A DNA stretch of 64,000 nucleotides from a bacterium (GTDB lineage Bacteria > SZUA-182 > DTGQ01), in assembly GCA_040755755.1 (NCBI GenBank), contig JBFLZW010000033.1, positions 165,010 to 229,009 of the forward strand, written 5' to 3'. This document shows positions 1 through 64,000 of the stretch, in pieces; the first letter of the stretch is position 1; the number at the start of each line of letters is the position of its first letter. The notes beneath the pieces are model-generated. The model did no database searches, had not been told where the DNA came from, and saw nothing but the letters and a program-made list of their open reading frames with translations. Both the position numbers and the translations under genes were made by a program.

Positions 1-293
1 CCATTGCAGTTCGCAAGATGCTGATTGAGAAAATGAACGAGCGATGTCTGGTGTATTACTGGTTCCAGACCAGGAGCCGTACTGCATGCGACGTGAACAT
101 TAACCGCTGGCATCTTACGCTGCACGCTCTGGCCAGAGATAACACCCATGATATTTTTTTCAGGCTGATATCCCCGCTGAGGCATGACCAGAAACCGGAG
201 GATGCGCAGCAGTATCTCGATGGATTTACCAGAAAAACGATCACAACTCTTGGCCGGTTTCTCGCTGCGAACCAGACCGAGAGCAGGACATAG
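1..293 (+). CDS. EpsI-type exosortase-associated protein, C-terminal part (5' end outside window)
   Basis: The frame is open from base 3 and ends at a TAG at 291-293, so this is the last ~96 residues of a longer gene. The stretch containing VYYWFQTRSRT, then a Trp/His-rich segment and RLISPL, matches the DUF3485/EpsI domain, which occurs as a separate protein or fused behind an exosortase (XrtD type). EpsI proteins accompany exosortases, which sort PEP-CTERM proteins to the surface in exopolysaccharide-making bacteria. The glycan genes that follow (stop to next ATG is 2 bp) and the PEP-CTERM-like protein at 11497 fit this. The fusion state cannot be judged because the upstream part is missing. 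Confidence 0.72.
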   Translation, partial: IAVRKMLIEKMNERCLVYYWFQTRSRTACDVNINRWHLTLHALARDNTHDIFFRLISPLRHDQKPEDAQQYLDGFTRKTITTLGRFLAANQTESRT

Positions 294-295
294 AC

Positions 296-1924
296 ATGGA
301 CTGCTTCATACTCCTATCCTTCGCCTTCCTCCTGACCACGGTCCTTGTCCCGCTCTTTATAAAGACAGGGAAAAAATACGGGATAATCGACAAGCCGACC
401 GCACGAAAAGTGCATACCAATCCGATCGCGCGAACCGGCGGGTTCGCGGTCTTTTTCGGAAGCATGATACCCTTTGCCCTATATGCCCCCAAGAACCGGC
501 TGCTGCTGGGTATAGCCTTGGGGGCAGGCTGCATTTTCGTTGTCGGAGCAATAGACGATATCCGGGAGCTTAACTGCCGGTGGAAATTTTTGGGGCAGTT
601 GGTTGCAGTATGTATCACGCTCCTGGTGTTTCGGATCAGGACCCCTATCAGCATCCAGCTCCGGTCCGGGCTGAGCATAAATTTCCGGCTGTTGAGTCTT
701 CCCTTCTATTTTCTGTTCCTGGTTTCATCGATCAATATCATCAACCTGGCCGATGGACTGGATGGTCTGGCCAGCGGTATCTGCCTGCTTATCTTCTGCT
801 GTACGGCGTTTTTTGCCTTCATTTCAGAAAACTACCTGGTCGTTGTTTTGTGCATGTGCATGATGGGCGGGCTGATTGGATTCATGCGCTACAATACCTA
901 TCCGGCCATTGTCTTTCTCGGTGATACCGGGAGCTTATTTCTCGGCTATGCCGTGGGTGTGAGCATGATCCTGCTGTATGCAATCGATAGAATAACCAGT
1001 CCCATCACCCCGCTATTCATCATCGGTGTTCCCATTATCGATACTTCCCTGGTAATTCTCGACCGATACATGGACAAGCGGCCAATTTTTCAGCCTGACA
1101 AGAACCACCTCCACCACAGGTTGTTAAAAATCGGGTTCAAACATAACGAGGCTGTCATGATCATCTATGGAATGCAGCTTCTTATGATCGTTCTGGCCTG
1201 GCTCCTGTGGATGACCCCGGATGGAGTCATGCTCGGTATTTACCTTTTCCTGATTACTACGGCCGTCCTCTTTCTGCTGGCATTTAAAAAAAAAGAGATC
1301 ACCATTCCCCGGATACACGGGAAGCAGGAGCAGGTACAGAAGCAGGAGCACAGGAATCATCAATTACTCTCAAGGAATACCGTAAGTTCCGTGGCCTGGC
1401 ATGCGCTCATCGGCGGGATGTTCCTGTTTTGCCTGTCAGCTCTTCTGGCAGTGAGATCGAGTATACCCAAAGATATCGGATTCATATCCTTGGGCCTTAT
1501 TCCTGGTATTCTCTTCCTCAACCGGATGAATTCAAAATATATTCGACAGCTTTTGAAGCTGTCAGCTTATTTTATCTGTCTGTATCTTGTTTACGCACTG
1601 GATTGCCAGACCAGGCCCATGCTGTCTCTCTATAATACCCTGTTTATGGGAATGGGCATCTGTTACCTCGTGTATATTATCGCCTCTGTGGAGAGCATCC
1701 CCTTTTTTAATATGGATTGCCTGTTTTTCGGGGTGATAATTCTGGTCTTCTTCCTCTCGAAAACCTTTCCCTGGCTCGCTGGTGTTGAGAGCATTGTAAA
1801 CCATACGCTTTTTACCTTCTTTTTCATTGAATTAATATTTAGTAAGTACAAGGAACGAAAGCTGCTGTGGCCTATCTGCCTGACTCTCATGGCAACAGGT
1901 ACCCTGGCCTTCTGTTTTTCATGA
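296..1924 (+). CDS. Polyprenyl-phosphate sugar-1-phosphate transferase (WecA/TagO/MraY family)
   Basis: Predicted integral membrane enzyme that attaches the first sugar-1-phosphate (usually GlcNAc-1-P) to undecaprenyl phosphate to start exopolysaccharide synthesis. Visible family motifs: DD at residues 87-88, NLADGLDGL at 150-158, FLGDTGS near 208-213 and the cytoplasmic HLHHR at 271-275. The family core is about 320-350 residues; this protein is 542, and residues ~355-542 form an added multi-spanning hydrophobic domain that I do not recognise. It starts 2 bp after the EpsI-like stop and is probably co-transcribed with the flippase behind it. The exact sugar cannot be read from sequence. Confidence 0.88.
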   Translation: MDCFILLSFAFLLTTVLVPLFIKTGKKYGIIDKPTARKVHTNPIARTGGFAVFFGSMIPFALYAPKNRLLLGIALGAGCIFVVGAIDDIRELNCRWKFLGQLVAVCITLLVFRIRTPISIQLRSGLSINFRLLSLPFYFLFLVSSINIINLADGLDGLASGICLLIFCCTAFFAFISENYLVVVLCMCMMGGLIGFMRYNTYPAIVFLGDTGSLFLGYAVGVSMILLYAIDRITSPITPLFIIGVPIIDTSLVILDRYMDKRPIFQPDKNHLHHRLLKIGFKHNEAVMIIYGMQLLMIVLAWLLWMTPDGVMLGIYLFLITTAVLFLLAFKKKEITIPRIHGKQEQVQKQEHRNHQLLSRNTVSSVAWHALIGGMFLFCLSALLAVRSSIPKDIGFISLGLIPGILFLNRMNSKYIRQLLKLSAYFICLYLVYALDCQTRPMLSLYNTLFMGMGICYLVYIIASVESIPFFNMDCLFFGVIILVFFLSKTFPWLAGVESIVNHTLFTFFFIELIFSKYKERKLLWPICLTLMATGTLAFCFS

Positions 1925-1937
1925 TAGGGAGTAATCA

Positions 1938-3422
1938 ATGCGGCAATCGACAAAGTCTACCTTCAGTGATCTGATTCGATATATTCCATCGGTAGTTATT
2001 CCTTCTTTTTTGGGATTTATCGGAGTTACCCTGTATACGAGGCTCTTATCTCCCGATGAATATGGACTTTACAGCCTCATTTTTACTACGGTTATATTTG
2101 TTGAAACGTTTTCATTCAGTTGGCTCGATCAGTCATCGTTACGGTATTATGAGCGGTACAAAAAAGACAATGTTCAAACTTACTTTTCGAGCTGCCTGTC
2201 TGGATTTCTTTCGATCGCTTCTGGAGTTTCAATTGCCTGGCTGGTAATTCTCCGGGTCTTTGCAAACTATTTCGATCTGAGGTTCTGGAAATTACTTTTC
2301 CTCGGTCCGGTTGTAATCTTTTTTGATTCGGGCAGCAACCTGATGTATACCCTGTTGCGGGCGCAGAGAGAGAGCTTGCGATATTCTTTTCAAAAGTCGA
2401 TCGATGCCCTGATACGACTGCTCTGTGGTGTAGGGCTTATTTACTTTTTCGGATTTGGCGCAGAGGGTATTCTCCTGGGCATTACCGCAGCAGGAGCTTT
2501 TGTTTTCACCATTGAGCTTTTCCGGTTATCGAAAAGCTGGCGGCCGCATTTGAGATATTGCAACAGAGATATTTTAAAGTCCTTTGCCCTCTATGGACTT
2601 CCTATTGTCGGTTTTGCCGGAGGCAATATTATCCTCTCATCATCCGACCGATACTTCATTAATTTTTTCCATGGGCCATCTGCTGTCGGTGTATATTCAG
2701 CCGGCTATAGATTTACCGAAACGAGTGTCTTTCTCTTTATTTCGTTTCTCATGTTAGCTTCTTTTCCGGTACTCATTAAGACATTTGAACAGGAGGGGGA
2801 ATTGGAAACCAAGGCATTGATGAAAGACCTCCTGAGCTGCTTTCTGGTTTTGATGCTGCCGATTGTCTTTGGAATATCGACCTTATCCAGGGACATCGTC
2901 AAAGTTGTAATGGGAGGAAAATACCTCGACGCATATTTAATTATTCCCTGGGTATCGGCCGGGATATTTTTTGAGGGACTCGGGTTGTATTTTAATAAAA
3001 GCTTTGAGCTTAAAGAAAAAAACCTCAAGCTACTCTATTTGTTAATCGTGGCTTCACTGGTGAATATTCTGTTAAACTTCCTCTTAATACCATCCCTGGG
3101 GAATAAAGGCGCAGGAGTCGCCACCTGTGCCGCATATTTTGTCAGCTTATTACTATCCGTAAAGTTCGGACGGAAACTAATAGCATGGGAGTTTCCGTGG
3201 GGAATCGGCTCCAGGGCCATCATCGCCTGTTGTATCATGAGCCTGGTCATTTACTTCCTGCCTGGCCTGAAGTGGAACGCTCTATCACTTGTCTATAAAA
3301 TTTGTATCGGATTTTTTGTCTATGTATTTTCAATTTCAATCCTGGAAAGAAGAATCCTCATGTTGGCCAATACACTGATACCCAGGAAAATGCGCACTCG
3401 AAGAGTAATGAGTGAAGGGTGA
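1938..3422 (+). CDS. Polysaccharide flippase, Wzx/MATE-like
   Basis: A 494-residue, highly hydrophobic protein with about 12-14 predicted membrane segments. The N-terminal region (YIPSVVIPSFLGFIGVTLYT, then LLSPDEYGLY) is typical of polysaccharide-transport flippases that move lipid-linked oligosaccharide units across the inner membrane. The start ATG follows a GGGAGT ribosome site, 13 bp after the previous gene. Its TGA overlaps the GTG start of the glycosyltransferase, which indicates translational coupling. Its position between an initiating transferase and a polymerase is the usual Wzx/Wzy arrangement. Substrate specificity is unknown. Confidence 0.85.
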   Translation: MRQSTKSTFSDLIRYIPSVVIPSFLGFIGVTLYTRLLSPDEYGLYSLIFTTVIFVETFSFSWLDQSSLRYYERYKKDNVQTYFSSCLSGFLSIASGVSIAWLVILRVFANYFDLRFWKLLFLGPVVIFFDSGSNLMYTLLRAQRESLRYSFQKSIDALIRLLCGVGLIYFFGFGAEGILLGITAAGAFVFTIELFRLSKSWRPHLRYCNRDILKSFALYGLPIVGFAGGNIILSSSDRYFINFFHGPSAVGVYSAGYRFTETSVFLFISFLMLASFPVLIKTFEQEGELETKALMKDLLSCFLVLMLPIVFGISTLSRDIVKVVMGGKYLDAYLIIPWVSAGIFFEGLGLYFNKSFELKEKNLKLLYLLIVASLVNILLNFLLIPSLGNKGAGVATCAAYFVSLLLSVKFGRKLIAWEFPWGIGSRAIIACCIMSLVIYFLPGLKWNALSLVYKICIGFFVYVFSISILERRILMLANTLIPRKMRTRRVMSEG

Positions 3423-4726
3423 ATATGAAAAAACTCCTGATGGTACTCTACCAGTTTCCCCCCTGCAATGATGTAGGCTCGTACCGCCCGGTAAAGTTTA
3501 TCAAAAACCTGGAAACGTTTGGATGGTATCCAATTGTCCTCACCCCTCGCAACGGAGTGTATTTTTCTTACGATAGCAAGGCGGAGAATGCCGTAAGAAA
3601 AAAGTGTACCGTTTACCGGTCATCTTTCCTGCTGCCCTTTAATTTCCTGAGAGAATTGCCTATGGAAAAATCCCAAAAGTTGCATAAACTTCTCTGGCGT
3701 GTATGGAACCGGATAGCTCTCCCGGACGGTGCTGCTTCCTGGATTCCAAGTGCAACTTTAGAGGGTTTACGCCTGGTCGAAAAAGAAGGGGTAGAAGTAG
3801 TTTTTGCCTCGGGCCAGCCATTTTCGACCTTTATTATCGCCTGTCTTATCAAAAGGCTATCGCAGAACAGGGATCTTAAATTAATCCTTGATTATCGGGA
3901 TCCATGGATATTGAACCCTTTTTATAAAGGGTCGAAAATACGGCGGGAATGTGAAAGGAGACTTGAAGAAGCCGTACTCAGGCAGGCGGATGCTGTCGTG
4001 GCAGTATCTGACGAAGCCCTTGATTTTCAATATCATGGGTTTAAAAACAGTATCGGGAGAGATAAGCTGCATGTCATTACGAATTCTTTCGAAGGAAATT
4101 CTCTTAAACACCAGGCAGACATTCAAACAGACACTCAGGCAGATACGCAGAGGGAAAAATTTGTTATTGTTCATGCAGGTAATTTTTATGGTACCAGAAA
4201 TCCGGAAATATTCCTCAAGGGTCTTTCGTTAGCTGCAACACGGAATAAAAATTTTGCTCACCGGGTAAAGGTCTACTTCTATGGGAATTATGACCATCAG
4301 GGTGTACAAAAAATCATTCATGAATTACAGATCACTTCCCTGGTCAACCTCTGCCCCAGAATCCCTCAGAACGAATTAGTGCAAAGGCTTCTTGAAGCTG
4401 ACCTGCTTTTACTGATAAATTCCTACGGTCCTGGCCATGATATATTCATCCCCGCTAAGTTCTTCGATTATTTAAAAATACGCAAACCAATCCTCTGTCT
4501 TGCAGAGGATGGAGCACTCAAAAGAGCAGTTCAAAAAACTCATGCAGGCACGACTGTTGATCCTCGGGATCATAACCAGGCAGCCCGGACCCTGGAGGAG
4601 CTTTATAATCGGATCTCTGTTCAAAAAATCCCCTATACCTTATCCGAAGATAACATCAGGGAGTATGAATCATACTTTACAACTGGAAAGCTTGCAGCAC
4701 TGTGCGACCGACTGCTGACTCATTGA
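3419..4726 (+). CDS. Glycosyltransferase, GT4-like (GT-B fold)
   Basis: Cytoplasmic glycosyltransferase of 435 residues. The N-terminal half has a family GT4-like acceptor domain (FPPCNDVGSYRPVKF near residue 13; LDYRDPW near 158), and the C-terminal half has a Rossmann-like donor domain (VIVHAGNFYGTRNP). It likely adds a sugar to the lipid-linked repeat unit. The gene begins at a GTG overlapping the flippase stop; an ATG two codons later (3425) is an equally possible start. A short Gln/Asp/Thr-rich patch (DIQTDTQADTQ) near residue 235 links the two halves and arises from a small tandem DNA repeat. Donor and acceptor are unknown. Confidence 0.82.
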   Translation: MNMKKLLMVLYQFPPCNDVGSYRPVKFIKNLETFGWYPIVLTPRNGVYFSYDSKAENAVRKKCTVYRSSFLLPFNFLRELPMEKSQKLHKLLWRVWNRIALPDGAASWIPSATLEGLRLVEKEGVEVVFASGQPFSTFIIACLIKRLSQNRDLKLILDYRDPWILNPFYKGSKIRRECERRLEEAVLRQADAVVAVSDEALDFQYHGFKNSIGRDKLHVITNSFEGNSLKHQADIQTDTQADTQREKFVIVHAGNFYGTRNPEIFLKGLSLAATRNKNFAHRVKVYFYGNYDHQGVQKIIHELQITSLVNLCPRIPQNELVQRLLEADLLLLINSYGPGHDIFIPAKFFDYLKIRKPILCLAEDGALKRAVQKTHAGTTVDPRDHNQAARTLEELYNRISVQKIPYTLSEDNIREYESYFTTGKLAALCDRLLTH

Positions 4727-4729
4727 TTA

Positions 4730-6070
4730 TTGAGATACCTAGATAAGAACCGGCAGGCATTCAAAGTGCAAAATATACTTTTGCTCATATTTTTATTCAT
4801 CTCTATTATTCCTCCTTTTCTCTACGTCATCAAAAGGAAATATTACTATTACTCGACTATCGTCATCTATCCCATTATAGGTCAATCGATGAATGCCAAG
4901 GTCGATATACTGGGTTTATCGTTAAACCCATCCATGATTTTCGGGTTTATCGTTCTTGGCGTAACGGCTGTTGATTTTTTCCTGTATTCTTCAAAAAATT
5001 CCTGGCTGGAGATCGCAGGTATATTGTTTGTGGTGTATTCTCTGGTAATTTGCATTTTTTCTCCCATACCTCTTGAAAGCATATCGTGGAGTTTGAAAAT
5101 TGCCACCTGGCTTTTTGTATTATTATCCGCATCAAAAATCTTCAAAAAAGAAAAGGAAATAGGTGAGATTGGCAACGCTGTCGCCATTGCTGCGATGCTG
5201 GTAATAGTGTCCTTTATCCTGTCAAGATCAGGTTTTTTCGGGAAACAGGTGACTTACGAAACAGGCGTTCAATCATATTCCGGCGGGTTTGCTAATGTGA
5301 AGGTAATTGGGTATTACCTGGCGTTTGCCATACCAGTCATTGCGGTAAAAAATGTAAGTAACTCATTTATTGACAAATTTATCTCAAAGCTGTTGATATT
5401 TTTATCTTTGGTGGTAATCATTCTCAATTTCACCCGAGCGCCGATCTTTGCTCTCTTAATAGGATATGTTGCCTATCAATATTATAGTGCACGTTATGGG
5501 AAAAAAAGCTCCCTGATGGCACTAGCGCTGTTATTTTTATTAACATCCAGTGTCTTTTTACTATTTAAATTTTTTCATGAATCTCCCTATATGAGCCGCT
5601 GGGTTGAAATAAGCAAAAATTATTCAGAAGGACAGATTGAAAAGATAGGTTCTGGCCGGGTTGGCGGATTGATGAGTTTTCATGACTATTTTTTCCACAA
5701 GGCCTCGAAAGCGCAAATAATTTTTGGAGCGGGTCTGGGATCAACATATTCCTTTCTGGGAACCCGGAAATTCGTCCATAACGACTTTGCGGAAATACTG
5801 ACCGGATGTGGAATCGTCGGCTTTTTAATCTATGTATCAATCTTATTCAGTATCTTCAGGCTTTTGCAGCATAGAGTAAAAAAGGCCCAGAGCTCAGACT
5901 TGATAGCTTATAATTTGCTTGCAATAAGCGGGTTTTTTATTTTTTTAAGCCTCAATATGGCAAATGTTTCGTCATGCATCATTGCCCTGGTGCCCTGGGC
6001 GCTTTTAACCGGGGCAGTTATTGGTGTAGGGGAAAGTCATTTGAAAGAGATAAGGAAAGGAAATTCCTGA
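4730..6070 (+). CDS. O-antigen ligase/polymerase-like membrane protein (Wzy/WaaL family)
   Basis: A 446-residue protein with roughly 10-12 hydrophobic segments and a large periplasmic loop before the last helices. The loop and flanks contain GSGRVGG (near residue 306) and FVHNDFAEILTGCGIVGFL (near 350), the arrangement seen in Wzy-type polymerases and WaaL ligases. It probably polymerises exported repeat units. The longest frame starts at a TTG 3 bp after the previous stop without a clear ribosome site; a GTG at 4766 is an alternative. Polymerase and ligase cannot be separated from sequence alone, but the EPS context favours a polymerase. Confidence 0.8.
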   Translation: MRYLDKNRQAFKVQNILLLIFLFISIIPPFLYVIKRKYYYYSTIVIYPIIGQSMNAKVDILGLSLNPSMIFGFIVLGVTAVDFFLYSSKNSWLEIAGILFVVYSLVICIFSPIPLESISWSLKIATWLFVLLSASKIFKKEKEIGEIGNAVAIAAMLVIVSFILSRSGFFGKQVTYETGVQSYSGGFANVKVIGYYLAFAIPVIAVKNVSNSFIDKFISKLLIFLSLVVIILNFTRAPIFALLIGYVAYQYYSARYGKKSSLMALALLFLLTSSVFLLFKFFHESPYMSRWVEISKNYSEGQIEKIGSGRVGGLMSFHDYFFHKASKAQIIFGAGLGSTYSFLGTRKFVHNDFAEILTGCGIVGFLIYVSILFSIFRLLQHRVKKAQSSDLIAYNLLAISGFFIFLSLNMANVSSCIIALVPWALLTGAVIGVGESHLKEIRKGNS

Positions 6071-6118
6071 GCACCTTGACGGAAGTTTGCGCTCAATAAC
6101 AAGAAGTGAGGAGCCATC

Positions 6119-6835
6119 GTGCATTCTGAATCTATAAATAATACAACAGCATACGATGCCTATTTTAAGGCAGTAATGGGCACTGAGCGGGCAAGACATA
6201 CATATCTGCGCAGATTGGAAACAATTGAAAACCTGGCAGAGGGGCTTGAAGGGAAAAGTGTACTGGATATCGGATGCGGTATGGGTTTCAGGACAGCAGG
6301 TATTGCGAAAAAAGGAGTAAAATCGATTGTCGGGATCGATGTGGATTACGAACGCATTCGGAACGCAAACAATTTTGCCGGTAGTCTCGGCATCAATAAC
6401 ATCAGCTTTTTACCCATGAGCGCTCAATTTCTTGCTTTTCCGGATGGAAGTTTTGATCTTGTCATAGCTGATGAAATGATACATCACCTTGAGGATCTGC
6501 CAGCGGTGCTCAGAGAAGTATTTCGGGTCATAAAGAGGGGTGGCACAATAGTAATCTCTGACCATAATAAATTGAGTTTCTTTTCCGAACTTGTGAGATT
6601 TATATATTTCGGATCCAAGAGAGAGAAGCTCTACAGCGTGTACCAGATCCGGAGACTATTCAAAGAGACTGACTTTCGAGATATCAGGCATAAACATATC
6701 CTATTTACTTCTCCCTTTTCCCATACCCCTCACTTTCTCCTCAAAGTGAATTATATGATGGAAGCTCTTATCGAGATAATCCCATTATTAAATCTCCAAT
6801 GCGGTGTATATGTGATACGAGGAGTTAAAAAGTAA
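6119..6835 (+). CDS. Class I SAM-dependent methyltransferase
   Basis: A 238-residue Rossmann-fold methyltransferase. Motif I is VLDIGCGMGFRTAGIA (near residue 48), followed by an acidic residue at the end of strand 2 (VGIDVDY) and the DLVIADEMIHHLED segment near residue 115. It starts at GTG after a GAGGAG ribosome site. It most likely methylates a sugar or lipid-linked intermediate, since it closes the uninterrupted part of the polysaccharide cluster. The substrate is not predictable. A truncated MITE-like element begins 46 bp downstream. Confidence 0.85.
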   Translation: MHSESINNTTAYDAYFKAVMGTERARHTYLRRLETIENLAEGLEGKSVLDIGCGMGFRTAGIAKKGVKSIVGIDVDYERIRNANNFAGSLGINNISFLPMSAQFLAFPDGSFDLVIADEMIHHLEDLPAVLREVFRVIKRGGTIVISDHNKLSFFSELVRFIYFGSKREKLYSVYQIRRLFKETDFRDIRHKHILFTSPFSHTPHFLLKVNYMMEALIEIIPLLNLQCGVYVIRGVKK

Positions 6836-6881
6836 TTTTGCTAACGTGCAGAGTGACGTGTCAACATATTACGCTTAAGGA

Positions 6882-7130
6882 GAATGGCACTTACATAAGA
6901 ATTAGTAATTCTCCCGCAGAGACGCTGAGACGCAGAGGATATCATTGAAAAGTAAAAGTAAAATAAGTTCCTCCTTGTGCCTTTTTACTTTTTGCTTGCT
7001 TCCAGGCCGTTGACACATCGATATATCCCGACTTTCATCAGGACCTTGCCGGATTGGTTGTTCTCTGCGTCTCTGCGTCTCTGCGGGAGATCTTTTTTCC
7101 CTGTGTGCTTTGTGTCCTCTCTATATTATA
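6882..7130 (+). mobile_element. MITE-like element, copy 1, right end deleted
   Basis: The sequence from GAATGGCACTTACATAAG onward is near-identical to the copies at 47906 and 51254 up to the CTATATTATA at 7121-7130. There the element stops, without its final ~20 bp (including the right terminal inverted repeat). It has no coding capacity. An internal inverted pair (TCTCCCGCAGAGACG near the left end, CTCTGCGGGAGA-like sequence near the right) gives it a folded-back structure. The base next to it (7131) is where homology to UDP-GlcNAc 2-epimerase begins, so one deletion probably removed both the element's right end and the first half of that gene. The bases left of the element, CGCTTAAGGA, would be its target site. 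Confidence 0.85.
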
Positions 7131-7131
7131 G

Positions 7132-7713
7132 ATTGACACGCTGCTGAGGCTTTTGCCAAAAGCGGATAATGAAGTAGTGCTGAATGAACTTGCCCTGAAT
7201 GGATCATCCTGTTGTCCTGGCTCTTATGCCCTGGTCACTCTGCATCGGCCCTCAAATGTTGATGAGCCTGATATGCTGGCTAATATCATGAAGACTCTTC
7301 AGGAGATCAGCCAGTCCCTTTTCGTCATTTTTCCAATTCATCCCCGAACTCAGCACAGGCTGCAGGGCCTGGGTATTACCATTGACAGTCCGCGTCTTAA
7401 ACTGATTGAGCCGATCGGCTATGTGCAGTTTTTGGCTTTGCAGCGGCAGGCACGGCTAGTTATTACCGACTCAGGAGGGATCCAGGAGGAGACAACTTTC
7501 CTTGGTGTACCTTGTCTGACAGTCAGGGAGAATACTGAGCGTCCGGTTACTATCACCATTGGCACAAACGTACTGGTAGGACAGAACATGAGCCGTCTTA
7601 AGGAGGAGGTGGAGAGAATTTTATCCGGGACAGGTAGAAAAGGTTCGGTGCCTCCACTGTGGGATGGCAAGGCGAGTGAGCGCATTGCCGCCATTGTCGA
7701 ACAATGGGCATGA
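7132..7713 (+). pseudogene. wecB: UDP-N-acetylglucosamine 2-epimerase, C-terminal half only
   Basis: The family interconverts UDP-GlcNAc and UDP-ManNAc and is normally ~360-380 residues. Here only the last ~194 codons exist, from IDTLLRLLPKA (the family's NTVIDALL segment) through VTLHRPSNVDEP, FPIHPRT, LIEPIGYVQFL, ITDSGGIQEE and CLTVRENTERPVT. The N-terminal domain is absent, including the catalytic and UDP-binding residues there. The in-frame codons run back to 7132, then hit a TAG at 7129 inside the truncated MITE. A TTG at 7153 could in principle start a 186-residue product, but it would not make a complete enzyme. The UDP-sugar dehydrogenase at 10176 would use the product of an intact epimerase. 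Confidence 0.85.
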
Positions 7714-7806
7714 TGACATTTTCAAGGATCCCGCTCATGCAGGCAGAAACACAGCTCCACAAATGATCGTTTTTACCTGCACCCAACGATACTCTTTCTG
7801 TCAAGC

Positions 7807-9867
7807 TCAATGAAGCCGTCTTTGCAGATATCTCAGGATAACGTTTTTGGGCCTGTCAGGTGGAATTGGTAATTTGTTTAATTCATCAATAAGGTTATCC
7901 TTGCATCCAAGAAAATCGATGCCCCCATTCCAGGGGACATAATCACTTTTTTCTAATTGATAAAAGGCTTGTTCTCCTTTATTGAGTAAATCCAATATTT
8001 TGAACTTTTCGGACCTGGCCGCATCCATTACATTTTCATTCAAATACTTATTAATATTATAGAGCCCGATTCTGACTTGAGCAAAGCACTGGCAAGCAGT
8101 ACTATTCGCTTTATGTGCTCCATAGAAATCTTTTGATTCGGCTGGTATTTTACTTTCCACGGTTTTGAGAATTTCCAATGCGCGATTTGCTTTTTCAAGT
8201 TGTTCCTGGCAGTATTCCCGGGTTAACCACGGTTGGGGATTTACCATGAGATAAGGGCTTAAATTAAAAGATACTACTTCTGCCATCTCATTTGAAGCAT
8301 TATCAAAAAGAATTTTGCAGGCACGGGGCAAAAAACCTTTATCGATTTCTTCTGGATTATCCGCTACCTGTTTCCAGAGTGGAGGGTTCTCTAAATTCAG
8401 TAAGTATTCACTCCCCGGAGCCTCAATATTCCAGGAATATTCTGCTGTACCCATGACCTGAATTTTTGACATTACCCTGTAGGCTGTATTCCAGTAAATG
8501 TTATCTTTGCCTTCAGCATAAAATGTTCTCGCAAACCTGAAGGAAGTAATATAAGGCCTCTGGATGTCCCAATCTTTTGGTTCAGTTGCATGGTATGCAA
8601 ATGATGGCTGCCTTATCATCCGGCACCAGCGGGAGATATCGTCCGCAGTACCTTCACGGACAACAAGAAAAACATCCTGGGGAATAAGCCGGGTCAATTT
8701 TCCCAGCCAATTGACAATATTGGGATAGCTTGAAGCAGTATATTTCGCCACATAAGGATAAACTACCGTTATGAAGAGAGTGTCCTGGGATGCTTTTTTA
8801 ATTTTATTATAAAATGTATTTATTACATGAGCATCAGCCAGTGCCCGATCTTCACCAAATCGTGTTCGGCATCTGTCACATTTTTTACTCCACAATTCCG
8901 GATCATTGACACCGCCACTATCAATGCAATGGAGATAAATTGCCTTAGCGCCAGTGTTTTGGATAAAATTGGAAAGATCATCTCCTTTTTTCGATAACAA
9001 CTCATCATTACTCCAACAGAAAAGCATTCCTCTATGACCGATCATTCCTGAATAAGGATAATAATACTGATTTGCCCCTTGGGGTACCGGAGCTTCCCCA
9101 ATATTCCACCAGCCGTCATACACTATCCGGATGCCCCGTTCCCATGCGTAGTCATTGATATTTTTAAACCATTCTTTATCGCTGGTCAAGGTATCATGAT
9201 TGTACGAAAAACCAGACCAGATCATATTGATTTTATGGCGCAAAGCAAAATCGATGGTTGCTTTTGCCTGAGCACGGCAAGCGATAATACTGTCTGCCGT
9301 CCGGTACGTAAAATCCGGCTTATCCCATATATCATACCTGGCAATACAGAGAGAATCGCCAGCCTTTTTGAGTAAGCTTCGGAGTGTGATGCAGCCATAC
9401 AAAGTGCCTTGATCACCTCCCCCGCCGATGAGAATCAATTGCTTGGTTCCACGAGTAAAAAACTTGATGACATAGCCCTGTTCACCCGGATCTTGATACT
9501 CGAGGTTATGAGAGTGGCAAAGCTCTTGAATCCAGGGTGATTTTAAATTACCTACAATTATTGAATTATCGCTTACTTCATTGATACTGGCGTATATTTT
9601 TTCTGGTAATGCCGCGCCTCCAAGTGACTTTACCTGAGCATTTACCTCTTCTATTCCTATTTGATGCTTTCTATTGGCAATATTTTCAACTACAAAAGCA
9701 GAAGCAGCCGTGACAGGTATCGATCCCGATAGTTCTGTAACCTTTTTCGGCAGTGGAATAAGCAACAAGTCATTTACCTGGGATTGAGCATGGGCAGGCT
9801 GAATTATTACGATGACAATAAGGATGACAATAGCCAGATGAGTTTTGGCGAGTAACGGTTTATCCAT
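7807..9867 (-). CDS. Exported glycoside hydrolase-like protein with GH20-type N-terminal domain
   Basis: A 686-residue protein with an N-terminal hydrophobic signal segment ending near AHAQSQ (residues ~10-30). Residues ~35-180 resemble the non-catalytic GH20b-type domain seen before hexosaminidase or alpha-glucuronidase barrels (LLIPLPKKV; EQGYVIKF; GGGGDQGTLYGCITLRSLL). The rest looks like a TIM-barrel hydrolase with many Trp/Tyr residues (VYDGWWNIGEAP; YLHCIDSGGVNDPELW), plus a Cys-rich patch (KKCDRCRTRF). It is probably exported to act on an amino-sugar or uronic-acid glycan. It lies opposite to the polysaccharide genes, so it is separately transcribed. The exact family and substrate are uncertain. 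Confidence 0.6.
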   Translation of the reverse strand: MDKPLLAKTHLAIVILIVIVIIQPAHAQSQVNDLLLIPLPKKVTELSGSIPVTAASAFVVENIANRKHQIGIEEVNAQVKSLGGAALPEKIYASINEVSDNSIIVGNLKSPWIQELCHSHNLEYQDPGEQGYVIKFFTRGTKQLILIGGGGDQGTLYGCITLRSLLKKAGDSLCIARYDIWDKPDFTYRTADSIIACRAQAKATIDFALRHKINMIWSGFSYNHDTLTSDKEWFKNINDYAWERGIRIVYDGWWNIGEAPVPQGANQYYYPYSGMIGHRGMLFCWSNDELLSKKGDDLSNFIQNTGAKAIYLHCIDSGGVNDPELWSKKCDRCRTRFGEDRALADAHVINTFYNKIKKASQDTLFITVVYPYVAKYTASSYPNIVNWLGKLTRLIPQDVFLVVREGTADDISRWCRMIRQPSFAYHATEPKDWDIQRPYITSFRFARTFYAEGKDNIYWNTAYRVMSKIQVMGTAEYSWNIEAPGSEYLLNLENPPLWKQVADNPEEIDKGFLPRACKILFDNASNEMAEVVSFNLSPYLMVNPQPWLTREYCQEQLEKANRALEILKTVESKIPAESKDFYGAHKANSTACQCFAQVRIGLYNINKYLNENVMDAARSEKFKILDLLNKGEQAFYQLEKSDYVPWNGGIDFLGCKDNLIDELNKLPIPPDRPKNVILRYLQRRLH

Positions 9868-9938
9868 ATAGCTGCGAATCTCTCTTAAAACCTGTTGTTA
9901 TGAATATTGAGGCTGCTTAATTTTAGAGACAAAGAGAT

Positions 9939-9983
9939 AAAGGCACAAGAGCCGAATTTGCGGCTTTCGTATTGAGTGCCTTT
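9939..9983. repeat. Nested inverted repeat in the intergenic region
   Basis: Outer arms AAAGGCAC (9939-9946) and GTGCCTTT (9976-9983) enclose inner arms GCCG (9951-9954) and CGGC (9961-9964). The symmetry and the AGAGACAAAGAG-like flank resemble other fold-back repeats in this window. No T-run follows, so a simple terminator is unlikely. The rest of 9868-10175 is AT-rich and holds the promoter region of the dehydrogenase; nothing else was recognised in it. Confidence 0.5.
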
Positions 9984-10175
9984 GTTCCTGATATAACGCT
10001 TCATTTTTTTATTCGGAAGATACATACCAATTCAACGACTGATGAACGACAACCGCTTATGGTACGAAGCCGCATTTGAGAGATCAATAAAATAAAATCA
10101 GGCATAAGATTAATATTTAATATTATTATATCCTAATATTAAATTCAAGGGAAATAAAATATCGAAAGGGGAAAT

Positions 10176-11480
10176 ATGCTACTTGAAAAAATTAAAAACA
10201 GAACAGCCCAGATAGGGATAATCGGCCTTGGCTATGTCGGTCTGCCCTTGGTCAGAGAGTTTTATCGAAGCGGCTTTTCAGTAACCGGCTTTGATGTGGA
10301 TCAGGCCAAGGTGGATATGCTTAGATCCGGAAGGAGTTATATCAGGCACATTCCTTCAGAAATGATCAGGGAAATGGTCACCGACGGACGATTTCAGGCC
10401 ACGACGGATTTTTCCCGATTAACCGGGCAGGATGCGATCATTATTTGTGTTCCAACTCCTCTCAACGTTAACCGGGAGCCTGATATGTTTTATGTCTTTG
10501 GTACAACCAGAACAATCGCCAGATATCTGAAGAAGGGGCAATTGATTGTTCTGGAAAGCACCACTTATCCGGGGACCACGGATGAAGATATGCGGGCCAT
10601 TCTGGAAAATACGGACCTTCATGCCGGATATGACTTTTATCTGGCCTTCTCCCCCGAACGGGAGGACCCGAATAATTCCAAATACTCGACCAGAACCATT
10701 CCCAAGGTCGTGGGAGGCTATACGCCGCAGTGCCTTGAGGTTGCCCTTGCCCTGTACAATTGCATCGTCGAGAGAACCATTCCGGTTTCCTCAACCAGGG
10801 TGGCCGAAGCGACAAAATTGCTCGAAAATATTTTCCGGGCGGTGAATATTGCCCTGGTCAATGAGATGAAGATGCTGTTTGACCGGATGGGGATAGATGT
10901 CTGGGAGGTCATCAATGCCGCGGCCACCAAGCCCTTTGGCTACACGCCCTTTTATCCGGGACCGGGTCTTGGGGGACACTGCATCCCGATCGATCCCTTT
11001 TATCTGACCTGGAAGGCACGGGAGTATGACTTCAATACCCGATTTATCGAGCTTGCCGGAGAAGTAAATACCGGAATGCCCTACTATGTCGTCCAAAAGA
11101 CCATGGATGCCCTGAATGAGCGTGGCAAAAGCCTGAAAGGGGCACGGGTGCTGGTTCTGGGGATTGCCTACAAAAAAGATGTTGACGACCCGCGGGAATC
11201 CCCATCCTTCAAGGTAATCGAGCTGTACCAGAGCAAGGGAGCTGTCGTGGACTACAACGACCCGTATGTTCCTGCACTTCCCCAAATGCGGCATCATGCC
11301 CTGAGCATGAAATCCGTTCCGCTCACCGAGCACACGGTCTCTTCCTATGATGCCGTGGTCATCGTGACCGACCATTCTGATTATGACTACAAGTGGCTGT
11401 ATTCCAGAGCCAATCTGATTATCGATACCAGAAACGCCATGGGCGTCTCGTTGAATGATGAAAAGGTTGTAAAAGCATAA
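10176..11480 (+). CDS. Nucleotide-sugar dehydrogenase (UDP-GlcNAc/UDP-ManNAc 6-dehydrogenase, WbpA/WecC-like)
   Basis: A 434-residue cytoplasmic enzyme that oxidises the C6 alcohol of a UDP-sugar to an acid using two NAD+. The NAD-binding motif is [10 protein letters not shown] (residues ~15-24). The catalytic Cys lies in [17 protein letters not shown] (near residue 265). The C-terminal UDP-binding domain contains [16 protein letters not shown]. The length and GGHCIPIDP form match the WbpA/WecC branch rather than UDP-glucose dehydrogenase. The start ATG follows AAAGGGG. It likely supplies a uronic-acid sugar for the exopolysaccharide. UDP-GlcNAc and UDP-ManNAc cannot be distinguished; the nearby epimerase remnant hints at ManNAc originally. 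Confidence 0.86.
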
Positions 11481-11496
11481 TAAAGGGGGAAAGTAT

Positions 11497-11520
11497 ATGG
11501 TTATGGTTATGGTTATGGTT
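11497..11520 (+). repeat. Four tandem ATGGTT hexanucleotides at a start codon
   Basis: ATGGTT occurs four times in a row, each unit giving an in-frame ATG, immediately before AAGACACTGG of the PEP-CTERM-like gene. A strong ribosome site (AAAGGGGGA, 11482-11490) precedes unit one. Gain or loss of units keeps the frame but changes the distance between ribosome site and the last ATG and the length of the signal-peptide n-region. Confidence 0.85.
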
Positions 11521-12168
11521 AAGACACTGGCTTTTTTGTGCATTTTATTATTGCTTGGAGGAGTGGTTGAAACAGCGAGGGCTGATTGCATTGAATTTTC
11601 TGAAATATTTTTAGGCACAGCCCATGACGCCGATTTTTTTAGCCTTGAACGAGGTTGGCGTGGAGAATTCCAGTTTGATTTAACAGCAGCCGGAAATCCG
11701 GCGAAATTGTATAACCAGAACGGTGAGGAATTAGTCTCGGTTCAGGCAGGCATAGATGAAGCGGGTTATAACATGAGCCTCTATAACCCTCCCTGCGAGG
11801 GAGAGTTGAGTTTTGTCTTTTCCGATAATGATCCCCAGCGTGAATTAATTACTATATACACCGGGCTGTACGATGGCAGCGACCTTGTTTATTCAATGGT
11901 ATACAACCTAGGCAGAAAGGGAGGAGCAAGGCAATATGCCCCACTGAGGATCGATTTGGCATCGGAAGGGCTGCTGGACTACCTGGCAGATGGTCAATTC
12001 GCATCTTTCGTAATTTGCCCGATAATTCCCGGTATAGAGGACAATGATATCCGAATCGACCAGGCTGCTTTAACCGTGAGCGCAACTCCCGTGCCGATAC
12101 CTTCTGCCTGTCTGCTGTTTTTTTCGGGGTTAATCGGACTGGCAGGGATCAGGAGGAAATTTGCTTAA
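11497..12168 (+). CDS. Exported PEP-CTERM-like surface protein
   Basis: A 223-residue protein with an N-terminal signal peptide (hydrophobic stretch LAFLCILLLLGG, probable cleavage after TARA). Its tripartite C-terminal sorting tail consists of VPIPS, the hydrophobic ACLLFFSGLIGLAGI and the basic RRKFA. The VPxP form instead of PEP is the variant used by some deltaproteobacterial exosortases and matches the EpsI-like gene at the window start. The middle region is a beta-rich extracellular domain of unknown function. It is predicted to be cut and transferred to the cell surface or matrix. It starts within an ATGGTT repeat, so the precise first Met is uncertain. Confidence 0.78.
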   Translation: MVMVMVMVKTLAFLCILLLLGGVVETARADCIEFSEIFLGTAHDADFFSLERGWRGEFQFDLTAAGNPAKLYNQNGEELVSVQAGIDEAGYNMSLYNPPCEGELSFVFSDNDPQRELITIYTGLYDGSDLVYSMVYNLGRKGGARQYAPLRIDLASEGLLDYLADGQFASFVICPIIPGIEDNDIRIDQAALTVSATPVPIPSACLLFFSGLIGLAGIRRKFA

Positions 12169-12176
12169 GTTTCCTG

Positions 12177-12500
12177 TCACGGCATATGCTGCTCAAGCTC
12201 GCTCAGTGCTTCTTTCAGCCTGTCTACATCCGCCTCGGCAGCAAGTCTGTTTTTATCGTTTTTGCAGCCAAGCTCCAGAGACTTGGCGATAGTTTGAATC
12301 TTCTCTATTCTGAGATTTCCCGCCATGCCTTTCAGAGCGTGGGCAGTTCTGGCTGCCTGATCGAAATCATCCAGGCTGATCGCCTTATGCAGCTCTTCGA
12401 TTGATTCTTTTACCTGGATAATGAGGTAGTCAAGAAGCTCATGGTAGGATGCCTTATCGATTCCAAGCTCTGCCAGAGTTTTTTGCTCATCTGGTTGCAT
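12177..12500 (-). CDS. HPt (histidine phosphotransfer) domain protein
   Basis: A 107-residue all-helical protein with the phosphotransfer signature TAHALKGMAGNL; His54 is the predicted phosphate-accepting residue. HPt proteins shuttle phosphate between receiver domains of hybrid kinases and response regulators. It is the last gene of a four-gene minus-strand cluster that contains a hybrid kinase with two receiver domains, which is a natural phosphate donor. It ends 8 bp from the stop of the convergent PEP-CTERM-like gene, with no room for a large terminator. Confidence 0.88.
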   Translation of the reverse strand: MQPDEQKTLAELGIDKASYHELLDYLIIQVKESIEELHKAISLDDFDQAARTAHALKGMAGNLRIEKIQTIAKSLELGCKNDKNRLAAEADVDRLKEALSELEQHMP

Positions 12501-12525
12501 GCTGCATTCTCCTCCTTCCGATTCG

Positions 12526-12555
12526 ATCCAATCTACTTTAACCCAATCTACTTCA
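12526..12555. repeat. 15-bp tandem duplication across the pstS-like stop codon
   Basis: ATCCAATCTACTTTA (12526-12540) is followed by ACCCAATCTACTTCA (12541-12555), 13 of 15 bases identical. It spans the end of the PstS-like gene and the start of the spacer to the HPt gene. Similar 15-bp tandem duplications occur at 58710 and 63466. Confidence 0.7.
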
Positions 12556-13591
12556 ATATAGGTTCACCATTATACGTAACCGATTTGATGTTCGCTTCGG
12601 CCTTGACTAAGGCAGCCTTGGGCAGCGTTGCATATTTCAGAGGTCCGGCATATTCCTGCCCCCCATGGATCATCCACCACAGCAGCTTCACGGTCCGGTC
12701 GGCCTGCTCCCGTGATCTTCCCTGGTAATTCTGCTCCTTATACAGGAGCAGCCAGGTAAAACTGCTGATCGGATACCCGTCAGGAGCGTCGGTGTCGGTG
12801 ATCGATACCCTGGTATCATCCGGTATGGCGATATTGGCAGCCAGGCTTGTTGACTGAAGACCCGCCTTGACGAACACTCCATGTTTATTTTGAACAGAAT
12901 CTACCGGCATACCATGCGCTAGGGCATAAGCCAATTCGACATAGCCGATACTCCCTAAAAACTGCTTCAGCAAACCGGCAACTCCGCCGTTTCCTTTGGC
13001 ACCCACTCCTGTCGGCCAGTCAACGGCTTTGCCTCTGCCAATCTTTTCTTTCCACTCCCGACTTACCTTTGACAGGTAATCGGTGAAGATAAAGGTAGTT
13101 CCGCTTTCCTCGGACCGATGCACCACGACGATATTGAGGGCCGGGAGTTTTACTCCAGGATTTATGGCCTGTATGGCGGGATCATCCCATCGGGTGATTT
13201 TCCCGATGAATATATCTGAAAGTAAAGCGGGAGTGAATTTCAGAGCAGGATTTCCCGGCAGGTTATGCGTTACCGAGACTGCACCCAGACATATGGGTAT
13301 ATGGAGGATATGGGAAGGGGTCTCCTTCATTTTCTCATCGCTGAGGAAGGCATCGGATGCTGCAAAGTCTACGTTTTGTTCAAAGAGATGCTTCTGCCCG
13401 GCACCCGATCCGACAGCCTGATAATTGATTCTGACCTGGAATTTTTGATAATATGCATCGAACATCTTTTCATAGAGAGGATGAGGGAAGGTTGCTCCTG
13501 CCCCGGCTAACTCCTGGCTTTGCGCTCCGGCCAACGGATATCCGCTGGTCAAAAGAGCTCCGAAAAGGAAAATCAGGAATATTCTTCTCAT
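12548..13591 (-). CDS. pstS: PstS-like periplasmic phosphate-binding protein (copy 1, in signalling operon)
   Basis: A 347-residue periplasmic binding protein with a signal peptide ([17 protein letters not shown]). PstS motifs: [26 protein letters not shown] and [10 protein letters not shown] near the N-terminus, and [18 protein letters not shown] in the middle. It binds inorganic phosphate for the Pst importer. I chose the ATG at 13591 because a GGAGG lies 7 bases upstream and the signal peptide begins there; an in-frame start at 13648 would add 19 residues. Its 5' part overlaps the 3' end of the hybrid kinase by ~120 bp. With no transporter subunits beside it and an HPt gene after it, a sensing role alongside the kinase is plausible (inference). 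Confidence 0.85.
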
Positions 13592-16397
13592 CTTTCGCCT
13601 CCAGTTTATCGGATTGAGACCTGCACACTTCGATAGTGGTGTATACACTGACCGGTTTTCCCCATCTGAGGATCTTTTCTTTCAACCGGTTTGGATTAAC
13701 CGGCTTTGACAGATAGTCATTCATCCCGGCAGCCAGGACTCTTTCCTTATCCTCTTTCATGGCATCGGCTGTCAGGGCAATAATGGGAAGTTCCCTGTTT
13801 CCGCTGTCACGGATTTCCCGGACAGCGGAAAGCCCATCCATAACAGGCATCTGGATATCCATCAAAACCAGGTTGTACTGATTTGCTTTTGCCTTTGCAA
13901 CGGCCTCCTGTCCATTCGATACTAAATCCACCTCACAGCCCCAATTTTTCAGTAATATCTCGATGAGTTTTTGATTAACGACAATGTCTTCAGCTACAAG
14001 AATCTTCAGGCCATTGAGAAGTGCATCATCGGGCTGGCCTTCAGGTGCCCCCTGAGTTCCCTGAGGTTTGATTCCCAGTGTTGTTTGCATAGTCCTGAGA
14101 AGGTCTGATCTCAGAATTGGCTTGGATAGATAGGCATCGAATCCTGATTCAGTGAGCTTCCTGACATTTTCCGATCCCACATCGGATGGCAGGGCAATAA
14201 GCTTTATGCCCTGGTATTTGTCTTGTTTTCGTATCCTTTTGGCAAGCTCATAACCATCCATATCCGGCATCATAATGTCGGAAAGAATGATATCAGGCAT
14301 TTCGGACTGGCTGGATAAATAGTCCAATGCCTCTCTGGCCGAAGATGTCCTGGCGGGAACTGTCATCCGGGCATCCCGGCAATACATTTCCAGGATGTAA
14401 CGGGAATGATCATTGTCATCAACAATAAGAACCCTTTTATCCTGAAGCTGCTCCAGGCAGGGTACCCCCTCGGCAGCATCAGGAGCACAGGCAGCTTCCT
14501 GAAGCTTGAGAGTGATGATAAATTCACTCCCTTTCCCTTCTTCCGAAATAAGCTGGATACTTCCTCCCATAAGTTCAACCAGAGCCTTGGCAATGGCCAG
14601 GCCCAGCCCGGTTCCTCCGTATCTTCTGGTAGTGGAAGAGTCAGCCTGGGTGAAAGGGCGAAAGATGAGCTGCTGCTTACCCTTGGAAATGCCGATGCCG
14701 GTATCTTTGACCGATAACCGCACGGTCTTTGTCCCCCCGGTCGTTGCAGCTTCACAACCTACCTCCAGCCCGATCTCACCCTTTGGGGTAAACTTTATGG
14801 CATTACTTAAAAGGTTTAATAATATCTGCCGTATCCGGGTTGGATCACCCCGAAGACCCTTCGGAGTGTTTTTTTCAACGTTGCAGTAAAGCTCCACGCT
14901 ATTGCCCTTCAGCATGGGTCTTACTATCTTTAGTACCTGCCTGATCAAAGCCTCCGGATCGAAATTTACATTTTCAAGCTCGATTTCTCCAGCCTCGATT
15001 TTGGAAATATCCAGAATATCATTGATAAGGCACAGGAGTACTTCCCCGCTTTTGCGGATCGTGTCTACATAATCCTTCTGTAAATCATCCAGTGAGGTAT
15101 TACTGAGGAGGTCGGAAAAACCGATAACCGCATTCATGGGAGTACGGATTTCATGGGACATATTGGCCAGAAATTCGCTTTTGGCCTGACTGGAAATTTC
15201 CGCTTTTTCCCTGGCGTGTTCAAGCTCCTCGGTTTTCATGTAATAGTAGCCCCCGGCCATGAAAATTAAACACAGGAGGACCAGTGCCATGAAAAGGTTT
15301 CTTGAGTGCTTTTTGATCGGTGCTGCGATTTCATCATAGTCCAGAGTGGCATCTATTGACCAGAAAGTATTGCCAACCATGACAGGAGCATAGGCTATTA
15401 ACTTTTTCGTAACCTGGCCGCTGCCTGCTTTTGAGCCGCTCAGAAGGGTCCTCCCCCTGAAAAAGCTCCCCAAAGGAGCAAGTAATCCCTTGCTTTTATT
15501 CTGACTTTCACCGGAGAGGTTCACCCCTCTTGGGTTGAGAGTGCTATAAATGCTCACTCCCTTCTCTCCCTGGCTCGCTTTTTGTATGAGGGTCCTTACC
15601 TCTGGCCAGTTGTCAGCCGGAACCATCTCTTCTCTCAAGGCCATAACATTTCTGCCAATGTATTCGGAATTGGGATGGCTGATGATCAGGCCGCGATCAT
15701 TAACGACTTCAACCGTGGTTTTTTCACGTCCCCTGGCCTGACTTACGAGATTATCGATTACGTAAACATAGATTACCGCCCGAAGCATGCCGATAAACTT
15801 TTCCCCTTCAAAAACAGGAAAACAAATAGAAAAGGACTGTATCCCTGCTTCTTCGGAAGACAGATTACTGATATGAGGCTGGTGCCTCTCCGCAACAAAT
15901 TTCACGTCCGGTTTTTGAGCATAATTATTACCAAGCTCACTTTTGACGTAAGGAGCTATATTCCTGACCGTTCCTTCAGCATCAAGCAGGTAAAGCACAC
16001 GGACCCATCCTCTAAAATTTATGAAAGTATACTCAAGGGGGGAATAATTATGCAGGGAAGGAGCGATATCTGTCAGGTTCTGTGAAACGCTCTTTTGAAT
16101 CGTGGGATTCAGAGACAGGATTTCCAGCTCATCCTGAATATGATTAACAATCGCCTGAAGTGCTTGTGCTTCTGATTGTGCAAGAGCCAACAGGTGATGC
16201 TGGGTTATTTCTATAATTGACCTTTCAAATTCTTCCGTGTCAGACTTGGCCAGATAGATGACACTGGCTATAACCGCAACCAAAGTAACGGCCATGGCCC
16301 GATATTTCCAGGTAGTTTTTTTATTCATCAGTGACTCTGCTCTCGAAGAGCAGTCCCGCTTACCAGGTTTTTCCAGTCTTCCACTTTCCTTCTTCAT
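13470..16397 (-). CDS. Hybrid sensor histidine kinase (dCache-HisKA-HATPase-REC-REC)
   Basis: A membrane sensor kinase of ~975 residues. A first transmembrane helix near residue 40, a large extracytoplasmic Cache-like sensor region (~60-370) and a second helix ([19 protein letters not shown]) are followed by the HisKA motif [19 protein letters not shown] carrying the phosphorylated His. The ATPase domain has [22 protein letters not shown] and GTGLGLAI. Two receiver domains follow (phospho-Asp in [11 protein letters not shown] and [11 protein letters not shown]). The start at 16397 gives a 4-bp ATGA overlap with the upstream gene; a TTG at 16409 is also open. The last ~40 codons overlap the pstS-like gene in another frame, and this tail is low in recognisable structure. 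Confidence 0.88.
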
Positions 16398-17893
16398 GCC
16401 AGCCTGCAATTACTCCCGCCAGTCATTTTCCATAAACACACGACCACACTTTTATCCAGCTTTCCCTGATCAGCTTCTTTGAAGAGAATGGCAAAAGCCT
16501 CCTGTTTCGGCATTCCTTTCCGGTAAGGCCGGTCAGTGAGCAGAGCGTCATAGATATCGGCTACGCACATGATCCTGCTGGCAAGAGAGATATCATCCCC
16601 TTTTAGGGCATCGGGATAGCCGCTGCCGTCAAGTTTTTCATGGTGATGACGGATTGCCTCCAGGGCAGGTCCGAGCGTTCTTTTGAGAGGCAGACACATC
16701 TTATAGCCGATATCGGCGTGACTCTTCATGATTTCCCACTCTTTGGCGTCCAGTGGACCGGGTTTATTCAGGATATGTCCGGGAATGGCGATCTTGCCGA
16801 TATCGTGTAAAATACCCCCAAGCCGTATGGCCTCGTTTTCCCGTGCAGACAGGCCCATCCTTTTTCCCAGATCCACGGCCATGCTGGAAACCCGCTGAAT
16901 ATGTCCCTGAGTATAAGCATCCTTGGCCTCGACCATGTTGGCCAGGGAAATCAGGACATCCTCGATGCTGATCAGGTTGCTGTTCAGGGTTTTGACCTTG
17001 ATCAGCGATCGCGTCCTTGCCAGAAGCTCCACCCTGTTCAGCGGCTTATGGATGAAGTCATCGGCCCCTGCTTCTATGCCCTTGATTTTAGCTTCCGTCT
17101 CATCCAGCGAGGTGACCATGATTACGGGAATAAGCCGGGTAGCTTCACCCTCCTTCAACCGGCGGCAGACTTCATAGCCATCAAGGCCGGGCATGAGGAT
17201 ATCCAGGAGCACCAGATCGATATCCACATTATTGACTATATAAAGAGCCTCCTCCCCGCTATGGGCTTGAAATACCTCATAATTTAAGGGAAGGAGCATA
17301 TGTTCCAGGAGCATGATATTGAGCTGCTTATCGTCAACCACCAGTACCTTCGGCTTCTGGATATCGGAAGGAGTCTCTTCCTTTTTATAGAAATACAGCT
17401 TGTTTTTCCCCCTGATTTTGGCCTGGAACAATGCGTCCTGTGCTTTTTTAATCAGGCACTCTTTATTTGCGGCATCTTGGGGGAACGAGGCGATGCCCAC
17501 GCTGACGGTAAGCTCTCCCCGGTAAGCTTCCCTGACAGCGGCTCTGATTCTTTCCATCGAAGAGAACAGGTTGTCGGACCTGGTGAGAAGAACGGCAAAT
17601 CGGTCATTGGCATACCGTGCCGCCAGATCGGATTGCCGGATGTTCTCTCTGATCAGCCCGGCCAATTCTCTGAGCACGCGGTCCCCCTGCATCGGACCAT
17701 GCTGCTTGTTGTAGCTGGCATAGGAATCTACATCGATAAAGGCCAGGGTGAGCGGCTCTCCATACCGCTGTGATTTCTTAATTTCCCAATCCAGACATGC
17801 CTGGAAAAAACCATGATTAAACAAACCGGTCAGGCTGTCGATGAAAGGGGCATGAGTTTGTTTTTCATAGTCTTGCTCAAGCTGCTGATCCAT
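16394..17893 (-). CDS. Degenerate GGDEF - REC - HD-GYP response regulator
   Basis: A 499-residue cytoplasmic protein. Residues ~15-165 form a GGDEF fold, but the signature is ANDRF (95-99) instead of GGDEF, so diguanylate cyclase activity is unlikely. Residues ~182-300 are a receiver domain (VLVVDD; phospho-Asp231 in [11 protein letters not shown]). Residues ~310-490 are an HD-GYP phosphodiesterase domain with an intact HD pair (363-364, [15 protein letters not shown]) and the GYP segment (LDGSGYP, 425-427), predicted to hydrolyse cyclic di-GMP. It is the first gene of the cluster and overlaps the kinase by 4 bp, so it is a likely output of that kinase. The degenerate domain may serve to bind nucleotide. 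Confidence 0.88.
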
Positions 17894-17997
17894 TCAGCCC
17901 TCCATAACGGTTGAGATTAGGCATCTTCTCCTTTTTTCATCGGTAGCCTTGCGGATGGACTTCAGAAGTCTTGCCGGAGAGCGATCTTCGGCCATCG

Positions 17998-18030
17998 TCT
18001 TATTAATTTCTAACACTCTTCTTATAAAAG
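17998..18030 (+). promoter_or_regulatory. Weak 11-bp-period direct repeats upstream of the 807-residue gene
   Basis: TCTTATTAATT, TCTAACACTCT and TCTTATAAAAG lie head to tail with an 11-bp period, 56 bp before the start codon. The pattern recalls the better repeats at 20975 and 25731 but is less conserved. Pho-box identity is only a suggestion. Confidence 0.25.
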
Positions 18031-18085
18031 CCCAACATTCATATGGAATAATATTGATGTAACCAACAATGGAGGTACGAATACT

Positions 18086-20509
18086 ATGGCTATCCCCCTG
18101 AGAAGAGAGAGTGAAGACAGTGAAATTGGTGCTCCCTATGGTCTAACGAGGATTCTGAACATCTTGCAGATAAACCGCAGGTCACCGCAGGCATTTGCAG
18201 AATCTCTCCCCTTTTCACTCAACGATACTACCGCAGGCTCAGAGAACGAGCTACAGGCCGTGGTCATGGGGAAGAAGGATGATGTCGATCTTCCCATATC
18301 CATCGAAGAATCCAATTATTACCAGAACATCGTCAAGCGCATCAAGGCAGGCGAGACGCCCCGGAGGATAATCACCGAGCTGGAAAAATACCTGAGTGAT
18401 AACCGGGAGGATGTATGGGAGAATAGCTGGGTCAGGTTTCCCCGCTCACGGTTAAGCCATTATGCCAATAAAACTTTCAACCGTGACCTTCTGGCTGACA
18501 AAAGCAATCCATCCGCCGGCAGGCGGACGGATGCGGACAGATTCATCTTGTATCGAAACGGGGAAGAGCATATCAGGATTCCCGTAAGCTACCTTCTGAA
18601 ACTGGCCCTGGCTGACGCTGTCAGCTCCGGCCCTGATTTTCACCTTACGGTACGGGCAACCGGTGAGCGGATCATGCACCATTTCCTGAATGACAACACC
18701 TCACCGGAAACCTTTTCTTTTCAAGCGGTCCTGCTCAACCCGCGATCCGGGATGGGCAGGGAGATAGCCAGAGAGACGGCCAAGCGCTTTCTGTTGACTC
18801 AGTTTCTCCTCATGTACGCCAACCGCAGCTTTCAGCTTGTATCGACCGGGCAGCGGGCGTTAGTCTATTTTGCACCTCACCCACCTGTCCGGCAGCGGCA
18901 CCTGAACGATCTCATATCGGATGCCTTCTACCGGGAGCTTTTCATGAGCCCCTGCCTTTCCGGGTGGGACAAGGGCGAAGCCAAGTATCAATATATGATT
19001 CTCTGCCATCAGGTTTTGTCCCGAAGCCATCTGAATACCCTGGTCAAACTCAAGGATGCGGGCATTATCACCAGAAACCTGGTGGTGCTTCCCAACCTTT
19101 CCAATATCAGCCTGGCGAATAACGGAACCCACATCAGCCTTGGCAGCCGCAAGCTGACTGGACTCCTTGGCGATGCGGCCTCCGGATTCGGGGCCAGGGA
19201 GGAAAAGTACTTTGGCGATCTGGTGATAAAAATTGCCGAACACTTTCTGCCTCTCTTTGTCAATGCCTACAGCGCCGCTCCCTACCGGCTCGATTTCTGG
19301 GACTTTCATCCTGAAAGGGCGCTGGGGTATTTACCGCATGAGCTTGATTTCACGCATCTTCGCATGATCTGGCGAAGATGGAAGGGAAAGGCCAGGCTGA
19401 AAATTTTCGGCAATCCCATCACCCCTTTCGGACCGAAATGGCTCGATGTGCTGATCAGCAGGATTTTCGAGCTGAAGGGAGACTTCATTCTGGATTTCCG
19501 GCTTATAGACTATCTGGTGGCCCTGATGAGCACCGATCAGAGCCCGGCCCTGGATGGCAGGCTGGGGAATGACAAGAGATTGAAAAAGGACCTGGCCGAC
19601 CTTGGTGTGTTCGACACCCATATGTCGATCTATCTTCTCTACCGGCTCCGTGAATTCTGGGCTATGGGCTTTTCGGGGTTCGAGGGCCGCCACTACAGCC
19701 TGTTCGAAAGCCTTATGGATGACCTGGGGCAGGCAGCCGGTCTCCAGACTCTGATCACGGCCCTGGCTTTTCACTATATCCTGAAAGGCGAGATAACCCA
19801 TGACCATATACCGGACGATCCTTCCGTGGAAAGCGAGCGCCGCCAGATATTCTTCGGAACGGCAATCGGGATCCCGACCTTTTATGTCCGCAAGAACACG
19901 AAAAACCAATTCATGATGAAAATTTTGAAAAAAGTCCAGGGAATCCGCCTGAGCCACCGCTATCCCAATTATCTGCGGGTTCATAACCTCGAATACCGAA
20001 AAGCCCTCATCGAGGTCATCAGGGAAGATGCCCCGGACCTGATCGAGCTTATGGAACTGTCCGGAACTCTGACTGACCTTGAGCGCAGGATCATTAATCC
20101 TGAGCTGTACTCGGCTGGCGGAAAACTCACCCGGGATATCTTGGGCGAAGCCAATGCCCCGACGCCGATGCACCTTGCCGGCAGGGAGTTTAACCTGGCT
20201 GCCGAGCGGTATTACCGGAACACGTTAAGGATCCGGCACGTGAAGGAAGCCCTCAGCCTGCTTGAAGAGGATGTAAGGAAAATCGAGACTTGCGCTGAAG
20301 ACAGCGCTGGCTCCTGTGGGGAAAGCCTGACAGCTATACTCGGCGGAAAGAACCCCTTGGAGTTTCTGGCAGCCATCCAGGGCGATCTCATCAGTGAAAC
20401 CGCATCCCCCGATGTCTTGAGGAAACTCATCCATCTCACGCTCCTGACCATCCATGACGACAGGGAAAAGGGCAGGAAAGAGCAGCAACGTCAAAGGACT
20501 TCGGTATGA
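18086..20509 (+). CDS. Conserved-looking hypothetical protein, 807 residues, function unknown
   Basis: I do not recognise this protein. It starts at an ATG with GGAGG upstream (18070s) and has good coding character throughout. There is no signal peptide and no convincing membrane helix, so it is probably cytoplasmic. Conspicuous segments include LLNPRSGMGREIARETAKRF, LPNLSNISLANNGTHISLG, LDFWDFHPERALGYLPHEL and a C-terminal charged helix region from ~730. Its TGA overlaps the ATG of the phosphatidylserine-decarboxylase-like remnant (ATGA), indicating one transcript and possibly a link to phospholipid metabolism. A weak 11-bp-repeat motif precedes it. Confidence 0.7.
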   Translation: MAIPLRRESEDSEIGAPYGLTRILNILQINRRSPQAFAESLPFSLNDTTAGSENELQAVVMGKKDDVDLPISIEESNYYQNIVKRIKAGETPRRIITELEKYLSDNREDVWENSWVRFPRSRLSHYANKTFNRDLLADKSNPSAGRRTDADRFILYRNGEEHIRIPVSYLLKLALADAVSSGPDFHLTVRATGERIMHHFLNDNTSPETFSFQAVLLNPRSGMGREIARETAKRFLLTQFLLMYANRSFQLVSTGQRALVYFAPHPPVRQRHLNDLISDAFYRELFMSPCLSGWDKGEAKYQYMILCHQVLSRSHLNTLVKLKDAGIITRNLVVLPNLSNISLANNGTHISLGSRKLTGLLGDAASGFGAREEKYFGDLVIKIAEHFLPLFVNAYSAAPYRLDFWDFHPERALGYLPHELDFTHLRMIWRRWKGKARLKIFGNPITPFGPKWLDVLISRIFELKGDFILDFRLIDYLVALMSTDQSPALDGRLGNDKRLKKDLADLGVFDTHMSIYLLYRLREFWAMGFSGFEGRHYSLFESLMDDLGQAAGLQTLITALAFHYILKGEITHDHIPDDPSVESERRQIFFGTAIGIPTFYVRKNTKNQFMMKILKKVQGIRLSHRYPNYLRVHNLEYRKALIEVIREDAPDLIELMELSGTLTDLERRIINPELYSAGGKLTRDILGEANAPTPMHLAGREFNLAAERYYRNTLRIRHVKEALSLLEEDVRKIETCAEDSAGSCGESLTAILGGKNPLEFLAAIQGDLISETASPDVLRKLIHLTLLTIHDDREKGRKEQQRQRTSV

Positions 20510-20940
20510 TTTCGCTTCCCAAACACCAATACATCGAGCGTGAAACCGGCCGGATCAAAACGGAACGGCTCTGCGGCGACCGGCTGATCGGTGCGCTCTA
20601 CCTGACTGCACGGGAAAATTCCGCGGCTCTTTTCCGGGCGCTGACCGGCGGACGGATGTCCAGCCTGCAGAATGCCTCGATCCTCTTCGAGGAGCTTTTC
20701 GGGATAGATAAAACATCCTGGCTCAGGGCCTTCGAGGGAGGGGATTTTGCCATTTTTCGGCTGACTCCTGATAAGTATCACTATAACCATACTCCTGTGG
20801 CCGGAAAAATTGTGGACATTTACCCGATTGGCGGGGAGTATCACTCCTGCAATCCGACTGCGGTCACTGCTATTCCCGGGTTGAACAAGGGGGTTGATAG
20901 GGATACCCACCCCAAAAAGCTATCACACTTCCCCCCGTGA
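20506..20940 (+). pseudogene. Phosphatidylserine decarboxylase-like fragment
   Basis: The 144-residue frame begins like bacterial phosphatidylserine decarboxylases (QYIERETGRI) and contains GGDFAIFRLTPDKYHYNHTP and IGGEYHSCNPTAV, corresponding to the middle of that family. Family members are ~200-300 residues and end with a Gly-Ser autocleavage site (LGST type) that creates the pyruvoyl cofactor. That C-terminal part is missing: after CNPTAVTAIPG the sequence loses similarity and stops. The region between the two matching segments also appears shortened. It is therefore probably a decayed gene, though an unusual short homologue cannot be excluded. Translation would be coupled to the upstream gene. 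Confidence 0.55.
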
Positions 20941-20974
20941 GGGCCTCCGGGCCCTCCAGCCCCGGTGAAACCGT

Positions 20975-21018
20975 CCTAACGAATATTTAACAATAACTTC
21001 AAAATTATTTAACATTTC
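20975..21018 (+). promoter_or_regulatory. Pho-box-like array: four direct repeats with 11-bp period
   Basis: CCTAACGAATA, TTTAACAATAA, CTTCAAAATTA and TTTAACATTTC follow each other without gaps, 77 bp before the LamG-ExbB start codon. The first unit matches the first unit at 25731 (CCTAACGAAAT), upstream of pstS. PhoB/PhoP-type regulators bind direct repeats spaced by 11 bp, and a phoB-like gene lies at 27201. Assignment to PhoB is inference. Confidence 0.5.
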
Positions 21019-21094
21019 CCCTTTAATATTTATATGAATTTAGTCTTCATCTATTTCAACAAGTTGCCAAAAAGTTAAAAATTTTGGGGATTAG

Positions 21095-22906
21095 ATGCGC
21101 AAAAATCGAAACTACATACTCGCTTGGCTGTGTACTTTTATCTTGATGATGTTATTCATGCTTCTGGCCAAGATATCAACGGCATCAGCCTGGTGGCATG
21201 AGCAGTGGTTATACCGCAGGCAGATTGTTTTTGATACTTCCTCTGCAGGGATCGATCTCAGGGAAAATCCTGGCCCGGTGGTGATCCTCCTGAGGCTTCA
21301 TTCGGGCAATCTCGACTTTTCCCGGGTGAAAGAGAAAGGAGAGGATATTCGCTTTGTGAGCAGTAGTGATAAAACGCTCCTCAAACACCACTTCGACAGC
21401 TATGAACCGGTAGATGAGATTGCTCTTGTCTGGGTGCAGGTACCTGCGCTTTCGAGCGGGCCGGATGGAAACTTCATTTGGATGTACTATGGAAACAAAG
21501 CTGCCGAGGATAGTCAAGATACCAAGGGGACCTACGATGTGAATCAGGTGGCTGTGTACCATTTTGGAGAGACTGAAGGCCAGCCCAGGGACTGGACGGC
21601 TTATAATAACCCTGTATCAGGCTTCAGCGGTGGGCTGGGCTTACCTGCGGTAATTGGCAATGGGGTTTCCTTTAACGGTGTCTCCGATATGATAACCATC
21701 CCTCAATCACCCTCCCTGAACTTTTCCAATGGGTTCACCTTTTCCACCTGGATCAGGATCAACGCTCCGCAGCAGGATGCATATCTGTTTTCCCGAGAAG
21801 AGAAAGACCGGTCCCTGGTGATCGGCGTCAACCAGAGCAGGGTCTATTGCCGGCTGAGGGCCGACGGTCAAACGTCCGAGGTTGAATCGAATACGGATCT
21901 TCCTTCCGGGAGCTGGCATAATGTGGCAGTCTCGGTTGATCAAAACCGCAAAGCAGTTATCTACGTTGATGGTACCGAGACCGGTTCCGGGGATTTCCCA
22001 TCGGATTTGTCCGAATTGACCGGAAATCTTACCCTGGGAGGTTCAGCCAATGGCGGACATTTCCTCGCAGGTGATGTGGACGAGGTCCGGATATCCAACA
22101 TAGCAAGACCAGTGGCATCGATACGGCTGGCAGCCGTTAATCAGGGAGAAGGCAGCACATTCTGCTCCTATACGGAAGAGGAAAAAAACGAGGGACAGGG
22201 ATTCATCGCCAAGCTTGCAGAATATGGGGAATATACCAAGACGGTTATTCGATACACCACGCTCGATGGGTGGGCCATCAATATTACCCTGTTGATCATA
22301 CTTGCCCTGAGCTGGATTGTTTTGCTGGTTAAAACCCTCACGCTTTTCTTGGTGGAAAAAGAGAACAGGGTATTTCTGGAATCGTTCAGGCAGAATAACG
22401 ATATTCTTGCACTTCCGGAAGAAGATGCCGGTTTTCCAAATTCATCCCTGTACCAGGTTTACCGGGAAGGGAAGCGGGACTTGAAGGAACGCCTCGGGAA
22501 CCAGGCAACTCATCAGAAAAATAAAACCCTTCATCCCAAGGAACTCAGCTCGTTCAAAGCCAAGCTGGAAAAGGGGACTACCAGGGAGGAGCAGAAGCTC
22601 AACAGATGGCTGCTCATTTTAACCCTGGCCATCAGCGGAGGCCCTTTCCTCGGGCTTTTGGGTACGGTCTGGGGGATCATGAACACCTTTGCCGCTATGG
22701 CCCTGGCAGGTGAGGCAGATATCGTGGTTATCGCTCCGGGTATAGCCTCGGCACTGTCTACGACAGTCCTTGGGCTTATCGTCGGCATACCGGCCCTGTT
22801 CGGCTACAATTACCTGGTTGGAAAAATACGAAACATAACCGCTGACATGTATTTGTTCGTGGATGAACTTACCTGTAAAGTGGATGAAACCTATGGAGAG
22901 CAATAG
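21095..22906 (+). CDS. ExbB/TolQ-like proton channel fused to exported DUF2341 and LamG-like domains
   Basis: A 603-residue fusion. A signal/anchor helix (residues ~8-30) is followed by a DUF2341-type module (WWHEQWLYRRQIVF; IWMYYGNKAA) and then a concanavalin/LamG-like fold (NGVSFNGVSDMITIP; FTFSTWIRI; WHNVAVSVDQNRKAVIYVDG; GDVDEVRISNIAR). A transmembrane helix (~395-420) then leads into the MotA/TolQ/ExbB domain (LLILTLAISGGPFLGLLGTV; APGIASALSTTVLGLIVGIP). Plain ExbB proteins have ~220-240 residues, so ~370 residues of periplasmic ligand-binding-like sequence were added. ExbD and TonB genes follow, so it should power outer-membrane transport using the proton gradient. Pho-box-like repeats precede it. 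Confidence 0.85.
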   Translation: MRKNRNYILAWLCTFILMMLFMLLAKISTASAWWHEQWLYRRQIVFDTSSAGIDLRENPGPVVILLRLHSGNLDFSRVKEKGEDIRFVSSSDKTLLKHHFDSYEPVDEIALVWVQVPALSSGPDGNFIWMYYGNKAAEDSQDTKGTYDVNQVAVYHFGETEGQPRDWTAYNNPVSGFSGGLGLPAVIGNGVSFNGVSDMITIPQSPSLNFSNGFTFSTWIRINAPQQDAYLFSREEKDRSLVIGVNQSRVYCRLRADGQTSEVESNTDLPSGSWHNVAVSVDQNRKAVIYVDGTETGSGDFPSDLSELTGNLTLGGSANGGHFLAGDVDEVRISNIARPVASIRLAAVNQGEGSTFCSYTEEEKNEGQGFIAKLAEYGEYTKTVIRYTTLDGWAINITLLIILALSWIVLLVKTLTLFLVEKENRVFLESFRQNNDILALPEEDAGFPNSSLYQVYREGKRDLKERLGNQATHQKNKTLHPKELSSFKAKLEKGTTREEQKLNRWLLILTLAISGGPFLGLLGTVWGIMNTFAAMALAGEADIVVIAPGIASALSTTVLGLIVGIPALFGYNYLVGKIRNITADMYLFVDELTCKVDETYGEQ

Positions 22907-22907
22907 C

Positions 22908-22979
22908 ATGAAACCGAAGGAGAGCATGGAGATCAGGGAGAGCATGGAGACCTTGGAAACCAGGGAGACCAGGGTATGA
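22908..22979 (+). CDS. Possible 23-codon leader peptide between exbB and exbD
   Basis: ATG at 22908 opens a 23-codon frame whose TGA (22977-22979) overlaps the exbD ATG (22976-22978). It starts 1 bp after the ExbB stop. The peptide is highly charged and internally repetitive (ESMEIRESME), arising from a short duplication. It would fill the gap between two genes expected to be tightly coupled. Whether it is translated is unknown; it may only be a spacer left by the duplication. Confidence 0.35.
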   Translation: MKPKESMEIRESMETLETRETRV

Positions 22980-23383
22980 AAAGAAATATTTACCAGAGTG
23001 CAGCTTACACCGAGATTAATATAACACCCCTTATGGATCTGGCCTGGAATCTCCTGGTTGTCTTCATCGTGGCCATTACGGCTACCGTTCAGGGCATCAA
23101 GGTCAATCTGCCCAAAGCCAGCAGCACTCCGAGCATGGCCAAACCAAAGACCAAAGCGATCTCCATCACCGCCGAAGGCCGGATTTATCTCGATACCTTC
23201 CCGGTAACGATCGCTGATCTGGAGTCCAGATTGCGGCAGTATAAGGCTGCCGATCCTGATTTGCCGGTAATTATCAAGGGGGATGAAAAAATTGCCTATA
23301 AGCAGGTCGTAGAAGTCCTGGACCTTCTGGCCAGGCTCGAGATCAATCAATTAGGGCTTGTGACCCAAAAACTCGTTAAATAA
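22976..23383 (+). CDS. exbD: ExbD/TolR-type biopolymer transport protein
   Basis: A 135-residue inner-membrane protein with one N-terminal transmembrane helix preceded by INITPLMDLAWNLLVVFIVA. In this motif the Asp in the PLMD segment corresponds to the conserved proton-path Asp of ExbD. The periplasmic domain includes VIIKGDEKIAYKQVVEVLDL, typical of the family. It pairs with the upstream ExbB fusion to energise TonB. The start overlaps the stop of a small upstream frame. Confidence 0.88.
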   Translation: MKRNIYQSAAYTEINITPLMDLAWNLLVVFIVAITATVQGIKVNLPKASSTPSMAKPKTKAISITAEGRIYLDTFPVTIADLESRLRQYKAADPDLPVIIKGDEKIAYKQVVEVLDLLARLEINQLGLVTQKLVK

Positions 23384-23437
23384 CCCCGGCAGGACACTAT
23401 TAACCGCAGTTATATTTTACCGGAGGATAACGCCCTT

Positions 23438-24145
23438 ATGGTCCAAAGCAAGCAAAAGCCCCTGCAGTCGTCAGTAGTTGGAATTGCTGCCAGCATCGTT
23501 TTTCTCATCCTTATCGGCTTGATTATTTTCGCTGTCAGATCGATCGATTACGGGCCGACGAGAAAGCGTCAGGTTCAGACAGTCCATCTGATGCGAGATG
23601 ATCCACCGCCGCAACCCAAGCCCGTAGAAAAGCCGCCTGAGCCGGTAATCGAGCAGCCCCAGGAGGTCATAGAACAGCCGCCGGAAACGCCGCCTCCCGA
23701 TCAGACCGCCGAGGATCAGTCACAGAATGATCAGACTGCCAGGGATAACCTCGGAGTGGATGCCGAGGGCGGAGCGGGAGCGGATGGATTCGGTCTGGTG
23801 GGGAAAAAAGGAGGAAGACCCCTGCTGATCGGTGGAGATGGTTCCAGCGGCGGGGGATGCTCACCGTTGAGGAAGTATGCCTGGTATACCAGGAAAATCG
23901 AGATGGAAATCAAGAAGCGGCTGATGTTCCAGGGAAATAACCTTCCTTCCGACGATCTTCATGTGCTGGTTAAAATTACCCTGGATGAGCAGGGAAGTAT
24001 CACTGACTATTCGATTTACGATTCATCCGGCAATGACCGGCTGGATGAGGCAGTGGAACTGGCTATGAAGCAGACTCAATCGGTCAGTGAACCGCCGCCG
24101 GAAGGTATGCCGCGGACAGTCAAGCTGCGGATATCCCTCGGATAA
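23438..24145 (+). CDS. tonB: TonB-like energy transducer
   Basis: A 235-residue protein with an N-terminal membrane anchor (~12-33) and a proline-rich periplasm-spanning region (PPPQPKPVEKPPEPVIEQP, ~55-90). A Gly-rich stretch with a Cys follows, and then a C-terminal TonB/TolA-like domain (YTRKIEMEIKKRL; VLVKITLDEQGSI; LDEAVELAMKQ). It would transmit energy from ExbB-ExbD to TonB-dependent outer-membrane receptors; no such receptor gene is in the window. It lies 54 bp after exbD in the same operon. Confidence 0.85.
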   Translation: MVQSKQKPLQSSVVGIAASIVFLILIGLIIFAVRSIDYGPTRKRQVQTVHLMRDDPPPQPKPVEKPPEPVIEQPQEVIEQPPETPPPDQTAEDQSQNDQTARDNLGVDAEGGAGADGFGLVGKKGGRPLLIGGDGSSGGGCSPLRKYAWYTRKIEMEIKKRLMFQGNNLPSDDLHVLVKITLDEQGSITDYSIYDSSGNDRLDEAVELAMKQTQSVSEPPPEGMPRTVKLRISLG

Positions 24146-24259
24146 GCGGGGCAGGAGGCAGGAAAATGGATGACAGAAGGGTGTCTGGAAAATCCTGCCA
24201 GAGGGCGGGGTTTTTCAGATACACTCTCGCTTCTTATTTGCCAGAACCGGAGAAAGTAT

Positions 24260-24991
24260 ATGAATAAAACCAGAATAGCGACCAAACTCGTCAATATCAT
24301 CCTGGTGATCAGTCTCGGAGCAACGGCTGTTTTGTGGTGCAGCCATATCAGGCTTACCCGGAATCAAAAGTTCCTGGAGGAGAAGCTACGGGAAGCTGAT
24401 AGCCGGATGACTTTCCTGAAAAAGAAAAGAGTTGAGGAGGGCAGGGTTTTGCAGACCCGGCAATTGCGGGAAAGATCCACCCTGGCCGGGCAGGTGCAGT
24501 CTGCTGAGGCACAGGTTGAAGCGCTTCGGAAAGAAAAAGAGCAATTAGCCCAGAAGTATGCGTCCCTGCTGGGTCTGAAAAAAAGGGTCGATCGCGATAT
24601 TCAGGCACTTGCCTGTAGATTTGAAGAAGTTTCGGAAGGCTGGGAAAAGACCAAAAAGGAACTGGCTGTCATGACTCTTCGGTGCCGGGAGGCCGATACG
24701 AAGGCAACCCGGCTGGTAAAGGAAAAGCAGGATATCGAGAAGACCCTGAATTCGAAGCTTGAAAAAGTGAATAAAGAATTTGCCCAGTGTGAATCCCATA
24801 ACGCCAGACTTTGCCTGATTGCCGATGAGCTGATGGAGCGATACCAGTCGAAAGGGGTTGTTAACGCTCTGTTGCAGAAGGAGCCCTTCACTCAGTTTAA
24901 AAAAGCCGAGTTGGAGGAGCTTATGCAGGAATACCGGGAAAAAGTCAATCAGCAGAAGCTGCACACTGCATCCAGCCAACCAAAACCTTAA
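24260..24991 (+). CDS. Membrane-anchored coiled-coil protein of the Ton operon
   Basis: A 243-residue protein with an N-terminal transmembrane helix (IATKLVNIILVISLGATAV) followed by an almost continuous heptad-rich, charged coiled coil (~35-215). I chose the ATG at 24260 because it has GGAGA upstream and the helix begins there; the frame is open from 24170. No enzymatic motif is visible. Its position directly after TonB suggests a periplasmic structural or spacer component of the Ton complex, but this is inference. Confidence 0.7.
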   Translation: MNKTRIATKLVNIILVISLGATAVLWCSHIRLTRNQKFLEEKLREADSRMTFLKKKRVEEGRVLQTRQLRERSTLAGQVQSAEAQVEALRKEKEQLAQKYASLLGLKKRVDRDIQALACRFEEVSEGWEKTKKELAVMTLRCREADTKATRLVKEKQDIEKTLNSKLEKVNKEFAQCESHNARLCLIADELMERYQSKGVVNALLQKEPFTQFKKAELEELMQEYREKVNQQKLHTASSQPKP

Positions 24992-25730
24992 CCTTTGTCT
25001 CATCACAACTGCCGGAATCCGAAAAGCGATTCTCATTTGCAGGTACTATATAGAAAGAAAACGACAAAGACAAAGGACACCACAGAGACATAGAGACACA
25101 GAGGTACACAGAGGAAAACGGAGGGAGATAGAGAGGAACAGATGAACACAGAGAAAAGCAGAGAGCAAGGTATCTCCCGATTATTTCGGTACCCAAGACG
25201 GATTCTACCATTCACCCCTACCTAACCTGAATGGCTCTTACAGAAGCCAAGTCGGTACTCATCCCCTGCGGCGGCAGCCGCTTTGGATTGCGGTGGCACG
25301 ACACCGCTTTCCTGGGCGTGGATAGAGCAGGCATGTGATGCCCCAGGACAGGGGCAGTATTCCAGAATGTGCGGTATGCCGGTATGGCAGCATTGCCAGG
25401 ATGTCTCTCCTTCCTCTTGAGGAGCCAGGACGCCAATATATCCCCTCTCCCCCGTGGGGGCGAGGGAGAAAAACACTGCCTGGTGCTCAATGCTCTGGGC
25501 GGAAGTGGAGAAATTTCCCCATGAGAGCAGAAAAAGTAAAACTGTCCGCCCCTGAAACCCTTTGGGGGGAGAGGGCTAGGGTGAGGGGGGCGCGGTTGAG
25601 GCAAACCGGCCGGGTAATCCCCTGCTGTATTTACTGAGCAATAGAATCACTGCGTACTTCAGTGGTTAATTTCTGTAGCTTGCTCAACCGAAAACCGCTC
25701 CAGGATAAGGTCCATGTCCGCGCGATCAAT
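24992..25730. other. Long gene-free region with degenerate repeats
   Basis: No convincing gene is seen. The region contains a purine-biased stretch built from AGAGACACAGAGG-like units (25065-25160). It also has a single degenerate MITE terminus (25229-25251, GAATGGCTCTTACAGAAG) preceded by CTACCTAACCT, and GC-rich fold-back sequence (CTCCCCCGTGGGGGCGAGGGAG around 25445; GGGGGGAGAGGGCTAGGG around 25563). Frames through it have no recognisable protein character. Confidence 0.6.
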
Positions 25731-25763
25731 CCTAACGAAATTCTTACAAAATTTTAACGATTG
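25731..25763 (+). promoter_or_regulatory. Pho-box-like array upstream of pstS: three 11-bp direct repeats
   Basis: CCTAACGAAAT, TCTTACAAAAT and TTTAACGATTG are contiguous with an 11-bp period, ~175 bp upstream of the PstS start. The first and third units closely match units at 20975 and 20986. Presence before a phosphate-binding-protein gene makes a PhoB site likely, but the consensus for this lineage is not known to me. Confidence 0.55.
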
Positions 25764-25936
25764 ACTAATCAGTGTTGGGTATCATTAATTTAGTTAACTG
25801 AAACATTTGGTGAGATCTCTCCATATATCCGTGCTCTGAACAGAGCTTTACCTGTTGTCTGACACAACACCGGCAATAAGGACGTGAATTCGTACAGTAA
25901 AGTAAGAAAAGTCATAATTCTAAGGAGAAGGAAAAA

Positions 25937-26995
25937 ATGAATACCATGAAAGTCAGGACTTATCTGCTGAGTTTTCTGCTATCTGCATTTCTCGTGATCT
26001 GTGCCTTTGCACCCCGGGTTGAATCCTTGACCATTAACGGGGCGGGAGCATCGTTCCCGTATCCCATTTACGCTCAATGGGCACACACGTATGAGCAAAC
26101 AAGCGGCCAGAAACTCAACTACCAATCCATCGGTTCGGGGGGAGGCATAGCTCAGATCAAGGCTAAAACTGTAGACTTTGGCGCTTCGGATGCTCCGCTC
26201 AAGAAAGAAGAGCTGGATGCAAGCGGCCTGATCCAATTCCCCATGATCATGGGAGGAGTTGTGCCGGTTGTCAATATCAAGGGAGTGAAGGCAGGAGAGA
26301 TGAAGCTCACCCCGCAGCTTTTGAGTGACATCTTCCTGGGCACGATAACCAGGTGGAATGACCGGGCTGTCAAGGCGGTCAACCCCGGACTGAAACTCCC
26401 CGATAAAACCATTACCGTAGTACACCGGGCGGACGGATCGGGAACTACCTGGATTTTCACCAATTACCTGGATAAGGTCTCGGCGCAATGGCATGAAAAA
26501 GTTGGAACCGACAAGGCTGTTGCCTGGCCTGTCGGCGTGGGTGGCAAAGGGAATGAAGGTGTGGCCGCTTATGTGCAGCGCATCGACGGATCGATCGGAT
26601 ACGTCGAATTTGCCTATGCTCTGGAGAACAAAATGGCCCACGCGCTGCTGAAGAACAAGGCCGGCAAATTCGTTGAGCCAACGATCGAGACTTTCCAGGC
26701 TGCCGCAGCCAACGCCGACTGGGAGCATGCTCCCGGCTTCTATCTGGTCCTGACCGACCAGGCCGGTGAAAACAGTTGGCCGATTACCGGCGCATCCTTT
26801 ATCCTCGTTTACCGCGAGCAGGCAGAGGCAGAAAGAGCCAAGGGTATGCTCAAATTTTTTGACTGGTGCTACCAGAATGGAACGAAAGAAGCACAAGACC
26901 TCCAGTATGTGCCAATGCCCCAGAATGTGGTTAAACTTGTGGAATCTACATGGAGCAAAGAAATAAAGGCCGCAGGTCAGCCTGTCTGGCCGTAA
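25937..26995 (+). CDS. pstS: PstS periplasmic phosphate-binding protein (copy 2)
   Basis: A 352-residue exported phosphate-binding protein. It has a signal peptide (residues ~8-30, cleavage near PRVES). PstS motifs: INGAGASFPYPIYAQW, YQSIGSGGGIAQI, VDFGASDAPLKKEEL, VVHRADGSGTTWIFTNYL and GGKGNEGVAAYVQ. An AAGGAGAAGG ribosome site precedes the ATG. Unlike the copy at 12548 it stands alone, behind Pho-box-like repeats and before phoB, consistent with a phosphate-starvation gene. The pstC, pstA and pstB genes are not in the window. Confidence 0.92.
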   Translation: MNTMKVRTYLLSFLLSAFLVICAFAPRVESLTINGAGASFPYPIYAQWAHTYEQTSGQKLNYQSIGSGGGIAQIKAKTVDFGASDAPLKKEELDASGLIQFPMIMGGVVPVVNIKGVKAGEMKLTPQLLSDIFLGTITRWNDRAVKAVNPGLKLPDKTITVVHRADGSGTTWIFTNYLDKVSAQWHEKVGTDKAVAWPVGVGGKGNEGVAAYVQRIDGSIGYVEFAYALENKMAHALLKNKAGKFVEPTIETFQAAAANADWEHAPGFYLVLTDQAGENSWPITGASFILVYREQAEAERAKGMLKFFDWCYQNGTKEAQDLQYVPMPQNVVKLVESTWSKEIKAAGQPVWP

Positions 26996-27044
26996 GGGTT
27001 GAGAGAGCATAAGAGCGGCAGGAATCAGAAAAGATTACAGATAT

Positions 27045-27080
27045 CCGGGCAAGAGAGAGTAAATCCTCCCCCTTGCCCGG
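27045..27080 (+). terminator. Putative intrinsic terminator after pstS
   Basis: Arms CCGGGCAAG (27045-27053) and CTTGCCCGG (27072-27080) pair perfectly over 9 bp with an 18-base loop, followed by AATTTATTAT. The T-run is imperfect, so termination may be partial. It would separate pstS from phoB. Confidence 0.45.
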
Positions 27081-27200
27081 AATTTATTATGATTTCAGCG
27101 ACTCACCCTTCATCAGCGTCATAGCCAGGGATGTCTTTTGGATGGTATCGCCAGGAGGAGAACAATTCTGTTTGACCATCAGGAAAGGAGGTTGCGCATC

Positions 27201-27887
27201 ATGGCCAAAGGCAGGATTCTGGTCATTGATGATGAAGAGGACATATTGGAGGTGGTAAGATACAACCTGGTCAGGGAAGGGTACTTCGTGGAATTGGCTA
27301 CCTGCGGTGAAGAAGCACTGACCAAAGCCAGATCAGAACTTCCCGACCTTGTCGTCCTTGATCTTATGCTGCCGGGAGTAGATGGCCTTGAGGTTTGCCG
27401 AACTTTAAAAAATAATGTCACGACCTCTCATATCCCTGTCATCATGCTATCAGCAAAAGGGGACGATGTTGACATCGTGTCTGGCTTTGAGCTTGGCGCT
27501 GACGATTATATGACCAAGCCTTTCAGTCCCAAAGTGCTGATAGCCAGAATCAGAGCAGCCTTGCGAAAGCGCAGGAAGGGTGATCAGGCAGATGCTTTGA
27601 CCATGGTCATCCATAACCTGGTTATTCATCCCGCCCGCCATCAGGTGCTGGTGAACGGAAAAGCCGTAGAGCTCACAGCCACCGAGTTCAATATCTTGTG
27701 CCTCCTGACTCGCAAACCTGGGTGGGTTTTCACCCGTAACCAGATTATCAACGCTATCAAGGGAGATGATTATGCAGTCACGGACCGATCCGTTGATGTG
27801 CAGATCGCCGGATTGCGAAAGAAACTGGGCGTCGCAGGCGAGTATATTGAAACCGTACGAGGGGTTGGCTACAGGCTTAAAGAATAG
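27201..27887 (+). CDS. phoB: PhoB-like OmpR-family response regulator
   Basis: A 228-residue two-domain regulator. The receiver domain has ILVIDDEEDI, phospho-Asp in VVLDLMLPGVDG and the conserved Lys in MTKPFSP. The winged-helix domain has LTATEFNILCLLTRKPGWVFTRNQI, VTDRSVDVQIAGLRKKLG and IETVRGVGYRLK. It is predicted to bind direct repeats upstream of phosphate-responsive genes. I chose the ATG at 27201 because AAAGGAGGT precedes it and family members start there; the frame is open from 27138. The name rests on the pstS neighbour and family resemblance; no phoR kinase is adjacent. Confidence 0.85.
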   Translation: MAKGRILVIDDEEDILEVVRYNLVREGYFVELATCGEEALTKARSELPDLVVLDLMLPGVDGLEVCRTLKNNVTTSHIPVIMLSAKGDDVDIVSGFELGADDYMTKPFSPKVLIARIRAALRKRRKGDQADALTMVIHNLVIHPARHQVLVNGKAVELTATEFNILCLLTRKPGWVFTRNQIINAIKGDDYAVTDRSVDVQIAGLRKKLGVAGEYIETVRGVGYRLKE

Positions 27888-27943
27888 GTTTCATGCAGGC
27901 TTATGATAAAGACTACCTGTGCCCCTTCAGGGACGGATCATAA

Positions 27944-28055
27944 GTAACTATTCAGGTTCAAAGGGGCGAAGGCAGAGGCACAAAGCTGCCTCTTATCTTC
28001 TTTACCCCCGGTTCTGTGCTTTTGTCTCTTTATGCCTTTGTGCCTGAGTAGTTAC
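27944..28055. repeat. Palindromic repeat with GTAACTA[TC]TCAGG termini
   Basis: GTAACTATTCAGG (27944-27956) and CCTGAGTAGTTAC (28043-28055) form inverted ends of a 112-bp element whose interior reads GGCAGAGGCACAAAG against CTTTATGCCTTTGTG. It has no coding capacity. A related element lies at 28462, and single ends at 53996 and 63505. Confidence 0.7.
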
Positions 28056-28151
28056 GATCATGATTCATAAGGATAGTTGAGCTCAGTAAGTAACCTGGCT
28101 CAATGGGAAAACATGTCATTTTGAGAAAGAGAGTATAAGGAGGAAATTATT

Positions 28152-28430
28152 ATGGCCTTACTTGATGGATTGTCCGGACGGTGGGGACAAACAATTTTTA
28201 TCGGGGTGGCAGTCGGTCTGGCTACCCCTGTCATTATGCCTATTTTGTGGTCTGTAGCCCGCCCTTTGGCTAAATCGGTAATCAAAGAAGGGCTCATTAT
28301 CAGTGACAAGGTAAAGGAAATCACTGCTGAGGCTCGTGAGCAATTGGGCGATCTCGTTGCAGAGGTAAAGGCCGAGAGAGCGGATACGACTCCTGCTGGT
28401 GCGCAACTGAGCTCAGCTCAAGAAGGTTAA
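28152..28430 (+). CDS. Small membrane protein, DUF5132-like
   Basis: A 92-residue protein with one strongly hydrophobic segment (FIGVAVGLATPVIMPILWSV) near the N-terminus and an amphipathic, charged helix after it (DKVKEITAEAREQLGDLVAEV). It resembles DUF5132 proteins, which often sit next to HMA-domain and P-type ATPase genes, as here. An AAGGAGG ribosome site precedes the ATG. It might stabilise or regulate the transporter; no function is established. Confidence 0.68.
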   Translation: MALLDGLSGRWGQTIFIGVAVGLATPVIMPILWSVARPLAKSVIKEGLIISDKVKEITAEAREQLGDLVAEVKAERADTTPAGAQLSSAQEG

Positions 28431-28461
28431 TCCAAACTTTAACTTGTATAAGGGGATTTGC

Positions 28462-28569
28462 GTAACTACTCAGGTACAAAGGGACAAAGGAACAAAGGGG
28501 GCAAAGGCACAGAGGCACAAAGTTACCTTCGCCTAGTTGTGCCTTTGCCCCCTGAACCTTGAATAGTTA
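28462..28569. repeat. Palindromic repeat, second copy of the GTAACTACTCAGG family
   Basis: The left end GTAACTACTCAGG (28462-28474) and right end CCTTGAATAGTTA (28557-28569) are imperfect inverted repeats. The interior GGGGGCAAAGGCACAGAGG pairs with GTGCCTTTGCCCCC. It lies between the DUF5132-like and HMA-like genes and would form a long hairpin if transcribed. Confidence 0.68.
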
Positions 28570-28630
28570 GGGTATTTTTCATGACATGATACGATTATCT
28601 CGTGGGAAACCAAATAAGGAGCCTAAAGAA

Positions 28631-29158
28631 ATGAATCCGGGTAACGTGAGGATTATTCATGCCATCCCCGGCAGGGTACGGATAAGAATCCTGAAAATAA
28701 AGAATAATCCAGCCTTGGCCGCTGAAATCAGAGAAAAGTTTTCAGTCATAGATGGAATGAAACAGGTGGAGGCAAACCCAGTAACCGGCAGTATACTGAT
28801 TCATTATGATCCGGGGATAATTCACTCTCTTCACTCTTTAGGCTCCCTTTGGGAGGTCTTTTCCGAATTTTTCCCTGAACTGACATTACCGGAGTGCCAG
28901 ACCCTTTTTATTTCCCGGAGCGAAGCCTTTGGCCAGGCAGTATCTTCGCAGGACAGAATTGCCGGGATCTTCGGGAAATTCGATACCACGGTGAAAGAAG
29001 CCAGCGGCTTGAGCCTGAAAACCATCTTCCCTCTGGCTCTCTTCATACTTGGCGTCCGCCAGCTCCTGGTATCTCAGGACACTCCTCTCCCAAACTGGTA
29101 TGATTTTCTCTGGTTTTCCTTCAGCGCTTTCTTCCTGTTAAATAAGCCAACTAAATAA
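28631..29158 (+). CDS. HMA-like domain protein without CxxC metal motif
   Basis: A 175-residue protein. Residues ~5-70 form a ferredoxin-like HMA fold (IIHAIPGRVRIRIL; VEANPVTGSILIHYDP), but the metal-binding GMxCxxC of ordinary HMA domains is replaced by IPGRVRIRI. The C-terminal ~70 residues contain two hydrophobic segments (LKTIFPLALFILGVRQLLV; FLWFSFSAFFLL), suggesting a membrane-anchored form. The start at 28631 has AAGGAG 9 bases upstream; the frame opens at 28586. It shares its motifs with the ATPase N-terminus and the protein at 31425, so it is probably an accessory or regulatory partner. Confidence 0.72.
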   Translation: MNPGNVRIIHAIPGRVRIRILKIKNNPALAAEIREKFSVIDGMKQVEANPVTGSILIHYDPGIIHSLHSLGSLWEVFSEFFPELTLPECQTLFISRSEAFGQAVSSQDRIAGIFGKFDTTVKEASGLSLKTIFPLALFILGVRQLLVSQDTPLPNWYDFLWFSFSAFFLLNKPTK

Positions 29159-29218
29159 GCCATTGTGCGAGTAAGTGTAAGATAAGATGATTTCCTGTCC
29201 AGGGAAAAAGGAGAAAAC

Positions 29219-31345
29219 ATGCCGATTCAATATCGTATTGCCCAGGCGATTCCTGGTCGTCTTCGATTACGGGTTGATCTGAGGGGGGATTTCCAAAAGG
29301 AGGGCATGGTAAAGGCTCTTGAAGATTTCCTCCGCTGTCAGAAAGGGGTTTTCAAGGTCAATTATAACCGCCATTGCAGAAGCCTCACGGTGCAGTATAA
29401 TCCTGTAGATACCAGCGGGGACGAACTCATGCGGCTTATTTCCAAGGTTTCGGTCGAGACCTTGAAACTCCGGCAACGAAATCCTGAGCACCAGAAACCG
29501 GAGGCAGAAGGGTTTTCCTGGTTACCCTTTACCTTATCGAGTGTAGCGCTCATTCTGGGCACCTTTACCGAGTCTTCTCTTATGCCTTTCTTGCTCCTTG
29601 GGGCCAGTATTCCTATATTTTCCCGCGCTTTCGTTTCAGTAACCAAAGAAAAAAAGCTGAATGTGGATGTCCTCGATGCCTCGGCAACGGCCCTCCTCTC
29701 TTTTCAGCGGCAATATACTACCGCTGCGGCTATGGTCTGGCTCGTTTCCCTTGGAGACTTTATCCGCAATGCCACTGTGCGGCAGTCTCACCGGGCGATC
29801 GAAGGCCTTTTCGATGGCCATGATCTTACCGCCTGGGTAGTGCGCGATGGGAAAAAGATTCTGATAAAGGCCGAGGGGGTTCAGATCGGGGATGAAGTCG
29901 TTGTTTATCCAGGCGAACTCATTCCTGTGGATGGAATTGTCCTGGAAGGAAAAGCGACCGTTGACCAGAAAATCCTTACCGGCGAATCGCTGCCTGTGGA
30001 AAAGGAAAAGGGAAACAAAGTCTTTGCCGGAACCGTGGTGAGAGAAGGCAAAGTCTACCTGAGAGCGGAAAAGGTCGGTGCTGAGACTACCCAGGCCAAA
30101 ATCATTCAACTCGTCAACCAGGCACCAACCCAGGAAACCCGGGTTCAAAATTATGCCGAGCATTTTGCCAACCGTCTTGTACCCTGGAGCTTTCTGGCTG
30201 CCGGAACTTCTTTCGCCATTACGGGGAATAGCAATCCCGCGGCATCCCTTCTCATTGTGGATTATGGGACAGGTATCCGGATTGCCGCCCCAACCACTGT
30301 CCTGAGTTCAATGACCAGGGCTGCCCGTCAGGGGATCCTCATCAAGGGAGGACGCTACCTGGAGAAACTGGCTGCGATCGATGCGGTCATTTTTGACAAA
30401 ACCGGCACCCTGACTCTGGGAGAACCTGAAATAGTCGATATTATCCCTTATGGGAAAAAAAATACGCCTGAGTGGGTCCTCAGCCTGGCTGCCGCTTCAG
30501 AAGACCGCATCACTCATCCCACAGCCGAAGCTATCGTTCGCGCTGCAAAACAAAGGGGGATTGACATACCGGAGCGGGAGTCGTCCGAATATACGATCGG
30601 GCTTGGTATCGAAGCTTGCGTCGGCGGGTCGGTGGTTATGGTAGGATGTCACCGCTTCATGGCTCTGAAAAAGGTTCCCATGAAAAGAGCCAGCCGGGAT
30701 ATTGCGCGGCTCGATGGCGGAGGGGCCTCTCCTTTGTATGTTGCGCTTGACGGGAAATTAATCGGGCTTTTGGTTTATACCGACCCTATTCGCCCCGAAG
30801 CGTCGAGCGTCATCCGCGCCCTGAGCTGCAAGGGGATAAAACAGGTTGTCATGCTGACAGGAGACCATCCGGCAATTGCCGAAAAAGTAGCCCGAACGCT
30901 GGGAATTTCACGCTTTATTGCCGATGTTTTTCCCGGTGAGAAGGCCGAAATCGTGAGATCTCTTCAAAAGGAAGGATATACGGTAGCGGTCGTTGGAGAC
31001 GGAATCAACGATACACCGGCCCTCGTGCAAGCCGATGTGGGGATATCGGTAAAAGGGGGAGCGGATGTTGCCAGGGAGACGGCCCATGTTTCCTTCCTTG
31101 AAGGAAACCTCTGGAAAATACCACAAGCCATCGATATTGCGAGGGAATCTCTTCAACTTATCCAGCAGAACTGGAGCATCAATTTTTATCCCAACACTGC
31201 CGCCATCATCCTCGCGGTTTTGGGTGTTCTGAACCCTATCGGGACAACGATCGTGAGCAACGGATCGGCTATTCTCGCCTCATGCAACGCTCTCAGGCCC
31301 TTGATCTCGAATCCTGAAGCCAGCTACGACTATTGCGACCGATAA
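29219..31345 (+). CDS. P1B-type metal-transporting ATPase with atypical HMA and transport motifs
   Basis: A 708-residue P-type ATPase. The N-terminal HMA-like domain (RIAQAIPGRLRLRVDL) lacks CxxC. The catalytic machinery is intact: TGES (~254), the phosphorylated Asp in IFDKTGTLTLG (~393), the P1B-typical HP in ITHPTAEAIV (~435) and GDGINDTPALV (~592). The membrane metal-site helix, normally CPC/SPC/CPH, reads VDYGTGIRIAAPTT, so metal specificity cannot be assigned by the usual rules. It has fewer N-terminal membrane helices than a typical P1B pump. Companion HMA-like genes flank it on both sides. Confidence 0.85.
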   Translation: MPIQYRIAQAIPGRLRLRVDLRGDFQKEGMVKALEDFLRCQKGVFKVNYNRHCRSLTVQYNPVDTSGDELMRLISKVSVETLKLRQRNPEHQKPEAEGFSWLPFTLSSVALILGTFTESSLMPFLLLGASIPIFSRAFVSVTKEKKLNVDVLDASATALLSFQRQYTTAAAMVWLVSLGDFIRNATVRQSHRAIEGLFDGHDLTAWVVRDGKKILIKAEGVQIGDEVVVYPGELIPVDGIVLEGKATVDQKILTGESLPVEKEKGNKVFAGTVVREGKVYLRAEKVGAETTQAKIIQLVNQAPTQETRVQNYAEHFANRLVPWSFLAAGTSFAITGNSNPAASLLIVDYGTGIRIAAPTTVLSSMTRAARQGILIKGGRYLEKLAAIDAVIFDKTGTLTLGEPEIVDIIPYGKKNTPEWVLSLAAASEDRITHPTAEAIVRAAKQRGIDIPERESSEYTIGLGIEACVGGSVVMVGCHRFMALKKVPMKRASRDIARLDGGGASPLYVALDGKLIGLLVYTDPIRPEASSVIRALSCKGIKQVVMLTGDHPAIAEKVARTLGISRFIADVFPGEKAEIVRSLQKEGYTVAVVGDGINDTPALVQADVGISVKGGADVARETAHVSFLEGNLWKIPQAIDIARESLQLIQQNWSINFYPNTAAIILAVLGVLNPIGTTIVSNGSAILASCNALRPLISNPEASYDYCDR

Positions 31346-31424
31346 GCTTCCAGTCGCCAGGAAACGCAAGATTGTCAGCGAGAAATCCCGCCAGCCAATC
31401 AACACCAGGGCAGGGGAATATCCG

Positions 31425-31814
31425 TTAAATTAACGAGCTGACCAAACCCTGAATAGCACTCTCTATCAGTGTTTGTGCCAGGCTCTTCATGACCCTTTGA
31501 CCTATCCCTTCAAATGCCTCCGCAGCAAAGGCCGATTTATAAGGCTTCACATCCGGACCTTGCTTTTGACAAAGTTCCTTCAAGTACCCTAACTCTTTGA
31601 AGGTTTTTATTATTTTGCCCTGTTCCCATTGATGTGGATCATAAAGGATCAGGACACTGCCGGTAGTTGGATTTGCCTTAAGATGTTTAATCCCTTCAAA
31701 TCCTGAAAGCTTATGTTCTATTTCCCGGGCTCGCAAAAGATCACCCTTTACTTCCGCAACCTTGATTCTCAATCTGCCCCGAAGAGAATGAACATAAGCT
31801 GGCTGAATACTCAT
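31425..31814 (-). CDS. HMA-like domain protein, opposite strand
   Basis: A 129-residue protein with the same HMA-like signature as the gene at 28631 (VHSLRGRLRIKVAE; LKANPTTGSVLILYDP) and again no CxxC. The C-terminal 50 residues are amphipathic without a clear membrane helix. The ATG at 31814 follows GAGGAG; the frame is open from 31850. It converges on the ATPase gene (80 bp between stops) and is transcribed away from the CRISPR array. Confidence 0.7.
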   Translation of the reverse strand: MSIQPAYVHSLRGRLRIKVAEVKGDLLRAREIEHKLSGFEGIKHLKANPTTGSVLILYDPHQWEQGKIIKTFKELGYLKELCQKQGPDVKPYKSAFAAEAFEGIGQRVMKSLAQTLIESAIQGLVSSLI

Positions 31815-32084
31815 GGGTGAAATCTCCTCTTTGGTTGTTATGGGCCTCACTTTTCTTATCGAAACAATAATAACTATAATATGTCAAACCAGGGTTAAAA
31901 ATTGATAAAAAGATTGTTAAATTTATGTTAGTTTTCACAAAGGAACATCGATATAGAGTAATCCTGCATGAATGCTGATATTACAGCTATAGATTAGAGC
32001 GGTTTCATGTGCAGGTATTGCGTTGAGAAGATATCAATACGGCTCGAGGAACGTAAGCTCCCATAGCTGTCACAAAGAGAATGA

Positions 32085-35000
32085 GTCGCAATCCCCTCAA
32101 CCGGGTCATATCGGTTCACACAGGAATATAACGATCTCCTCGGCGATGATGCGGAGATCGAGGAGTCGCAATCCCCTCAACCGGGTCATATCGGTTCACA
32201 CGTTAGCCTCGTGGGAAACCAAAAAGAGTAAGGCCAGCAATTGGTCGCAATCCCCTCAACCGGGTCATATCGGTTCACACATTGCCGATCATTGATACCA
32301 AGATTTTCCCCTGGCCAGAGTCGCAATCCCCTCAACCGGGTCATATCGGTTCACACGGAAAAACAACAATGCTTGGGAATACTTTTCCTTCACCTATGTC
32401 GCAATCCCCTCAACCGGGTCATATCGGTTCACACCGAAAACTACTGCTTCCCCAGAAGATGCTTCTACACTTGCTAAGTCGCAATCCCCTCAACCGGGTC
32501 ATATCGGTTCACACCCGGATACCTACTCCGACGGGCTCGGCGCATCTGCCAAAAAGTCGCAATCCCCTCAACCGGGTCATATCGGTTCACACAGACCACT
32601 ATATTATGGGTGGGAATGTCCTGCTAGCGGGAAGTCGCAATCCCCTCAACCGGGTCATATCGGTTCACACCTATGTTACCACCTGATGAGATGTTGTTGG
32701 AGGAGTTGGCTGTCGCAATCCCCTCAACCGGGTCATATCGGTTCACACAACCAGACTTGAGCGAAGTCTCGGATGGATATCAGACCATCCGTCGCAATCC
32801 CCTCAACCGGGTCATATCGGTTCACACAGATCGGTCAGAAAATTTCCTGTCCGTGCAACACGAATTTGAGTCGCAATCCCCTCAACCGGGTCATATCGGT
32901 TCACACTCAATATGCTAACGCATGATGAAAAGATATGTTTCCGCAGACGGTCGCAATCCCCTCAACCGGGTCATATCGGTTCACACCTTCTCTCCGGTAA
33001 TGGAGAGGATTAGCAGACAAAGAGCCGTCGCAATCCCCTCAACCGGGTCATATCGGTTCACACCCCGGTAGTGCCATCACAATCGACAGCAAACTCAAGG
33101 ACTCGTCGCAATCCCCTCAACCGGGTCATATCGGTTCACACATTTTACAAGGTCTGTTTCTTGATCTATAGATTTTTCTTGTCGCAATCCCCTCAACCGG
33201 GTCATATCGGTTCACACGAATTTCGTAGCCACATGCAAACATTGCGGCAGCAAAATAAAGTCGCAATCCCCTCAACCGGGTCATATCGGTTCACACCGTA
33301 GCGGGCCCGAATTCCTGGCTCGCTACGAAATTATAAGTCGCAATCCCCTCAACCGGGTCATATCGGTTCACACTCAGCAAATTTGGGGAGTCTTAGCCTG
33401 CGTAGCTGATCCTCATAAGTCGCAATCCCCTCAACCGGGTCATATCGGTTCACACGGGAGAAACCCTCTCTGAATATAAAACGAGGTTGCAAACACAGTC
33501 GCAATCCCCTCAACCGGGTCATATCGGTTCACACTTCCTGAACCTGCTCTTCCTGCCAGTAAGACCATAGGATAGTCGCAATCCCCTCAACCGGGTCATA
33601 TCGGTTCACACTATCAGCAAGGATGATTATTACGATCTCCTCGGCGACGAGTCGCAATCCCCTCAACCGGGTCATATCGGTTCACACTATCTGAAAAGTC
33701 AAATGCTTGTGCTTATGTCAAAAGATGAGTCGCAATCCCCTCAACCGGGTCATATCGGTTCACACGTATATATTCGTTGTACTATCTACACAAAAAACAC
33801 TGGTCGGTCGCAATCCCCTCAACCGGGTCATATCGGTTCACACACGATTGTTGCGTTCTTTACCTGGATATCTTCATAATGGTCGCAATCCCCTCAACCG
33901 GGTCATATCGGTTCACACCCAAGCTGATCTGTTGCTCCCCGTAATCGGCATTGACTCCTGGGTCGCAATCCCCTCAACCGGGTCATATCGGTTCACACCA
34001 AGGTTGTAGCCTTTGCTAATAGCAAAGTCACAGCCAAGGGGTCGCAATCCCCTCAACCGGGTCATATCGGTTCACACCGGCCTTGGAGGTAGTTATGCTT
34101 TTCGGCGAAGAACATCAGATTCTGTCGCAATCCCCTCAACCGGGTCATATCGGTTCACACATCGGAATACCGGTTATTAAATTTCACGCGCAACATGGGT
34201 CGCAATCCCCTCAACCGGGTCATATCGGTTCACACTCAGGCGGTGTGTTTGCTGTAACTGCCTATGACACTGTGTCGCAATCCCCTCAACCGGGTCATAT
34301 CGGTTCACACTTAATTCGGCGTCAATTATTGCCGAATGGGGATCTCCGAGTCGCAATCCCCTCAACCGGGTCATATCGGTTCACACCCAACGATAGTGGA
34401 GAGGGATTGTGGATCCGCACCACAGATGGGTCGCAATCCCCTCAACCGGGTCATATCGGTTCACACTTTGGGATTTAATTCCGTGCCAACAAAGCTATGC
34501 CCTGATAAAAAGGCATGGTCGCAATCCCCTCAACCGGGTCATATCGGTTCACACACAAACCTGGTGCTCTCTCCCCTGGCCAAAAAAATATTGTCGCAAT
34601 CCCCTCAACCGGGTCATATCGGTTCACACTCATTTCATCCTGATAGATAACATACGACTGTTCATCAGTCGCAATCCCCTCAACCGGGTCATATCGGTTC
34701 ACACCTACCGCTGAAATGACGCAAAAAGACGGACGATCAGCCATGAGTCGCAATCCCCTCAACCGGGTCATATCGGTTCACACTGATGTAGAGTTAGACA
34801 ATCAACATTTGCTCGGCATAGAGTCGCAATCCCCTCAACCGGGTCATATCGGTTCACACTACGAAGACCTGGCTATCCTGCGGGATGGTCAGGCGTGGTG
34901 GTCGCAATCCCCTCAACCGGGTCATATCGGTTCACACTGAATGTAAGAACCGTACAATTTTACCCTGGCAGAAACGGGGAGTCGCAATCCCCTCAACCGG

Positions 35001-35333
35001 GTCATATCGGTTCACACGTGTTAATCTCCGCCTGGCCATTTCTCCACGCGGAAACCAATGTCGCAATCCCCTCAACCGGGTCATATCGGTTCACACCTCA
35101 TAATTGCTCCCTCATCATTGGTCGAGGCCATTGAACAAGAGTCGCAATCCCCTCAACCGGGTCATATCGGTTCACACTGTGAGTATGCGTTCCCTGCGGT
35201 GGGGGTGAGTACATATGGTCGCAATCCCCTCAACCGGGTCATATCGGTTCACACGGTGAATGATCCACCCCAAGGGTGTTAGGCTGCGAACCGAGCGTCG
35301 CAATCCCCTCAACCGGGTCATATCGGTTCACAC
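32085..35333 (-). CRISPR. CRISPR array, 42 repeats of 37 bp, 41 spacers
   Basis: On the plus strand every repeat begins GTCGCAATCCCCTCAACC and ends ATATCGGTTCACAC; all copies I inspected are identical, including both terminal ones. Start-to-start distances run from 75 to 88 bp, giving spacers of 38-51 bp, which is long and usual for type III loci. On the minus strand the repeat ends GGGGATTGCGAC, which resembles the ATTGAAAC-like 5' handle of mature crRNAs. The array is therefore probably transcribed leftward, with the leader on the right (35334 onward) and the newest spacers near 35297. The cas genes lie upstream in the same direction. Confidence 0.97.
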
Positions 35334-35714
35334 TCTACCCCTGGATCTCCTTGCTGGGCGTGGCTTAAAATGCCTGTTCGCGATAATCGAATTTTTTATC
35401 CCTAAAAATTTCATGTTTTCCCTCAAATTTTGGTGTGAAAGATTTTACAATAATCTGATCTGTCCCTTTAATCACAAGGTAATAACTTCATTTTCATGTT
35501 TGGCGATAATCTCCCCCCTTTTTCAGCATCTCAGAGATTATCGCCAAAAGCAGAAGCTTTTCTATCAACCAAAGAAAAGCAGCAATAACAGGTAATTATC
35601 TACAGTTCCTCCTCAAAACCATTCCCTGTCTTTCCTTTCTTTTTTCCAACTCCCCCTTTTGCCCAAAACGGGTTATTCAAGCAGAATCCATTAATTGGGA
35701 ATTGCTACAAGCCT
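35334..35714 (-). promoter_or_regulatory. CRISPR leader region
   Basis: An AT-rich, gene-free stretch between cas2 and the array, in the position expected for a leader that drives leftward transcription and marks the insertion end. It contains a perfect 15-bp inverted repeat (35499-35513 and 35534-35548, arm TTTGGCGATAATCTC) with a 20-base loop. It also has a 25-bp segment (35646-35670, CCAACTCCCCC then TTTTGCCCAAAACG) that recurs near the orphan repeat at 37257-37282. Confidence 0.7.
35499..35548. repeat. Perfect 15-bp inverted repeat inside the leader
   Basis: TTTGGCGATAATCTC and its exact complement GAGATTATCGCCAAA are separated by 20 bases. A half-similar CGCGATAATCGAA occurs at ~35380. 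It could be a terminator-like hairpin after cas2, a protein-binding palindrome for spacer integration, or a regulator site. Confidence 0.7.
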
Positions 35715-36002
35715 TCAGATCACAAAGTAATCCGGCTGATCCTCCTGTATAGTCGTGGATTCGCCGATCAGGGTAATTTTCTTGGTGCATTCCTGGCAAA
35801 CAGAATAAATTCTGATGCTATCTTCTTTCAAATTAATAGCCTTTGTCAAGCGATTTTTTAGGTCTATTATTTGTTTTTCATTAATTTTACATTCAAAGAC
35901 ACTATACTGCACTCGTGCACCATAATCCTTGAGGACCCTGGCTACCCTGGCTCTTTTCTGGTCATCAACGATATCATAGGAAACAACTATAAACTGGCTC
36001 AT
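35715..36002 (-). CDS. cas2: Cas2 adaptation endonuclease-like subunit
   Basis: A 95-residue protein with the Cas2 ferredoxin-like fold. The N-terminal strand FIVVSYDIVDD carries the conserved Asp, followed by RVARVLKDYGARVQYSVFEC and the C-terminal SIRIYSVCQECTKKI. Cas2 dimers bridge two Cas1 dimers in the spacer-integration complex. Length is normal for the family. It starts 39 bp after cas1 and is the last cas gene before the leader. Confidence 0.95.
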   Translation of the reverse strand: MSQFIVVSYDIVDDQKRARVARVLKDYGARVQYSVFECKINEKQIIDLKNRLTKAINLKEDSIRIYSVCQECTKKITLIGESTTIQEDQPDYFVI

Positions 36003-36041
36003 CTTTGGTTCATTCCTGTTTTCCCATGCTCCTTCCCCAAG

Positions 36042-37127
36042 TTACCGTACTGTAAAAGGAGTATATTCTTCTTTGTATAACAAAGCCCTTTGGAGTTTTT
36101 CTATTTGCCGCTTGAAATATTCCCGGAAGGTAATACTTCCACTCCCACCCCCGCTTCTACCTCTTTCTGCAGCTTCCTTTCCGCTCTCGCCTTCACCTTC
36201 CCAATCTTTATCTCCATCTCCATCACTTCCCCCTCCTTCCCTATCAACAAAGGGTTTAGCCATACGTTTCTCATAGGCAGCAAGGTATCGCTTTAATCCT
36301 TCCCTGGTAAGGTACATACCTTTGTTCTCCTGGGGCACAAAATCCTCTGGGGAGAGGACCCTTTTATTGAGCAGGTTCAGGGTGAGCATATCCACCACTG
36401 GATGCCGGAACTCTTCGACCAAGTCCAGCGGCAATGATTGGCGTCCATAGCGGAATCCATGAAGAAAACCGATAAAAGGGTCAAACCCGACAGCTTCGGC
36501 CAGGGAGGCCAGCTCATTGGTCATCAGGGTATAGCCAAGGCTCAGCAGAGCGTTGACCGGGTCGGGCGATGGGTGCATCCGCCTCTGCTTAAATGAGAAC
36601 TCTCCGCTCACCATCCGGCTGTAACCCCGAAAGTATGCTCCGCTGCCTGCTCCTTCCACACCCATCAGGGACTCAACGGTCTTTTTCTGGCTGATGGAGG
36701 GGATTAACTGGTTGAGAGTATCGAGCTCTTTTGAGAAATCAACCTCCGGGTGATTTCTCTGGTATCGTAAAAGCAGAGTCCTCTGGTTAGCGAGCTTGCC
36801 CCTGATGAACCTTTTGGCCAGCTCAAGCTTACGTTCAGGAGTGCGGGTGCATTCATACTGGGCCAGGCGCAGGAAAATGTTTTTTGATGCCACAGCTACC
36901 AGTCTGCCCCGAAGATGCCCGCTCATGCTGAAGAATCCGATATCTATGCCATTATCCAGCAGATAGCTGATCGCCTGGGTAGTGACCTGGATAGAACCAA
37001 AGATCAGAATACTGCTTATCTGAAAGCTGGGGATTTCCTGCAGGGTCACTCCATCCTTTTCCACGATCAGTCGCCTGGAAGCTTTCCGCAGGCAGGCTCC
37101 CTGCTCAATAAGGTATAAGATGCCCAT
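36042..37127 (-). CDS. cas1: Cas1 integrase
   Basis: A ~361-residue metal-dependent integrase. Catalytic residues are visible: Glu in LMGVEGAGSGAYF (~158), His in IGFLHGFRYGR (~223) and the acidic residue in LDLVEEFRHPVVD (~238). The ATG at 37127 follows AGGGA; an in-frame TTG at 37133 is also possible. Cas1 is usually ~325-340 residues. The excess is a low-complexity Gly/Glu/Asp/Ser-rich insertion at ~295-331 (REGGGSDGDGDK onward) between the helical core and the final helix. It makes new spacers with Cas2. An isolated repeat copy lies 50 bp upstream. Confidence 0.95.
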   Translation of the reverse strand: MGILYLIEQGACLRKASRRLIVEKDGVTLQEIPSFQISSILIFGSIQVTTQAISYLLDNGIDIGFFSMSGHLRGRLVAVASKNIFLRLAQYECTRTPERKLELAKRFIRGKLANQRTLLLRYQRNHPEVDFSKELDTLNQLIPSISQKKTVESLMGVEGAGSGAYFRGYSRMVSGEFSFKQRRMHPSPDPVNALLSLGYTLMTNELASLAEAVGFDPFIGFLHGFRYGRQSLPLDLVEEFRHPVVDMLTLNLLNKRVLSPEDFVPQENKGMYLTREGLKRYLAAYEKRMAKPFVDREGGGSDGDGDKDWEGEGESGKEAAERGRSGGGSGSITFREYFKRQIEKLQRALLYKEEYTPFTVR

Positions 37128-37176
37128 GTGCAATTTTCCCTTTTTAATTGTAACTAGTCGGTTATGGTGCGTATGG

Positions 37177-37213
37177 GTCGCAATCCCCTCAACCGGATCA
37201 TATCAATTCACAC
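37177..37213 (-). repeat. Orphan degenerate CRISPR repeat upstream of cas1
   Basis: It matches the 37-bp array repeat at all but three positions (ACCGGATCATATCAATTCAC against ACCGGGTCATATCGGTTCAC) and has the same orientation. No second repeat or spacer adjoins it. A 26-bp segment at 37257-37282 resembles one in the array leader, so this may be the remains of a second array or an earlier leader-repeat junction. Confidence 0.88.
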
Positions 37214-37459
37214 CCATCTCTCCTCGCAGCTTTTCCAGAGGATTTTCTCTCTCCTCCCAACTCCTCCATTTTGCCCAAAGCGCCTCTCATGAGGTGCTTT
37301 TGAAGAGTGTGAAAAGAATTTCCTCCTGCTTTTATCAATACAGGCATGGTATCTGAATAAACCATAGCTTTCTCAATAACCATAACTTTCTCTATGCCTA
37401 CAACTTACTCAATAACCACTTTCCATAATGTGAGTTGCTGCCAGTATCAGGTTATCAGG

Positions 37460-37699
37460 TTAATCCGGGCTATGATCAAAAATGACGACCTCACCTGCTG
37501 CGGGTGAGCGGTAAATAAGCTTTCTGGCCTTGCCATGTAAGGCATGGGCTACTTTGAGATAAAGCCAGATCGGTGCCTGGCCGGTAATCATGATCTCATT
37601 TCCCTCACCAGCCAGCGTCCTGGCCTTGTTGAGATACTCATCGAGCTCAGAAAGTTTGGCTGTAGTGGTGTAGAATGATGAAAGGTCGATCTCGATCAA
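37460..37699 (-). CDS. csx3: Csx3-type ring nuclease (Crn3-like)
   Basis: A 79-residue protein resembling Csx3: MITGQAPIWLYLKVAHALH in the middle and a C-terminal strand AAGEVVIFDHSPD. Csx3/Crn3 proteins bind and cleave cyclic tetra-adenylate and so shut down type III signalling. It overlaps the Card1-like gene by 4 bp (ATGA), so activator-driven nuclease and its off-switch are co-translated. The length is at the short end of the family and no AAA domain is fused. The following 330 bp to cas1 hold no gene, only the orphan repeat. Confidence 0.78.
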   Translation of the reverse strand: MIEIDLSSFYTTTAKLSELDEYLNKARTLAGEGNEIMITGQAPIWLYLKVAHALHGKARKLIYRSPAAGEVVIFDHSPD

Positions 37700-38859
37700 C
37701 TTATTTCTCCCTGGTGAATATTGAGTTTCTGAGCAATTATTTCTTTCAGTTGGCCAATCTCAGTAGGTGAGACAAGCCAGGTCTGAAATTGCTCCGACCG
37801 TGCCTGAATAGCTTCTCTTACCTTTCCATCCTTTAAAATGTATGGTGAGGTAGTCACGAAGAAGCTCTTTACTCTTAAGCCAAATTCCCTCTGCAAGGCA
37901 CCGATCTTGTAAAGGGCCTGGCTGGCATCTTCATCCTCGTCCTGGTCGAGGGATTTGCACTCTGCAAAGTAGAGAGCATTATCTTTGGTAAACATGACAT
38001 CGAATTCGTTCTCCCTACCCCGGCTGTTTCTGAGCTGAAGCCCGATCGCCACGTCATCAATGCCACAGCCAAGCCATTCTGAGATGATATTGAAACAATA
38101 TTCCTCAAGCCATCCCCCAGTCAGGTATCTGATATCTGAGCGGTCTAACTTTCTGGTAATAATCCCGCCGGAATAACTAAATCCAAACCGTGAAAAAAAA
38201 TCTTTTTCCTCCTGATTCTCTGCTGTAAAATTGCCGGTAAGCTCAAACATTTTTTCACTGCGATGAGGCCTCAACATACCGCATAACCAGAGCAGCAGAT
38301 TTTTAAGCTGAGCATAGTTTTGTACTATCAATTCGGATAAGCCTTTCCGCTTTCTGGCCTCCTGACAGTAAGTTTCCAATTTCCCCTCATTCACCACTTT
38401 CAGGCCATAGGCGGCCAGGTATTGAACGACACTCAACCGCAGATCAAATTCCGTAGGTCTGCCCGGACTTTTCTTCGGAAATGGCACGATAAATTCATTC
38501 CTTGGTATCGGCACATAGATCATCCTGCTGCTGTAATCCTTGAAAAATTCATAGGCCGCGATGGACATAATCTTTGTTCCGCCAGTCAGATTGACCACAA
38601 ATTCACTATCTTCCCTGCCTTTGATCCATTCTTCAAGCTGCCGGTGACAATCAAGGATTGAGTCTTCCTGGACCATAATCATATCACGCTGGTACTTTAG
38701 CCCCAGCCTGCTCATGGTATCCAGGATGGCTGAAGTTTTACCTTTGGCCTCCATATCCCTGGTTGAAATGAACAATAGCTCATCAGGCTTGAAATGATGG
38801 ATGGCCAGAATATTGGGAACGGTCTGCTCACTTACCAGAGAAATCAGGATAGTTTTCAT
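37696..38859 (-). CDS. Card1/Can2-type CARF nuclease (cyclic-oligoadenylate effector)
   Basis: A 387-residue effector. The N-terminal ~140 residues are a CARF domain (ILISLVSEQTVPNILAI; VVNLTGGTKIMSIAAYEF at 88-105) that senses cyclic oligoadenylate made by Cas10. The C-terminal domain is a PD-(D/E)xK nuclease of the DUF1887 type, with Asp287 in NEFDVMF and E-C-K at 300-302. Card1/Can2 enzymes nick DNA and/or cut RNA when bound to cA4. It lies 16 bp after csm5 and overlaps the Csx3-like gene. Confidence 0.88.
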   Translation of the reverse strand: MKTILISLVSEQTVPNILAIHHFKPDELLFISTRDMEAKGKTSAILDTMSRLGLKYQRDMIMVQEDSILDCHRQLEEWIKGREDSEFVVNLTGGTKIMSIAAYEFFKDYSSRMIYVPIPRNEFIVPFPKKSPGRPTEFDLRLSVVQYLAAYGLKVVNEGKLETYCQEARKRKGLSELIVQNYAQLKNLLLWLCGMLRPHRSEKMFELTGNFTAENQEEKDFFSRFGFSYSGGIITRKLDRSDIRYLTGGWLEEYCFNIISEWLGCGIDDVAIGLQLRNSRGRENEFDVMFTKDNALYFAECKSLDQDEDEDASQALYKIGALQREFGLRVKSFFVTTSPYILKDGKVREAIQARSEQFQTWLVSPTEIGQLKEIIAQKLNIHQGEIS

Positions 38860-38875
38860 TTGGATTGCTCCTCAT

Positions 38876-40159
38876 TTATTTTTGTTCTTCTTCTGCTTTC
38901 ATTGTCATCCATCCCATTGGCAGCCACTGACTATCAGTTTTTTGCCAAACTCTCCTTGATTTTGGTGCAGGGTCATTCCCTCTTGGATGGCCACACGCAT
39001 TTCTAATCTTCCTTCGTGTTTCTTCATTGAAAGCCAAAGCTACTGTTGTTGAAAGCAGACCAGAGCCAAACCCTACACGCAACATCGTATCCTTGTGGGT
39101 CTTATACCATTGACCGATGCTTTGAGCACTTTGGGATGCCTGAGAAATACTGAATGATAAGCGTGAAAAATTTTTAGCTGTAATGTGCTTGGGAACAATC
39201 GGTTGGACAGTTCTAAAAAATCCTTCTTCATTGCCCAGTAAAGCATTATTAAACTGATCAACTGCGTTTATAAGGTCTTGAAGATCTTTCAGTGGCAAAT
39301 TGGGCGTGTGGTCCTTGAACTTCGCATAGAGAGTATGATCCCACGTTAACTCAAGGCTAAAGGTTCCAGCAGTAATAGCTTCAACCCATAATTCTAAATC
39401 CTTGCCTATTGGTTGTCCAATCCCATCTTTTTGCTGGCTAAAATAATGCTTTCCATTTGCTCCCTTAGAAAGGAATTTCAGTTTTATGACTTGAGTCTCC
39501 AATTCCCCTTCGGGATATGCATCCCGAACAGTCAAGCATCGCAGGATATCTTCATATGAGCCTGGTTTCCCCTTGGGCAAAAGGAATTTTTGGAGCAGAT
39601 CCTCCTGAAGCCATTTAGACGAGTAGTGTTTTTTCTGATAATCAGAAAGCCGCCCATCGAGGCCAGAATCCGCCTTCTGCTGTATCGATGCTGCCAATTG
39701 CTTATTGTCACCTTGGGTCAGCATCCTATAAAGAAGTGCTGTACGAAATACTCCTTTCAAGGATGTACCCGGAAGAAATATCTGGCCATTGGCATCACGG
39801 ATACATGGCCGGAATTCATTCATATTGGCCATATCGGTGCTACCACTGGGAATTATTTGACTTGAAATCTCAGGCAAAACCGTAGATAGATCTGCTTTTG
39901 CCGTGTTCTTTAGAAATGCTTGCATCTGAAGGCGCCCATTGCTTACATCATGTACAAAATAATCAATGAGATTGCGCCTTTTAAGAAAACTGCCAAATTG
40001 GTTTTCATCTATAATGTATACCTTGCCGCCATAGGCAGCAAACTCTAAGGCTATTAACTTCCCTTCTCTTGTCCCTATATGAACAGGGGAAATTACTTGA
40101 AGCCTTAGCCTTTTTCTTTCCTTAATACTATCCGCTAAAATCATTTTTGTTACACTCAC
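38876..40159 (-). CDS. csm5: Csm5, type III-A RAMP subunit
   Basis: A 427-residue RAMP protein. It has the N-terminal RAMP strand (LRLQVISPVHIG), a glycine-rich loop and the FLPGTSLKGVFRTALLYRML segment typical of Csm5. Csm5 caps the 3' end of the crRNA in the Csm complex and helps recruit trimming nucleases. It overlaps csm4 by 4 bp and precedes the Card1-like gene by 16 bp. Confidence 0.9.
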   Translation of the reverse strand: MSVTKMILADSIKERKRLRLQVISPVHIGTREGKLIALEFAAYGGKVYIIDENQFGSFLKRRNLIDYFVHDVSNGRLQMQAFLKNTAKADLSTVLPEISSQIIPSGSTDMANMNEFRPCIRDANGQIFLPGTSLKGVFRTALLYRMLTQGDNKQLAASIQQKADSGLDGRLSDYQKKHYSSKWLQEDLLQKFLLPKGKPGSYEDILRCLTVRDAYPEGELETQVIKLKFLSKGANGKHYFSQQKDGIGQPIGKDLELWVEAITAGTFSLELTWDHTLYAKFKDHTPNLPLKDLQDLINAVDQFNNALLGNEEGFFRTVQPIVPKHITAKNFSRLSFSISQASQSAQSIGQWYKTHKDTMLRVGFGSGLLSTTVALAFNEETRRKIRNACGHPRGNDPAPKSRRVWQKTDSQWLPMGWMTMKAEEEQK

Positions 40160-41193
40160 ACTAGACCTCCACTGGGAAGAAGAAATGCCAAACCAGAGCG
40201 ATAGACTCTATGAACAAGGCCAAGACTGACAGCGTTATCTGGTGTAACATCAACCATGAGCCCTTTCAACGGTCCTTTGGCTACACTCCCTTCAGTAAAC
40301 ATCCAAACTCTTTGGCGCTTAAGGGTAGTCGCATCTCTTCCGCTTACTATATATCCTTTACGCTCTACAAGGTCCCATGCCTCAAGTTGTTGATCAAGAT
40401 CTGACAACTCCTTCTTTAAAGGGTGGTACAAAGAGAGTAATACCTTCTTACTGCTATTTTCTTTGCTGCACAGAAGCGATTGCCATTCAGGACCAGGTGA
40501 TTCAAATTCAGAAAAGCAAAAACTTCCCATGCCATAAGTTCGCTCTCCACCAAGCCCCATATCTCCCAAAACCCTAAACGCCGTGGATAAACGTGGCTTC
40601 CAATTTTCATCGTGAAAATTTACCAGGCCATAAAGCCCTGCCTGATCAGCAAAATACAGTGCACCACATAACCAAAGGGCACTGTTTTGACTCATCCGAT
40701 CCAAAGCTGCGCGGGGCCGCAGGTCCTGTATCCACCAGCCGTTCTTGTTTCCCTCATCACAAGGTTTAGCTAACTTTTGGCTCCTCTCGATGATTTTTCT
40801 GAGTTCATCCTCTGTCAGCGGCTTATCTTCAATCCATCGACCAAAATCCTGTGGCTGAAGGTACCTGACTCTTTTTATGTCCTTGCCCATGTTCTTTAGA
40901 ATTCTGTTATCTGTTATGTGAGGTTCACATAAGGGACGGGGCAAAGCATAATAGAGTTCTTTTGCCTCACCTATAGGTCCGAAAGGGAAAAGGGAACTTA
41001 AAATAAAAGGGGGCTTATCGGTACAGAGAGCTTTAACTACCTGATCAGCCTCCCCAAGAACCGAAAAAGCGTTGATGATAGCAGAGCTCAGAGAATCGGA
41101 AGATAGGCGATCCTCAGTGTTTTCAAGGCCGATACCTGTCTTCCCAAAATGAACTGGGCCATGAAAAGTAAGGCGGTAGAGGTAGATACTCAT
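40156..41193 (-). CDS. csm4: Csm4, type III-A RAMP subunit
   Basis: A 345-residue RAMP protein with the Csm4 N-terminus (YLYRLTFHGPVHFGKTGIGL, then SSDSLSSAIINAF) and a C-terminal Gly-rich motif (DMGLGGERTYGMGSF). It binds the 5' handle of the crRNA and contacts Cas10. The 4-bp overlaps with csm3 and csm5 show a tightly coupled operon. Confidence 0.92.
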   Translation of the reverse strand: MSIYLYRLTFHGPVHFGKTGIGLENTEDRLSSDSLSSAIINAFSVLGEADQVVKALCTDKPPFILSSLFPFGPIGEAKELYYALPRPLCEPHITDNRILKNMGKDIKRVRYLQPQDFGRWIEDKPLTEDELRKIIERSQKLAKPCDEGNKNGWWIQDLRPRAALDRMSQNSALWLCGALYFADQAGLYGLVNFHDENWKPRLSTAFRVLGDMGLGGERTYGMGSFCFSEFESPGPEWQSLLCSKENSSKKVLLSLYHPLKKELSDLDQQLEAWDLVERKGYIVSGRDATTLKRQRVWMFTEGSVAKGPLKGLMVDVTPDNAVSLGLVHRVYRSGLAFLLPSGGLV

Positions 41194-42041
41194 GAAGCAG
41201 TCTCCTCATGGAGCTGTTTATTCTGGAAAAAGTCAACAAGCTGGCTTATATCTCCAATCTTTTCCACAGAACGAGTGTTTCCCTCTATTCCCTTATAATG
41301 ACTTATCCTTTTTGCTTCAATGGTATCGAAATCTATTTTTACTTGTCCATATCCACGGGAACCATGACCACCTAAAGCATCATCATGTAAGAGTTGAATA
41401 GCCAGCTTTAAATTATCCATGTCATCTTTAAGGGACGATACATCTTCAACATCGTAAATGATTGAAACTGTAAATTCTGCCCCCTTTGGCACCCGTTCGA
41501 GGCTTCGGGGATTGGCAGCAGAGGTTATCCGATCTATGCTGTTCTCAAATTTCCATTCAGTATAAAGCAGCCCTGTATCAATATTTTTGAGCTTTTCACT
41601 ATTTTTGAGCTTCAAGTCACGAACTTTAAGACGTGATGGAAAGTTACGCTGTTTCTCCCCTGGGCCAGTAGCGCCAAAAAGCCTGCAAACTGGACAACTT
41701 ACAGCGCCAGGATAGGTAAAATTTCGGGAATAATTTTTATTATTGTTTTCTCCTTTTTCCCAATCATTACATTCATGCCGACTGATATAACTTCCGCCAT
41801 CACGATTCGGTAGTAAGTCAGGATAAGCCTTTTCCAGAAGTGACCTTAATTTTCCTTTCATTGATGATCCTGGGATAAAAGGCTCAAGCGTAACCGGATC
41901 CCTCACGACCGGCGAATCCAGAGCCCCTATTTCCATGTTTTCCTTGGCTGCACCAATATGAAGCCCGGTTAGACATTTCAGAGTACCTGTTAATTCAATT
42001 TTGCCAAGAAGCTTGCGGTTATTCTTATCTTCCATCACCAT
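41190..42041 (-). CDS. csm3: Csm3, backbone and target-RNA-cleaving subunit
   Basis: A 283-residue RAMP protein. LTGTLKCLTGLHIGAAKENM and GALDSPVVRDPVTLEPFIPG contain the conserved Asp (in the ALDSP segment) used by Csm3 to cut bound target RNA every six nucleotides. SSMKGKLRSLLEKAY and a C-terminal GGHGSRGYGQV G-loop are also present. A Cys cluster (SRHECNDWEKG; VSCPVCRLFG) may bind zinc. It is longer than minimal Csm3 proteins (~220), with extra loops. It starts with GGAAG upstream, 16 bp after csm2. Confidence 0.93.
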   Translation of the reverse strand: MVMEDKNNRKLLGKIELTGTLKCLTGLHIGAAKENMEIGALDSPVVRDPVTLEPFIPGSSMKGKLRSLLEKAYPDLLPNRDGGSYISRHECNDWEKGENNNKNYSRNFTYPGAVSCPVCRLFGATGPGEKQRNFPSRLKVRDLKLKNSEKLKNIDTGLLYTEWKFENSIDRITSAANPRSLERVPKGAEFTVSIIYDVEDVSSLKDDMDNLKLAIQLLHDDALGGHGSRGYGQVKIDFDTIEAKRISHYKGIEGNTRSVEKIGDISQLVDFFQNKQLHEETAS

Positions 42042-42057
42042 TTTTACTTCCTTTCAT

Positions 42058-42516
42058 CTAGTTATTTTTACCGCCATTAAGAGTATGATAGGCAATTATT
42101 CCCTCAATAAGCCGCAAAAGAGTTTTAAAATTTTCGAGAGACTTCGCTCCAGATTTAATTGCTGGATCAAGGACATTCATGAGAGGCTTTACCTTTTCCT
42201 CTCTACCAGCAGCATAGGCCAACTTGGGTCTTAAAAGTATTATGGAGTCCTGAATCTGTTCAAACTTTTTCCCTTTAAGCTCAGACTCAATTCTCCGCAC
42301 GGCATCTAAGAACCTCCTGATCTGATTCATTTTTAAATCGATCCCATTGACATCCTTGCCGCCCAGATATTTCCCGACTTCTTCAGCAATCTCTACCAGC
42401 CGCTCTGCCTTAACTTTTGATAGATCCGATAATTCATCCTTATACTCTGTTCCCCATTCTTTCAATGATTTTTGCTGACTTGATTGTTTTTGCTGACTTG
42501 ATTGATGGTAGTTCAT
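42058..42516 (-). CDS. csm2: Csm2, small subunit of the Csm complex
   Basis: A 152-residue helical protein. The core (AERLVEIAEEVGKYL; MNQIRRFLDAVRRIE; LRPKLAYAAGR) matches Csm2. It forms the inner filament contacting the crRNA-target duplex. The ATG at 42516 has GGAGG upstream and an ATGA overlap with the cas10 stop; the frame is open further to 42552. The first ~20 residues are a Gln/Ser-rich tandem repeat (QSSQQKQSSQQK) encoded by an imperfect tandem duplication (TGCTGACTTGATTG). Confidence 0.87.
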   Translation of the reverse strand: MNYHQSSQQKQSSQQKSLKEWGTEYKDELSDLSKVKAERLVEIAEEVGKYLGGKDVNGIDLKMNQIRRFLDAVRRIESELKGKKFEQIQDSIILLRPKLAYAAGREEKVKPLMNVLDPAIKSGAKSLENFKTLLRLIEGIIAYHTLNGGKNN

Positions 42517-45044
42517 ATCTCTCCTCCTTTCCTCATCATCATGAGGTTCCATAGAAGCGCTATCTCAAGACAGTGCCAATGGAGCTGCCAATTTGCACTG
42601 TTAAGAAAAACATAGTCCTGTAGAGATTTCCACGGTATATTAAATTCTTGACTTGGCCTAAACCGGCCAAACACATAGGCTAGTTTTGGCAGTATCCACA
42701 CTTTCTCCTGTTTATGCTCACGGGTAATGGCCAGGAGTTTATACAGCACACCACGTGTTACTGAACCAACTGGAAGAGAAAGGCGATCATCTTTAGGAAG
42801 ACACAACCCCAGAATTGTTTTTACAATACCTGTAGTTGTTTCTTCATCTTTGATCATTGCCTCAGCATCATCCCATTGGAAGGTGTGCTTACCGAAAAGA
42901 GTTATCGATTTTCGTCTATTTCCTTTAGCCAATTCTTCTGCCGAGCCTGCTGCCTCTGCCAGGCGATAAACAGGAACATGATTATCGCCAAGAGCTATAC
43001 CCGCTGAAAGAGTTATATAAGGATTAGCAGTGAATTGCTGGAATGCTCTTTTGATTTCAAAAGCTGCTTCGGTTATATCTAGCCAGTGCCCGATGAGAAA
43101 AAGATCATCGCCACCAGAATAAACAATGCTTAGATTCCTCTCTCCCTGCCTTTCAACAATCCTGAAGGGCGGTGGATAGCCAGGGTTATTGTGCTCTAAG
43201 AGCCCATTGATGTGGTATTTAAAAAACAGGCTCAACTGTCGAGAGAGTGAGGCCATCCTTGAAATAGTCCGCTCCCCCGAAGGAATGGAAGTTGAAAAAA
43301 TCCGGCCCAAACGATCAACATCCATTCTAAGGATCGCCAGTTGCTCTATTCCAAATCCATACTGGGTCATTCCATTAAGGTCCTGTAATCTGCTGTCCTC
43401 GGGTAAATAAATGCCTGCCAAAAGTGGACGACTTCCTGGATGGATATAGTGTCCAAGGTTCCAGTCATTCAGATGATAAACGGCAGAAGCTTGAGCAGCC
43501 ATTTTCTCCTTCTGGATGCCAAAGACGCCGGCTGCTGGCTGATAGTAGCGGTTGCCGATCTTGACGAATCGATCCTTCCGGTCAGGCTCTCTGTCCCACC
43601 GATAAATAATGGGGTATGATCCTCTTTTGATTGCACTTTGCAGAAGGTGCCCCAAAAGGTACTGGTCCCGGCAATGCTCACAGGCCATAACCTCACTTTT
43701 CGCAGCATCAAGGATCTCGTCCACCAGCGGCTGTAAGGGCTTATCTTCACGTCCACATATTTGGCAATTTTCCATTAAGCATTTTTCGTGAGGCATGGCA
43801 GGTGATGAAAAGAGACTATTTAAGCGATTTCTCCACTTGTGCCTCTTGCTATTTTCGAGGCAGGCCGAAAGCTCACCCCAAATCCCTGAAGCATTCTTGA
43901 AGTCCACCTTGCTAAAAGGTACAGCTTCTATATGCTGTTGGAGCGATCCGTTAAAAGAATCAAAAAGGTAATTATTAATTTTTTCCCTGACATTCTCCAT
44001 AGACTTCCTGGCGTTTGGGGTATTAGGGGCCATGAGGTAAAAGTGCCCGCCTCCTGTAAAAACCACGTTGCAGCGGGTAAGCTCTATATCTTCAAGGAGT
44101 CTATCTACTATATGCTCTGTAAGAAGTTCAAGAAAGAACGAACGGCCTTTCAACATCTTAAGTGCCCCTTTAGAGGAAATAGTATAGATAAATCTTTGGA
44201 CTCCAGATAGATCACCCCCAATTAAAAGAAACGGCTGATGATTTTTATTCCAGGTATTATCACCAGTAATTTCCTCTCTGAGTATTTCCTGCTCCCATTG
44301 CTTGCTATGGTAATGACGATAGTAATGATAAAGGCAAGCAGCTACACCAGCAGTTACTTTAAGGTGATCAAAGAGAGATATATCAGGATGCTTCCTGTAG
44401 GTCTCCTCATCAGTACCACTGTAGACTTTGAGAGTGATGGATGGGATAAAGGATGTGTACTTTTCTAAAAGATGTAGAATAATATCAATATTAAGATGGT
44501 TATTAATGGTCTTGATTTTAAAAAATTCATCCTCAAAGGTGTCCCAAAGATTCTTATAGGCTTGTGAAGAATTTTCCCCCGCATTTGCTTGTGGAACTAT
44601 CCAACCCCCGAGAGGGGACAAAGAGTAATAACTCAGCCGTATTGAATTTTCTAAACCATTGTCTCTAATTTCATCCGCATGTGGATTCCTAACTCGAGAG
44701 AAGACATTAGCCAGTTGGATTTTCCGATACCATGTCTTTCCTACATCCCCTTTGGGATCGAATTCTGTTTTGCGCTCTGAAGCAGCACAGTTATCCGCTT
44801 CATAAAAGATCAGACTGGCGTTGCTCAGCCAAGTCTCAGCTTCATTCCCGTGGTGGTCTCGAGCTCCGGCAGCGATCACCCCCTCCCCATAATGGGAAGC
44901 AAGCCAAGCATGACCTATTTCTGTATGGGATTTGCCCTTATCCTCATCTAATTCAACCCGCTGCTTAAATTTCCCAATGTCATGGAGCAGTGATGCCAGT
45001 ACTATGCCCTGGTATTCCTGGTATTCTTTTTGGTTTGAATACAT
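42513..45044 (-). CDS. cas10: Cas10/Csm1, type III-A signature subunit with HD and GGDD
   Basis: An 843-residue protein. The N-terminal HD nuclease motif (LLHDIGKFKQRV, HD at 21-22) is predicted to cut single-stranded DNA. A zinc-binding cluster follows (CLMENCQICGRED and ACEHCRD, ~420-460). The Palm domain carries an intact GGDD (~643, SGGDDLFLIG), the site of cyclic oligoadenylate synthesis on target-RNA binding. Both enzymatic centres look functional. The presence of Card1-like and Csx3-like genes supports signalling through cA4. It overlaps csm2 by 4 bp. The 279 bp upstream (45045-45323) contain only a GC-rich fold-back sequence. Confidence 0.95.
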   Translation of the reverse strand: MYSNQKEYQEYQGIVLASLLHDIGKFKQRVELDEDKGKSHTEIGHAWLASHYGEGVIAAGARDHHGNEAETWLSNASLIFYEADNCAASERKTEFDPKGDVGKTWYRKIQLANVFSRVRNPHADEIRDNGLENSIRLSYYSLSPLGGWIVPQANAGENSSQAYKNLWDTFEDEFFKIKTINNHLNIDIILHLLEKYTSFIPSITLKVYSGTDEETYRKHPDISLFDHLKVTAGVAACLYHYYRHYHSKQWEQEILREEITGDNTWNKNHQPFLLIGGDLSGVQRFIYTISSKGALKMLKGRSFFLELLTEHIVDRLLEDIELTRCNVVFTGGGHFYLMAPNTPNARKSMENVREKINNYLFDSFNGSLQQHIEAVPFSKVDFKNASGIWGELSACLENSKRHKWRNRLNSLFSSPAMPHEKCLMENCQICGREDKPLQPLVDEILDAAKSEVMACEHCRDQYLLGHLLQSAIKRGSYPIIYRWDREPDRKDRFVKIGNRYYQPAAGVFGIQKEKMAAQASAVYHLNDWNLGHYIHPGSRPLLAGIYLPEDSRLQDLNGMTQYGFGIEQLAILRMDVDRLGRIFSTSIPSGERTISRMASLSRQLSLFFKYHINGLLEHNNPGYPPPFRIVERQGERNLSIVYSGGDDLFLIGHWLDITEAAFEIKRAFQQFTANPYITLSAGIALGDNHVPVYRLAEAAGSAEELAKGNRRKSITLFGKHTFQWDDAEAMIKDEETTTGIVKTILGLCLPKDDRLSLPVGSVTRGVLYKLLAITREHKQEKVWILPKLAYVFGRFRPSQEFNIPWKSLQDYVFLNSANWQLHWHCLEIALLWNLMMMRKGGEI

Positions 45045-45323
45045 ATTTTCCCCTCATTACCTTACAACAAAATTTATGATGAATTTTCAGCTTTTAATCA
45101 TACAACCTCACCCTAAAAATTTCATCTCCGGCAACGTTGCCGATGCCACTGCTGATGCCAAGGTCATGCATGGCAGTGCAGATGTTCCCTATCTTGTAGA
45201 GAAGCATCCACTCCACTTCTCCCCCTTGAGGGAGAGGCAGGGTGGGGGTGATGGTTATGATCACCTTTCCGCTCGAGAAAAGGAAAATGGGGAACATCTG
45301 ATGGCAGTGTTTACCCTCTGACA

Positions 45324-46505
45324 TTACTCCAATATCCGTATCCGTCTCTTATCCAGAGCTATGCCGTATTTGGTATCCGGCTTACGGCCGACAGACGATA
45401 TCTCAAGGGTGGGTAAAGTGTAGAGGCCAAATCTCTGGCTGATCTTTTTCTTGATCTTGGCCTTATACTGGTTGAAAGTTTCAGCATCCAGCTTGCCAAT
45501 GCCGCCGATATCACCAATACTGTCAATATTGCCACGGCAGATATCGTCTTGAGTAAGGCTTTTGTCCATGTTTTTCAAGGGAAGGTCACTTCCGGTTATA
45601 CGAAGATACAGTTCGGTTATCTTTCTCTGGTCCGAAAAAACATCCTGGACGGTCAAAAAGCACTCCTGGCAGGACTGACAGGAAGGTTTCTCCTGCGAGC
45701 AGTCTCTTTTTTGCATGGCAAAGAAGGTATAGAGCGTTAAAAGAGAGGGTGATAGGTCAAGTTCCATTCCCTTAAAGGTCAGTTTCTTCTCAAGGATATT
45801 TATGGTTAAGGCGGGCTTTTTCTCCCGTACCAGGGAGAGCATCAAGGTTGCAGGGTCATGAGGCGTTCCCAGCCATTCATGAGATAATCTGTCACGAATT
45901 GATACAAAAGGCATGTGGATGAGGTTAACCCGTGCATAGCTTGTTTTCTTTGAATACGGCTCACCCTTTTGGTCCTTTAACTCAATCTCCACAGGCACTG
46001 GCGGGGGATAGAAGAATCCGCGATTGCTTTCAAATCCCGGTGATACCAGGACATGGTAAATTCTGTCCTGCGGTCTCCCATAAAGTTGAGCAGCCAGAGT
46101 CAGGCAAGAGCTCATGGTCTTTCGGCCACCGGCAACAAGGAAGAAAACAGCCGTTTCCGGATCCGAGGTCAGGGAAAAAGTAAGATCGAGACACTTCCTG
46201 AGAAGACACTCATTATCATCCTCATCAATAATGTCATCTATCTGCCGCCCATCCTCATCGGTGATCACGTGGACATGATCCGCCCCAAAATCGATTTGTC
46301 CCGCATCCTTGCCGTAATCCCGCAGATATTGATAATATTGGCCATCCGCAGGTGATAAAAGATGGGCATTGATCATATCCTTGCCATCTCTGGTGGTAAT
46401 AACTTGAATGGCATCAACCCGCCGTCCCTCCTGATGCAGAGCGTAGAGAGCTTCAGTAATCACCTGAGGGCTGAGGCCGCAGACAGCCAGCAAGATATAC
46501 TTCAT
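45324..46505 (-). CDS. CARF-family protein of the NE0113 type
   Basis: A 393-residue protein of the NE0113 CRISPR-associated family. The CARF-like N-terminus has ILLAVCGLSPQVITEALYAL and VAGGRKTMSSCLTLAAQLYG, a ligand-binding loop like that of cyclic-oligoadenylate sensors. The C-terminal ~170 residues look like a winged-helix region (LSPSLLTLYTFFAMQ; KKKISQRFGLY), with a Cys cluster (CSQEKPSCQSCQEC). An R-x4-H sequence (RDRLSH, ~208) recalls the HEPN RNase signature but is not in a clear HEPN domain. It may be a sensor, regulator, ring nuclease or RNase. It overlaps cas6 by 4 bp. Confidence 0.75.
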   Translation of the reverse strand: MKYILLAVCGLSPQVITEALYALHQEGRRVDAIQVITTRDGKDMINAHLLSPADGQYYQYLRDYGKDAGQIDFGADHVHVITDEDGRQIDDIIDEDDNECLLRKCLDLTFSLTSDPETAVFFLVAGGRKTMSSCLTLAAQLYGRPQDRIYHVLVSPGFESNRGFFYPPPVPVEIELKDQKGEPYSKKTSYARVNLIHMPFVSIRDRLSHEWLGTPHDPATLMLSLVREKKPALTINILEKKLTFKGMELDLSPSLLTLYTFFAMQKRDCSQEKPSCQSCQECFLTVQDVFSDQRKITELYLRITGSDLPLKNMDKSLTQDDICRGNIDSIGDIGGIGKLDAETFNQYKAKIKKKISQRFGLYTLPTLEISSVGRKPDTKYGIALDKRRIRILE

Positions 46506-47473
46506 CCTGCCTCCACGACGATCTGTCCCAGTCCGAACGTGCTCTGCTTGCCAAGATGAACCTCTTCGCAGAGACGAAGTAAAGGCAAAAATTCTCCTAA
46601 ATTACCCGTATAGCTGATGCTGCCAACTATACCACCCATGAGCATCTTCACTTCCTGGCGGTTGGAGTAACGCTCCCAATCGAACCAGTGAAGATCAGAC
46701 GCCTGTATCTTTATGCTCTGGTCCTGGGCTCTTGCCACCAGGCCTGTATAGTCCAGAGCAGGCTGCCCCTCCCCATAGCAGGCAAAGAGAGATGATATCC
46801 TGCGTAAAGCAGCCCTGATCAGGATATGGAATGGCAAATCAGCCTTCAGGTGGTTTTCATGCTTTAATCGCAGCGGCGTCTTGAGGTGGATGGTCAGGCG
46901 GTTAATCTCTCCCTGTGGCTCTTGTCCCTGCTGTCCTTGCCGCCCCTGTCCTTGCGGCTCTGGTATCTTGAGCTCGGTAGTGAAATCATCTCTGCTCAGC
47001 CTTTGATCCTGGCTGGAATAGATAACCTTCCCATGAGCTGAAACGGTCTTGAGAATGAATCCCGCCCTTTTCCCGTTTATGTATCTTCCAATGCCAATCT
47101 GTCCCATTTGATCGAAGGCATAGATACAGTAGGGAAGATAATCGTTTGCCTGACCAAAAAGGAGAAGATTGAAGTCAAAGCTATCACCTGGCTTGAAATG
47201 CTCCTGGAGAGTCAGCGGTGGCTCGATGACAAAGGGGTGAGGCGGGGATGGAAGATTCACGCCACTTTTTGTGCAGCCTTCTTTCTTCTCGAAAAAGAAA
47301 GAATATACACAACGGCTGTTCAACAGACAACTCTGGCAATCCTGCCTCTCAAGGGCACAGACCACCCGCTTTAAAGCAGTACCAAAGGCCCCGCGGAAAG
47401 TTGATCCCTTGAATGGAGGGAGAATGGCCTCGGCATTTAACTCACTGGTAAAGGTAAGGCGACTATAGAGCAT
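46502..47473 (-). CDS. cas6: Cas6 pre-crRNA processing endoribonuclease
   Basis: A ~323-residue RAMP-family RNase that cuts repeat RNA. Family features: LPPFKGSTFRGAFGTALKR near the N-terminus, a four-Cys cluster (CALERQDCQSCLLNSRC) that is common in type III Cas6 proteins and may bind zinc, and a C-terminal G-loop (LGKQSTFGLGQIVVE). The ATG at 47473 matches the family N-terminus (MLYSRLTF) and has AAAGGG upstream; the frame extends to 47632. A Gln/Gly-rich patch (QGQGRQGQQGQEPQG, ~175) is a low-complexity insertion. First gene of the cas cluster. Confidence 0.87.
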   Translation of the reverse strand: MLYSRLTFTSELNAEAILPPFKGSTFRGAFGTALKRVVCALERQDCQSCLLNSRCVYSFFFEKKEGCTKSGVNLPSPPHPFVIEPPLTLQEHFKPGDSFDFNLLLFGQANDYLPYCIYAFDQMGQIGIGRYINGKRAGFILKTVSAHGKVIYSSQDQRLSRDDFTTELKIPEPQGQGRQGQQGQEPQGEINRLTIHLKTPLRLKHENHLKADLPFHILIRAALRRISSLFACYGEGQPALDYTGLVARAQDQSIKIQASDLHWFDWERYSNRQEVKMLMGGIVGSISYTGNLGEFLPLLRLCEEVHLGKQSTFGLGQIVVEAG

Positions 47474-47905
47474 TCCATTGCCCTTTCCATATGTTCTGGT
47501 ATTCTGGGTGCTTATTTTGTTATCCTGTATTGCAGTATAATTAACGCCTAACGCCTGATATGGAGCCTGTGCAGGTAAGGAGAAATCTTTGCATTGCCCG
47601 TTTCTCCTGTTATAAGAGCAGGAAATAGACAAAATTCCATCATTATAGAAATATTAATACAAAGTTGATTTACAAGCAAGAAATATGTTTCAAGAAGAGA
47701 ATATATTCTTATAGCCAAGGCTGGACCATTACATACTGACAGGTTGCTGACTGATCAGAATCGAGAACAATCGGCAAGTATTTCAAGGCTTCATCCAATC
47801 CTTGGGAGAGGAGTGGAAAAGCGGCTCTTTCAGGCCAACAGCCGCGTGTTCAACCCCCCAGATGCAAAGACTGACTCTCTCACTATGGACTATTTCCCCT
47901 AAACC
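47474..47905. other. Gene-free region upstream of the cas operon
   Basis: An AT-rich segment (47640-47720) immediately before cas6 is the likely site of the cas promoter on the minus strand. No gene, hairpin or repeat was recognised between 47720 and 47895. The last ten bases (47896-47905, CCCCTAAACC) are the left target duplication of the MITE that follows. Confidence 0.5.
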
Positions 47906-48172
47906 GAATGGCACTTACATAAGAATTAGTAATTCTCCCGCAGAGACGCTGAGACGCAGAGGATATCATTGAAAAGTAAAAGTAAAACAAGTTCCTCCTT
48001 GTGCCTTTTTACTTTTTGCTTGCTTCCAGGCCGTTGACACATCGATATATCCCGACTTTCATCAGGACCTTGCCGGATTGGTTGTTCTCTGCGTCTTCTG
48101 CGGGAGATCTTTTTTCCCTGTGTGCTTTGTGTCCTCTCTATATTATAAGCTTGGCTTATGTAAGTGCCATTC
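47906..48172 (+). mobile_element. MITE-like element, copy 2, complete, with 10-bp target duplication
   Basis: A 267-bp element with 18-bp terminal inverted repeats GAATGGCACTTACATAAG and CTTATGTAAGTGCCATTC. It is flanked by perfect 10-bp direct repeats CCCCTAAACC (47896-47905 and 48173-48182). It has no coding capacity. Subterminal inverted sequences (TCTCCCGCAGAGACG and its complement) make it largely fold-back. It is ~95% like copy 1 over the shared part, with a 7-bp loss near the right subterminal repeat. The right target copy contains the TAG stop of the Tat-exported protein gene. Confidence 0.92.
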
Positions 48173-48175
48173 CCC

Positions 48176-49336
48176 CTAAACCGGCAGATGCAGCCTCCTG
48201 ATAAGCTCGATTCTCTCCTCTCTGGTCAACTTTTTCTTTGGCTGCGGCTGAGGGCGAGGTTTTGTAGCCTCCAGTTTCGATTCCTTATACTCTGCCAAAG
48301 GGACAGCCCGCTTGCCAAGACCGGCTTGATAGCCGGGTGTATTGTTGAACTCTTCGGCAATCAGGAAGATATTGACGATGATGTCGCTGACTCCGCCATG
48401 AAATTTGCTGTGCGACTGATTGACATAGTCGGCAATGGCTTTTTCATACGGTGTGTTGTCAGGGTTATAGTAGGAGATGAGCCAGCAGAAGCCCCGGAAT
48501 TCGAAGTGAGGCGTCAGATAGGGCAGCCCTTCAAAAAATGTCTGGGTTCCATCCGTATTGAAAAGCGACATATAAGTAAGGGTGGCTGCCGGATTGGCAA
48601 TGATATTCTGAAAGGTATGGGTTTCGGTAAAGCCAAGCTGTCTGGCGGGGTCCTGGGCATTAATGGGCCGTCCGGTATACAGCTCAAGGGTGGCAAACCG
48701 GGTTTTGTCCCAGAGCTCTTTTTCCTGATAAAGCTGCCGCTTGATCTTAAAGACATCCATAGGGATATTTCCTGTCTTGTAGACCTTGTCAAGCTCATTG
48801 TTCACCCGCTGGATGTTTTCCGGTTTGGGGACGATGGTGAAACCTTTGGCTGTGGTGTTGAGATGGAAATCACTGTCGCCCCGGCCACCAAACTTTTTCC
48901 CGTAGGTTGAAATCATGGGATGATGATGGCCGCCATTCGGAATGTTCATCCCCTCGGTTTCACCTTCAACAAAGGCGATAAGCCGATCAAAATACCAGAT
49001 TTTCTCGGCCAGCCACCAATCGTGAAAATCAGCATCGAATTCCCTGACAGGGTATCGAGCCCATATTCCATCGATCCGGGCTATGACGATTCTTTTATCA
49101 TTGACCAGGTCTGTCCGGATGTTTTTGGGAACGAAATATTTATTGCCATTTTCATCGGTTTTCCAATCCACTGCCGAGCTGTCGAATATTTCTTCTCCAC
49201 TCGCTTTCCCCCATTTGGCCAGGAGCGGCCCCCCCATGCTGAGTAATCCCAGCCCTGCCGAAGAAAGTCCGAATGCCTTCAGAAAAGAACGCCGTTTAAT
49301 TCCCTGCTCCGTGCAAATTTCCCCGAGACTTTTCAT
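48176..49336 (-). CDS. Tat-exported protein of unknown function
   Basis: A 386-residue protein with a twin-arginine signal (KRRSFLKAFGLSSAGLGLLS, residues ~14-33), so it is folded, and probably cofactor-bound, before export. I do not recognise the mature domain. It has several His/Asp-rich patches (NGGHHHPMIS; GGRGDSDFHLN; FDADFHDWW) that could bind metal. The C-terminus is Pro/Lys-rich (PRPQPQPKKK) and ends in LIRRLHLPV. The stop codon lies inside the target duplication of MITE copy 2, so the insertion left the protein intact. Confidence 0.72.
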   Translation of the reverse strand: MKSLGEICTEQGIKRRSFLKAFGLSSAGLGLLSMGGPLLAKWGKASGEEIFDSSAVDWKTDENGNKYFVPKNIRTDLVNDKRIVIARIDGIWARYPVREFDADFHDWWLAEKIWYFDRLIAFVEGETEGMNIPNGGHHHPMISTYGKKFGGRGDSDFHLNTTAKGFTIVPKPENIQRVNNELDKVYKTGNIPMDVFKIKRQLYQEKELWDKTRFATLELYTGRPINAQDPARQLGFTETHTFQNIIANPAATLTYMSLFNTDGTQTFFEGLPYLTPHFEFRGFCWLISYYNPDNTPYEKAIADYVNQSHSKFHGGVSDIIVNIFLIAEEFNNTPGYQAGLGKRAVPLAEYKESKLEATKPRPQPQPKKKLTREERIELIRRLHLPV

Positions 49337-49548
49337 CCTGCCCTCCCCTCTCTCTTTTTGGCTCCTTTCGCCAATACCCCGTACTTTGAGCTTCAGGAAT
49401 CAAAATGTGCATGTTTTTTTACCGGATATTCCGCCTGTAGTATGACAATTCGGGTTAAATGAGAATTTTCCTGTAAAAAGAGAATCCTTTTTGATAAGGT
49501 AAGATTTGCTTCCTGTTGTTGCCGAACTTATTGCAGGAGCGAAAATAG

Positions 49549-49947
49549 ATGACCGAGAGATTCCAAATCTACAAGTGCGGGCTGTGTGAAAATATCGTGG
49601 AAATAACCCACGCAGGTACCGGTGAGCTTGTCTGCTGCAGCCAGCCGATGAACCTTTGCCTGGAGCACAGGAGAAACGAAGATGAGCGGGCAAACCATAC
49701 TCCGGTACTTGAGCGGACCGGTCAGGGTCTCATGGTCAGGGTTGGAACCAACGAACACCCTATGGAGCCAAGACATTACATTGAGTGGATTGAAGTTATT
49801 GATGAAAAAAGTGCCTGCCGCCGGTTTTTGAGGCCGGGAGATGCCCCCGCCGCTCTGTTCGATACCAGCACAACTCCGCAGAGGATCAGAGAGTATTGCA
49901 GCCAGCATGGTCTGTGGAGAGGATATATGATCATGAACAGCAGATGA
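49549..49947 (+). CDS. dfx: Desulfoferrodoxin (superoxide reductase)
   Basis: A 132-residue two-domain iron protein. The N-terminal desulforedoxin-like centre has Cys10, Cys13, Cys29 and Cys30. The catalytic superoxide reductase centre has His50, His70, His76, Cys117 and His120, all in the expected spacing (NHTPV, EHPMEPRHYIEW, YCSQHGLW). It reduces superoxide to peroxide in anaerobes. AGGAGC precedes the ATG. Residue Glu47 is present but the usual Lys next to the first His is replaced (RANHTP instead of EKHVP), so substrate guidance may differ slightly. Confidence 0.93.
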   Translation: MTERFQIYKCGLCENIVEITHAGTGELVCCSQPMNLCLEHRRNEDERANHTPVLERTGQGLMVRVGTNEHPMEPRHYIEWIEVIDEKSACRRFLRPGDAPAALFDTSTTPQRIREYCSQHGLWRGYMIMNSR

Positions 49948-50066
49948 TGAGCAGTGGTCAGTGGTCAGAAAAAAACTGAAAAATCCTAACTGATTACTGA
50001 CTACTGATAGCTTCTTTTGAGCATTCACAGTATAATATTAAGGAAAGAATTGAATTTGGTTGTATT

Positions 50067-51041
50067 ATGACCCATGACTTAAAGAATCAAATGAAAGAAC
50101 ATATCAACTTAGGCATCAGCACCTGCCTTCTGGGAGAAAATGTCCGCTATGATGGCGGGCATAAGTTAAACCATTACTTGAAGGATGTTGTCGGACAGTT
50201 TGTCAATTGGATTCCTGTCTGTCCCGAGGTCGAGTGTGGACTCCCCGTTCCCAGGGAGGCGATGCACCTTTCCGGGGACCCCCGATCGCCACGTCTGGTC
50301 ACGGTAAGGAGCGGCATCGATCACACGGCACGAATGCTCGAATGGTCGAAGAAAAAGCTCGATCAGCTTGAAAAACTCGATCTTTGCGGATTTGTGTTCA
50401 AGAGTAACTCCCCAAGCTCCGGGATGCGGGACATTTTCGTCTATGGCAGTTCCGGAGTGCCGGTAACAAAAGGGCCGGGTATTTTTGCCAGACAATTCAT
50501 GGACCGGTTCCCCCTGATCCCGGTCGAGGACGAAGGCAGACTGAATGATGCGGAATTGAGGGAGAATTTTATTGAGCGGGTCTTTGTGTTCAAGCGGTGG
50601 AAAGACCTTACCAGGAATAACGTTACTATCGGGGGGCTGGTTTCCTTTCATACGGCTCATAAGTTGCTTATTATGTCTCATAGTGTCAAGTACTTGAATG
50701 AGCTTGGAAAACTTGTGGCCCAGGCCGAATCAGATGACCTCAAAAAAGTTTTCGATCATTATTTTCTCATCCTCATGACCGCCCTGAAACTGAAAGCCAC
50801 TGTCAGAAAGAATGTCAATGTCCTGCACCATATTATGGGCTATTTCAAAAAGAGACTCTCATCCGGCGAGAAGCAGGAGCTTCTTGAAGTGATTGAGAGC
50901 TATCATCACGGTCTCATGCCTCTTATCGTACCCATTGTCCTCTTAAAGCATTACGTCAGGAAATTTGACGAACCCTACCTGAAGCATCAGTATTATCTGA
51001 ATCCCTACCCCATTGAGCTCATGCTGAGAAACCATGTATAG
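50067..51041 (+). CDS. DUF523/DUF1722 protein
   Basis: A 324-residue cytoplasmic protein. The N-terminal DUF523 domain has GISTCLLGENVRYDGGHK, PVCPEVECGLPVPREAM and GFVFKSNSPSSG, with conserved Cys residues. The C-terminal DUF1722 (YbgA-like) domain ends with the typical YYLNPYPIELMLRNHV. This fusion is common in bacteria; its function is not settled. It shows the family length and no damage. A possible gene remnant overlaps its 3' end in another frame. Confidence 0.88.
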   Translation: MTHDLKNQMKEHINLGISTCLLGENVRYDGGHKLNHYLKDVVGQFVNWIPVCPEVECGLPVPREAMHLSGDPRSPRLVTVRSGIDHTARMLEWSKKKLDQLEKLDLCGFVFKSNSPSSGMRDIFVYGSSGVPVTKGPGIFARQFMDRFPLIPVEDEGRLNDAELRENFIERVFVFKRWKDLTRNNVTIGGLVSFHTAHKLLIMSHSVKYLNELGKLVAQAESDDLKKVFDHYFLILMTALKLKATVRKNVNVLHHIMGYFKKRLSSGEKQELLEVIESYHHGLMPLIVPIVLLKHYVRKFDEPYLKHQYYLNPYPIELMLRNHV

Positions 51042-51250
51042 GCGCTTACAGCCCACACAATGAAAATTTTGTTCAAACTTTGGTGCAAAGCGGCGGAGCG
51101 GGACATCATTGCATCCTATCTTGTCGCTTTGCAGAGATGCTGGGAAATAAGGACCGCACCGCTCTTGACAGGCTGATTGAAAAGAGCGATGCATTATTAC
51201 AACCTGAGTATATGGCCCGCCACGATTTCTGGCTGATGTATCCCTCTTAA
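51017..51250 (+). pseudogene. Possible gene remnant ending at the MITE insertion
   Basis: In the frame that ends at TAA 51248-51250, 77 codons are open. The last ~40 (RFAEMLGNKDRTALDRLIEK, then SDALL and ARHDFWLMYPS) have ordinary protein character. No good start or ribosome site is seen; an ATG at 51137 would give 37 residues. Its stop lies in the left 10-bp target copy of MITE copy 3. It may be the tail of a lost gene. No family was recognised. Confidence 0.28.
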
Positions 51251-51253
51251 CCT

Positions 51254-51527
51254 GAATGGCACTTACATAAGCCAAGCTTATAATATAGAGAGAACACAAA
51301 GCACACAGGGAAAAAAGATCTCCCGCAGAGACGCAGAGACGCAGAGAACAACCAATCCGGCAAGGTCCTGATGAAAGTCGGGATATATCGATGTGTCAAC
51401 GGCCTGGAAGCAAGCAAAAAGTAAAAAGGCACAAGGAGGAACTTGTTTTACTTTTACTTTTCAATGATATCCTCTGCGTCTCAGCGTCTCTGCGGGAGAA
51501 TTACTAATTCTTATGTAAGTGCCATTC
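51254..51527 (-). mobile_element. MITE-like element, copy 3, complete, inverted, with 10-bp target duplication
   Basis: A 274-bp element in the opposite orientation to copies 1 and 2. It has ends GAATGGCACTTACATAAG and CTTATGTAAGTGCCATTC and perfect 10-bp flanks CTCTTAACCT (51244-51253 and 51528-51537). It keeps the full subterminal inverted repeat that is shortened in copy 2. No coding capacity. The target contains TTAA, which supplies the stop codon of the cytochrome gene on the minus strand. Confidence 0.93.
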
Positions 51528-51530
51528 CTC

Positions 51531-52064
51531 TTAACCTGCCTCTTTAAAATTGTTCTGGTTATGGCATTCGTGGCAATTCTCTCCCATCCCTCCTTTATGG
51601 ATATCCTCATGGCAATGAAAGCACTTATTCTCATTGATCAGATAGCTGCCTTCTGTGTGACAGACTTCGCACCTGAGGAGAAGATGTTTCCCTCCAAGGG
51701 GCGAACCAACCATAGAATGGTCGAATGATTTCTCATCAAAGTGTATCATATTGAATAATCTACTGTGATGTTCCGAATGGCAACGGGCGCATTCTGTAGT
51801 AACCCTGGCATGTAAACCGGATTTTCTTTGAATCATGGACTTGATGTCCTGGTGGCAATTCAGGCATTTATCAGTATCCAGTTTTTTTCCTTTCGTATGA
51901 CAGGCATTGCACTCACCCTTTTTATCAAGCTTTTCATGAGCGTATGAGAGCGGGCCTGGTGACAGCATTTTTGACCAGTTAATGCGAAACCCTCCGTAAA
52001 AGATCAGAGCAACACTCGCTATCGTGAAAATAAGGGAAACAGCTCCTTTTATTATAAGATCCAT
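51531..52064 (-). CDS. Six-heme c-type cytochrome, membrane-anchored
   Basis: A 177-residue protein with an N-terminal uncleaved signal-anchor (residues 5-25) and six CxxCH heme sites (CNACH, CLNCH, CARCH, CEVCH, CFHCH, CHECH), with extra His residues as sixth ligands. It resembles cytochrome c3/c7-type multiheme modules and would carry electrons in the periplasm. It overlaps the upstream iron-sulfur membrane protein by 13 bp, so the two probably form one electron-transfer unit. Its stop codon lies within the target duplication of MITE copy 3. Confidence 0.88.
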   Translation of the reverse strand: MDLIIKGAVSLIFTIASVALIFYGGFRINWSKMLSPGPLSYAHEKLDKKGECNACHTKGKKLDTDKCLNCHQDIKSMIQRKSGLHARVTTECARCHSEHHSRLFNMIHFDEKSFDHSMVGSPLGGKHLLLRCEVCHTEGSYLINENKCFHCHEDIHKGGMGENCHECHNQNNFKEAG

Positions 52065-53542
52065 TTGTACCCCCAGTACGACGTAACCAGAATATGAGCC
52101 AGAACAATGATAAAAAGCAGGTAACTGGAAAACTCATGAACGAGCTTCCATTTATTCAATATGGAAAGGCATAAATTCAAAAAGGCGGTGGAACGGATTT
52201 CCCTCAGCCTCTTGATAAGCTGGTCCGCGCAGTTGCACAACTCCCCCTGCTGGTCACTGTCGTATTTTTCGTTTACGAGATCGACCAGGCAGCCAGTCTC
52301 TTTTTTGATAAATCTCCACTGCCGGAAAGTCGCTACCAGTCCTGCGGTGCTGGGGAAACCAGGTGATTTCAAGTCCATTATTCTTTTGATAATCGGTGAA
52401 ATATTGTTGGCATTCCGCAGATCTTTTTCTATGAGACGATCGATTTCATGCAGGTACTGATATATAGTGGATATACCCCAGAAGCAATAACTGAAGAGCA
52501 CCTTGCCGAAAAATCCCGAAATTACCACCAGAAGCATAACCCAGAAAGTCGCACTATCCCTGAGAGCGAAAGAAGAATGAAACATGACGAGGACAGACCC
52601 CAGAATACCGAAAAATATGTGTATTTCCAGCCACGATGAAAGGGGGCCCAGAGATTCGAAACTCTTAATCTTTTTTCTCACAGCAAAGAGGATATAGGAA
52701 AAAACCATGAATATGGTCCCCACAACGCCGAGGGTATGACCTACCCTTCCCGAAGGTTTAAGGCTTGAGTATGCAGCAGAAGTAATTCTGTCACGATGGG
52801 GAGTAAACAGGTGTGGCAGATAAAGAATACCAAGATAAACTACAACGAGGATAACGAGAGAAATCCATATGATTCGGAAAATCGGCTTCTTATCCTGATG
52901 TGCAGCCTGAGGAAAAACTCCATCCTCTGCCATTTTCCCAGCGCTTTCGCCCCCTTCAAATGAGTGCTTTAAAAGCTCTCTTAACTCGATGCCGATAGAT
53001 CCCCTGTTCTTTGAGATAAAACCCTCGATAGTCATGACCTTGAGAGCGCCTGCCGGGCAATTGTTAACGCAAGCCCTGTTGCTATAGCCTGCACAGCCAT
53101 CGCATTTTACCGCAATCCCGGTCTGGCGTTTTTTTCCGGTTGAGTTGTCTTTTTCATTTTCACCGGCCTCGTTGGCTTTTTTCAGCTTTATAAATGGAAA
53201 TAAATCATCGATAAGAGACGATTTACGCTCCTGCTTTGAGGAAAAATGAATGGCACCGTATGGGCAGGCCCTCATGCATAATCCGCAACCTATGCAGTTA
53301 TCCGTTATGACAATGTGCCCTTCATCATCCTTTTCGATTCCATGTCGGCGGCAGACTTCAACGCATTTTGGATTCCTGCAAATTTTACACAGGTTAGGGA
53401 TGAGATTACTTCCGATAATAGCAGATCGCTCTCGAGCGAAGCGGGAAACATCGTTATGCCTTCTTTTGCAGGCAGAGATACAATTACCGCAGTTAAGACA
53501 TTGTTCGATATCACACACTACTATCGTTTGAGAATCTGTCAT
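52052..53542 (-). CDS. Iron-sulfur ferredoxin-type protein fused to a membrane b-type domain
   Basis: A 496-residue fusion. Residues ~10-170 carry four Cys clusters for [4Fe-4S] centres (CLNCGNCISACK; CKICRNPKCVEVC; CIGCGLCMRACPYGA; CDGCAGYSNRACVNNC). Residues ~220-495 hold about five or six membrane helices with spaced His residues (SGRVGHTLGV; LEIHIFFG; MFHSSFAL; VHEFSSYLLFIIVLAHILV), suggesting a heme b-type quinone-linked domain. It likely passes electrons between the membrane pool and the six-heme cytochrome encoded next. The physiological donor and acceptor are unknown. Confidence 0.8.
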   Translation of the reverse strand: MTDSQTIVVCDIEQCLNCGNCISACKRRHNDVSRFARERSAIIGSNLIPNLCKICRNPKCVEVCRRHGIEKDDEGHIVITDNCIGCGLCMRACPYGAIHFSSKQERKSSLIDDLFPFIKLKKANEAGENEKDNSTGKKRQTGIAVKCDGCAGYSNRACVNNCPAGALKVMTIEGFISKNRGSIGIELRELLKHSFEGGESAGKMAEDGVFPQAAHQDKKPIFRIIWISLVILVVVYLGILYLPHLFTPHRDRITSAAYSSLKPSGRVGHTLGVVGTIFMVFSYILFAVRKKIKSFESLGPLSSWLEIHIFFGILGSVLVMFHSSFALRDSATFWVMLLVVISGFFGKVLFSYCFWGISTIYQYLHEIDRLIEKDLRNANNISPIIKRIMDLKSPGFPSTAGLVATFRQWRFIKKETGCLVDLVNEKYDSDQQGELCNCADQLIKRLREIRSTAFLNLCLSILNKWKLVHEFSSYLLFIIVLAHILVTSYWGYKWIL

Positions 53543-54031
53543 CTTCTGATGTCACCTCAGAGTATGTTTATGATATTTGACTTGTCTGTGAGAGATTTAG
53601 TTGTATAGTCTTCCGGCAGGACATCTTTGGATTTTAAAACCCCTGTTACATGAGTTACCACCTGTTTTTTATCACTACTCAGGAAGTTATTAAGATTGCC
53701 AAAAAAAGAGCAAAAACCATGCCAAAAGGTTGTCGTAATTAATTATTAAAAATAAAGAACTAGTTATGATCTTTATAAAGCCTCTGTCATTATTTCATGT
53801 TTAAGATGGGTAAATGTTATGCGTTTCATCTGGGTAACGCCATCATAAGAATTGTTGGAAACAACCAGTTTGCAGCCTCTAATCCGTCCAAGTTAATGAT
53901 CCAGGTTTTATTCTCCACTATGGCTATTTGGTACAGTTTTTGCTTTCTCCCTTAAGACGATCGTTTTAATAACTTTCCCATAGTATGGAATTTTGGTAAC
54001 TACTCAGGCACAAAGGAGCAAAGAAGGTAAA
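53543..54031. other. Gene-free divergent promoter region
   Basis: AT-rich sequence between divergent genes; promoters for both are expected. The only structure noticed is a single end of the GTAACTACTCAGG repeat family at 53996-54008, directly upstream of the next gene, without a partner end. Confidence 0.5.
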
Positions 54032-54655
54032 ATGAATGCTGGGCAATTAAGCGGGGAAGTTAAACAGCAAATAGGCAATTTTGTTCAAAAAAGTGATATC
54101 AGGAAGAGAAGGCCTGTGAAAAAACTTGGCATTCGGAGCAGACGATGGCTTTTTACTTTCCACGTATTATTCAGCTCAGTATGGCTTGGAGCAGCAATAT
54201 CCATGAACCTCATCATGCTTCTCAATGGCAGCCCTCCGAGTGGAGAGAAAACCTACGTACTTAATCTGGCTATCAAGTTCCTTGATGACTTTCTCATACT
54301 ACCCTCGGTAATAGGTACAGTCATGACAGGTTTTCTGATTTCATTGAAAACCGACTGGGGATTTTTCAAGTACCACTGGGTCACGGCAAAATGGATTGCT
54401 ACTTTTGCTCTCACCATTTCCGGCTCCTTTTGGCTTTTACCGTGGCTGAACAGACTGATCGCCATCTCTAACGTGCACTCTCTGCCGCTTCACCAGGGTT
54501 CTAGCTATGCTCATTACCGCATTATGTTTATCGTCCTGGGTAACTGCCAGGCTATCGTCCTGACCTTTATGGTTTTACTTTCAGTATTCAAGCCGGGCGG
54601 AAAATTCAAAAAGAGAGGCCTGAGCCCAAACCCTGAGTGGGCAAGAAGGAATTAA
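54032..54655 (+). CDS. Integral membrane protein, DUF2269-like
   Basis: A 207-residue protein with four predicted membrane helices (FTFHVLFSSVWLGAAISMNL; ILPSVIGTVMTGFLISL; IATFALTISGSFWLLPW; IMFIVLGNCQAIVLTFMVLL) and conserved-looking Trp/His residues at helix ends. It is similar to DUF2269-type proteins of unknown function. The ATG at 54032 is preferred because the earlier in-frame start at 53993 lies inside a palindromic repeat end. It diverges from the electron-transfer genes. Confidence 0.6.
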   Translation: MNAGQLSGEVKQQIGNFVQKSDIRKRRPVKKLGIRSRRWLFTFHVLFSSVWLGAAISMNLIMLLNGSPPSGEKTYVLNLAIKFLDDFLILPSVIGTVMTGFLISLKTDWGFFKYHWVTAKWIATFALTISGSFWLLPWLNRLIAISNVHSLPLHQGSSYAHYRIMFIVLGNCQAIVLTFMVLLSVFKPGGKFKKRGLSPNPEWARRN

Positions 54656-54761
54656 GCGCTTCTTAATCTTCATTGACAAACATGGCCTTGCCCATTACAA
54701 TCTTATTATCTTTGTACCTGCACAAGGGAGGCAGGGTGCCTTGAACTGAATGGGACTGAAC

Positions 54762-55166
54762 ATGGCCAGGAATAAAAAAACTCTTCTGTTGATGGCAACT
54801 GCTGTCTTCATTTTCGGCAGCTCCCCTCAGGGTGTATCGGCGGCGCAGCAGGTGCGGGAAGGTGCCCGCGCAAGACCCTATTTCTTCTCTCCTCCTGACC
54901 AGGATTTTGAGCCTATCGTCAAAAAACGGCTGACCAGGATGCACTTCCGGTCAACCTATCGCCGGACATCCCCTATCGACCATACACCGACACCGAGCAA
55001 TGAATCCCTCCGCACTGGGATTGCGTTGCGGAATTACGGATCTGATGGATCCGTACCATGCTTCCGAGAAAGCCTTGAAGGGTGCCGACAACCTTTTGAT
55101 CGATATCCTGAAACATACCGCCGAAGGCTGGTAAATAGACGGTGGTTAGATCTTGAATCATATTGA
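54762..55166 (+). CDS. Doubtful exported small protein overlapping the deiminase gene
   Basis: The first ~75 residues look like a real exported protein: a signal peptide (KKTLLLMATAVFIFGSSP, cleavage near VSAAQQ), then a charged region. From 54973 the frame runs antisense to the 3' end of the convergent gene and loses protein character (Arg-rich). It could be a gene whose end was replaced, or a chance frame. The start context is weak. Confidence 0.3.
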   Translation: MARNKKTLLLMATAVFIFGSSPQGVSAAQQVREGARARPYFFSPPDQDFEPIVKKRLTRMHFRSTYRRTSPIDHTPTPSNESLRTGIALRNYGSDGSVPCFRESLEGCRQPFDRYPETYRRRLVNRRWLDLESY

Positions 55167-56994
55167 TATAATTCAGGCTTACATCATCGTCACTGGTACT
55201 GGGGAGAGAGATGACTTCGATTCCCAGAGAGAGGAGCCGCTTTTTCAGTTGAGCCCGTTGCTCTTCACGCTCAAGGAGAAGCCGGTAGTATTCGAATAAA
55301 TCCCTGCGGGCGTCCTGGTCAGCCAGACTGGCCCAGAACTTTTCTCTCTGTTTGTGGGCTGCACTCAAGAGATCCAGTCCCAGGAGAAAGCGAGACAGGT
55401 TGACCCTTCCGGACTCCTCGCCCGAAACTGCAAAAAATTCAGCCTTATCAGAGATAAATTGTCCCTTTTCATCGCGAAACTCGTTCACTCTGGACCAGAG
55501 AATTTGCAGCAGTTGATCCTGATGCTCCGAATGGTCCAGCCACCAGGTCAATTCATCAGCCTCTGATTCAGTGAGGATGGAACAGGAAAGCAGCCCCTTG
55601 ATCCCGCACCGGACGATCATCCGGGCAGCAGCCAGGGAATCATTGGTAAAGGCGATCATCCTTCCCTTGTGCCAGCGGAAAGAGACTTCAAGATCAATAT
55701 GAAAGGAAAGGGGGGGCAGGACTTCGATCCGGTCAGCCCCCCATTCCCGGCGGAAAGCCTCCAGCACTTCCTCTTTTTTCAGGCCAAGCCTGGTATTGCG
55801 GATTACCTCGGCCTGTCCGACGAATACGGTCAATTCTCCGGTTTTGGGATGTTTCACCGGCAGAATGTTTCCTCCCTGAAACAGCAGCGGAGATTGAACA
55901 ACCCGCCATCCTGCCCGCTGGACCTGATCGAAGATGAAGGATTCCGCAGGCCGGTATTCGCTGTAATCCTCACCAACACAGGCAAACCTGGGCACCAGGG
56001 TAACATATTCCTGAAATCTCCCCCACCGATCGTACACAGCACCTGTCTTGCAGTTATCCTGGGCCCATTGGGAAGATACGCTCTCATCCTCAAGCAGCAC
56101 TACCCGCTCCGGAGCAGGCACATTCCATGCCTGAATCAGGCCGGTCAGCGGAATAAGCTCAGCGGGGGAGACAGAGATCAGGAACTTCTCGCGGGAGGTG
56201 GCAAGAAGCAGTTGCCGGGCAATATCAACGATGCAGCCATCTCCCGGTCCCTTGACATAGTCCAGAGGATAGAGCTGCATCCGCATGGCCTCGATCCGGC
56301 AGACCCCGTTTTCCGGCAGCAGTCTGAAACCATGCTGGGTGGGTGTATATTCGAATTTCCACTTCGGCTGGCCGGAAGCCGATGACCGCTCAGGGGCTTG
56401 TGTACAAGCCTGCCTGCTGAGAGCAGCCACGATCTGGTCAAGACCGGCTATCTGGGGGGCATCGATCGAGTAGCAGTTGAGCAGCCTTACCGGAAATCCG
56501 ATCTCCTCGATCAATGCCTTGTTCGCCCGGCCGTTGTGCTGATAGGGAAATTCAGGAAACTCCCGCATGACCCTGGACAGCGTCTTTATCAACCCCAATT
56601 CCGCCAGATTCCGCCCCACGGTCTTCCTGGCCCTGGCCAGGCCCTGGCGGTCGGGAAATTCAATCGCAGAAATGATCCTGTGCTTTTCCTGTAAAATCGG
56701 GGCCTGCATGGTAGGCAGTTCCGGGGTCCGGTCTTTTTCCTTTCTTCGTGCTTCAAGGATGCCGGAGGGAAGAGATTGCTTAACAATAGTGACGGGGGGA
56801 ATGGCGAGGCTGAGAGGTGGGGGAAAAAAGAGAGCAAGCCAGGCCAGAAAAAATGCGAGGAAAATGAGAAGGGATCGGCGAATTCTGCTACTATAGCGGT
56901 TTTTACCTGGCCAAGCTACAAAAATTAACCACAAAGGTTTGCCCCTCTGTGTCTCTGTGGTGTCCTTTATCTTTGTTTTTTGGAGGATGAGCAA
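54973..56994 (-). CDS. Exported guanidino-group-modifying enzyme (agmatine/peptidylarginine deiminase superfamily)
   Basis: Up to 673 residues. An N-terminal membrane/signal helix (LLIFLAFFLAWLALFFPPP, ~42-60) is followed by an unassigned region (~90-290). A C-terminal deiminase-type fold carries the expected catalytic set: QWAQDN (309-314), FQGGN (372-376), FHIDLEV (431-437) and the nucleophile Cys666 in CGGIHCSV. Members hydrolyse or transfer guanidino groups (agmatine, arginine, peptidyl-arginine); the exported form resembles secreted arginine deiminases. The start is uncertain because the first ~20 codons read through a low-complexity repeat; a TTG near residue 21 is possible. Confidence 0.75.
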   Translation of the reverse strand: MLILQKTKIKDTTETQRGKPLWLIFVAWPGKNRYSSRIRRSLLIFLAFFLAWLALFFPPPLSLAIPPVTIVKQSLPSGILEARRKEKDRTPELPTMQAPILQEKHRIISAIEFPDRQGLARARKTVGRNLAELGLIKTLSRVMREFPEFPYQHNGRANKALIEEIGFPVRLLNCYSIDAPQIAGLDQIVAALSRQACTQAPERSSASGQPKWKFEYTPTQHGFRLLPENGVCRIEAMRMQLYPLDYVKGPGDGCIVDIARQLLLATSREKFLISVSPAELIPLTGLIQAWNVPAPERVVLLEDESVSSQWAQDNCKTGAVYDRWGRFQEYVTLVPRFACVGEDYSEYRPAESFIFDQVQRAGWRVVQSPLLFQGGNILPVKHPKTGELTVFVGQAEVIRNTRLGLKKEEVLEAFRREWGADRIEVLPPLSFHIDLEVSFRWHKGRMIAFTNDSLAAARMIVRCGIKGLLSCSILTESEADELTWWLDHSEHQDQLLQILWSRVNEFRDEKGQFISDKAEFFAVSGEESGRVNLSRFLLGLDLLSAAHKQREKFWASLADQDARRDLFEYYRLLLEREEQRAQLKKRLLSLGIEVISLPSTSDDDVSLNYINMIQDLTTVYLPAFGGMFQDIDQKVVGTLQGFLGSMVRIHQIRNSATQSQCGGIHCSVSVYGR

Positions 56995-57048
56995 TTAAGG
57001 AACCGCTATAACAACTGGCCACTTGCTTTTACTGACCACTATCTCTCA

Positions 57049-58014
57049 TCACTCGCCGTGAGCCTGGTAATAGGTTTGTCCCTCGTGCACCCGCACGGTG
57101 AGCAGGTGTGATTGAACCAGCTCATCCAGCACTTTGACCAATTCAGCAAGGTGCACTTCATCGGGCTGCATCCCGGCAGTATGCATCCCTGCGGATTGAG
57201 CGATTTCGTCCAGGGTGCAGGGTCTTCGCTTCAGCATTTCAAGGATCCGCTTGCGCAGAGAGCGGGAGCGGGATATATCACCGCGGCCAGGGCAATACTG
57301 CCCGACCACTACGGCTCTTGGGCCAAGGAGAGCGGCAATCTGCGCCAGCCGCTCCGGAGGGCTTGGCATTATCCCCTGAAAAGCCGGAGGACGGACTACG
57401 GTATTGAGCTGGATCTGGTCCGGTGCAATGGCCTGCACCGCTTTCACAAGGTGTTCGACTTCCGCCTGATGATCGTTGATTCCCCGGCAAAACAGGATTT
57501 CCAGCCAGATCTGGCCGGGAAACTCCTTTCGCAGACGGATAAGACTCTCCAGTATCTCTCCAGCGCTGATTCCTTCAAGCGGAAGATTGACCTGCTCGAA
57601 GACCTTTTGGGTGACAGCATCCAGCGAAGGAACAATGAGATCGACCCCGTGCAGTTCCTTTCGTACTTCGGGATCAGGGAGCAGCGAACTGTTGGTCAGA
57701 ACAGCTATGGGAGTGGCGGTCAATTCCCTGATCCTGGCCACCAGATCCCCCAGGTCGGCATTGAGCGTTGGCTCGCCGGAACCGGCCAGGGTAATATAGT
57801 CCACCTCCCCGGCAAGCTGCGCCAGCCGCTCTTTCAGTTCCTCGATGACCAGGCCGGCATCCAGAAATGATTTCCTCTGGAGCGTCTGACAGGTCGTCCG
57901 GCCAAGCTCACAGTAGACACAATTGAAAGAACAGGTTTTATACGGAACCATGTCCACCCCCAGAGACCTGCCGAGCCTCCGGGAGAGAACCGGTCCAAAA
58001 AGTACGCCCATCAA
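57049..58014 (-). CDS. Radical SAM protein with C-terminal winged helix
   Basis: A 321-residue enzyme. The [4Fe-4S]/SAM motif CSFNCVYC (28-35) lies behind the characteristic GPVLSRRLGRSLGVDMVPYK, as in the COG0731-related family. LAGSGEPTL (~95) is the GGEP-like SAM-binding loop. Residues ~240-315 form a small helix-turn-helix-like tail (RPCTLDEIAQSAGM). The reaction is unknown. It follows the 164-residue gene by 23 bp and is probably in one operon with it. Confidence 0.85.
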   Translation of the reverse strand: MMGVLFGPVLSRRLGRSLGVDMVPYKTCSFNCVYCELGRTTCQTLQRKSFLDAGLVIEELKERLAQLAGEVDYITLAGSGEPTLNADLGDLVARIRELTATPIAVLTNSSLLPDPEVRKELHGVDLIVPSLDAVTQKVFEQVNLPLEGISAGEILESLIRLRKEFPGQIWLEILFCRGINDHQAEVEHLVKAVQAIAPDQIQLNTVVRPPAFQGIMPSPPERLAQIAALLGPRAVVVGQYCPGRGDISRSRSLRKRILEMLKRRPCTLDEIAQSAGMHTAGMQPDEVHLAELVKVLDELVQSHLLTVRVHEGQTYYQAHGE

Positions 58015-58037
58015 TAACTTCCCTATAAACCGCCCGC

Positions 58038-58532
58038 CTAAAAACAGCCCAACTGACAGCCTCTGATCTTGATTTTCAGCTCGTTCAGCAGGTTTCCCAT
58101 TTCCCGGCGGGATATCTGGTGTTCGTCAGCCAGCCGGGTGGCTGTCTCACAGGTGATCTTCCCCTCCGGGGCTTTTTCCTGAATTGCGGCTATCAGTTTT
58201 TCCCGTTGTTCTTGCTGCATGTTTGTCTGTTGCTCCTGGTGCGTGTTTTCCCGTTGTTCTTGCTGCATATTCTTCACCCTTTCCAGATTGAGCAGGAGAA
58301 CATCCATCCGCCCCTGAGGAGACTGCCGGAAAAAGGCGGTCAGCTCTTCAGGAGTAAAGAAAGATGTAAGATAAGCTTCCATATCCACCCCTTTCCGATC
58401 CATCCAGCAGCCAGGCAGCCGGGGACAGGGTTTTCCTCCTCCCTGCTGTTTCCGGCAATAGGAGAAGGGCACCTCCCCTCCCAGGGAAGGACAGCGGATA
58501 ATCAGGTGGTCAAAGCTTTCCCGGGTTATCAT
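58038..58532 (-). CDS. Hypothetical Cys-rich protein with C-terminal winged-helix domain
   Basis: A 164-residue protein. The N-terminal part has a Cys cluster (CPSLGGEVPFSYC; KPCPRLPGCW) that could bind zinc or an iron-sulfur centre. The middle is a Gln/Glu-rich tandem repeat (MQQEQRENTHQEQQ, then MQQEQREK). The end is a helix-turn-helix-like domain (LADEHQISRREMGNLLNELK) with a terminal CQLGCF. It precedes a radical SAM gene and may help it or sense the same signal. The specific role is unknown. Confidence 0.6.
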   Translation of the reverse strand: MITRESFDHLIIRCPSLGGEVPFSYCRKQQGGGKPCPRLPGCWMDRKGVDMEAYLTSFFTPEELTAFFRQSPQGRMDVLLLNLERVKNMQQEQRENTHQEQQTNMQQEQREKLIAAIQEKAPEGKITCETATRLADEHQISRREMGNLLNELKIKIRGCQLGCF

Positions 58533-58709
58533 AATGATTCAATTATACGGAACTTTCGGGAGACTGTCAATTGAGTTGAAAAGAACATCCTGGCCCGGAA
58601 TATCAGCTATTCATAAATTATATTGACTTCACTTGCTCTATTAAGTTATAACCGGAGAGAAAGAGACCGAAATTTCATCCAACCTTACTCCCCCAGGATA
58701 ATCGAGGGG

Positions 58710-58739
58710 GGACAGAGTCTATGAGGACAGAGTCTATGA
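58710..58739 (+). repeat. 15-bp tandem duplication that doubles a start codon
   Basis: GGACAGAGTCTATGA occurs twice without a gap (58710-58724 and 58725-58739), giving in-frame ATGs at 58721 and 58736. A GAGGGGGG ribosome site (58704-58711) fits the first; the second copy carries its own AGGA. Confidence 0.88.
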
Positions 58740-61700
58740 AGAGATCGTTTTTGCCCGTTATAACAGCCTTATGTTTTCTTTCGCTTTTTACCCTTACACT
58801 CGCCGGAATCCTTCATCCGGCACTCTGGGCTGAAGAAATCCCGCAATGCATCGAGGTTTTTCCTCTCCCGAAAAACGGGTATCTTAATTTACCGCAAGGG
58901 ATAGCTCTCGACGGTATCGGCAATATTTATATAGTTGACAATGGTAATGGCTGCATTCAGAAATTTGATGCTCAGGGTAATTTTCTCGCTCGATGGGGAA
59001 GCAAGGGCCATGGAGATGGCCAGTTTGCCACTCCTTATGGGATAGCGATTGACCGGAGTGGCCATATCTATGTAGTTGACAGTGGTAACCGGCGAATTCA
59101 GAAGTTTGATGACCAGGGTAAATTTCTGGCCAAATGGGGGAATTACGGGCAGGGAAGCGGAGAATTTGATTTTCCCATTGGAATAGCCGTGGATGAGGGC
59201 GGCTATGTCTATGTAACCGACACGGGCAATGCCTGTATTCAGAAGTTCGATGCTCAGGGCAATTTTCTGGCCAAATGGGGGAGCAGGGGCAGCGGAAATG
59301 GACAGTTTATGGCACCGTACGGGATAGCCGGAGACGGGAATGGTCATATGTATGTAACTGACACGGGTAATACCTGTGTCCAGAAGTTTGACGCTCAGGG
59401 CAATTTCCTGACCAGATGGGGGAGCAGGGGCAACGGAGATGGTCAGTTTTACTCTCCCCGTGGAATATGCACAGATGGAAGCGGCCATATATATGTCATT
59501 GACAATGGTAACAGACGCATCCAGAAGTTTGATGCTCAGGGCAAATTCCTGACCAGGCTGCCGGTTCAATCTTCAAATTCACTCCTGCTCTTGAATCCCC
59601 TCTGGCTGGCGGCAGACATGAATGGTCATCTCCTGGTAGTTGAAAGTCAGAGCAATCTGGTCAAAAAGTTTGATGCCCAGGGTAATTTTCTGGCCGAATG
59701 GGGAAATCAGAGTCAGGAACGTGGACAATTCAGCGATCCCGTAGGGATAGCAGTGGATATGGCTGGCAGTATCTATGTGGCTGATCCGGGCAATTATCGC
59801 CTTCAGAAGTTTGACGCTCAGGGTTCCTTTTTGGCCGCCTGGGGAGATGACGAGCACTATTGGGGACAATACGGGGAGTTTTTCTTTCCCTGCGGGCTAG
59901 CCGTAGACCGGAATGGCCTTGTCTTTGTAGTTGAAAATCAAAACAATCAGATCCAGAAATTAGATGCTCAGGGCAATTCTCTGGCCAGGTGGGGAGATTT
60001 CGGCCCGGAAGAGGGTCAGTTATTCTGGCCACAGGGAATAGCCGTAGATGCGAACAGTAATGTCTATGTGGCTGATACCGGGAACCATCGCATCCAGAAG
60101 TTTGACGCTCAGGGCAATTTCCTGGCTGCCTGGGGGTGCCAAGGTCAGGGGGATGGAGAATTTGCATCTCCGATGGGAGTAGCGGTGGATGACAGCGGTC
60201 ATATCTATGTGGCCGATACCGGGAACCATCGCATCCAGAAGTTTGACGCGCAGGGTAATTTCCTGGCCAGCTGGGGAGAGTTGGGCTCAGAGGGGGGACA
60301 GTTTTTCGCACCGCAGGGAATAGCCGTGGATGCGAGCAGTAATGTCTATGTGGCTGATACCGAAAACCATCGCATCCAGAAGTTTGACGCTCAGGGCAAC
60401 TTTCTGGCCACCTGGGGAGGCTTCGGCTCGGAGAAGGGGCAATTTGACTCTCCTGCCGGGATTGCGGTGGATGATCGGGGTTATATCTCCGTAGCCGATA
60501 CGGGTAACCATCGGATCCAAAGGTTTGCCATGATAAGCCAATTGAAAGAGGAAATCTGCGATGGCCGCGACAATGACCATAATGGCCTGATAGACGATAA
60601 CCTGACCAGATCATGCTTAACCGCCTGTGGTCAGGGGATAGAGACCTGTCAGGCAGGGCAGTGGATCAATTGTACTGCTCAGCCGCAAGCCGAAATCTGT
60701 GACGGCCAGGACAATGACTGTGACGGCAGGATTGATGAAGGATTTCCGAGGAACATTTTCTATGCAGACAGTGACGGCGATGGCTACGGGAATTTTCTGG
60801 TGAGCATTCAGGACTGCACTGTCCCTGCCGGTTACGTTCAAGACGGAAGCGATTGTGACGATACGGATAAAAATGTTCATCCCGGCGCATCCGAAATCCC
60901 CTGCAACAAAAAGGACGATGATTGTGCAGGAGGGGATAGAGCGGCGAATTGCTGTTTCAGCGCAACACCATATGCAAGCGGAAGCCCTGCGGAAGTCCCC
61001 CGGCAGCTTTGGACCATGCCCATCCTTTTGCCCTGGGATTTCAATTCACCGAATGGAATAACCATTGATAGACAGGGAAACATCTATGTGATTGACAGTG
61101 GAATCGGACGGATTAAAAAGTTTGAACCCCGGGGCGCTTTTTTGGCTGCCTGGGGAAGCGAGGGCAGTACAGATGGACAATTTAAATCTCCCGGTGGAGT
61201 AGCTGTGGATGATAACGGCAATGTCTATGTGGCTGATACGGGTAACAACCGCATCCAGAAATTCGATGCTCACGGTAATTTCCTCGTCAAATGGGGGATT
61301 GAGGGCAGCGGAGATGGCGAATTCAAGCTTCCTATGGGGATAGCTGTGGATGAGAGCGGCAGCGTCTATGTGGCTGATACTGGTAACAGCCGCATTCAGA
61401 AATTCGATGGCCAGGGTAATTTTCTCGCCAAGTGGGATATTGGCGGGGGAATCTATGGAGGATTTCCTCCCAACGGAATAGCCATAGATGGCAGTGGCTG
61501 CATGTATGTGGTCAGCAGCGGTATCAGTTATTTTTATATCCGGAAGTACGACGCTCAGGGAAGGGTTTTCGATGAATTTCAGATTTATGGCTGGGATAAG
61601 GATGCGGATTCGATAGCTGTAGATAGAAGTGGTAATATCTATGTGGCTACTCACGACTGGTACACCGGCACTGGTGCAATCCAAAAGTATGATGCACAGG

Positions 61701-62953
61701 GGCTTCTTCTGACCTCATGGAAAGGCGGAGGGCAAGAGAATGACAAGTTCACCTTTCCTGCCGGGATAGCCGTAAACGGCAGCGGCATGATCTATGTAAC
61801 CGATGCCGGTAATAAATGCATCCAGGTTTTTTATGCTGACGGCACTTTTCTCAGTAAATGGGGAAGAGGTAAAGACATCGGGCAATCCGGGAGCTTATCC
61901 GGTGGAATAGCCGCTGACAGGAGCGGCCATATCTACCTGGTAGATACGAACGACCGGATTCGGAAGCTTGACGCTCAGGGCAATTTCCTGACGGCGTGGG
62001 GAAAAAGCGGCCGGGGAGATGGAGAATTCATCGCCCCCTTTGGAATAGCTGCCGATGGGAAAGGCAATGTCTTTGTTGTTGATAGTAAGAACGGACGGAT
62101 TCAAAAGTTTGACGCTCAGGGCAACTTCCTGACGGCGTGGGGGAGCATAGGCACTAAGGATGGGCAATTCGCATTTCCCTGCGCGATAGCCGTGGATGAA
62201 AGCGGCTACAGCTATGTAACCGATACATTGACTCAATGTATTCAGAAGTTCGATGCCCAGGGCAGCTTTCTGCTCAAATGGGGGAAGGAAGGCCGGGGAG
62301 ATGGTGAATTCAATTCACCGATTGGAATTGCCGCCGATGGCAGCGGCCATGTTTATGTGGTTGACAGTTTAAATAACCGGATTCAGAAGTTCGATGCCCA
62401 GGGCAACTTTCTGCTCAAATGGGGGAAGGAAGGCCGGGGAGATGGTGAATTCAATTCACCGATTGGAATTGCCGCCGATGGCAGCGGCCATGTTTATGTG
62501 GTTGACAGTTTAAATAACCGGATTCAGAAGTTCGATGCCCAGGGCAACTTTCTGGCCCGATGGGGCAGGAGTGGTCAGGGAAATGGAGAATTTCATTTAC
62601 CCGCTGGAATAAGCGTGGATGGGAGCGGCCATATTTATGTAGTTGACTACGGCAATGGCCGCATCCAGGGATTTGTCGACCCAAGCCGGCAGGAACCGGA
62701 GATTTGCGACGGGCAGGACAATGACTGCGATGGGCAGGTCGATGAAGGCTGCTGCACCGGGGATATGAATGGGGACAGCACAATTACCCCGGTGGATGCT
62801 CTGCTTGTCTTCAGGTGCTACCTTGGGATGACCGCCTGTCCTGCATGTGCCGATGTTAACCGCGATGGTGCCGTCACTCCCGTAGATGCCCTGTGCCTGT
62901 TCAGAAAATATTTAGGGCAACCCTCCTGTCTGGATACAGTATCAGGGAGCTGA
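58721..62953 (+). CDS. Exported NHL-repeat protein with MopE-type metal-binding motifs and C-terminal dockerin
   Basis: A 1410-residue secreted protein. Signal peptide (RSFLPVITALCFLSLFTLTL). About 25 NHL-type beta-propeller repeats of ~45-48 residues (consensus GIAVD..G.IYVADTGNHRIQKFDAQGNF) occur in two blocks (~50-600 and ~770-1320). Putative metal-binding segments of the MopE/PF11617 type (EICDGQDNDCDG) lie near 609, 658 and 1326. The C-terminal ~55 residues form a type I dockerin (GDMNGDSTITPVDALLVF; ADVNRDGAVTPVDALCLF). Probably a cell-surface or matrix binding protein attached through a cohesin partner not seen here. Start may be 58721 or 58736. Confidence 0.9.
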   Translation: MRTESMKRSFLPVITALCFLSLFTLTLAGILHPALWAEEIPQCIEVFPLPKNGYLNLPQGIALDGIGNIYIVDNGNGCIQKFDAQGNFLARWGSKGHGDGQFATPYGIAIDRSGHIYVVDSGNRRIQKFDDQGKFLAKWGNYGQGSGEFDFPIGIAVDEGGYVYVTDTGNACIQKFDAQGNFLAKWGSRGSGNGQFMAPYGIAGDGNGHMYVTDTGNTCVQKFDAQGNFLTRWGSRGNGDGQFYSPRGICTDGSGHIYVIDNGNRRIQKFDAQGKFLTRLPVQSSNSLLLLNPLWLAADMNGHLLVVESQSNLVKKFDAQGNFLAEWGNQSQERGQFSDPVGIAVDMAGSIYVADPGNYRLQKFDAQGSFLAAWGDDEHYWGQYGEFFFPCGLAVDRNGLVFVVENQNNQIQKLDAQGNSLARWGDFGPEEGQLFWPQGIAVDANSNVYVADTGNHRIQKFDAQGNFLAAWGCQGQGDGEFASPMGVAVDDSGHIYVADTGNHRIQKFDAQGNFLASWGELGSEGGQFFAPQGIAVDASSNVYVADTENHRIQKFDAQGNFLATWGGFGSEKGQFDSPAGIAVDDRGYISVADTGNHRIQRFAMISQLKEEICDGRDNDHNGLIDDNLTRSCLTACGQGIETCQAGQWINCTAQPQAEICDGQDNDCDGRIDEGFPRNIFYADSDGDGYGNFLVSIQDCTVPAGYVQDGSDCDDTDKNVHPGASEIPCNKKDDDCAGGDRAANCCFSATPYASGSPAEVPRQLWTMPILLPWDFNSPNGITIDRQGNIYVIDSGIGRIKKFEPRGAFLAAWGSEGSTDGQFKSPGGVAVDDNGNVYVADTGNNRIQKFDAHGNFLVKWGIEGSGDGEFKLPMGIAVDESGSVYVADTGNSRIQKFDGQGNFLAKWDIGGGIYGGFPPNGIAIDGSGCMYVVSSGISYFYIRKYDAQGRVFDEFQIYGWDKDADSIAVDRSGNIYVATHDWYTGTGAIQKYDAQGLLLTSWKGGGQENDKFTFPAGIAVNGSGMIYVTDAGNKCIQVFYADGTFLSKWGRGKDIGQSGSLSGGIAADRSGHIYLVDTNDRIRKLDAQGNFLTAWGKSGRGDGEFIAPFGIAADGKGNVFVVDSKNGRIQKFDAQGNFLTAWGSIGTKDGQFAFPCAIAVDESGYSYVTDTLTQCIQKFDAQGSFLLKWGKEGRGDGEFNSPIGIAADGSGHVYVVDSLNNRIQKFDAQGNFLLKWGKEGRGDGEFNSPIGIAADGSGHVYVVDSLNNRIQKFDAQGNFLARWGRSGQGNGEFHLPAGISVDGSGHIYVVDYGNGRIQGFVDPSRQEPEICDGQDNDCDGQVDEGCCTGDMNGDSTITPVDALLVFRCYLGMTACPACADVNRDGAVTPVDALCLFRKYLGQPSCLDTVSGS
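62240..62521 (+). repeat. Two near-identical 141-bp units in the NHL gene
   Basis: Unit 62240-62380 and unit 62381-62521 each encode one 47-residue NHL repeat and differ at only a few bases near their left edges, whereas other repeats of the gene are clearly diverged. This marks a recent in-frame tandem duplication. Confidence 0.88.
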
Positions 62954-62987
62954 TATATTACGAATGGGTGAATATTGAACTTTTATT

Positions 62988-63094
62988 CAGGAGTCAGAAT
63001 CCAGAAGTCAGGAGTCAGGAGAAGAGGATTGCTTATTCTGAATTCTGAATTCTGACTCCTGACTTCTGACTCCTGACTTCTGACTCCTGACTTC
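62988..63094. repeat. Palindromic repeat of CAGGAGTCAG / CTGACTCCTG units
   Basis: The left half (from 62988) contains CAGGAGTCAGAAT and GAAGTCAGGAGTCAGG. The right half contains three perfect 14-bp units TGACTCCTGACTTC (63053-63094) complementary to it, joined by GAATTCTGAATTC. It is noncoding, between the dockerin gene and the tRNA, and could fold into a long hairpin. Confidence 0.8.
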
Positions 63095-63242
63095 TTTGGA
63101 AAAGTTCAGTTCACAGCCGTTTGCCGTTATCACCTGATTGTTTCCATCTTGACGAAAGGGGGCAAAGTATGCTAAAAAAGAAGCGATACGATAAGTATCA
63201 CCCTCGCAGTAAAACAGCTTTACCCCAAAATTGCACAATCAG

Positions 63243-63324
63243 GCCGAAGTGGTGGAATTGGCAGACACGCTGTCTTGAGGGGGCAGTGGTTAACCCCGTG
63301 CGGGTTCGAGTCCCGCCTTCGGCA
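63243..63324 (+). tRNA. tRNA-Leu (anticodon GAG)
   Basis: Acceptor stem GCCGAAG (63243-63249) pairs with CTTCGGC (63317-63323), followed by discriminator A. The D arm is TGGAATTGGCAGACACG. The anticodon arm CTGTC-TTGAGGG-GGCAG gives GAG. The extra arm contains GGTTAACCCC, and the T arm is GCGGGTTCGAGTCCCGC. The long variable arm and U8/G18-19 pattern fit a class II leucine tRNA. CCA is not encoded. A T-rich stretch (CTTTTCTTTTTC) follows. Confidence 0.95.
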
Positions 63325-63465
63325 CTTTTCTTTTTCTACCCACACTGCACCCCCCAAGGACACCTTTCTGTTTACCTTACAACCATTCAAGTTCATCTGG
63401 ATTGACCAGATACGCTGCTGGTAAATATCCAAAAGATCAGGTACTGTGTACCAGAGAATATACAG

Positions 63466-63495
63466 AATCCAGCTTCAATAAATCCAGCTTCAATA
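63466..63495. repeat. 15-bp tandem duplication
   Basis: AATCCAGCTTCAATA occurs twice back to back (63466-63480, 63481-63495), just before a single GTAACTACTCAG end (63505-63516) of the palindromic repeat family. No gene is seen in 63325-63541. Confidence 0.85.
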
Positions 63496-63541
63496 AGATA
63501 AAGGGTAACTACTCAGCCTGGATATAGAGATTCATTGAGAT

Positions 63542-63862
63542 TTATTCGACGAGGGAGGGGATAAAGAGAACTCCCTTGAAAGCATCTTTGATAGCATCGA
63601 TGACCCTGAGACTATTTTTCCTTACTGTAGAGATATAACTACGACTACAACAGAAATTATCTGCTCTTTCTCGTGTTCGGAAAGAACCTGACACTTTCTG
63701 CTTGACTTTCACCATCCGGACATCCCTTTCTCCCTGATTGTTATCAAAAGGTACACGAAAGTCATACATAAAGGTCAGCACCTGCTGTTTGTGCTCCTTT
63801 AATCGGTCAAGGAGGTTTTTAGGGGGAGATTGCTTGACCTTGCCTCTTTTCTTTTTTGGCAC
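63542..63862 (-). pseudogene. IS66-family transposase, C-terminal fragment
   Basis: About 106 residues match the end of IS66 transposases (TnpC): [40 protein letters not shown] and [10 protein letters not shown], then [10 protein letters not shown]. The family is ~450-530 residues. Upstream in frame (63863-64000) the reading continues without a stop but has no IS66 character, so the N-terminal part appears lost or replaced. The catalytic Asp residues would have been upstream; only the final Glu region (GERD) is present. The window edge prevents certainty. Confidence 0.75.
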
Positions 63863-64000
63863 CTGCTCCTGGGTGTAATCTGCAACAATATAGTTATGGA
63901 TAGAGGGAGAAAATAGAAGAATTAAAGTTACCCGTTGGGGATTGGGAGATGAAATAGCGATAGAGGAAAAATGAATAAATAAAATGACCGGAATAAGGGG

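Follow-up and report, generated by a model that had tools for sequence, protein, structure and literature searches.

A gene-less miniature element family with IS4-subgroup ends and about 50 insertions in a bacterial draft genome

Three copies of a short gene-less repeat in the window, the 64,000-nucleotide stretch of contig C33 analyzed here, are a sample of about 50 insertions of one MITE family in the same genome (G000, a 5.26-Mb draft of 88 contigs). An IS4-subgroup transposase, presumably since lost or left unassembled in G000, very likely moved this family. The transposase would recognize the terminal repeat GAATGGCACTTACATAAG, and the excised element would be inserted at cuts staggered by 10 bp about a YTAR core, leaving 10-bp direct repeats; this cut-and-paste chemistry is presumed from knowledge of the transposase family. 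The copies have common ends, 10-bp duplications, and a shared target core, one empty site exists, and transposase-bearing IS4 elements elsewhere have almost identical ends. Sequence comparison supports this mechanism well, with movement in trans by a candidate IS4 transposase as a predicted step.

The initial annotation described the three copies as gene-less, with shared ends and fold-back subterminal repeats, and their coordinates, ends, and ORF content were all confirmed. The exact 18-bp end has five matches in the window (0.02 expected at up to three mismatches). Copy 1 (6882–7130, plus strand) retains about 249 of 274 bp. Its last 25 bp are absent, which leaves only the left end and hence one flank, the target sequence CGCTTAAGGA at 6872–6881 with the YTAR core TTAA; the right duplicate went with the deleted right end. 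Copy 2 (47906–48172, plus strand, 267 bp) belongs to a subtype lacking one 7-bp unit, shares its exact sequence with elements on contigs C1, C35, and C74, and lies between two exact copies of CCCCTAAACC (47896–47905 and 48173–48182). Copy 3 (51254–51527, minus strand, 274 bp) has the opposite orientation to the other two and lies between two exact copies of CTCTTAACCT (51244–51253 and 51528–51537), so the perfect but differing 10-bp flanks reported for copies 2 and 3 hold. The fold-back repeats are also real. Copy 3 forms a long imperfect hairpin with the internal arm CTCCCGCAGAGACGCAGAGACGCAGAGA at 51319–51346 and the opposite arm at 51472–51499, and its DNA fold has an energy of −60.8 kcal/mol, whereas shuffled sequences average −25.6 (z = −10.9). 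Only short or edge-crossing ORFs occur within the window copies, and an RNA-family search gave no match inside the element.

Across G000, the 18-mer is found at 134 places at up to three mismatches, compared with six for a reversed control. Ends of this type (A-type) comprise 46 left and 43 right ends, equivalent to about 50 insertions. A-type elements measure 263–275 bp, have perfect 18-bp ends, and carry no gene. Identity among the compared copies ranges from 91.7 to 100% (mean 97.3%) and includes 11 identical pairs, so at least part of the family’s spread looks recent on sequence identity. The flanks collected genome-wide all differ, and there is no longer segment in common, which argues against the segmental duplication that the initial annotation had named as a possible refutation. 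The elements are thus short, non-coding, and multi-copy with different flanks, and they have terminal inverted repeats and target-site duplications, the features by which MITEs are classified. Many contigs end about 126 bp inside the element, as the draft assembly breaks at identical repeats. The exact 18-bp end is absent from all eight other genomes of the phylum that were examined; the proposed end search therefore yielded many further copies in this genome and none in relatives. This distribution suggests that the family was probably acquired by transfer or expanded solely in G000.

True transposition of a non-autonomous family, as first proposed, is borne out by the insertion sites. Among 28 A copies with both ends, 22 have a perfect 10-bp duplication, one matches at 9 of 10 bp, and five have none. 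Copies without target duplications, which had been listed as contrary evidence, are thus a minority, and recombination between copies or misassembly can account for them. When left and right ends are paired by their outer 10-mer, 32 pairs are obtained, compared with 0.24 for column-shuffled 10-mers. Ten of the 32 pairs join contigs broken within the element; exact 10-mers can therefore bridge the contig gaps that the repeat creates. A filled site on contig C14 has the element between two copies of AAACTAAATG, while the start of contig C35 has a single AAACTAAATG, no element, and 118 bp of downstream sequence identical to C14. This filled/empty pair may reflect either a second copy of the repeat or a strain variant. 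With 89 ends and 32 exact duplications, the family provides a large natural dataset from which the IS4 subgroup's rules for ends and targets can be worked out.

The outer 10-mer has a YTAR core at 82 of 95 ends and a central TA at 93 of 95. YTAR contains a TAA or TAG triplet on both strands. Copies 2 and 3 sit exactly in stop codons: the right duplicate of copy 2 holds the stop codon of ORF 48176–49336 (minus strand) and that of copy 3 the stop codon of ORF 51531–52064 (minus strand), and the duplication keeps both stops intact. Dedicated targeting of stop codons was considered and rejected. Across the family, stop codons are only modestly overrepresented (6 of 94 ends versus 2.2% of background YTAR sites; the p-value of 0.018 depends on a selected cut-off and on ends that are not independent). 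Purging of insertions from genes can explain this excess, which may thus reflect selection. Most insertions within open frames sit ahead of the probable start or close to the frame end.

The initial annotation knew of no named family with these ends. They fit a described IS subgroup, and a repeat without a name is now tied to a defined IS4-subgroup end. Members of the IS4 subgroup have the end signature -AATR--------WTW---- and direct repeats of 10–13 bp (De Palmenaer et al., 2008; PMC2266710). GAATGGCACTTACATAAG matches all defined signature positions (GAATG at 1–5, ATA at 14–16), and the 10-bp MITE duplication lies inside the subgroup range. In addition, four complete elements combine the same or closely related ends with an IS4-type transposase. 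A pattern search found a 1,509-bp IS in genome G065 with GAATGGCACTTACTTAAG at both ends and an 11-bp duplication, GGGTCAGATCC. Its 475-aa transposase scores 220.8 bits against the IS4-family model NF033592 (cut-off 115) and 69.7 bits against PF01609, and its stretch YRDRWHVELDLRNIK conforms to the Y(2)R(3)E(6)K motif (Y-RD-R-WHV-E-LDLRNI-K). A plasmid IS of Acidovorax carolinensis has GAATGGCACTTACTTAAG as its left end, and its 10-bp duplication, GTATTAAGGC, again contains a YTAR core. A plasmid IS of Pseudomonas veronii has related ends with one mismatch and no duplication, and one of Piscirickettsia salmonis has a diverged end, TAATGGCACTACCTTAAG, and a 10-bp duplication, GTATATAGTG. The MITE differs from these known elements in having ACATAAG in place of ACTTAAG, and it has its ends, but not its interior, in common with the ISs seen. 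Together, the near-identical ends on complete IS4 elements, the published signature, and the duplication length (PMC2266710) bear out the early guess of an IS4-type transposase, and by sequence the MITE ends belong to the described subgroup.

The family is classed as non-autonomous, with ends of the IS4 subgroup, rather than as an IS4 element. Although the end signature and the 10–13-bp duplications are alike, IS4-subgroup members span 1,400–1,650 bp and encode a transposase, whereas the MITE is gene-less and lacks both this body and the DDE/YREK transposase gene; the G065 element has both. Non-autonomous elements derived from IS231, such as MIC231 and other mobile insertion cassettes, are reportedly moved in trans by an IS4-family transposase. 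Unlike the MITE, they belong to the IS231 subgroup, have CAT- ends, and carry passenger genes. The Chunjie MITE of Geobacter uraniireducens (PMC10969869) is likewise short and non-coding, with tens of full and partial copies that are mostly intergenic; it is 178–235 bp long, and the comparison covers size, coding content, copy number, and location. A 165-bp element in genome G234 (L181, 1354–1518) resembles the MITE in its ends, GAATGGCAYTTACTTAAG, and has an 11-bp duplication, AGACCTGACCC, but its interior beyond the ends and its target are different. The target of the G065 IS, GGGTCAGATCC, resembles the AGACCTGACCC target of this 165-bp element. No mention of the end sequence was found in the literature searched. 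The MITE family is new, while its kind, an IS4-type passenger element, is already known and fairly ordinary.

The full-length partner expected elsewhere in the genome was not found in the assembly by profile searches or with the G065 transposase as query, which had no match in G000. In G000, PF01609 detects five fragments; NF033592 detects three, and two of these coincide in place with PF01609 fragments. None is an intact DDE_Tnp_1 transposase. An insertion sequence combining such ends with a transposase gene, the check first suggested, is therefore known from G065 and from plasmids and is missing from the MITE’s own assembly, leaving about 50 fairly recent insertions in a genome without a visible intact driver. 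The partner search covers a draft assembly in which repeats of this sort interrupt the contigs, so a multi-copy partner IS may have gone unassembled. Several other candidates were rejected. Full-length IS4 transposases of the phylum relatives G002, G005, and G006 have no such ends around them. Two matches to the MITE interior in genome contigs lie inside genes and are chance, and a single end in genome G274 lies within an ORF and is probably chance. Viral contigs gave 18 single matches to a 16-base pattern, about the chance number by a rough estimate, and none to a longer pattern. A nucleotide search of plasmids and phages gave no match.

An alternative is that the elements were moved by another transposase family that happens to resemble this one in its ends and its 10-bp duplication; an IS5-like DDE enzyme now left in pieces would be an example. 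On contig C41, an IS5_3-like DDE fragment (37678–38001) and one GAATGGCACTTACCGAAG end are indeed 6 bp apart. This end is a solo variant beside a broken gene, the four complete elements with these or closely related ends encode IS4-type transposases, and the signature and the duplication length each agree with the IS4 subgroup, which makes a mover of another family improbable. Spread of REP-like hairpins or segmental repeats through recombination is more improbable still. Its appeal lies in the MITE arms, which resemble a free-standing CGCAGAGACGCAGAG hairpin in other genomes without IS4-type ends, but the sharp common ends, the differing flanks, the 32 end pairs with exact 10-bp duplications, and the empty site all speak against recombination.

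Movement by an IS4-subgroup transposase, the preferred explanation, has a variant in which the family is an orphan relic whose IS4-type driver is lost and whose movement has ceased. The assembly without an intact transposase and the degraded state of the other end families (B and C types) favor the relic; the 11 identical copy pairs and perfect duplications point to recent movement, and a multi-copy IS could have dropped out of an assembly whose contigs break at identical copies. On balance, the relic is possible but somewhat doubtful.

Besides the A-type family, G000 has B-type (about 145 bp), C-type (175–180 bp), and further elements; several of these end families, the B and C types, are degraded. 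The part common to the A, B, C, and other types is GAATGGCACTTAC plus a few bases (about 13–15 terminal bases). On contig C35, a 295-bp composite (L106, 1221–1515) consists of an A-type element, which supplies the left end, and a further 30 bp that close with a B-type right end; a perfect 10-bp duplication, GCTTTAGCCT, flanks the entire composite. The duplication suggests that one transposase used both end types, and from this one composite, a single transposase probably served several families. A tentative but quite possible extension is that one IS4-subgroup transposase, now absent, mobilized several unrelated miniature families, including the A/B composite, and that its YTAR target core directs insertions toward stop codons and intergenic DNA, which would let the genome tolerate a large load.

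The internal MITE arms, CGCAGAGACGCAGAG, match short hairpins that occur in other genomes, both inside and outside the class, and that have no IS4-type ends; the fold-back may accordingly be a separate repeat captured between IS4-type ends. Loci L213–L218 in genomes G005, G008, and G032 have hairpins of the form TTCACCGCAGAGACGCAGAG...CTCTGCGTCTCTGCGGTGAAA, some one-armed, that lack IS4-type ends and resemble the MITE arms.

Other arrangements were also seen. In the window, a degenerate single B-type end, GAATGGCTCTTACAGAAG (25229–25246, plus strand), adjoins a CACAGAG-rich stretch and a target-like flank, ACCTAACCT; its second end was not seen. On contig C87 (81223–81507; L053, 1501–1785), an A copy with its 10-bp duplication is followed directly after the second duplicate by a lone end of the same type. 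Finally, a longer related element type of more than 300 bp is cut by the ends of contigs C27, C55, and C21 (L127, L137, and L123).

Follow-up and report, generated by a model that had tools for sequence, protein, structure and literature searches.

The stretch of DNA analysed here, referred to as the window, comprises 64,000 nucleotides and contains a compact operon of four genes on the forward strand. The first gene starts at position 186104 of the contig (C33) and encodes a fused ExbB-type proton-channel subunit of 603 amino acids carrying DUF2341 and LamG domains (window positions 21095-22906, + strand), an assignment based on Pfam matches and 11 full-length homologues. A predicted signal peptide covers residues 1-32 (21095-21190, +), with a hydrophobic segment at residues 7-25 and the end ASA in front of WW. 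It is followed by a periplasmic DUF2341 block at residues 33-172 (21191-21610, +; PF10102 at residues 82-167, E 2e-15) and a periplasmic LamG domain of the Laminin_G_3 type at residues 195-343 (21677-22123, +; PF13385, E 1e-25; PDB relative 5hon, E 1.7e-14). The remainder, residues 384-603 (22244-22903, +), corresponds to the ExbB/TolQ three-helix core with TM1 at 394-412 and TM2/TM3 at about 507-576. MotA_ExbB (PF01618) matched residues 479-585 of the open reading frame with an E value of 1e-28 and the hydropathy segments fit three membrane helices, while the core profile of the family identified TolQ (9kpz, E 1e-33) as the nearest PDB core.

ExbD is encoded by the second gene (22976-23383, +). 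It has 135 amino acids and a membrane aspartate in the stretch ITPLMDLAW (ITPLMDLAWNLL), matches PF02472 with an E value of 9e-29 and shares 67% identity with the ExbD of Methylomagnum. The third gene (23438-24145, +) encodes a TonB-type protein of 235 amino acids (TonB_2 PF13103, E 2e-13; TonB_C PF03544, E 9e-8) with one N-terminal membrane helix, a proline-rich stretch and the TonB C-terminal domain. Finally, a membrane-anchored coiled-coil protein of 243 amino acids with one N-terminal membrane helix is encoded at 24260-24991 (+). For this gene the start at 24260 is more likely than the one at 24170, judging from a GGAG a few bases upstream. The original prediction of an ExbB with exported DUF2341/LamG sequence followed by ExbD, TonB and a coiled-coil protein was thus correct in its coordinates and, according to Pfam, in its domains, with about 360 exported residues. 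No TonB-dependent receptor gene was found in the window operon; relatives have Porin_5 and two-partner secretion (TPS) genes instead. Upstream of the motor genes lie an open reading frame of 807 amino acids without a family match and a phosphatidylserine decarboxylase fragment, and downstream PstS and a PhoB-like regulator are encoded. A scan for Pho boxes returned 9 sites compared to 5.2 expected, the best of them inside a coding region; we therefore make no regulatory claim.

Export and core of the fused ExbB

A signal-peptidase-like AxA motif followed by WW lies just before the mature N-terminus in 39 of the 43 fusions recovered in our searches, and a single hydrophobic segment (394-412) separates the fused domains from the cytoplasmic loop. 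Judged by these sequence features, the fused DUF2341-LamG region is exported and not shed. The possibility that it is cleaved off, which had been named as a refutation of the original prediction, was not borne out, as the signal peptide is the only cleavage predicted. An artefact of open reading frame calling was ruled out by the 11 plasmid relatives, which align over 94-100% of the length with 31-37% identity.

The acidic residue of TM3 (APGIAEAL) is absent from the fusion family. Glu or Asp occupies this position in 84 of 94 non-fused ExbB/TolQ-type proteins; the window protein has a serine (Ser552, codon at 22748-22750, +) and the 42 other fusions have an alanine. Proton use by a fused channel lacking the usual TM3 acid is accordingly not certain, though it appears likely from the sequence. 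Within the family DUF2341 is more conserved (24 of 140 columns at a level of at least 95%) than LamG (10 of 161). LamG is a generic fold whose closest solved chains are a domain of a sugar enzyme, an extracellular arabinanase, and a domain of an S-layer protein. No known peptidoglycan-binding domain was present among the Pfam matches of the window proteins. An AlphaFold2 model of the DUF2341-LamG region from the single sequence reached a pLDDT of 41.6 and was usable for part of LamG only.

Distribution of the fusion

With a size of 5.26 Mb and a completeness of 97.6%, the window genome contains seven MotA_ExbB loci and one DUF2341. The fusion was not found in eight genomes from the genus, family, order and class of the window organism, and a contig scan with the single protein as well as a scan of 60 relatives yielded generic TolQ/ExbB only outside the window genome. 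Relatives were recovered by tblastn against plasmids and by profile searches with the exported part. The former revealed 11 full-length homologues on plasmids or chromids of alpha-, beta- and gammaproteobacteria, and the latter detected the fusion in 22 of 390 genomes of one order and in 12 of 398 Pseudomonadota genomes sampled at the phylum level. In a quick maximum-likelihood tree the 43 fusion cores, including that of the window on a long branch, form one clade with a support of 100. The fusion is an established family of single origin in Pseudomonadota. The architecture is recurrent and dedicated, and since it belongs to such a family it is not unique. The survey of fused ExbB proteins and their neighbours suggested with the original prediction returned this one clade, with TPS cassettes as gene neighbours.

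Two-partner secretion genes

These cassettes comprise TpsA of the filamentous haemagglutinin type, TpsB, the fused ExbB, ExbD, TonB, Porin_5, a coiled-coil protein and often YbjN and a PpiC isomerase. Such cassettes surround ten of the 11 plasmid or chromid fusions; they encode TpsB, TpsA or both along with Porin_5 and, in most cases, the coiled-coil protein, YbjN and the isomerase. Some are carried on plasmids of Klebsiella, Cupriavidus and others. Porin_5 follows in every intact locus of the relatives except Methylomagnum, where the motor is present and TPS genes are not nearby. By Pfam, Porin_5 has no plug domain; a search for a TonB box revealed a conserved N-terminal VRVPYIPE stretch, which is suggestive and is missing in the copy of the window genome. 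At the order level, the contig of the fusion also holds at least one TpsA end, no more than about 21 kb away, in 20 of the 22 fusion genomes, and in the other two TpsA is located on separate, broken contigs. Several genomes place the end of the TpsA gene about 75-200 bp upstream of the fusion. Across different gene orders the motor and TPS halves stay together.

The cassette is also present in the window genome but split. On the contig of the window the only complete TpsB of the genome (C33:137109-138761) is followed by its one TpsA of 3272 amino acids (C33:138774-148592; C-terminal domain E 1e-100) and by a single Porin_5 (C33:148507-150069); a second ShlB match is weak and lies on contig C78. 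This TPS cluster precedes the motor genes by about 36-49 kb, with an exopolysaccharide cluster in between. Porin_5 therefore does not come right after the window tonB but lies on the contig about 36 kb before the motor. The order of fused exbB, exbD and tonB is kept. A fusion protein of FKBP and thioredoxin precedes TpsB, instead of an isomerase of the PpiC type as in the cassettes. The C-terminal 60 residues of the window coiled-coil protein match the cassette protein at the position of PA0697 (blastp, 10 operons, E 3e-7 to 3e-3) with the aligned motif C..N..L....E.L..Y, and by this sequence match it is the coiled-coil protein of the cassette.

A C-terminal domain of about 300 residues is common to the motor-linked TpsA proteins. 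Its end is a hydrophobic strand with the usual sequence [ST]V[EQ][IVL][IL]G[FYL]G, which forms the very C-terminus in some proteins and reads DVEVIGFEEG in the TpsA of the window genome. There is a general likeness between the strand and a TonB box, though a motif that short proves nothing. The domain was found in fusion-adjacent TpsA on replicons of Methylosinus, Klebsiella, Aquabacterium and Variovorax, and it was absent from eight TpsA of motor-less genomes and from the readable unlinked TpsA in fusion genomes. The order-level sample shows it in all 22 fusion genomes and in none of the 368 others (hypergeometric p about 2e-36 for the overlap of 22/22 in 390 genomes, ignoring shared ancestry), while other TpsA are present in 18 of 58 checked control genomes. 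Similarly, 13 of the 398 genomes of the phylum-level sample have the domain, 12 the fusion and 12 both, again in counts that ignore shared ancestry. The exception, G717, has the TpsA domain, no motor was found in it and its contigs are fragmentary. Hence, in nearly 800 sampled genomes fused motors occur only together with this class of TpsA. Because the co-occurrence appears in two samples, albeit uncorrected for shared ancestry, we reject a chance neighbourhood.

Discussion

We propose that the operon probably supplies the motor in the inner membrane, one half of a two-partner-secretion (type Vb) machine that is energised by a Ton system and has the TpsA adhesin as its client. Most likely it is a dedicated proton-powered motor for one subclass of TPS adhesins. 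In such a machine proton flow through the fused ExbB and ExbD would drive TonB. By analogy with the pentamers of ExbB, each channel would probably carry five exported DUF2341-LamG arms, which would form a docking ring in the periplasm. We infer that DUF2341 and LamG, in particular the face of the more conserved DUF2341, provide the docking surface. Porin_5 and TpsB, whose genes lie elsewhere on the contig of the motor genes, would make up the outer-membrane side, and the coiled-coil protein may link or space parts of the machine. The giant TpsA client would keep its conserved C-terminal domain and hydrophobic strand in the periplasm, where the motor would engage them. This tail would leave the periplasm last, and we infer that the motor acts on TpsA through it. 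As a consequence the adhesin might be finished, with its export completed, or be tensioned or released. The full form of this proposal, a motorised type Vb system in which the proton-driven motor pulls, tensions or releases the periplasmic tail of TpsA via the DUF2341-LamG ring and thereby powers export or surface behaviour, is put forward tentatively, as we regard it as somewhat more doubtful than probable.

Type V secretion has been described as independent of hydrolysable energy sources and ion gradients, and reconstituted TPS works without an energy source, which counts against a powered system (PMC5422565). Some further observations also speak against the proposal, namely the distance between motor and TPS genes in the window genome, the Methylomagnum motor without TPS genes nearby and the domain of G717 without a motor found. 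If the proposal is true, it would add a powered branch to a pathway that by definition runs without energy, and the adhesin might perhaps generate force as gliding motors do. With a motor family that follows a single TpsA subclass almost perfectly and a defined domain on the client, it could be tested directly whether part of this pathway is powered. It also bears on the question of what drives an adhesin of 3,000-4,500 residues across the outer membrane.

The main rival reading is an uptake machine in which the motor would energise the entry of a nutrient, perhaps of a phosphorus compound, by way of Porin_5. TpsA would then serve as a surface capture protein only, as HxuA does in feeding the TonB-dependent receptor HxuC. 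The HxuCBA system is a precedent for the combination of TPS and Ton (PMC5422565), the pdt genes of Pseudomonas are controlled by PhoB (PMC4971064), and in the window PstS and the PhoB-like regulator lie just downstream of the motor. Moreover, the porin that directly follows TonB in nearly all cassettes is a barrel on which TonB could act. However, this barrel lacks a plug by Pfam, the VRVPYIPE stretch is missing from the copy in the window genome, and the strict partner of the motor is the C-terminal domain of TpsA, for which uptake would have no need. We therefore consider uptake unlikely. It is quite improbable that the motor and TPS genes do no joint work and are inherited together only as one mobile, co-regulated island for surface adaptation. 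Such an island would fit the plasmid-borne cassettes of Klebsiella, Cupriavidus and others, the separation of the two halves in the window genome and the solitary motor of Methylomagnum. Yet a passenger link leaves unexplained why only TpsA with the one domain track the motor and other TpsA do not, even in the same genomes, and why the halves remain linked whatever the gene order.

According to the original prediction the motor itself might sense or grip glycan or peptidoglycan. LamG does occur in carbohydrate-binding proteins and its nearest solved chain belongs to an extracellular arabinanase, a match at the level of the fold only. Nevertheless, arms that bind glycan or peptidoglycan for wall sensing or anchoring now seem highly improbable, as the generic LamG is the less conserved half compared to DUF2341, no known peptidoglycan-binding domain was found, and TPS cassettes and the distribution of the family point to TpsA and not to a glycan pathway.

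For the preferred reading of a motor dedicated to TpsA, the closest known system is the pdt locus of P. aeruginosa in the PUMA3 regulon. Its genes are arranged as pdtA/pdtB-exbB2-exbD2-tonB4-PA0696 (porin)-PA0697-PA0698 (YbjN)-PA0699 (PPIase) and are co-induced by the sigma factor VreI, and exbB2-exbD2-tonB4 are called still uncharacterised (PMC7035377, PMC2729926). Gene set and order agree with those of the plasmid fusion cassettes, a comparison made at the level of the published gene order. The window genome differs in its separate motor and TPS clusters and in the FKBP-thioredoxin fusion as isomerase. We found no mention of a DUF2341-LamG extension or of the TpsA C-terminal domain for the pdt system in these two papers (PMC7035377, PMC2729926). 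Insertion mutants of P. aeruginosa in tpsA, tpsB, tonB4 and PA0696 were as virulent as the wild type in zebrafish (PMC2729926), which counts against the proposal; this result does not address secretion, and no phenotype yet links these genes. Our proposal would suggest a job for Pseudomonas exbB2-exbD2-tonB4 as well as for DUF2341 on ion-driven motors.

Compared to the ExbB-ExbD-TonB uptake and TolQ-TolR-TolA systems, the window operon is alike in the three-helix core, the membrane aspartate of ExbD and the C-terminal domain of TonB. It differs in about 360 extra periplasmic residues on the fused motor, in the change of the TM3 Glu to Ser/Ala, in the lack of a TonB-dependent receptor in the operon and in its dedication to a TPS cassette. 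A different role in a well-studied family had been named as a further refutation. The fusion family is indeed established. In a survey in mBio from 2025 that covers generic ion transporters bearing DUF2341 or DUF3450, the passages on DUF2341 name it as an additional domain of the A subunits of non-flagellar stators, leave its function open and draw no link to TPS (PMC12505986). An extended ExbB is also present in Serratia. The extension of this protein is short and does not amount to a folded pair of DUF2341 and LamG. As in the fusion family it is periplasmic and N-terminal, and this long ExbB works with a specific TonB paralogue, HasB (PMC9008036).

On contig C1 of genome G249 (loci L208 and L217-L219) the signature C-terminal domain is carried by the products of four TpsA genes, yet we found a single fused motor, which suggests that several adhesins are served by one motor. 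An Acidobacteriota TolQ-like protein (L023:4450-6666) retains the usual TM3 Glu and has an N-terminal extension of another kind, approximately 510 residues long, for which no alignment with the DUF2341-LamG region was obtained.

Immediately downstream of the Ton operon, the window encodes PstS (25937-26995) and a PhoB-like response regulator (27138-27887). PhoB control has been described for the Pseudomonas pdt genes (PMC4971064); a Pho-box scan revealed no clear Pho box. The operon is preceded by a short ORF (20506-20940) that matches phosphatidylserine decarboxylase and, immediately upstream of this, by an 807-aa ORF (18086-20509) without a match in Pfam or NCBIfam.

In the window's own genome the TPS genes are separated from the window by an exopolysaccharide cluster located upstream of the window (contig C33, 151584-163687), which comprises Wzz/BY-kinase-like proteins, an export lipoprotein and glycosyltransferases. 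Dockerin-type domains were found in a 256-aa exported protein encoded immediately downstream of Porin_5 (L154:5139-5909) and at the C-terminus of a 1410-aa NHL-repeat protein with Cu-binding MopE-like motifs (window 58721-62953).

The window also harbors a CRISPR array (32085-36000), in which the 37-nt repeat GTCGCAATCCCCTCAACCGGGTCATATCGGTTCACAC recurs about 42 times at intervals of 75-83 nt; the array is adjoined by type III genes (Csm1/Cas10, Cas_NE0113; 36042-47632). Besides, at 28586-31850 a 708-aa P-type ATPase is encoded between two short proteins resembling heavy-metal-associated domain relatives.
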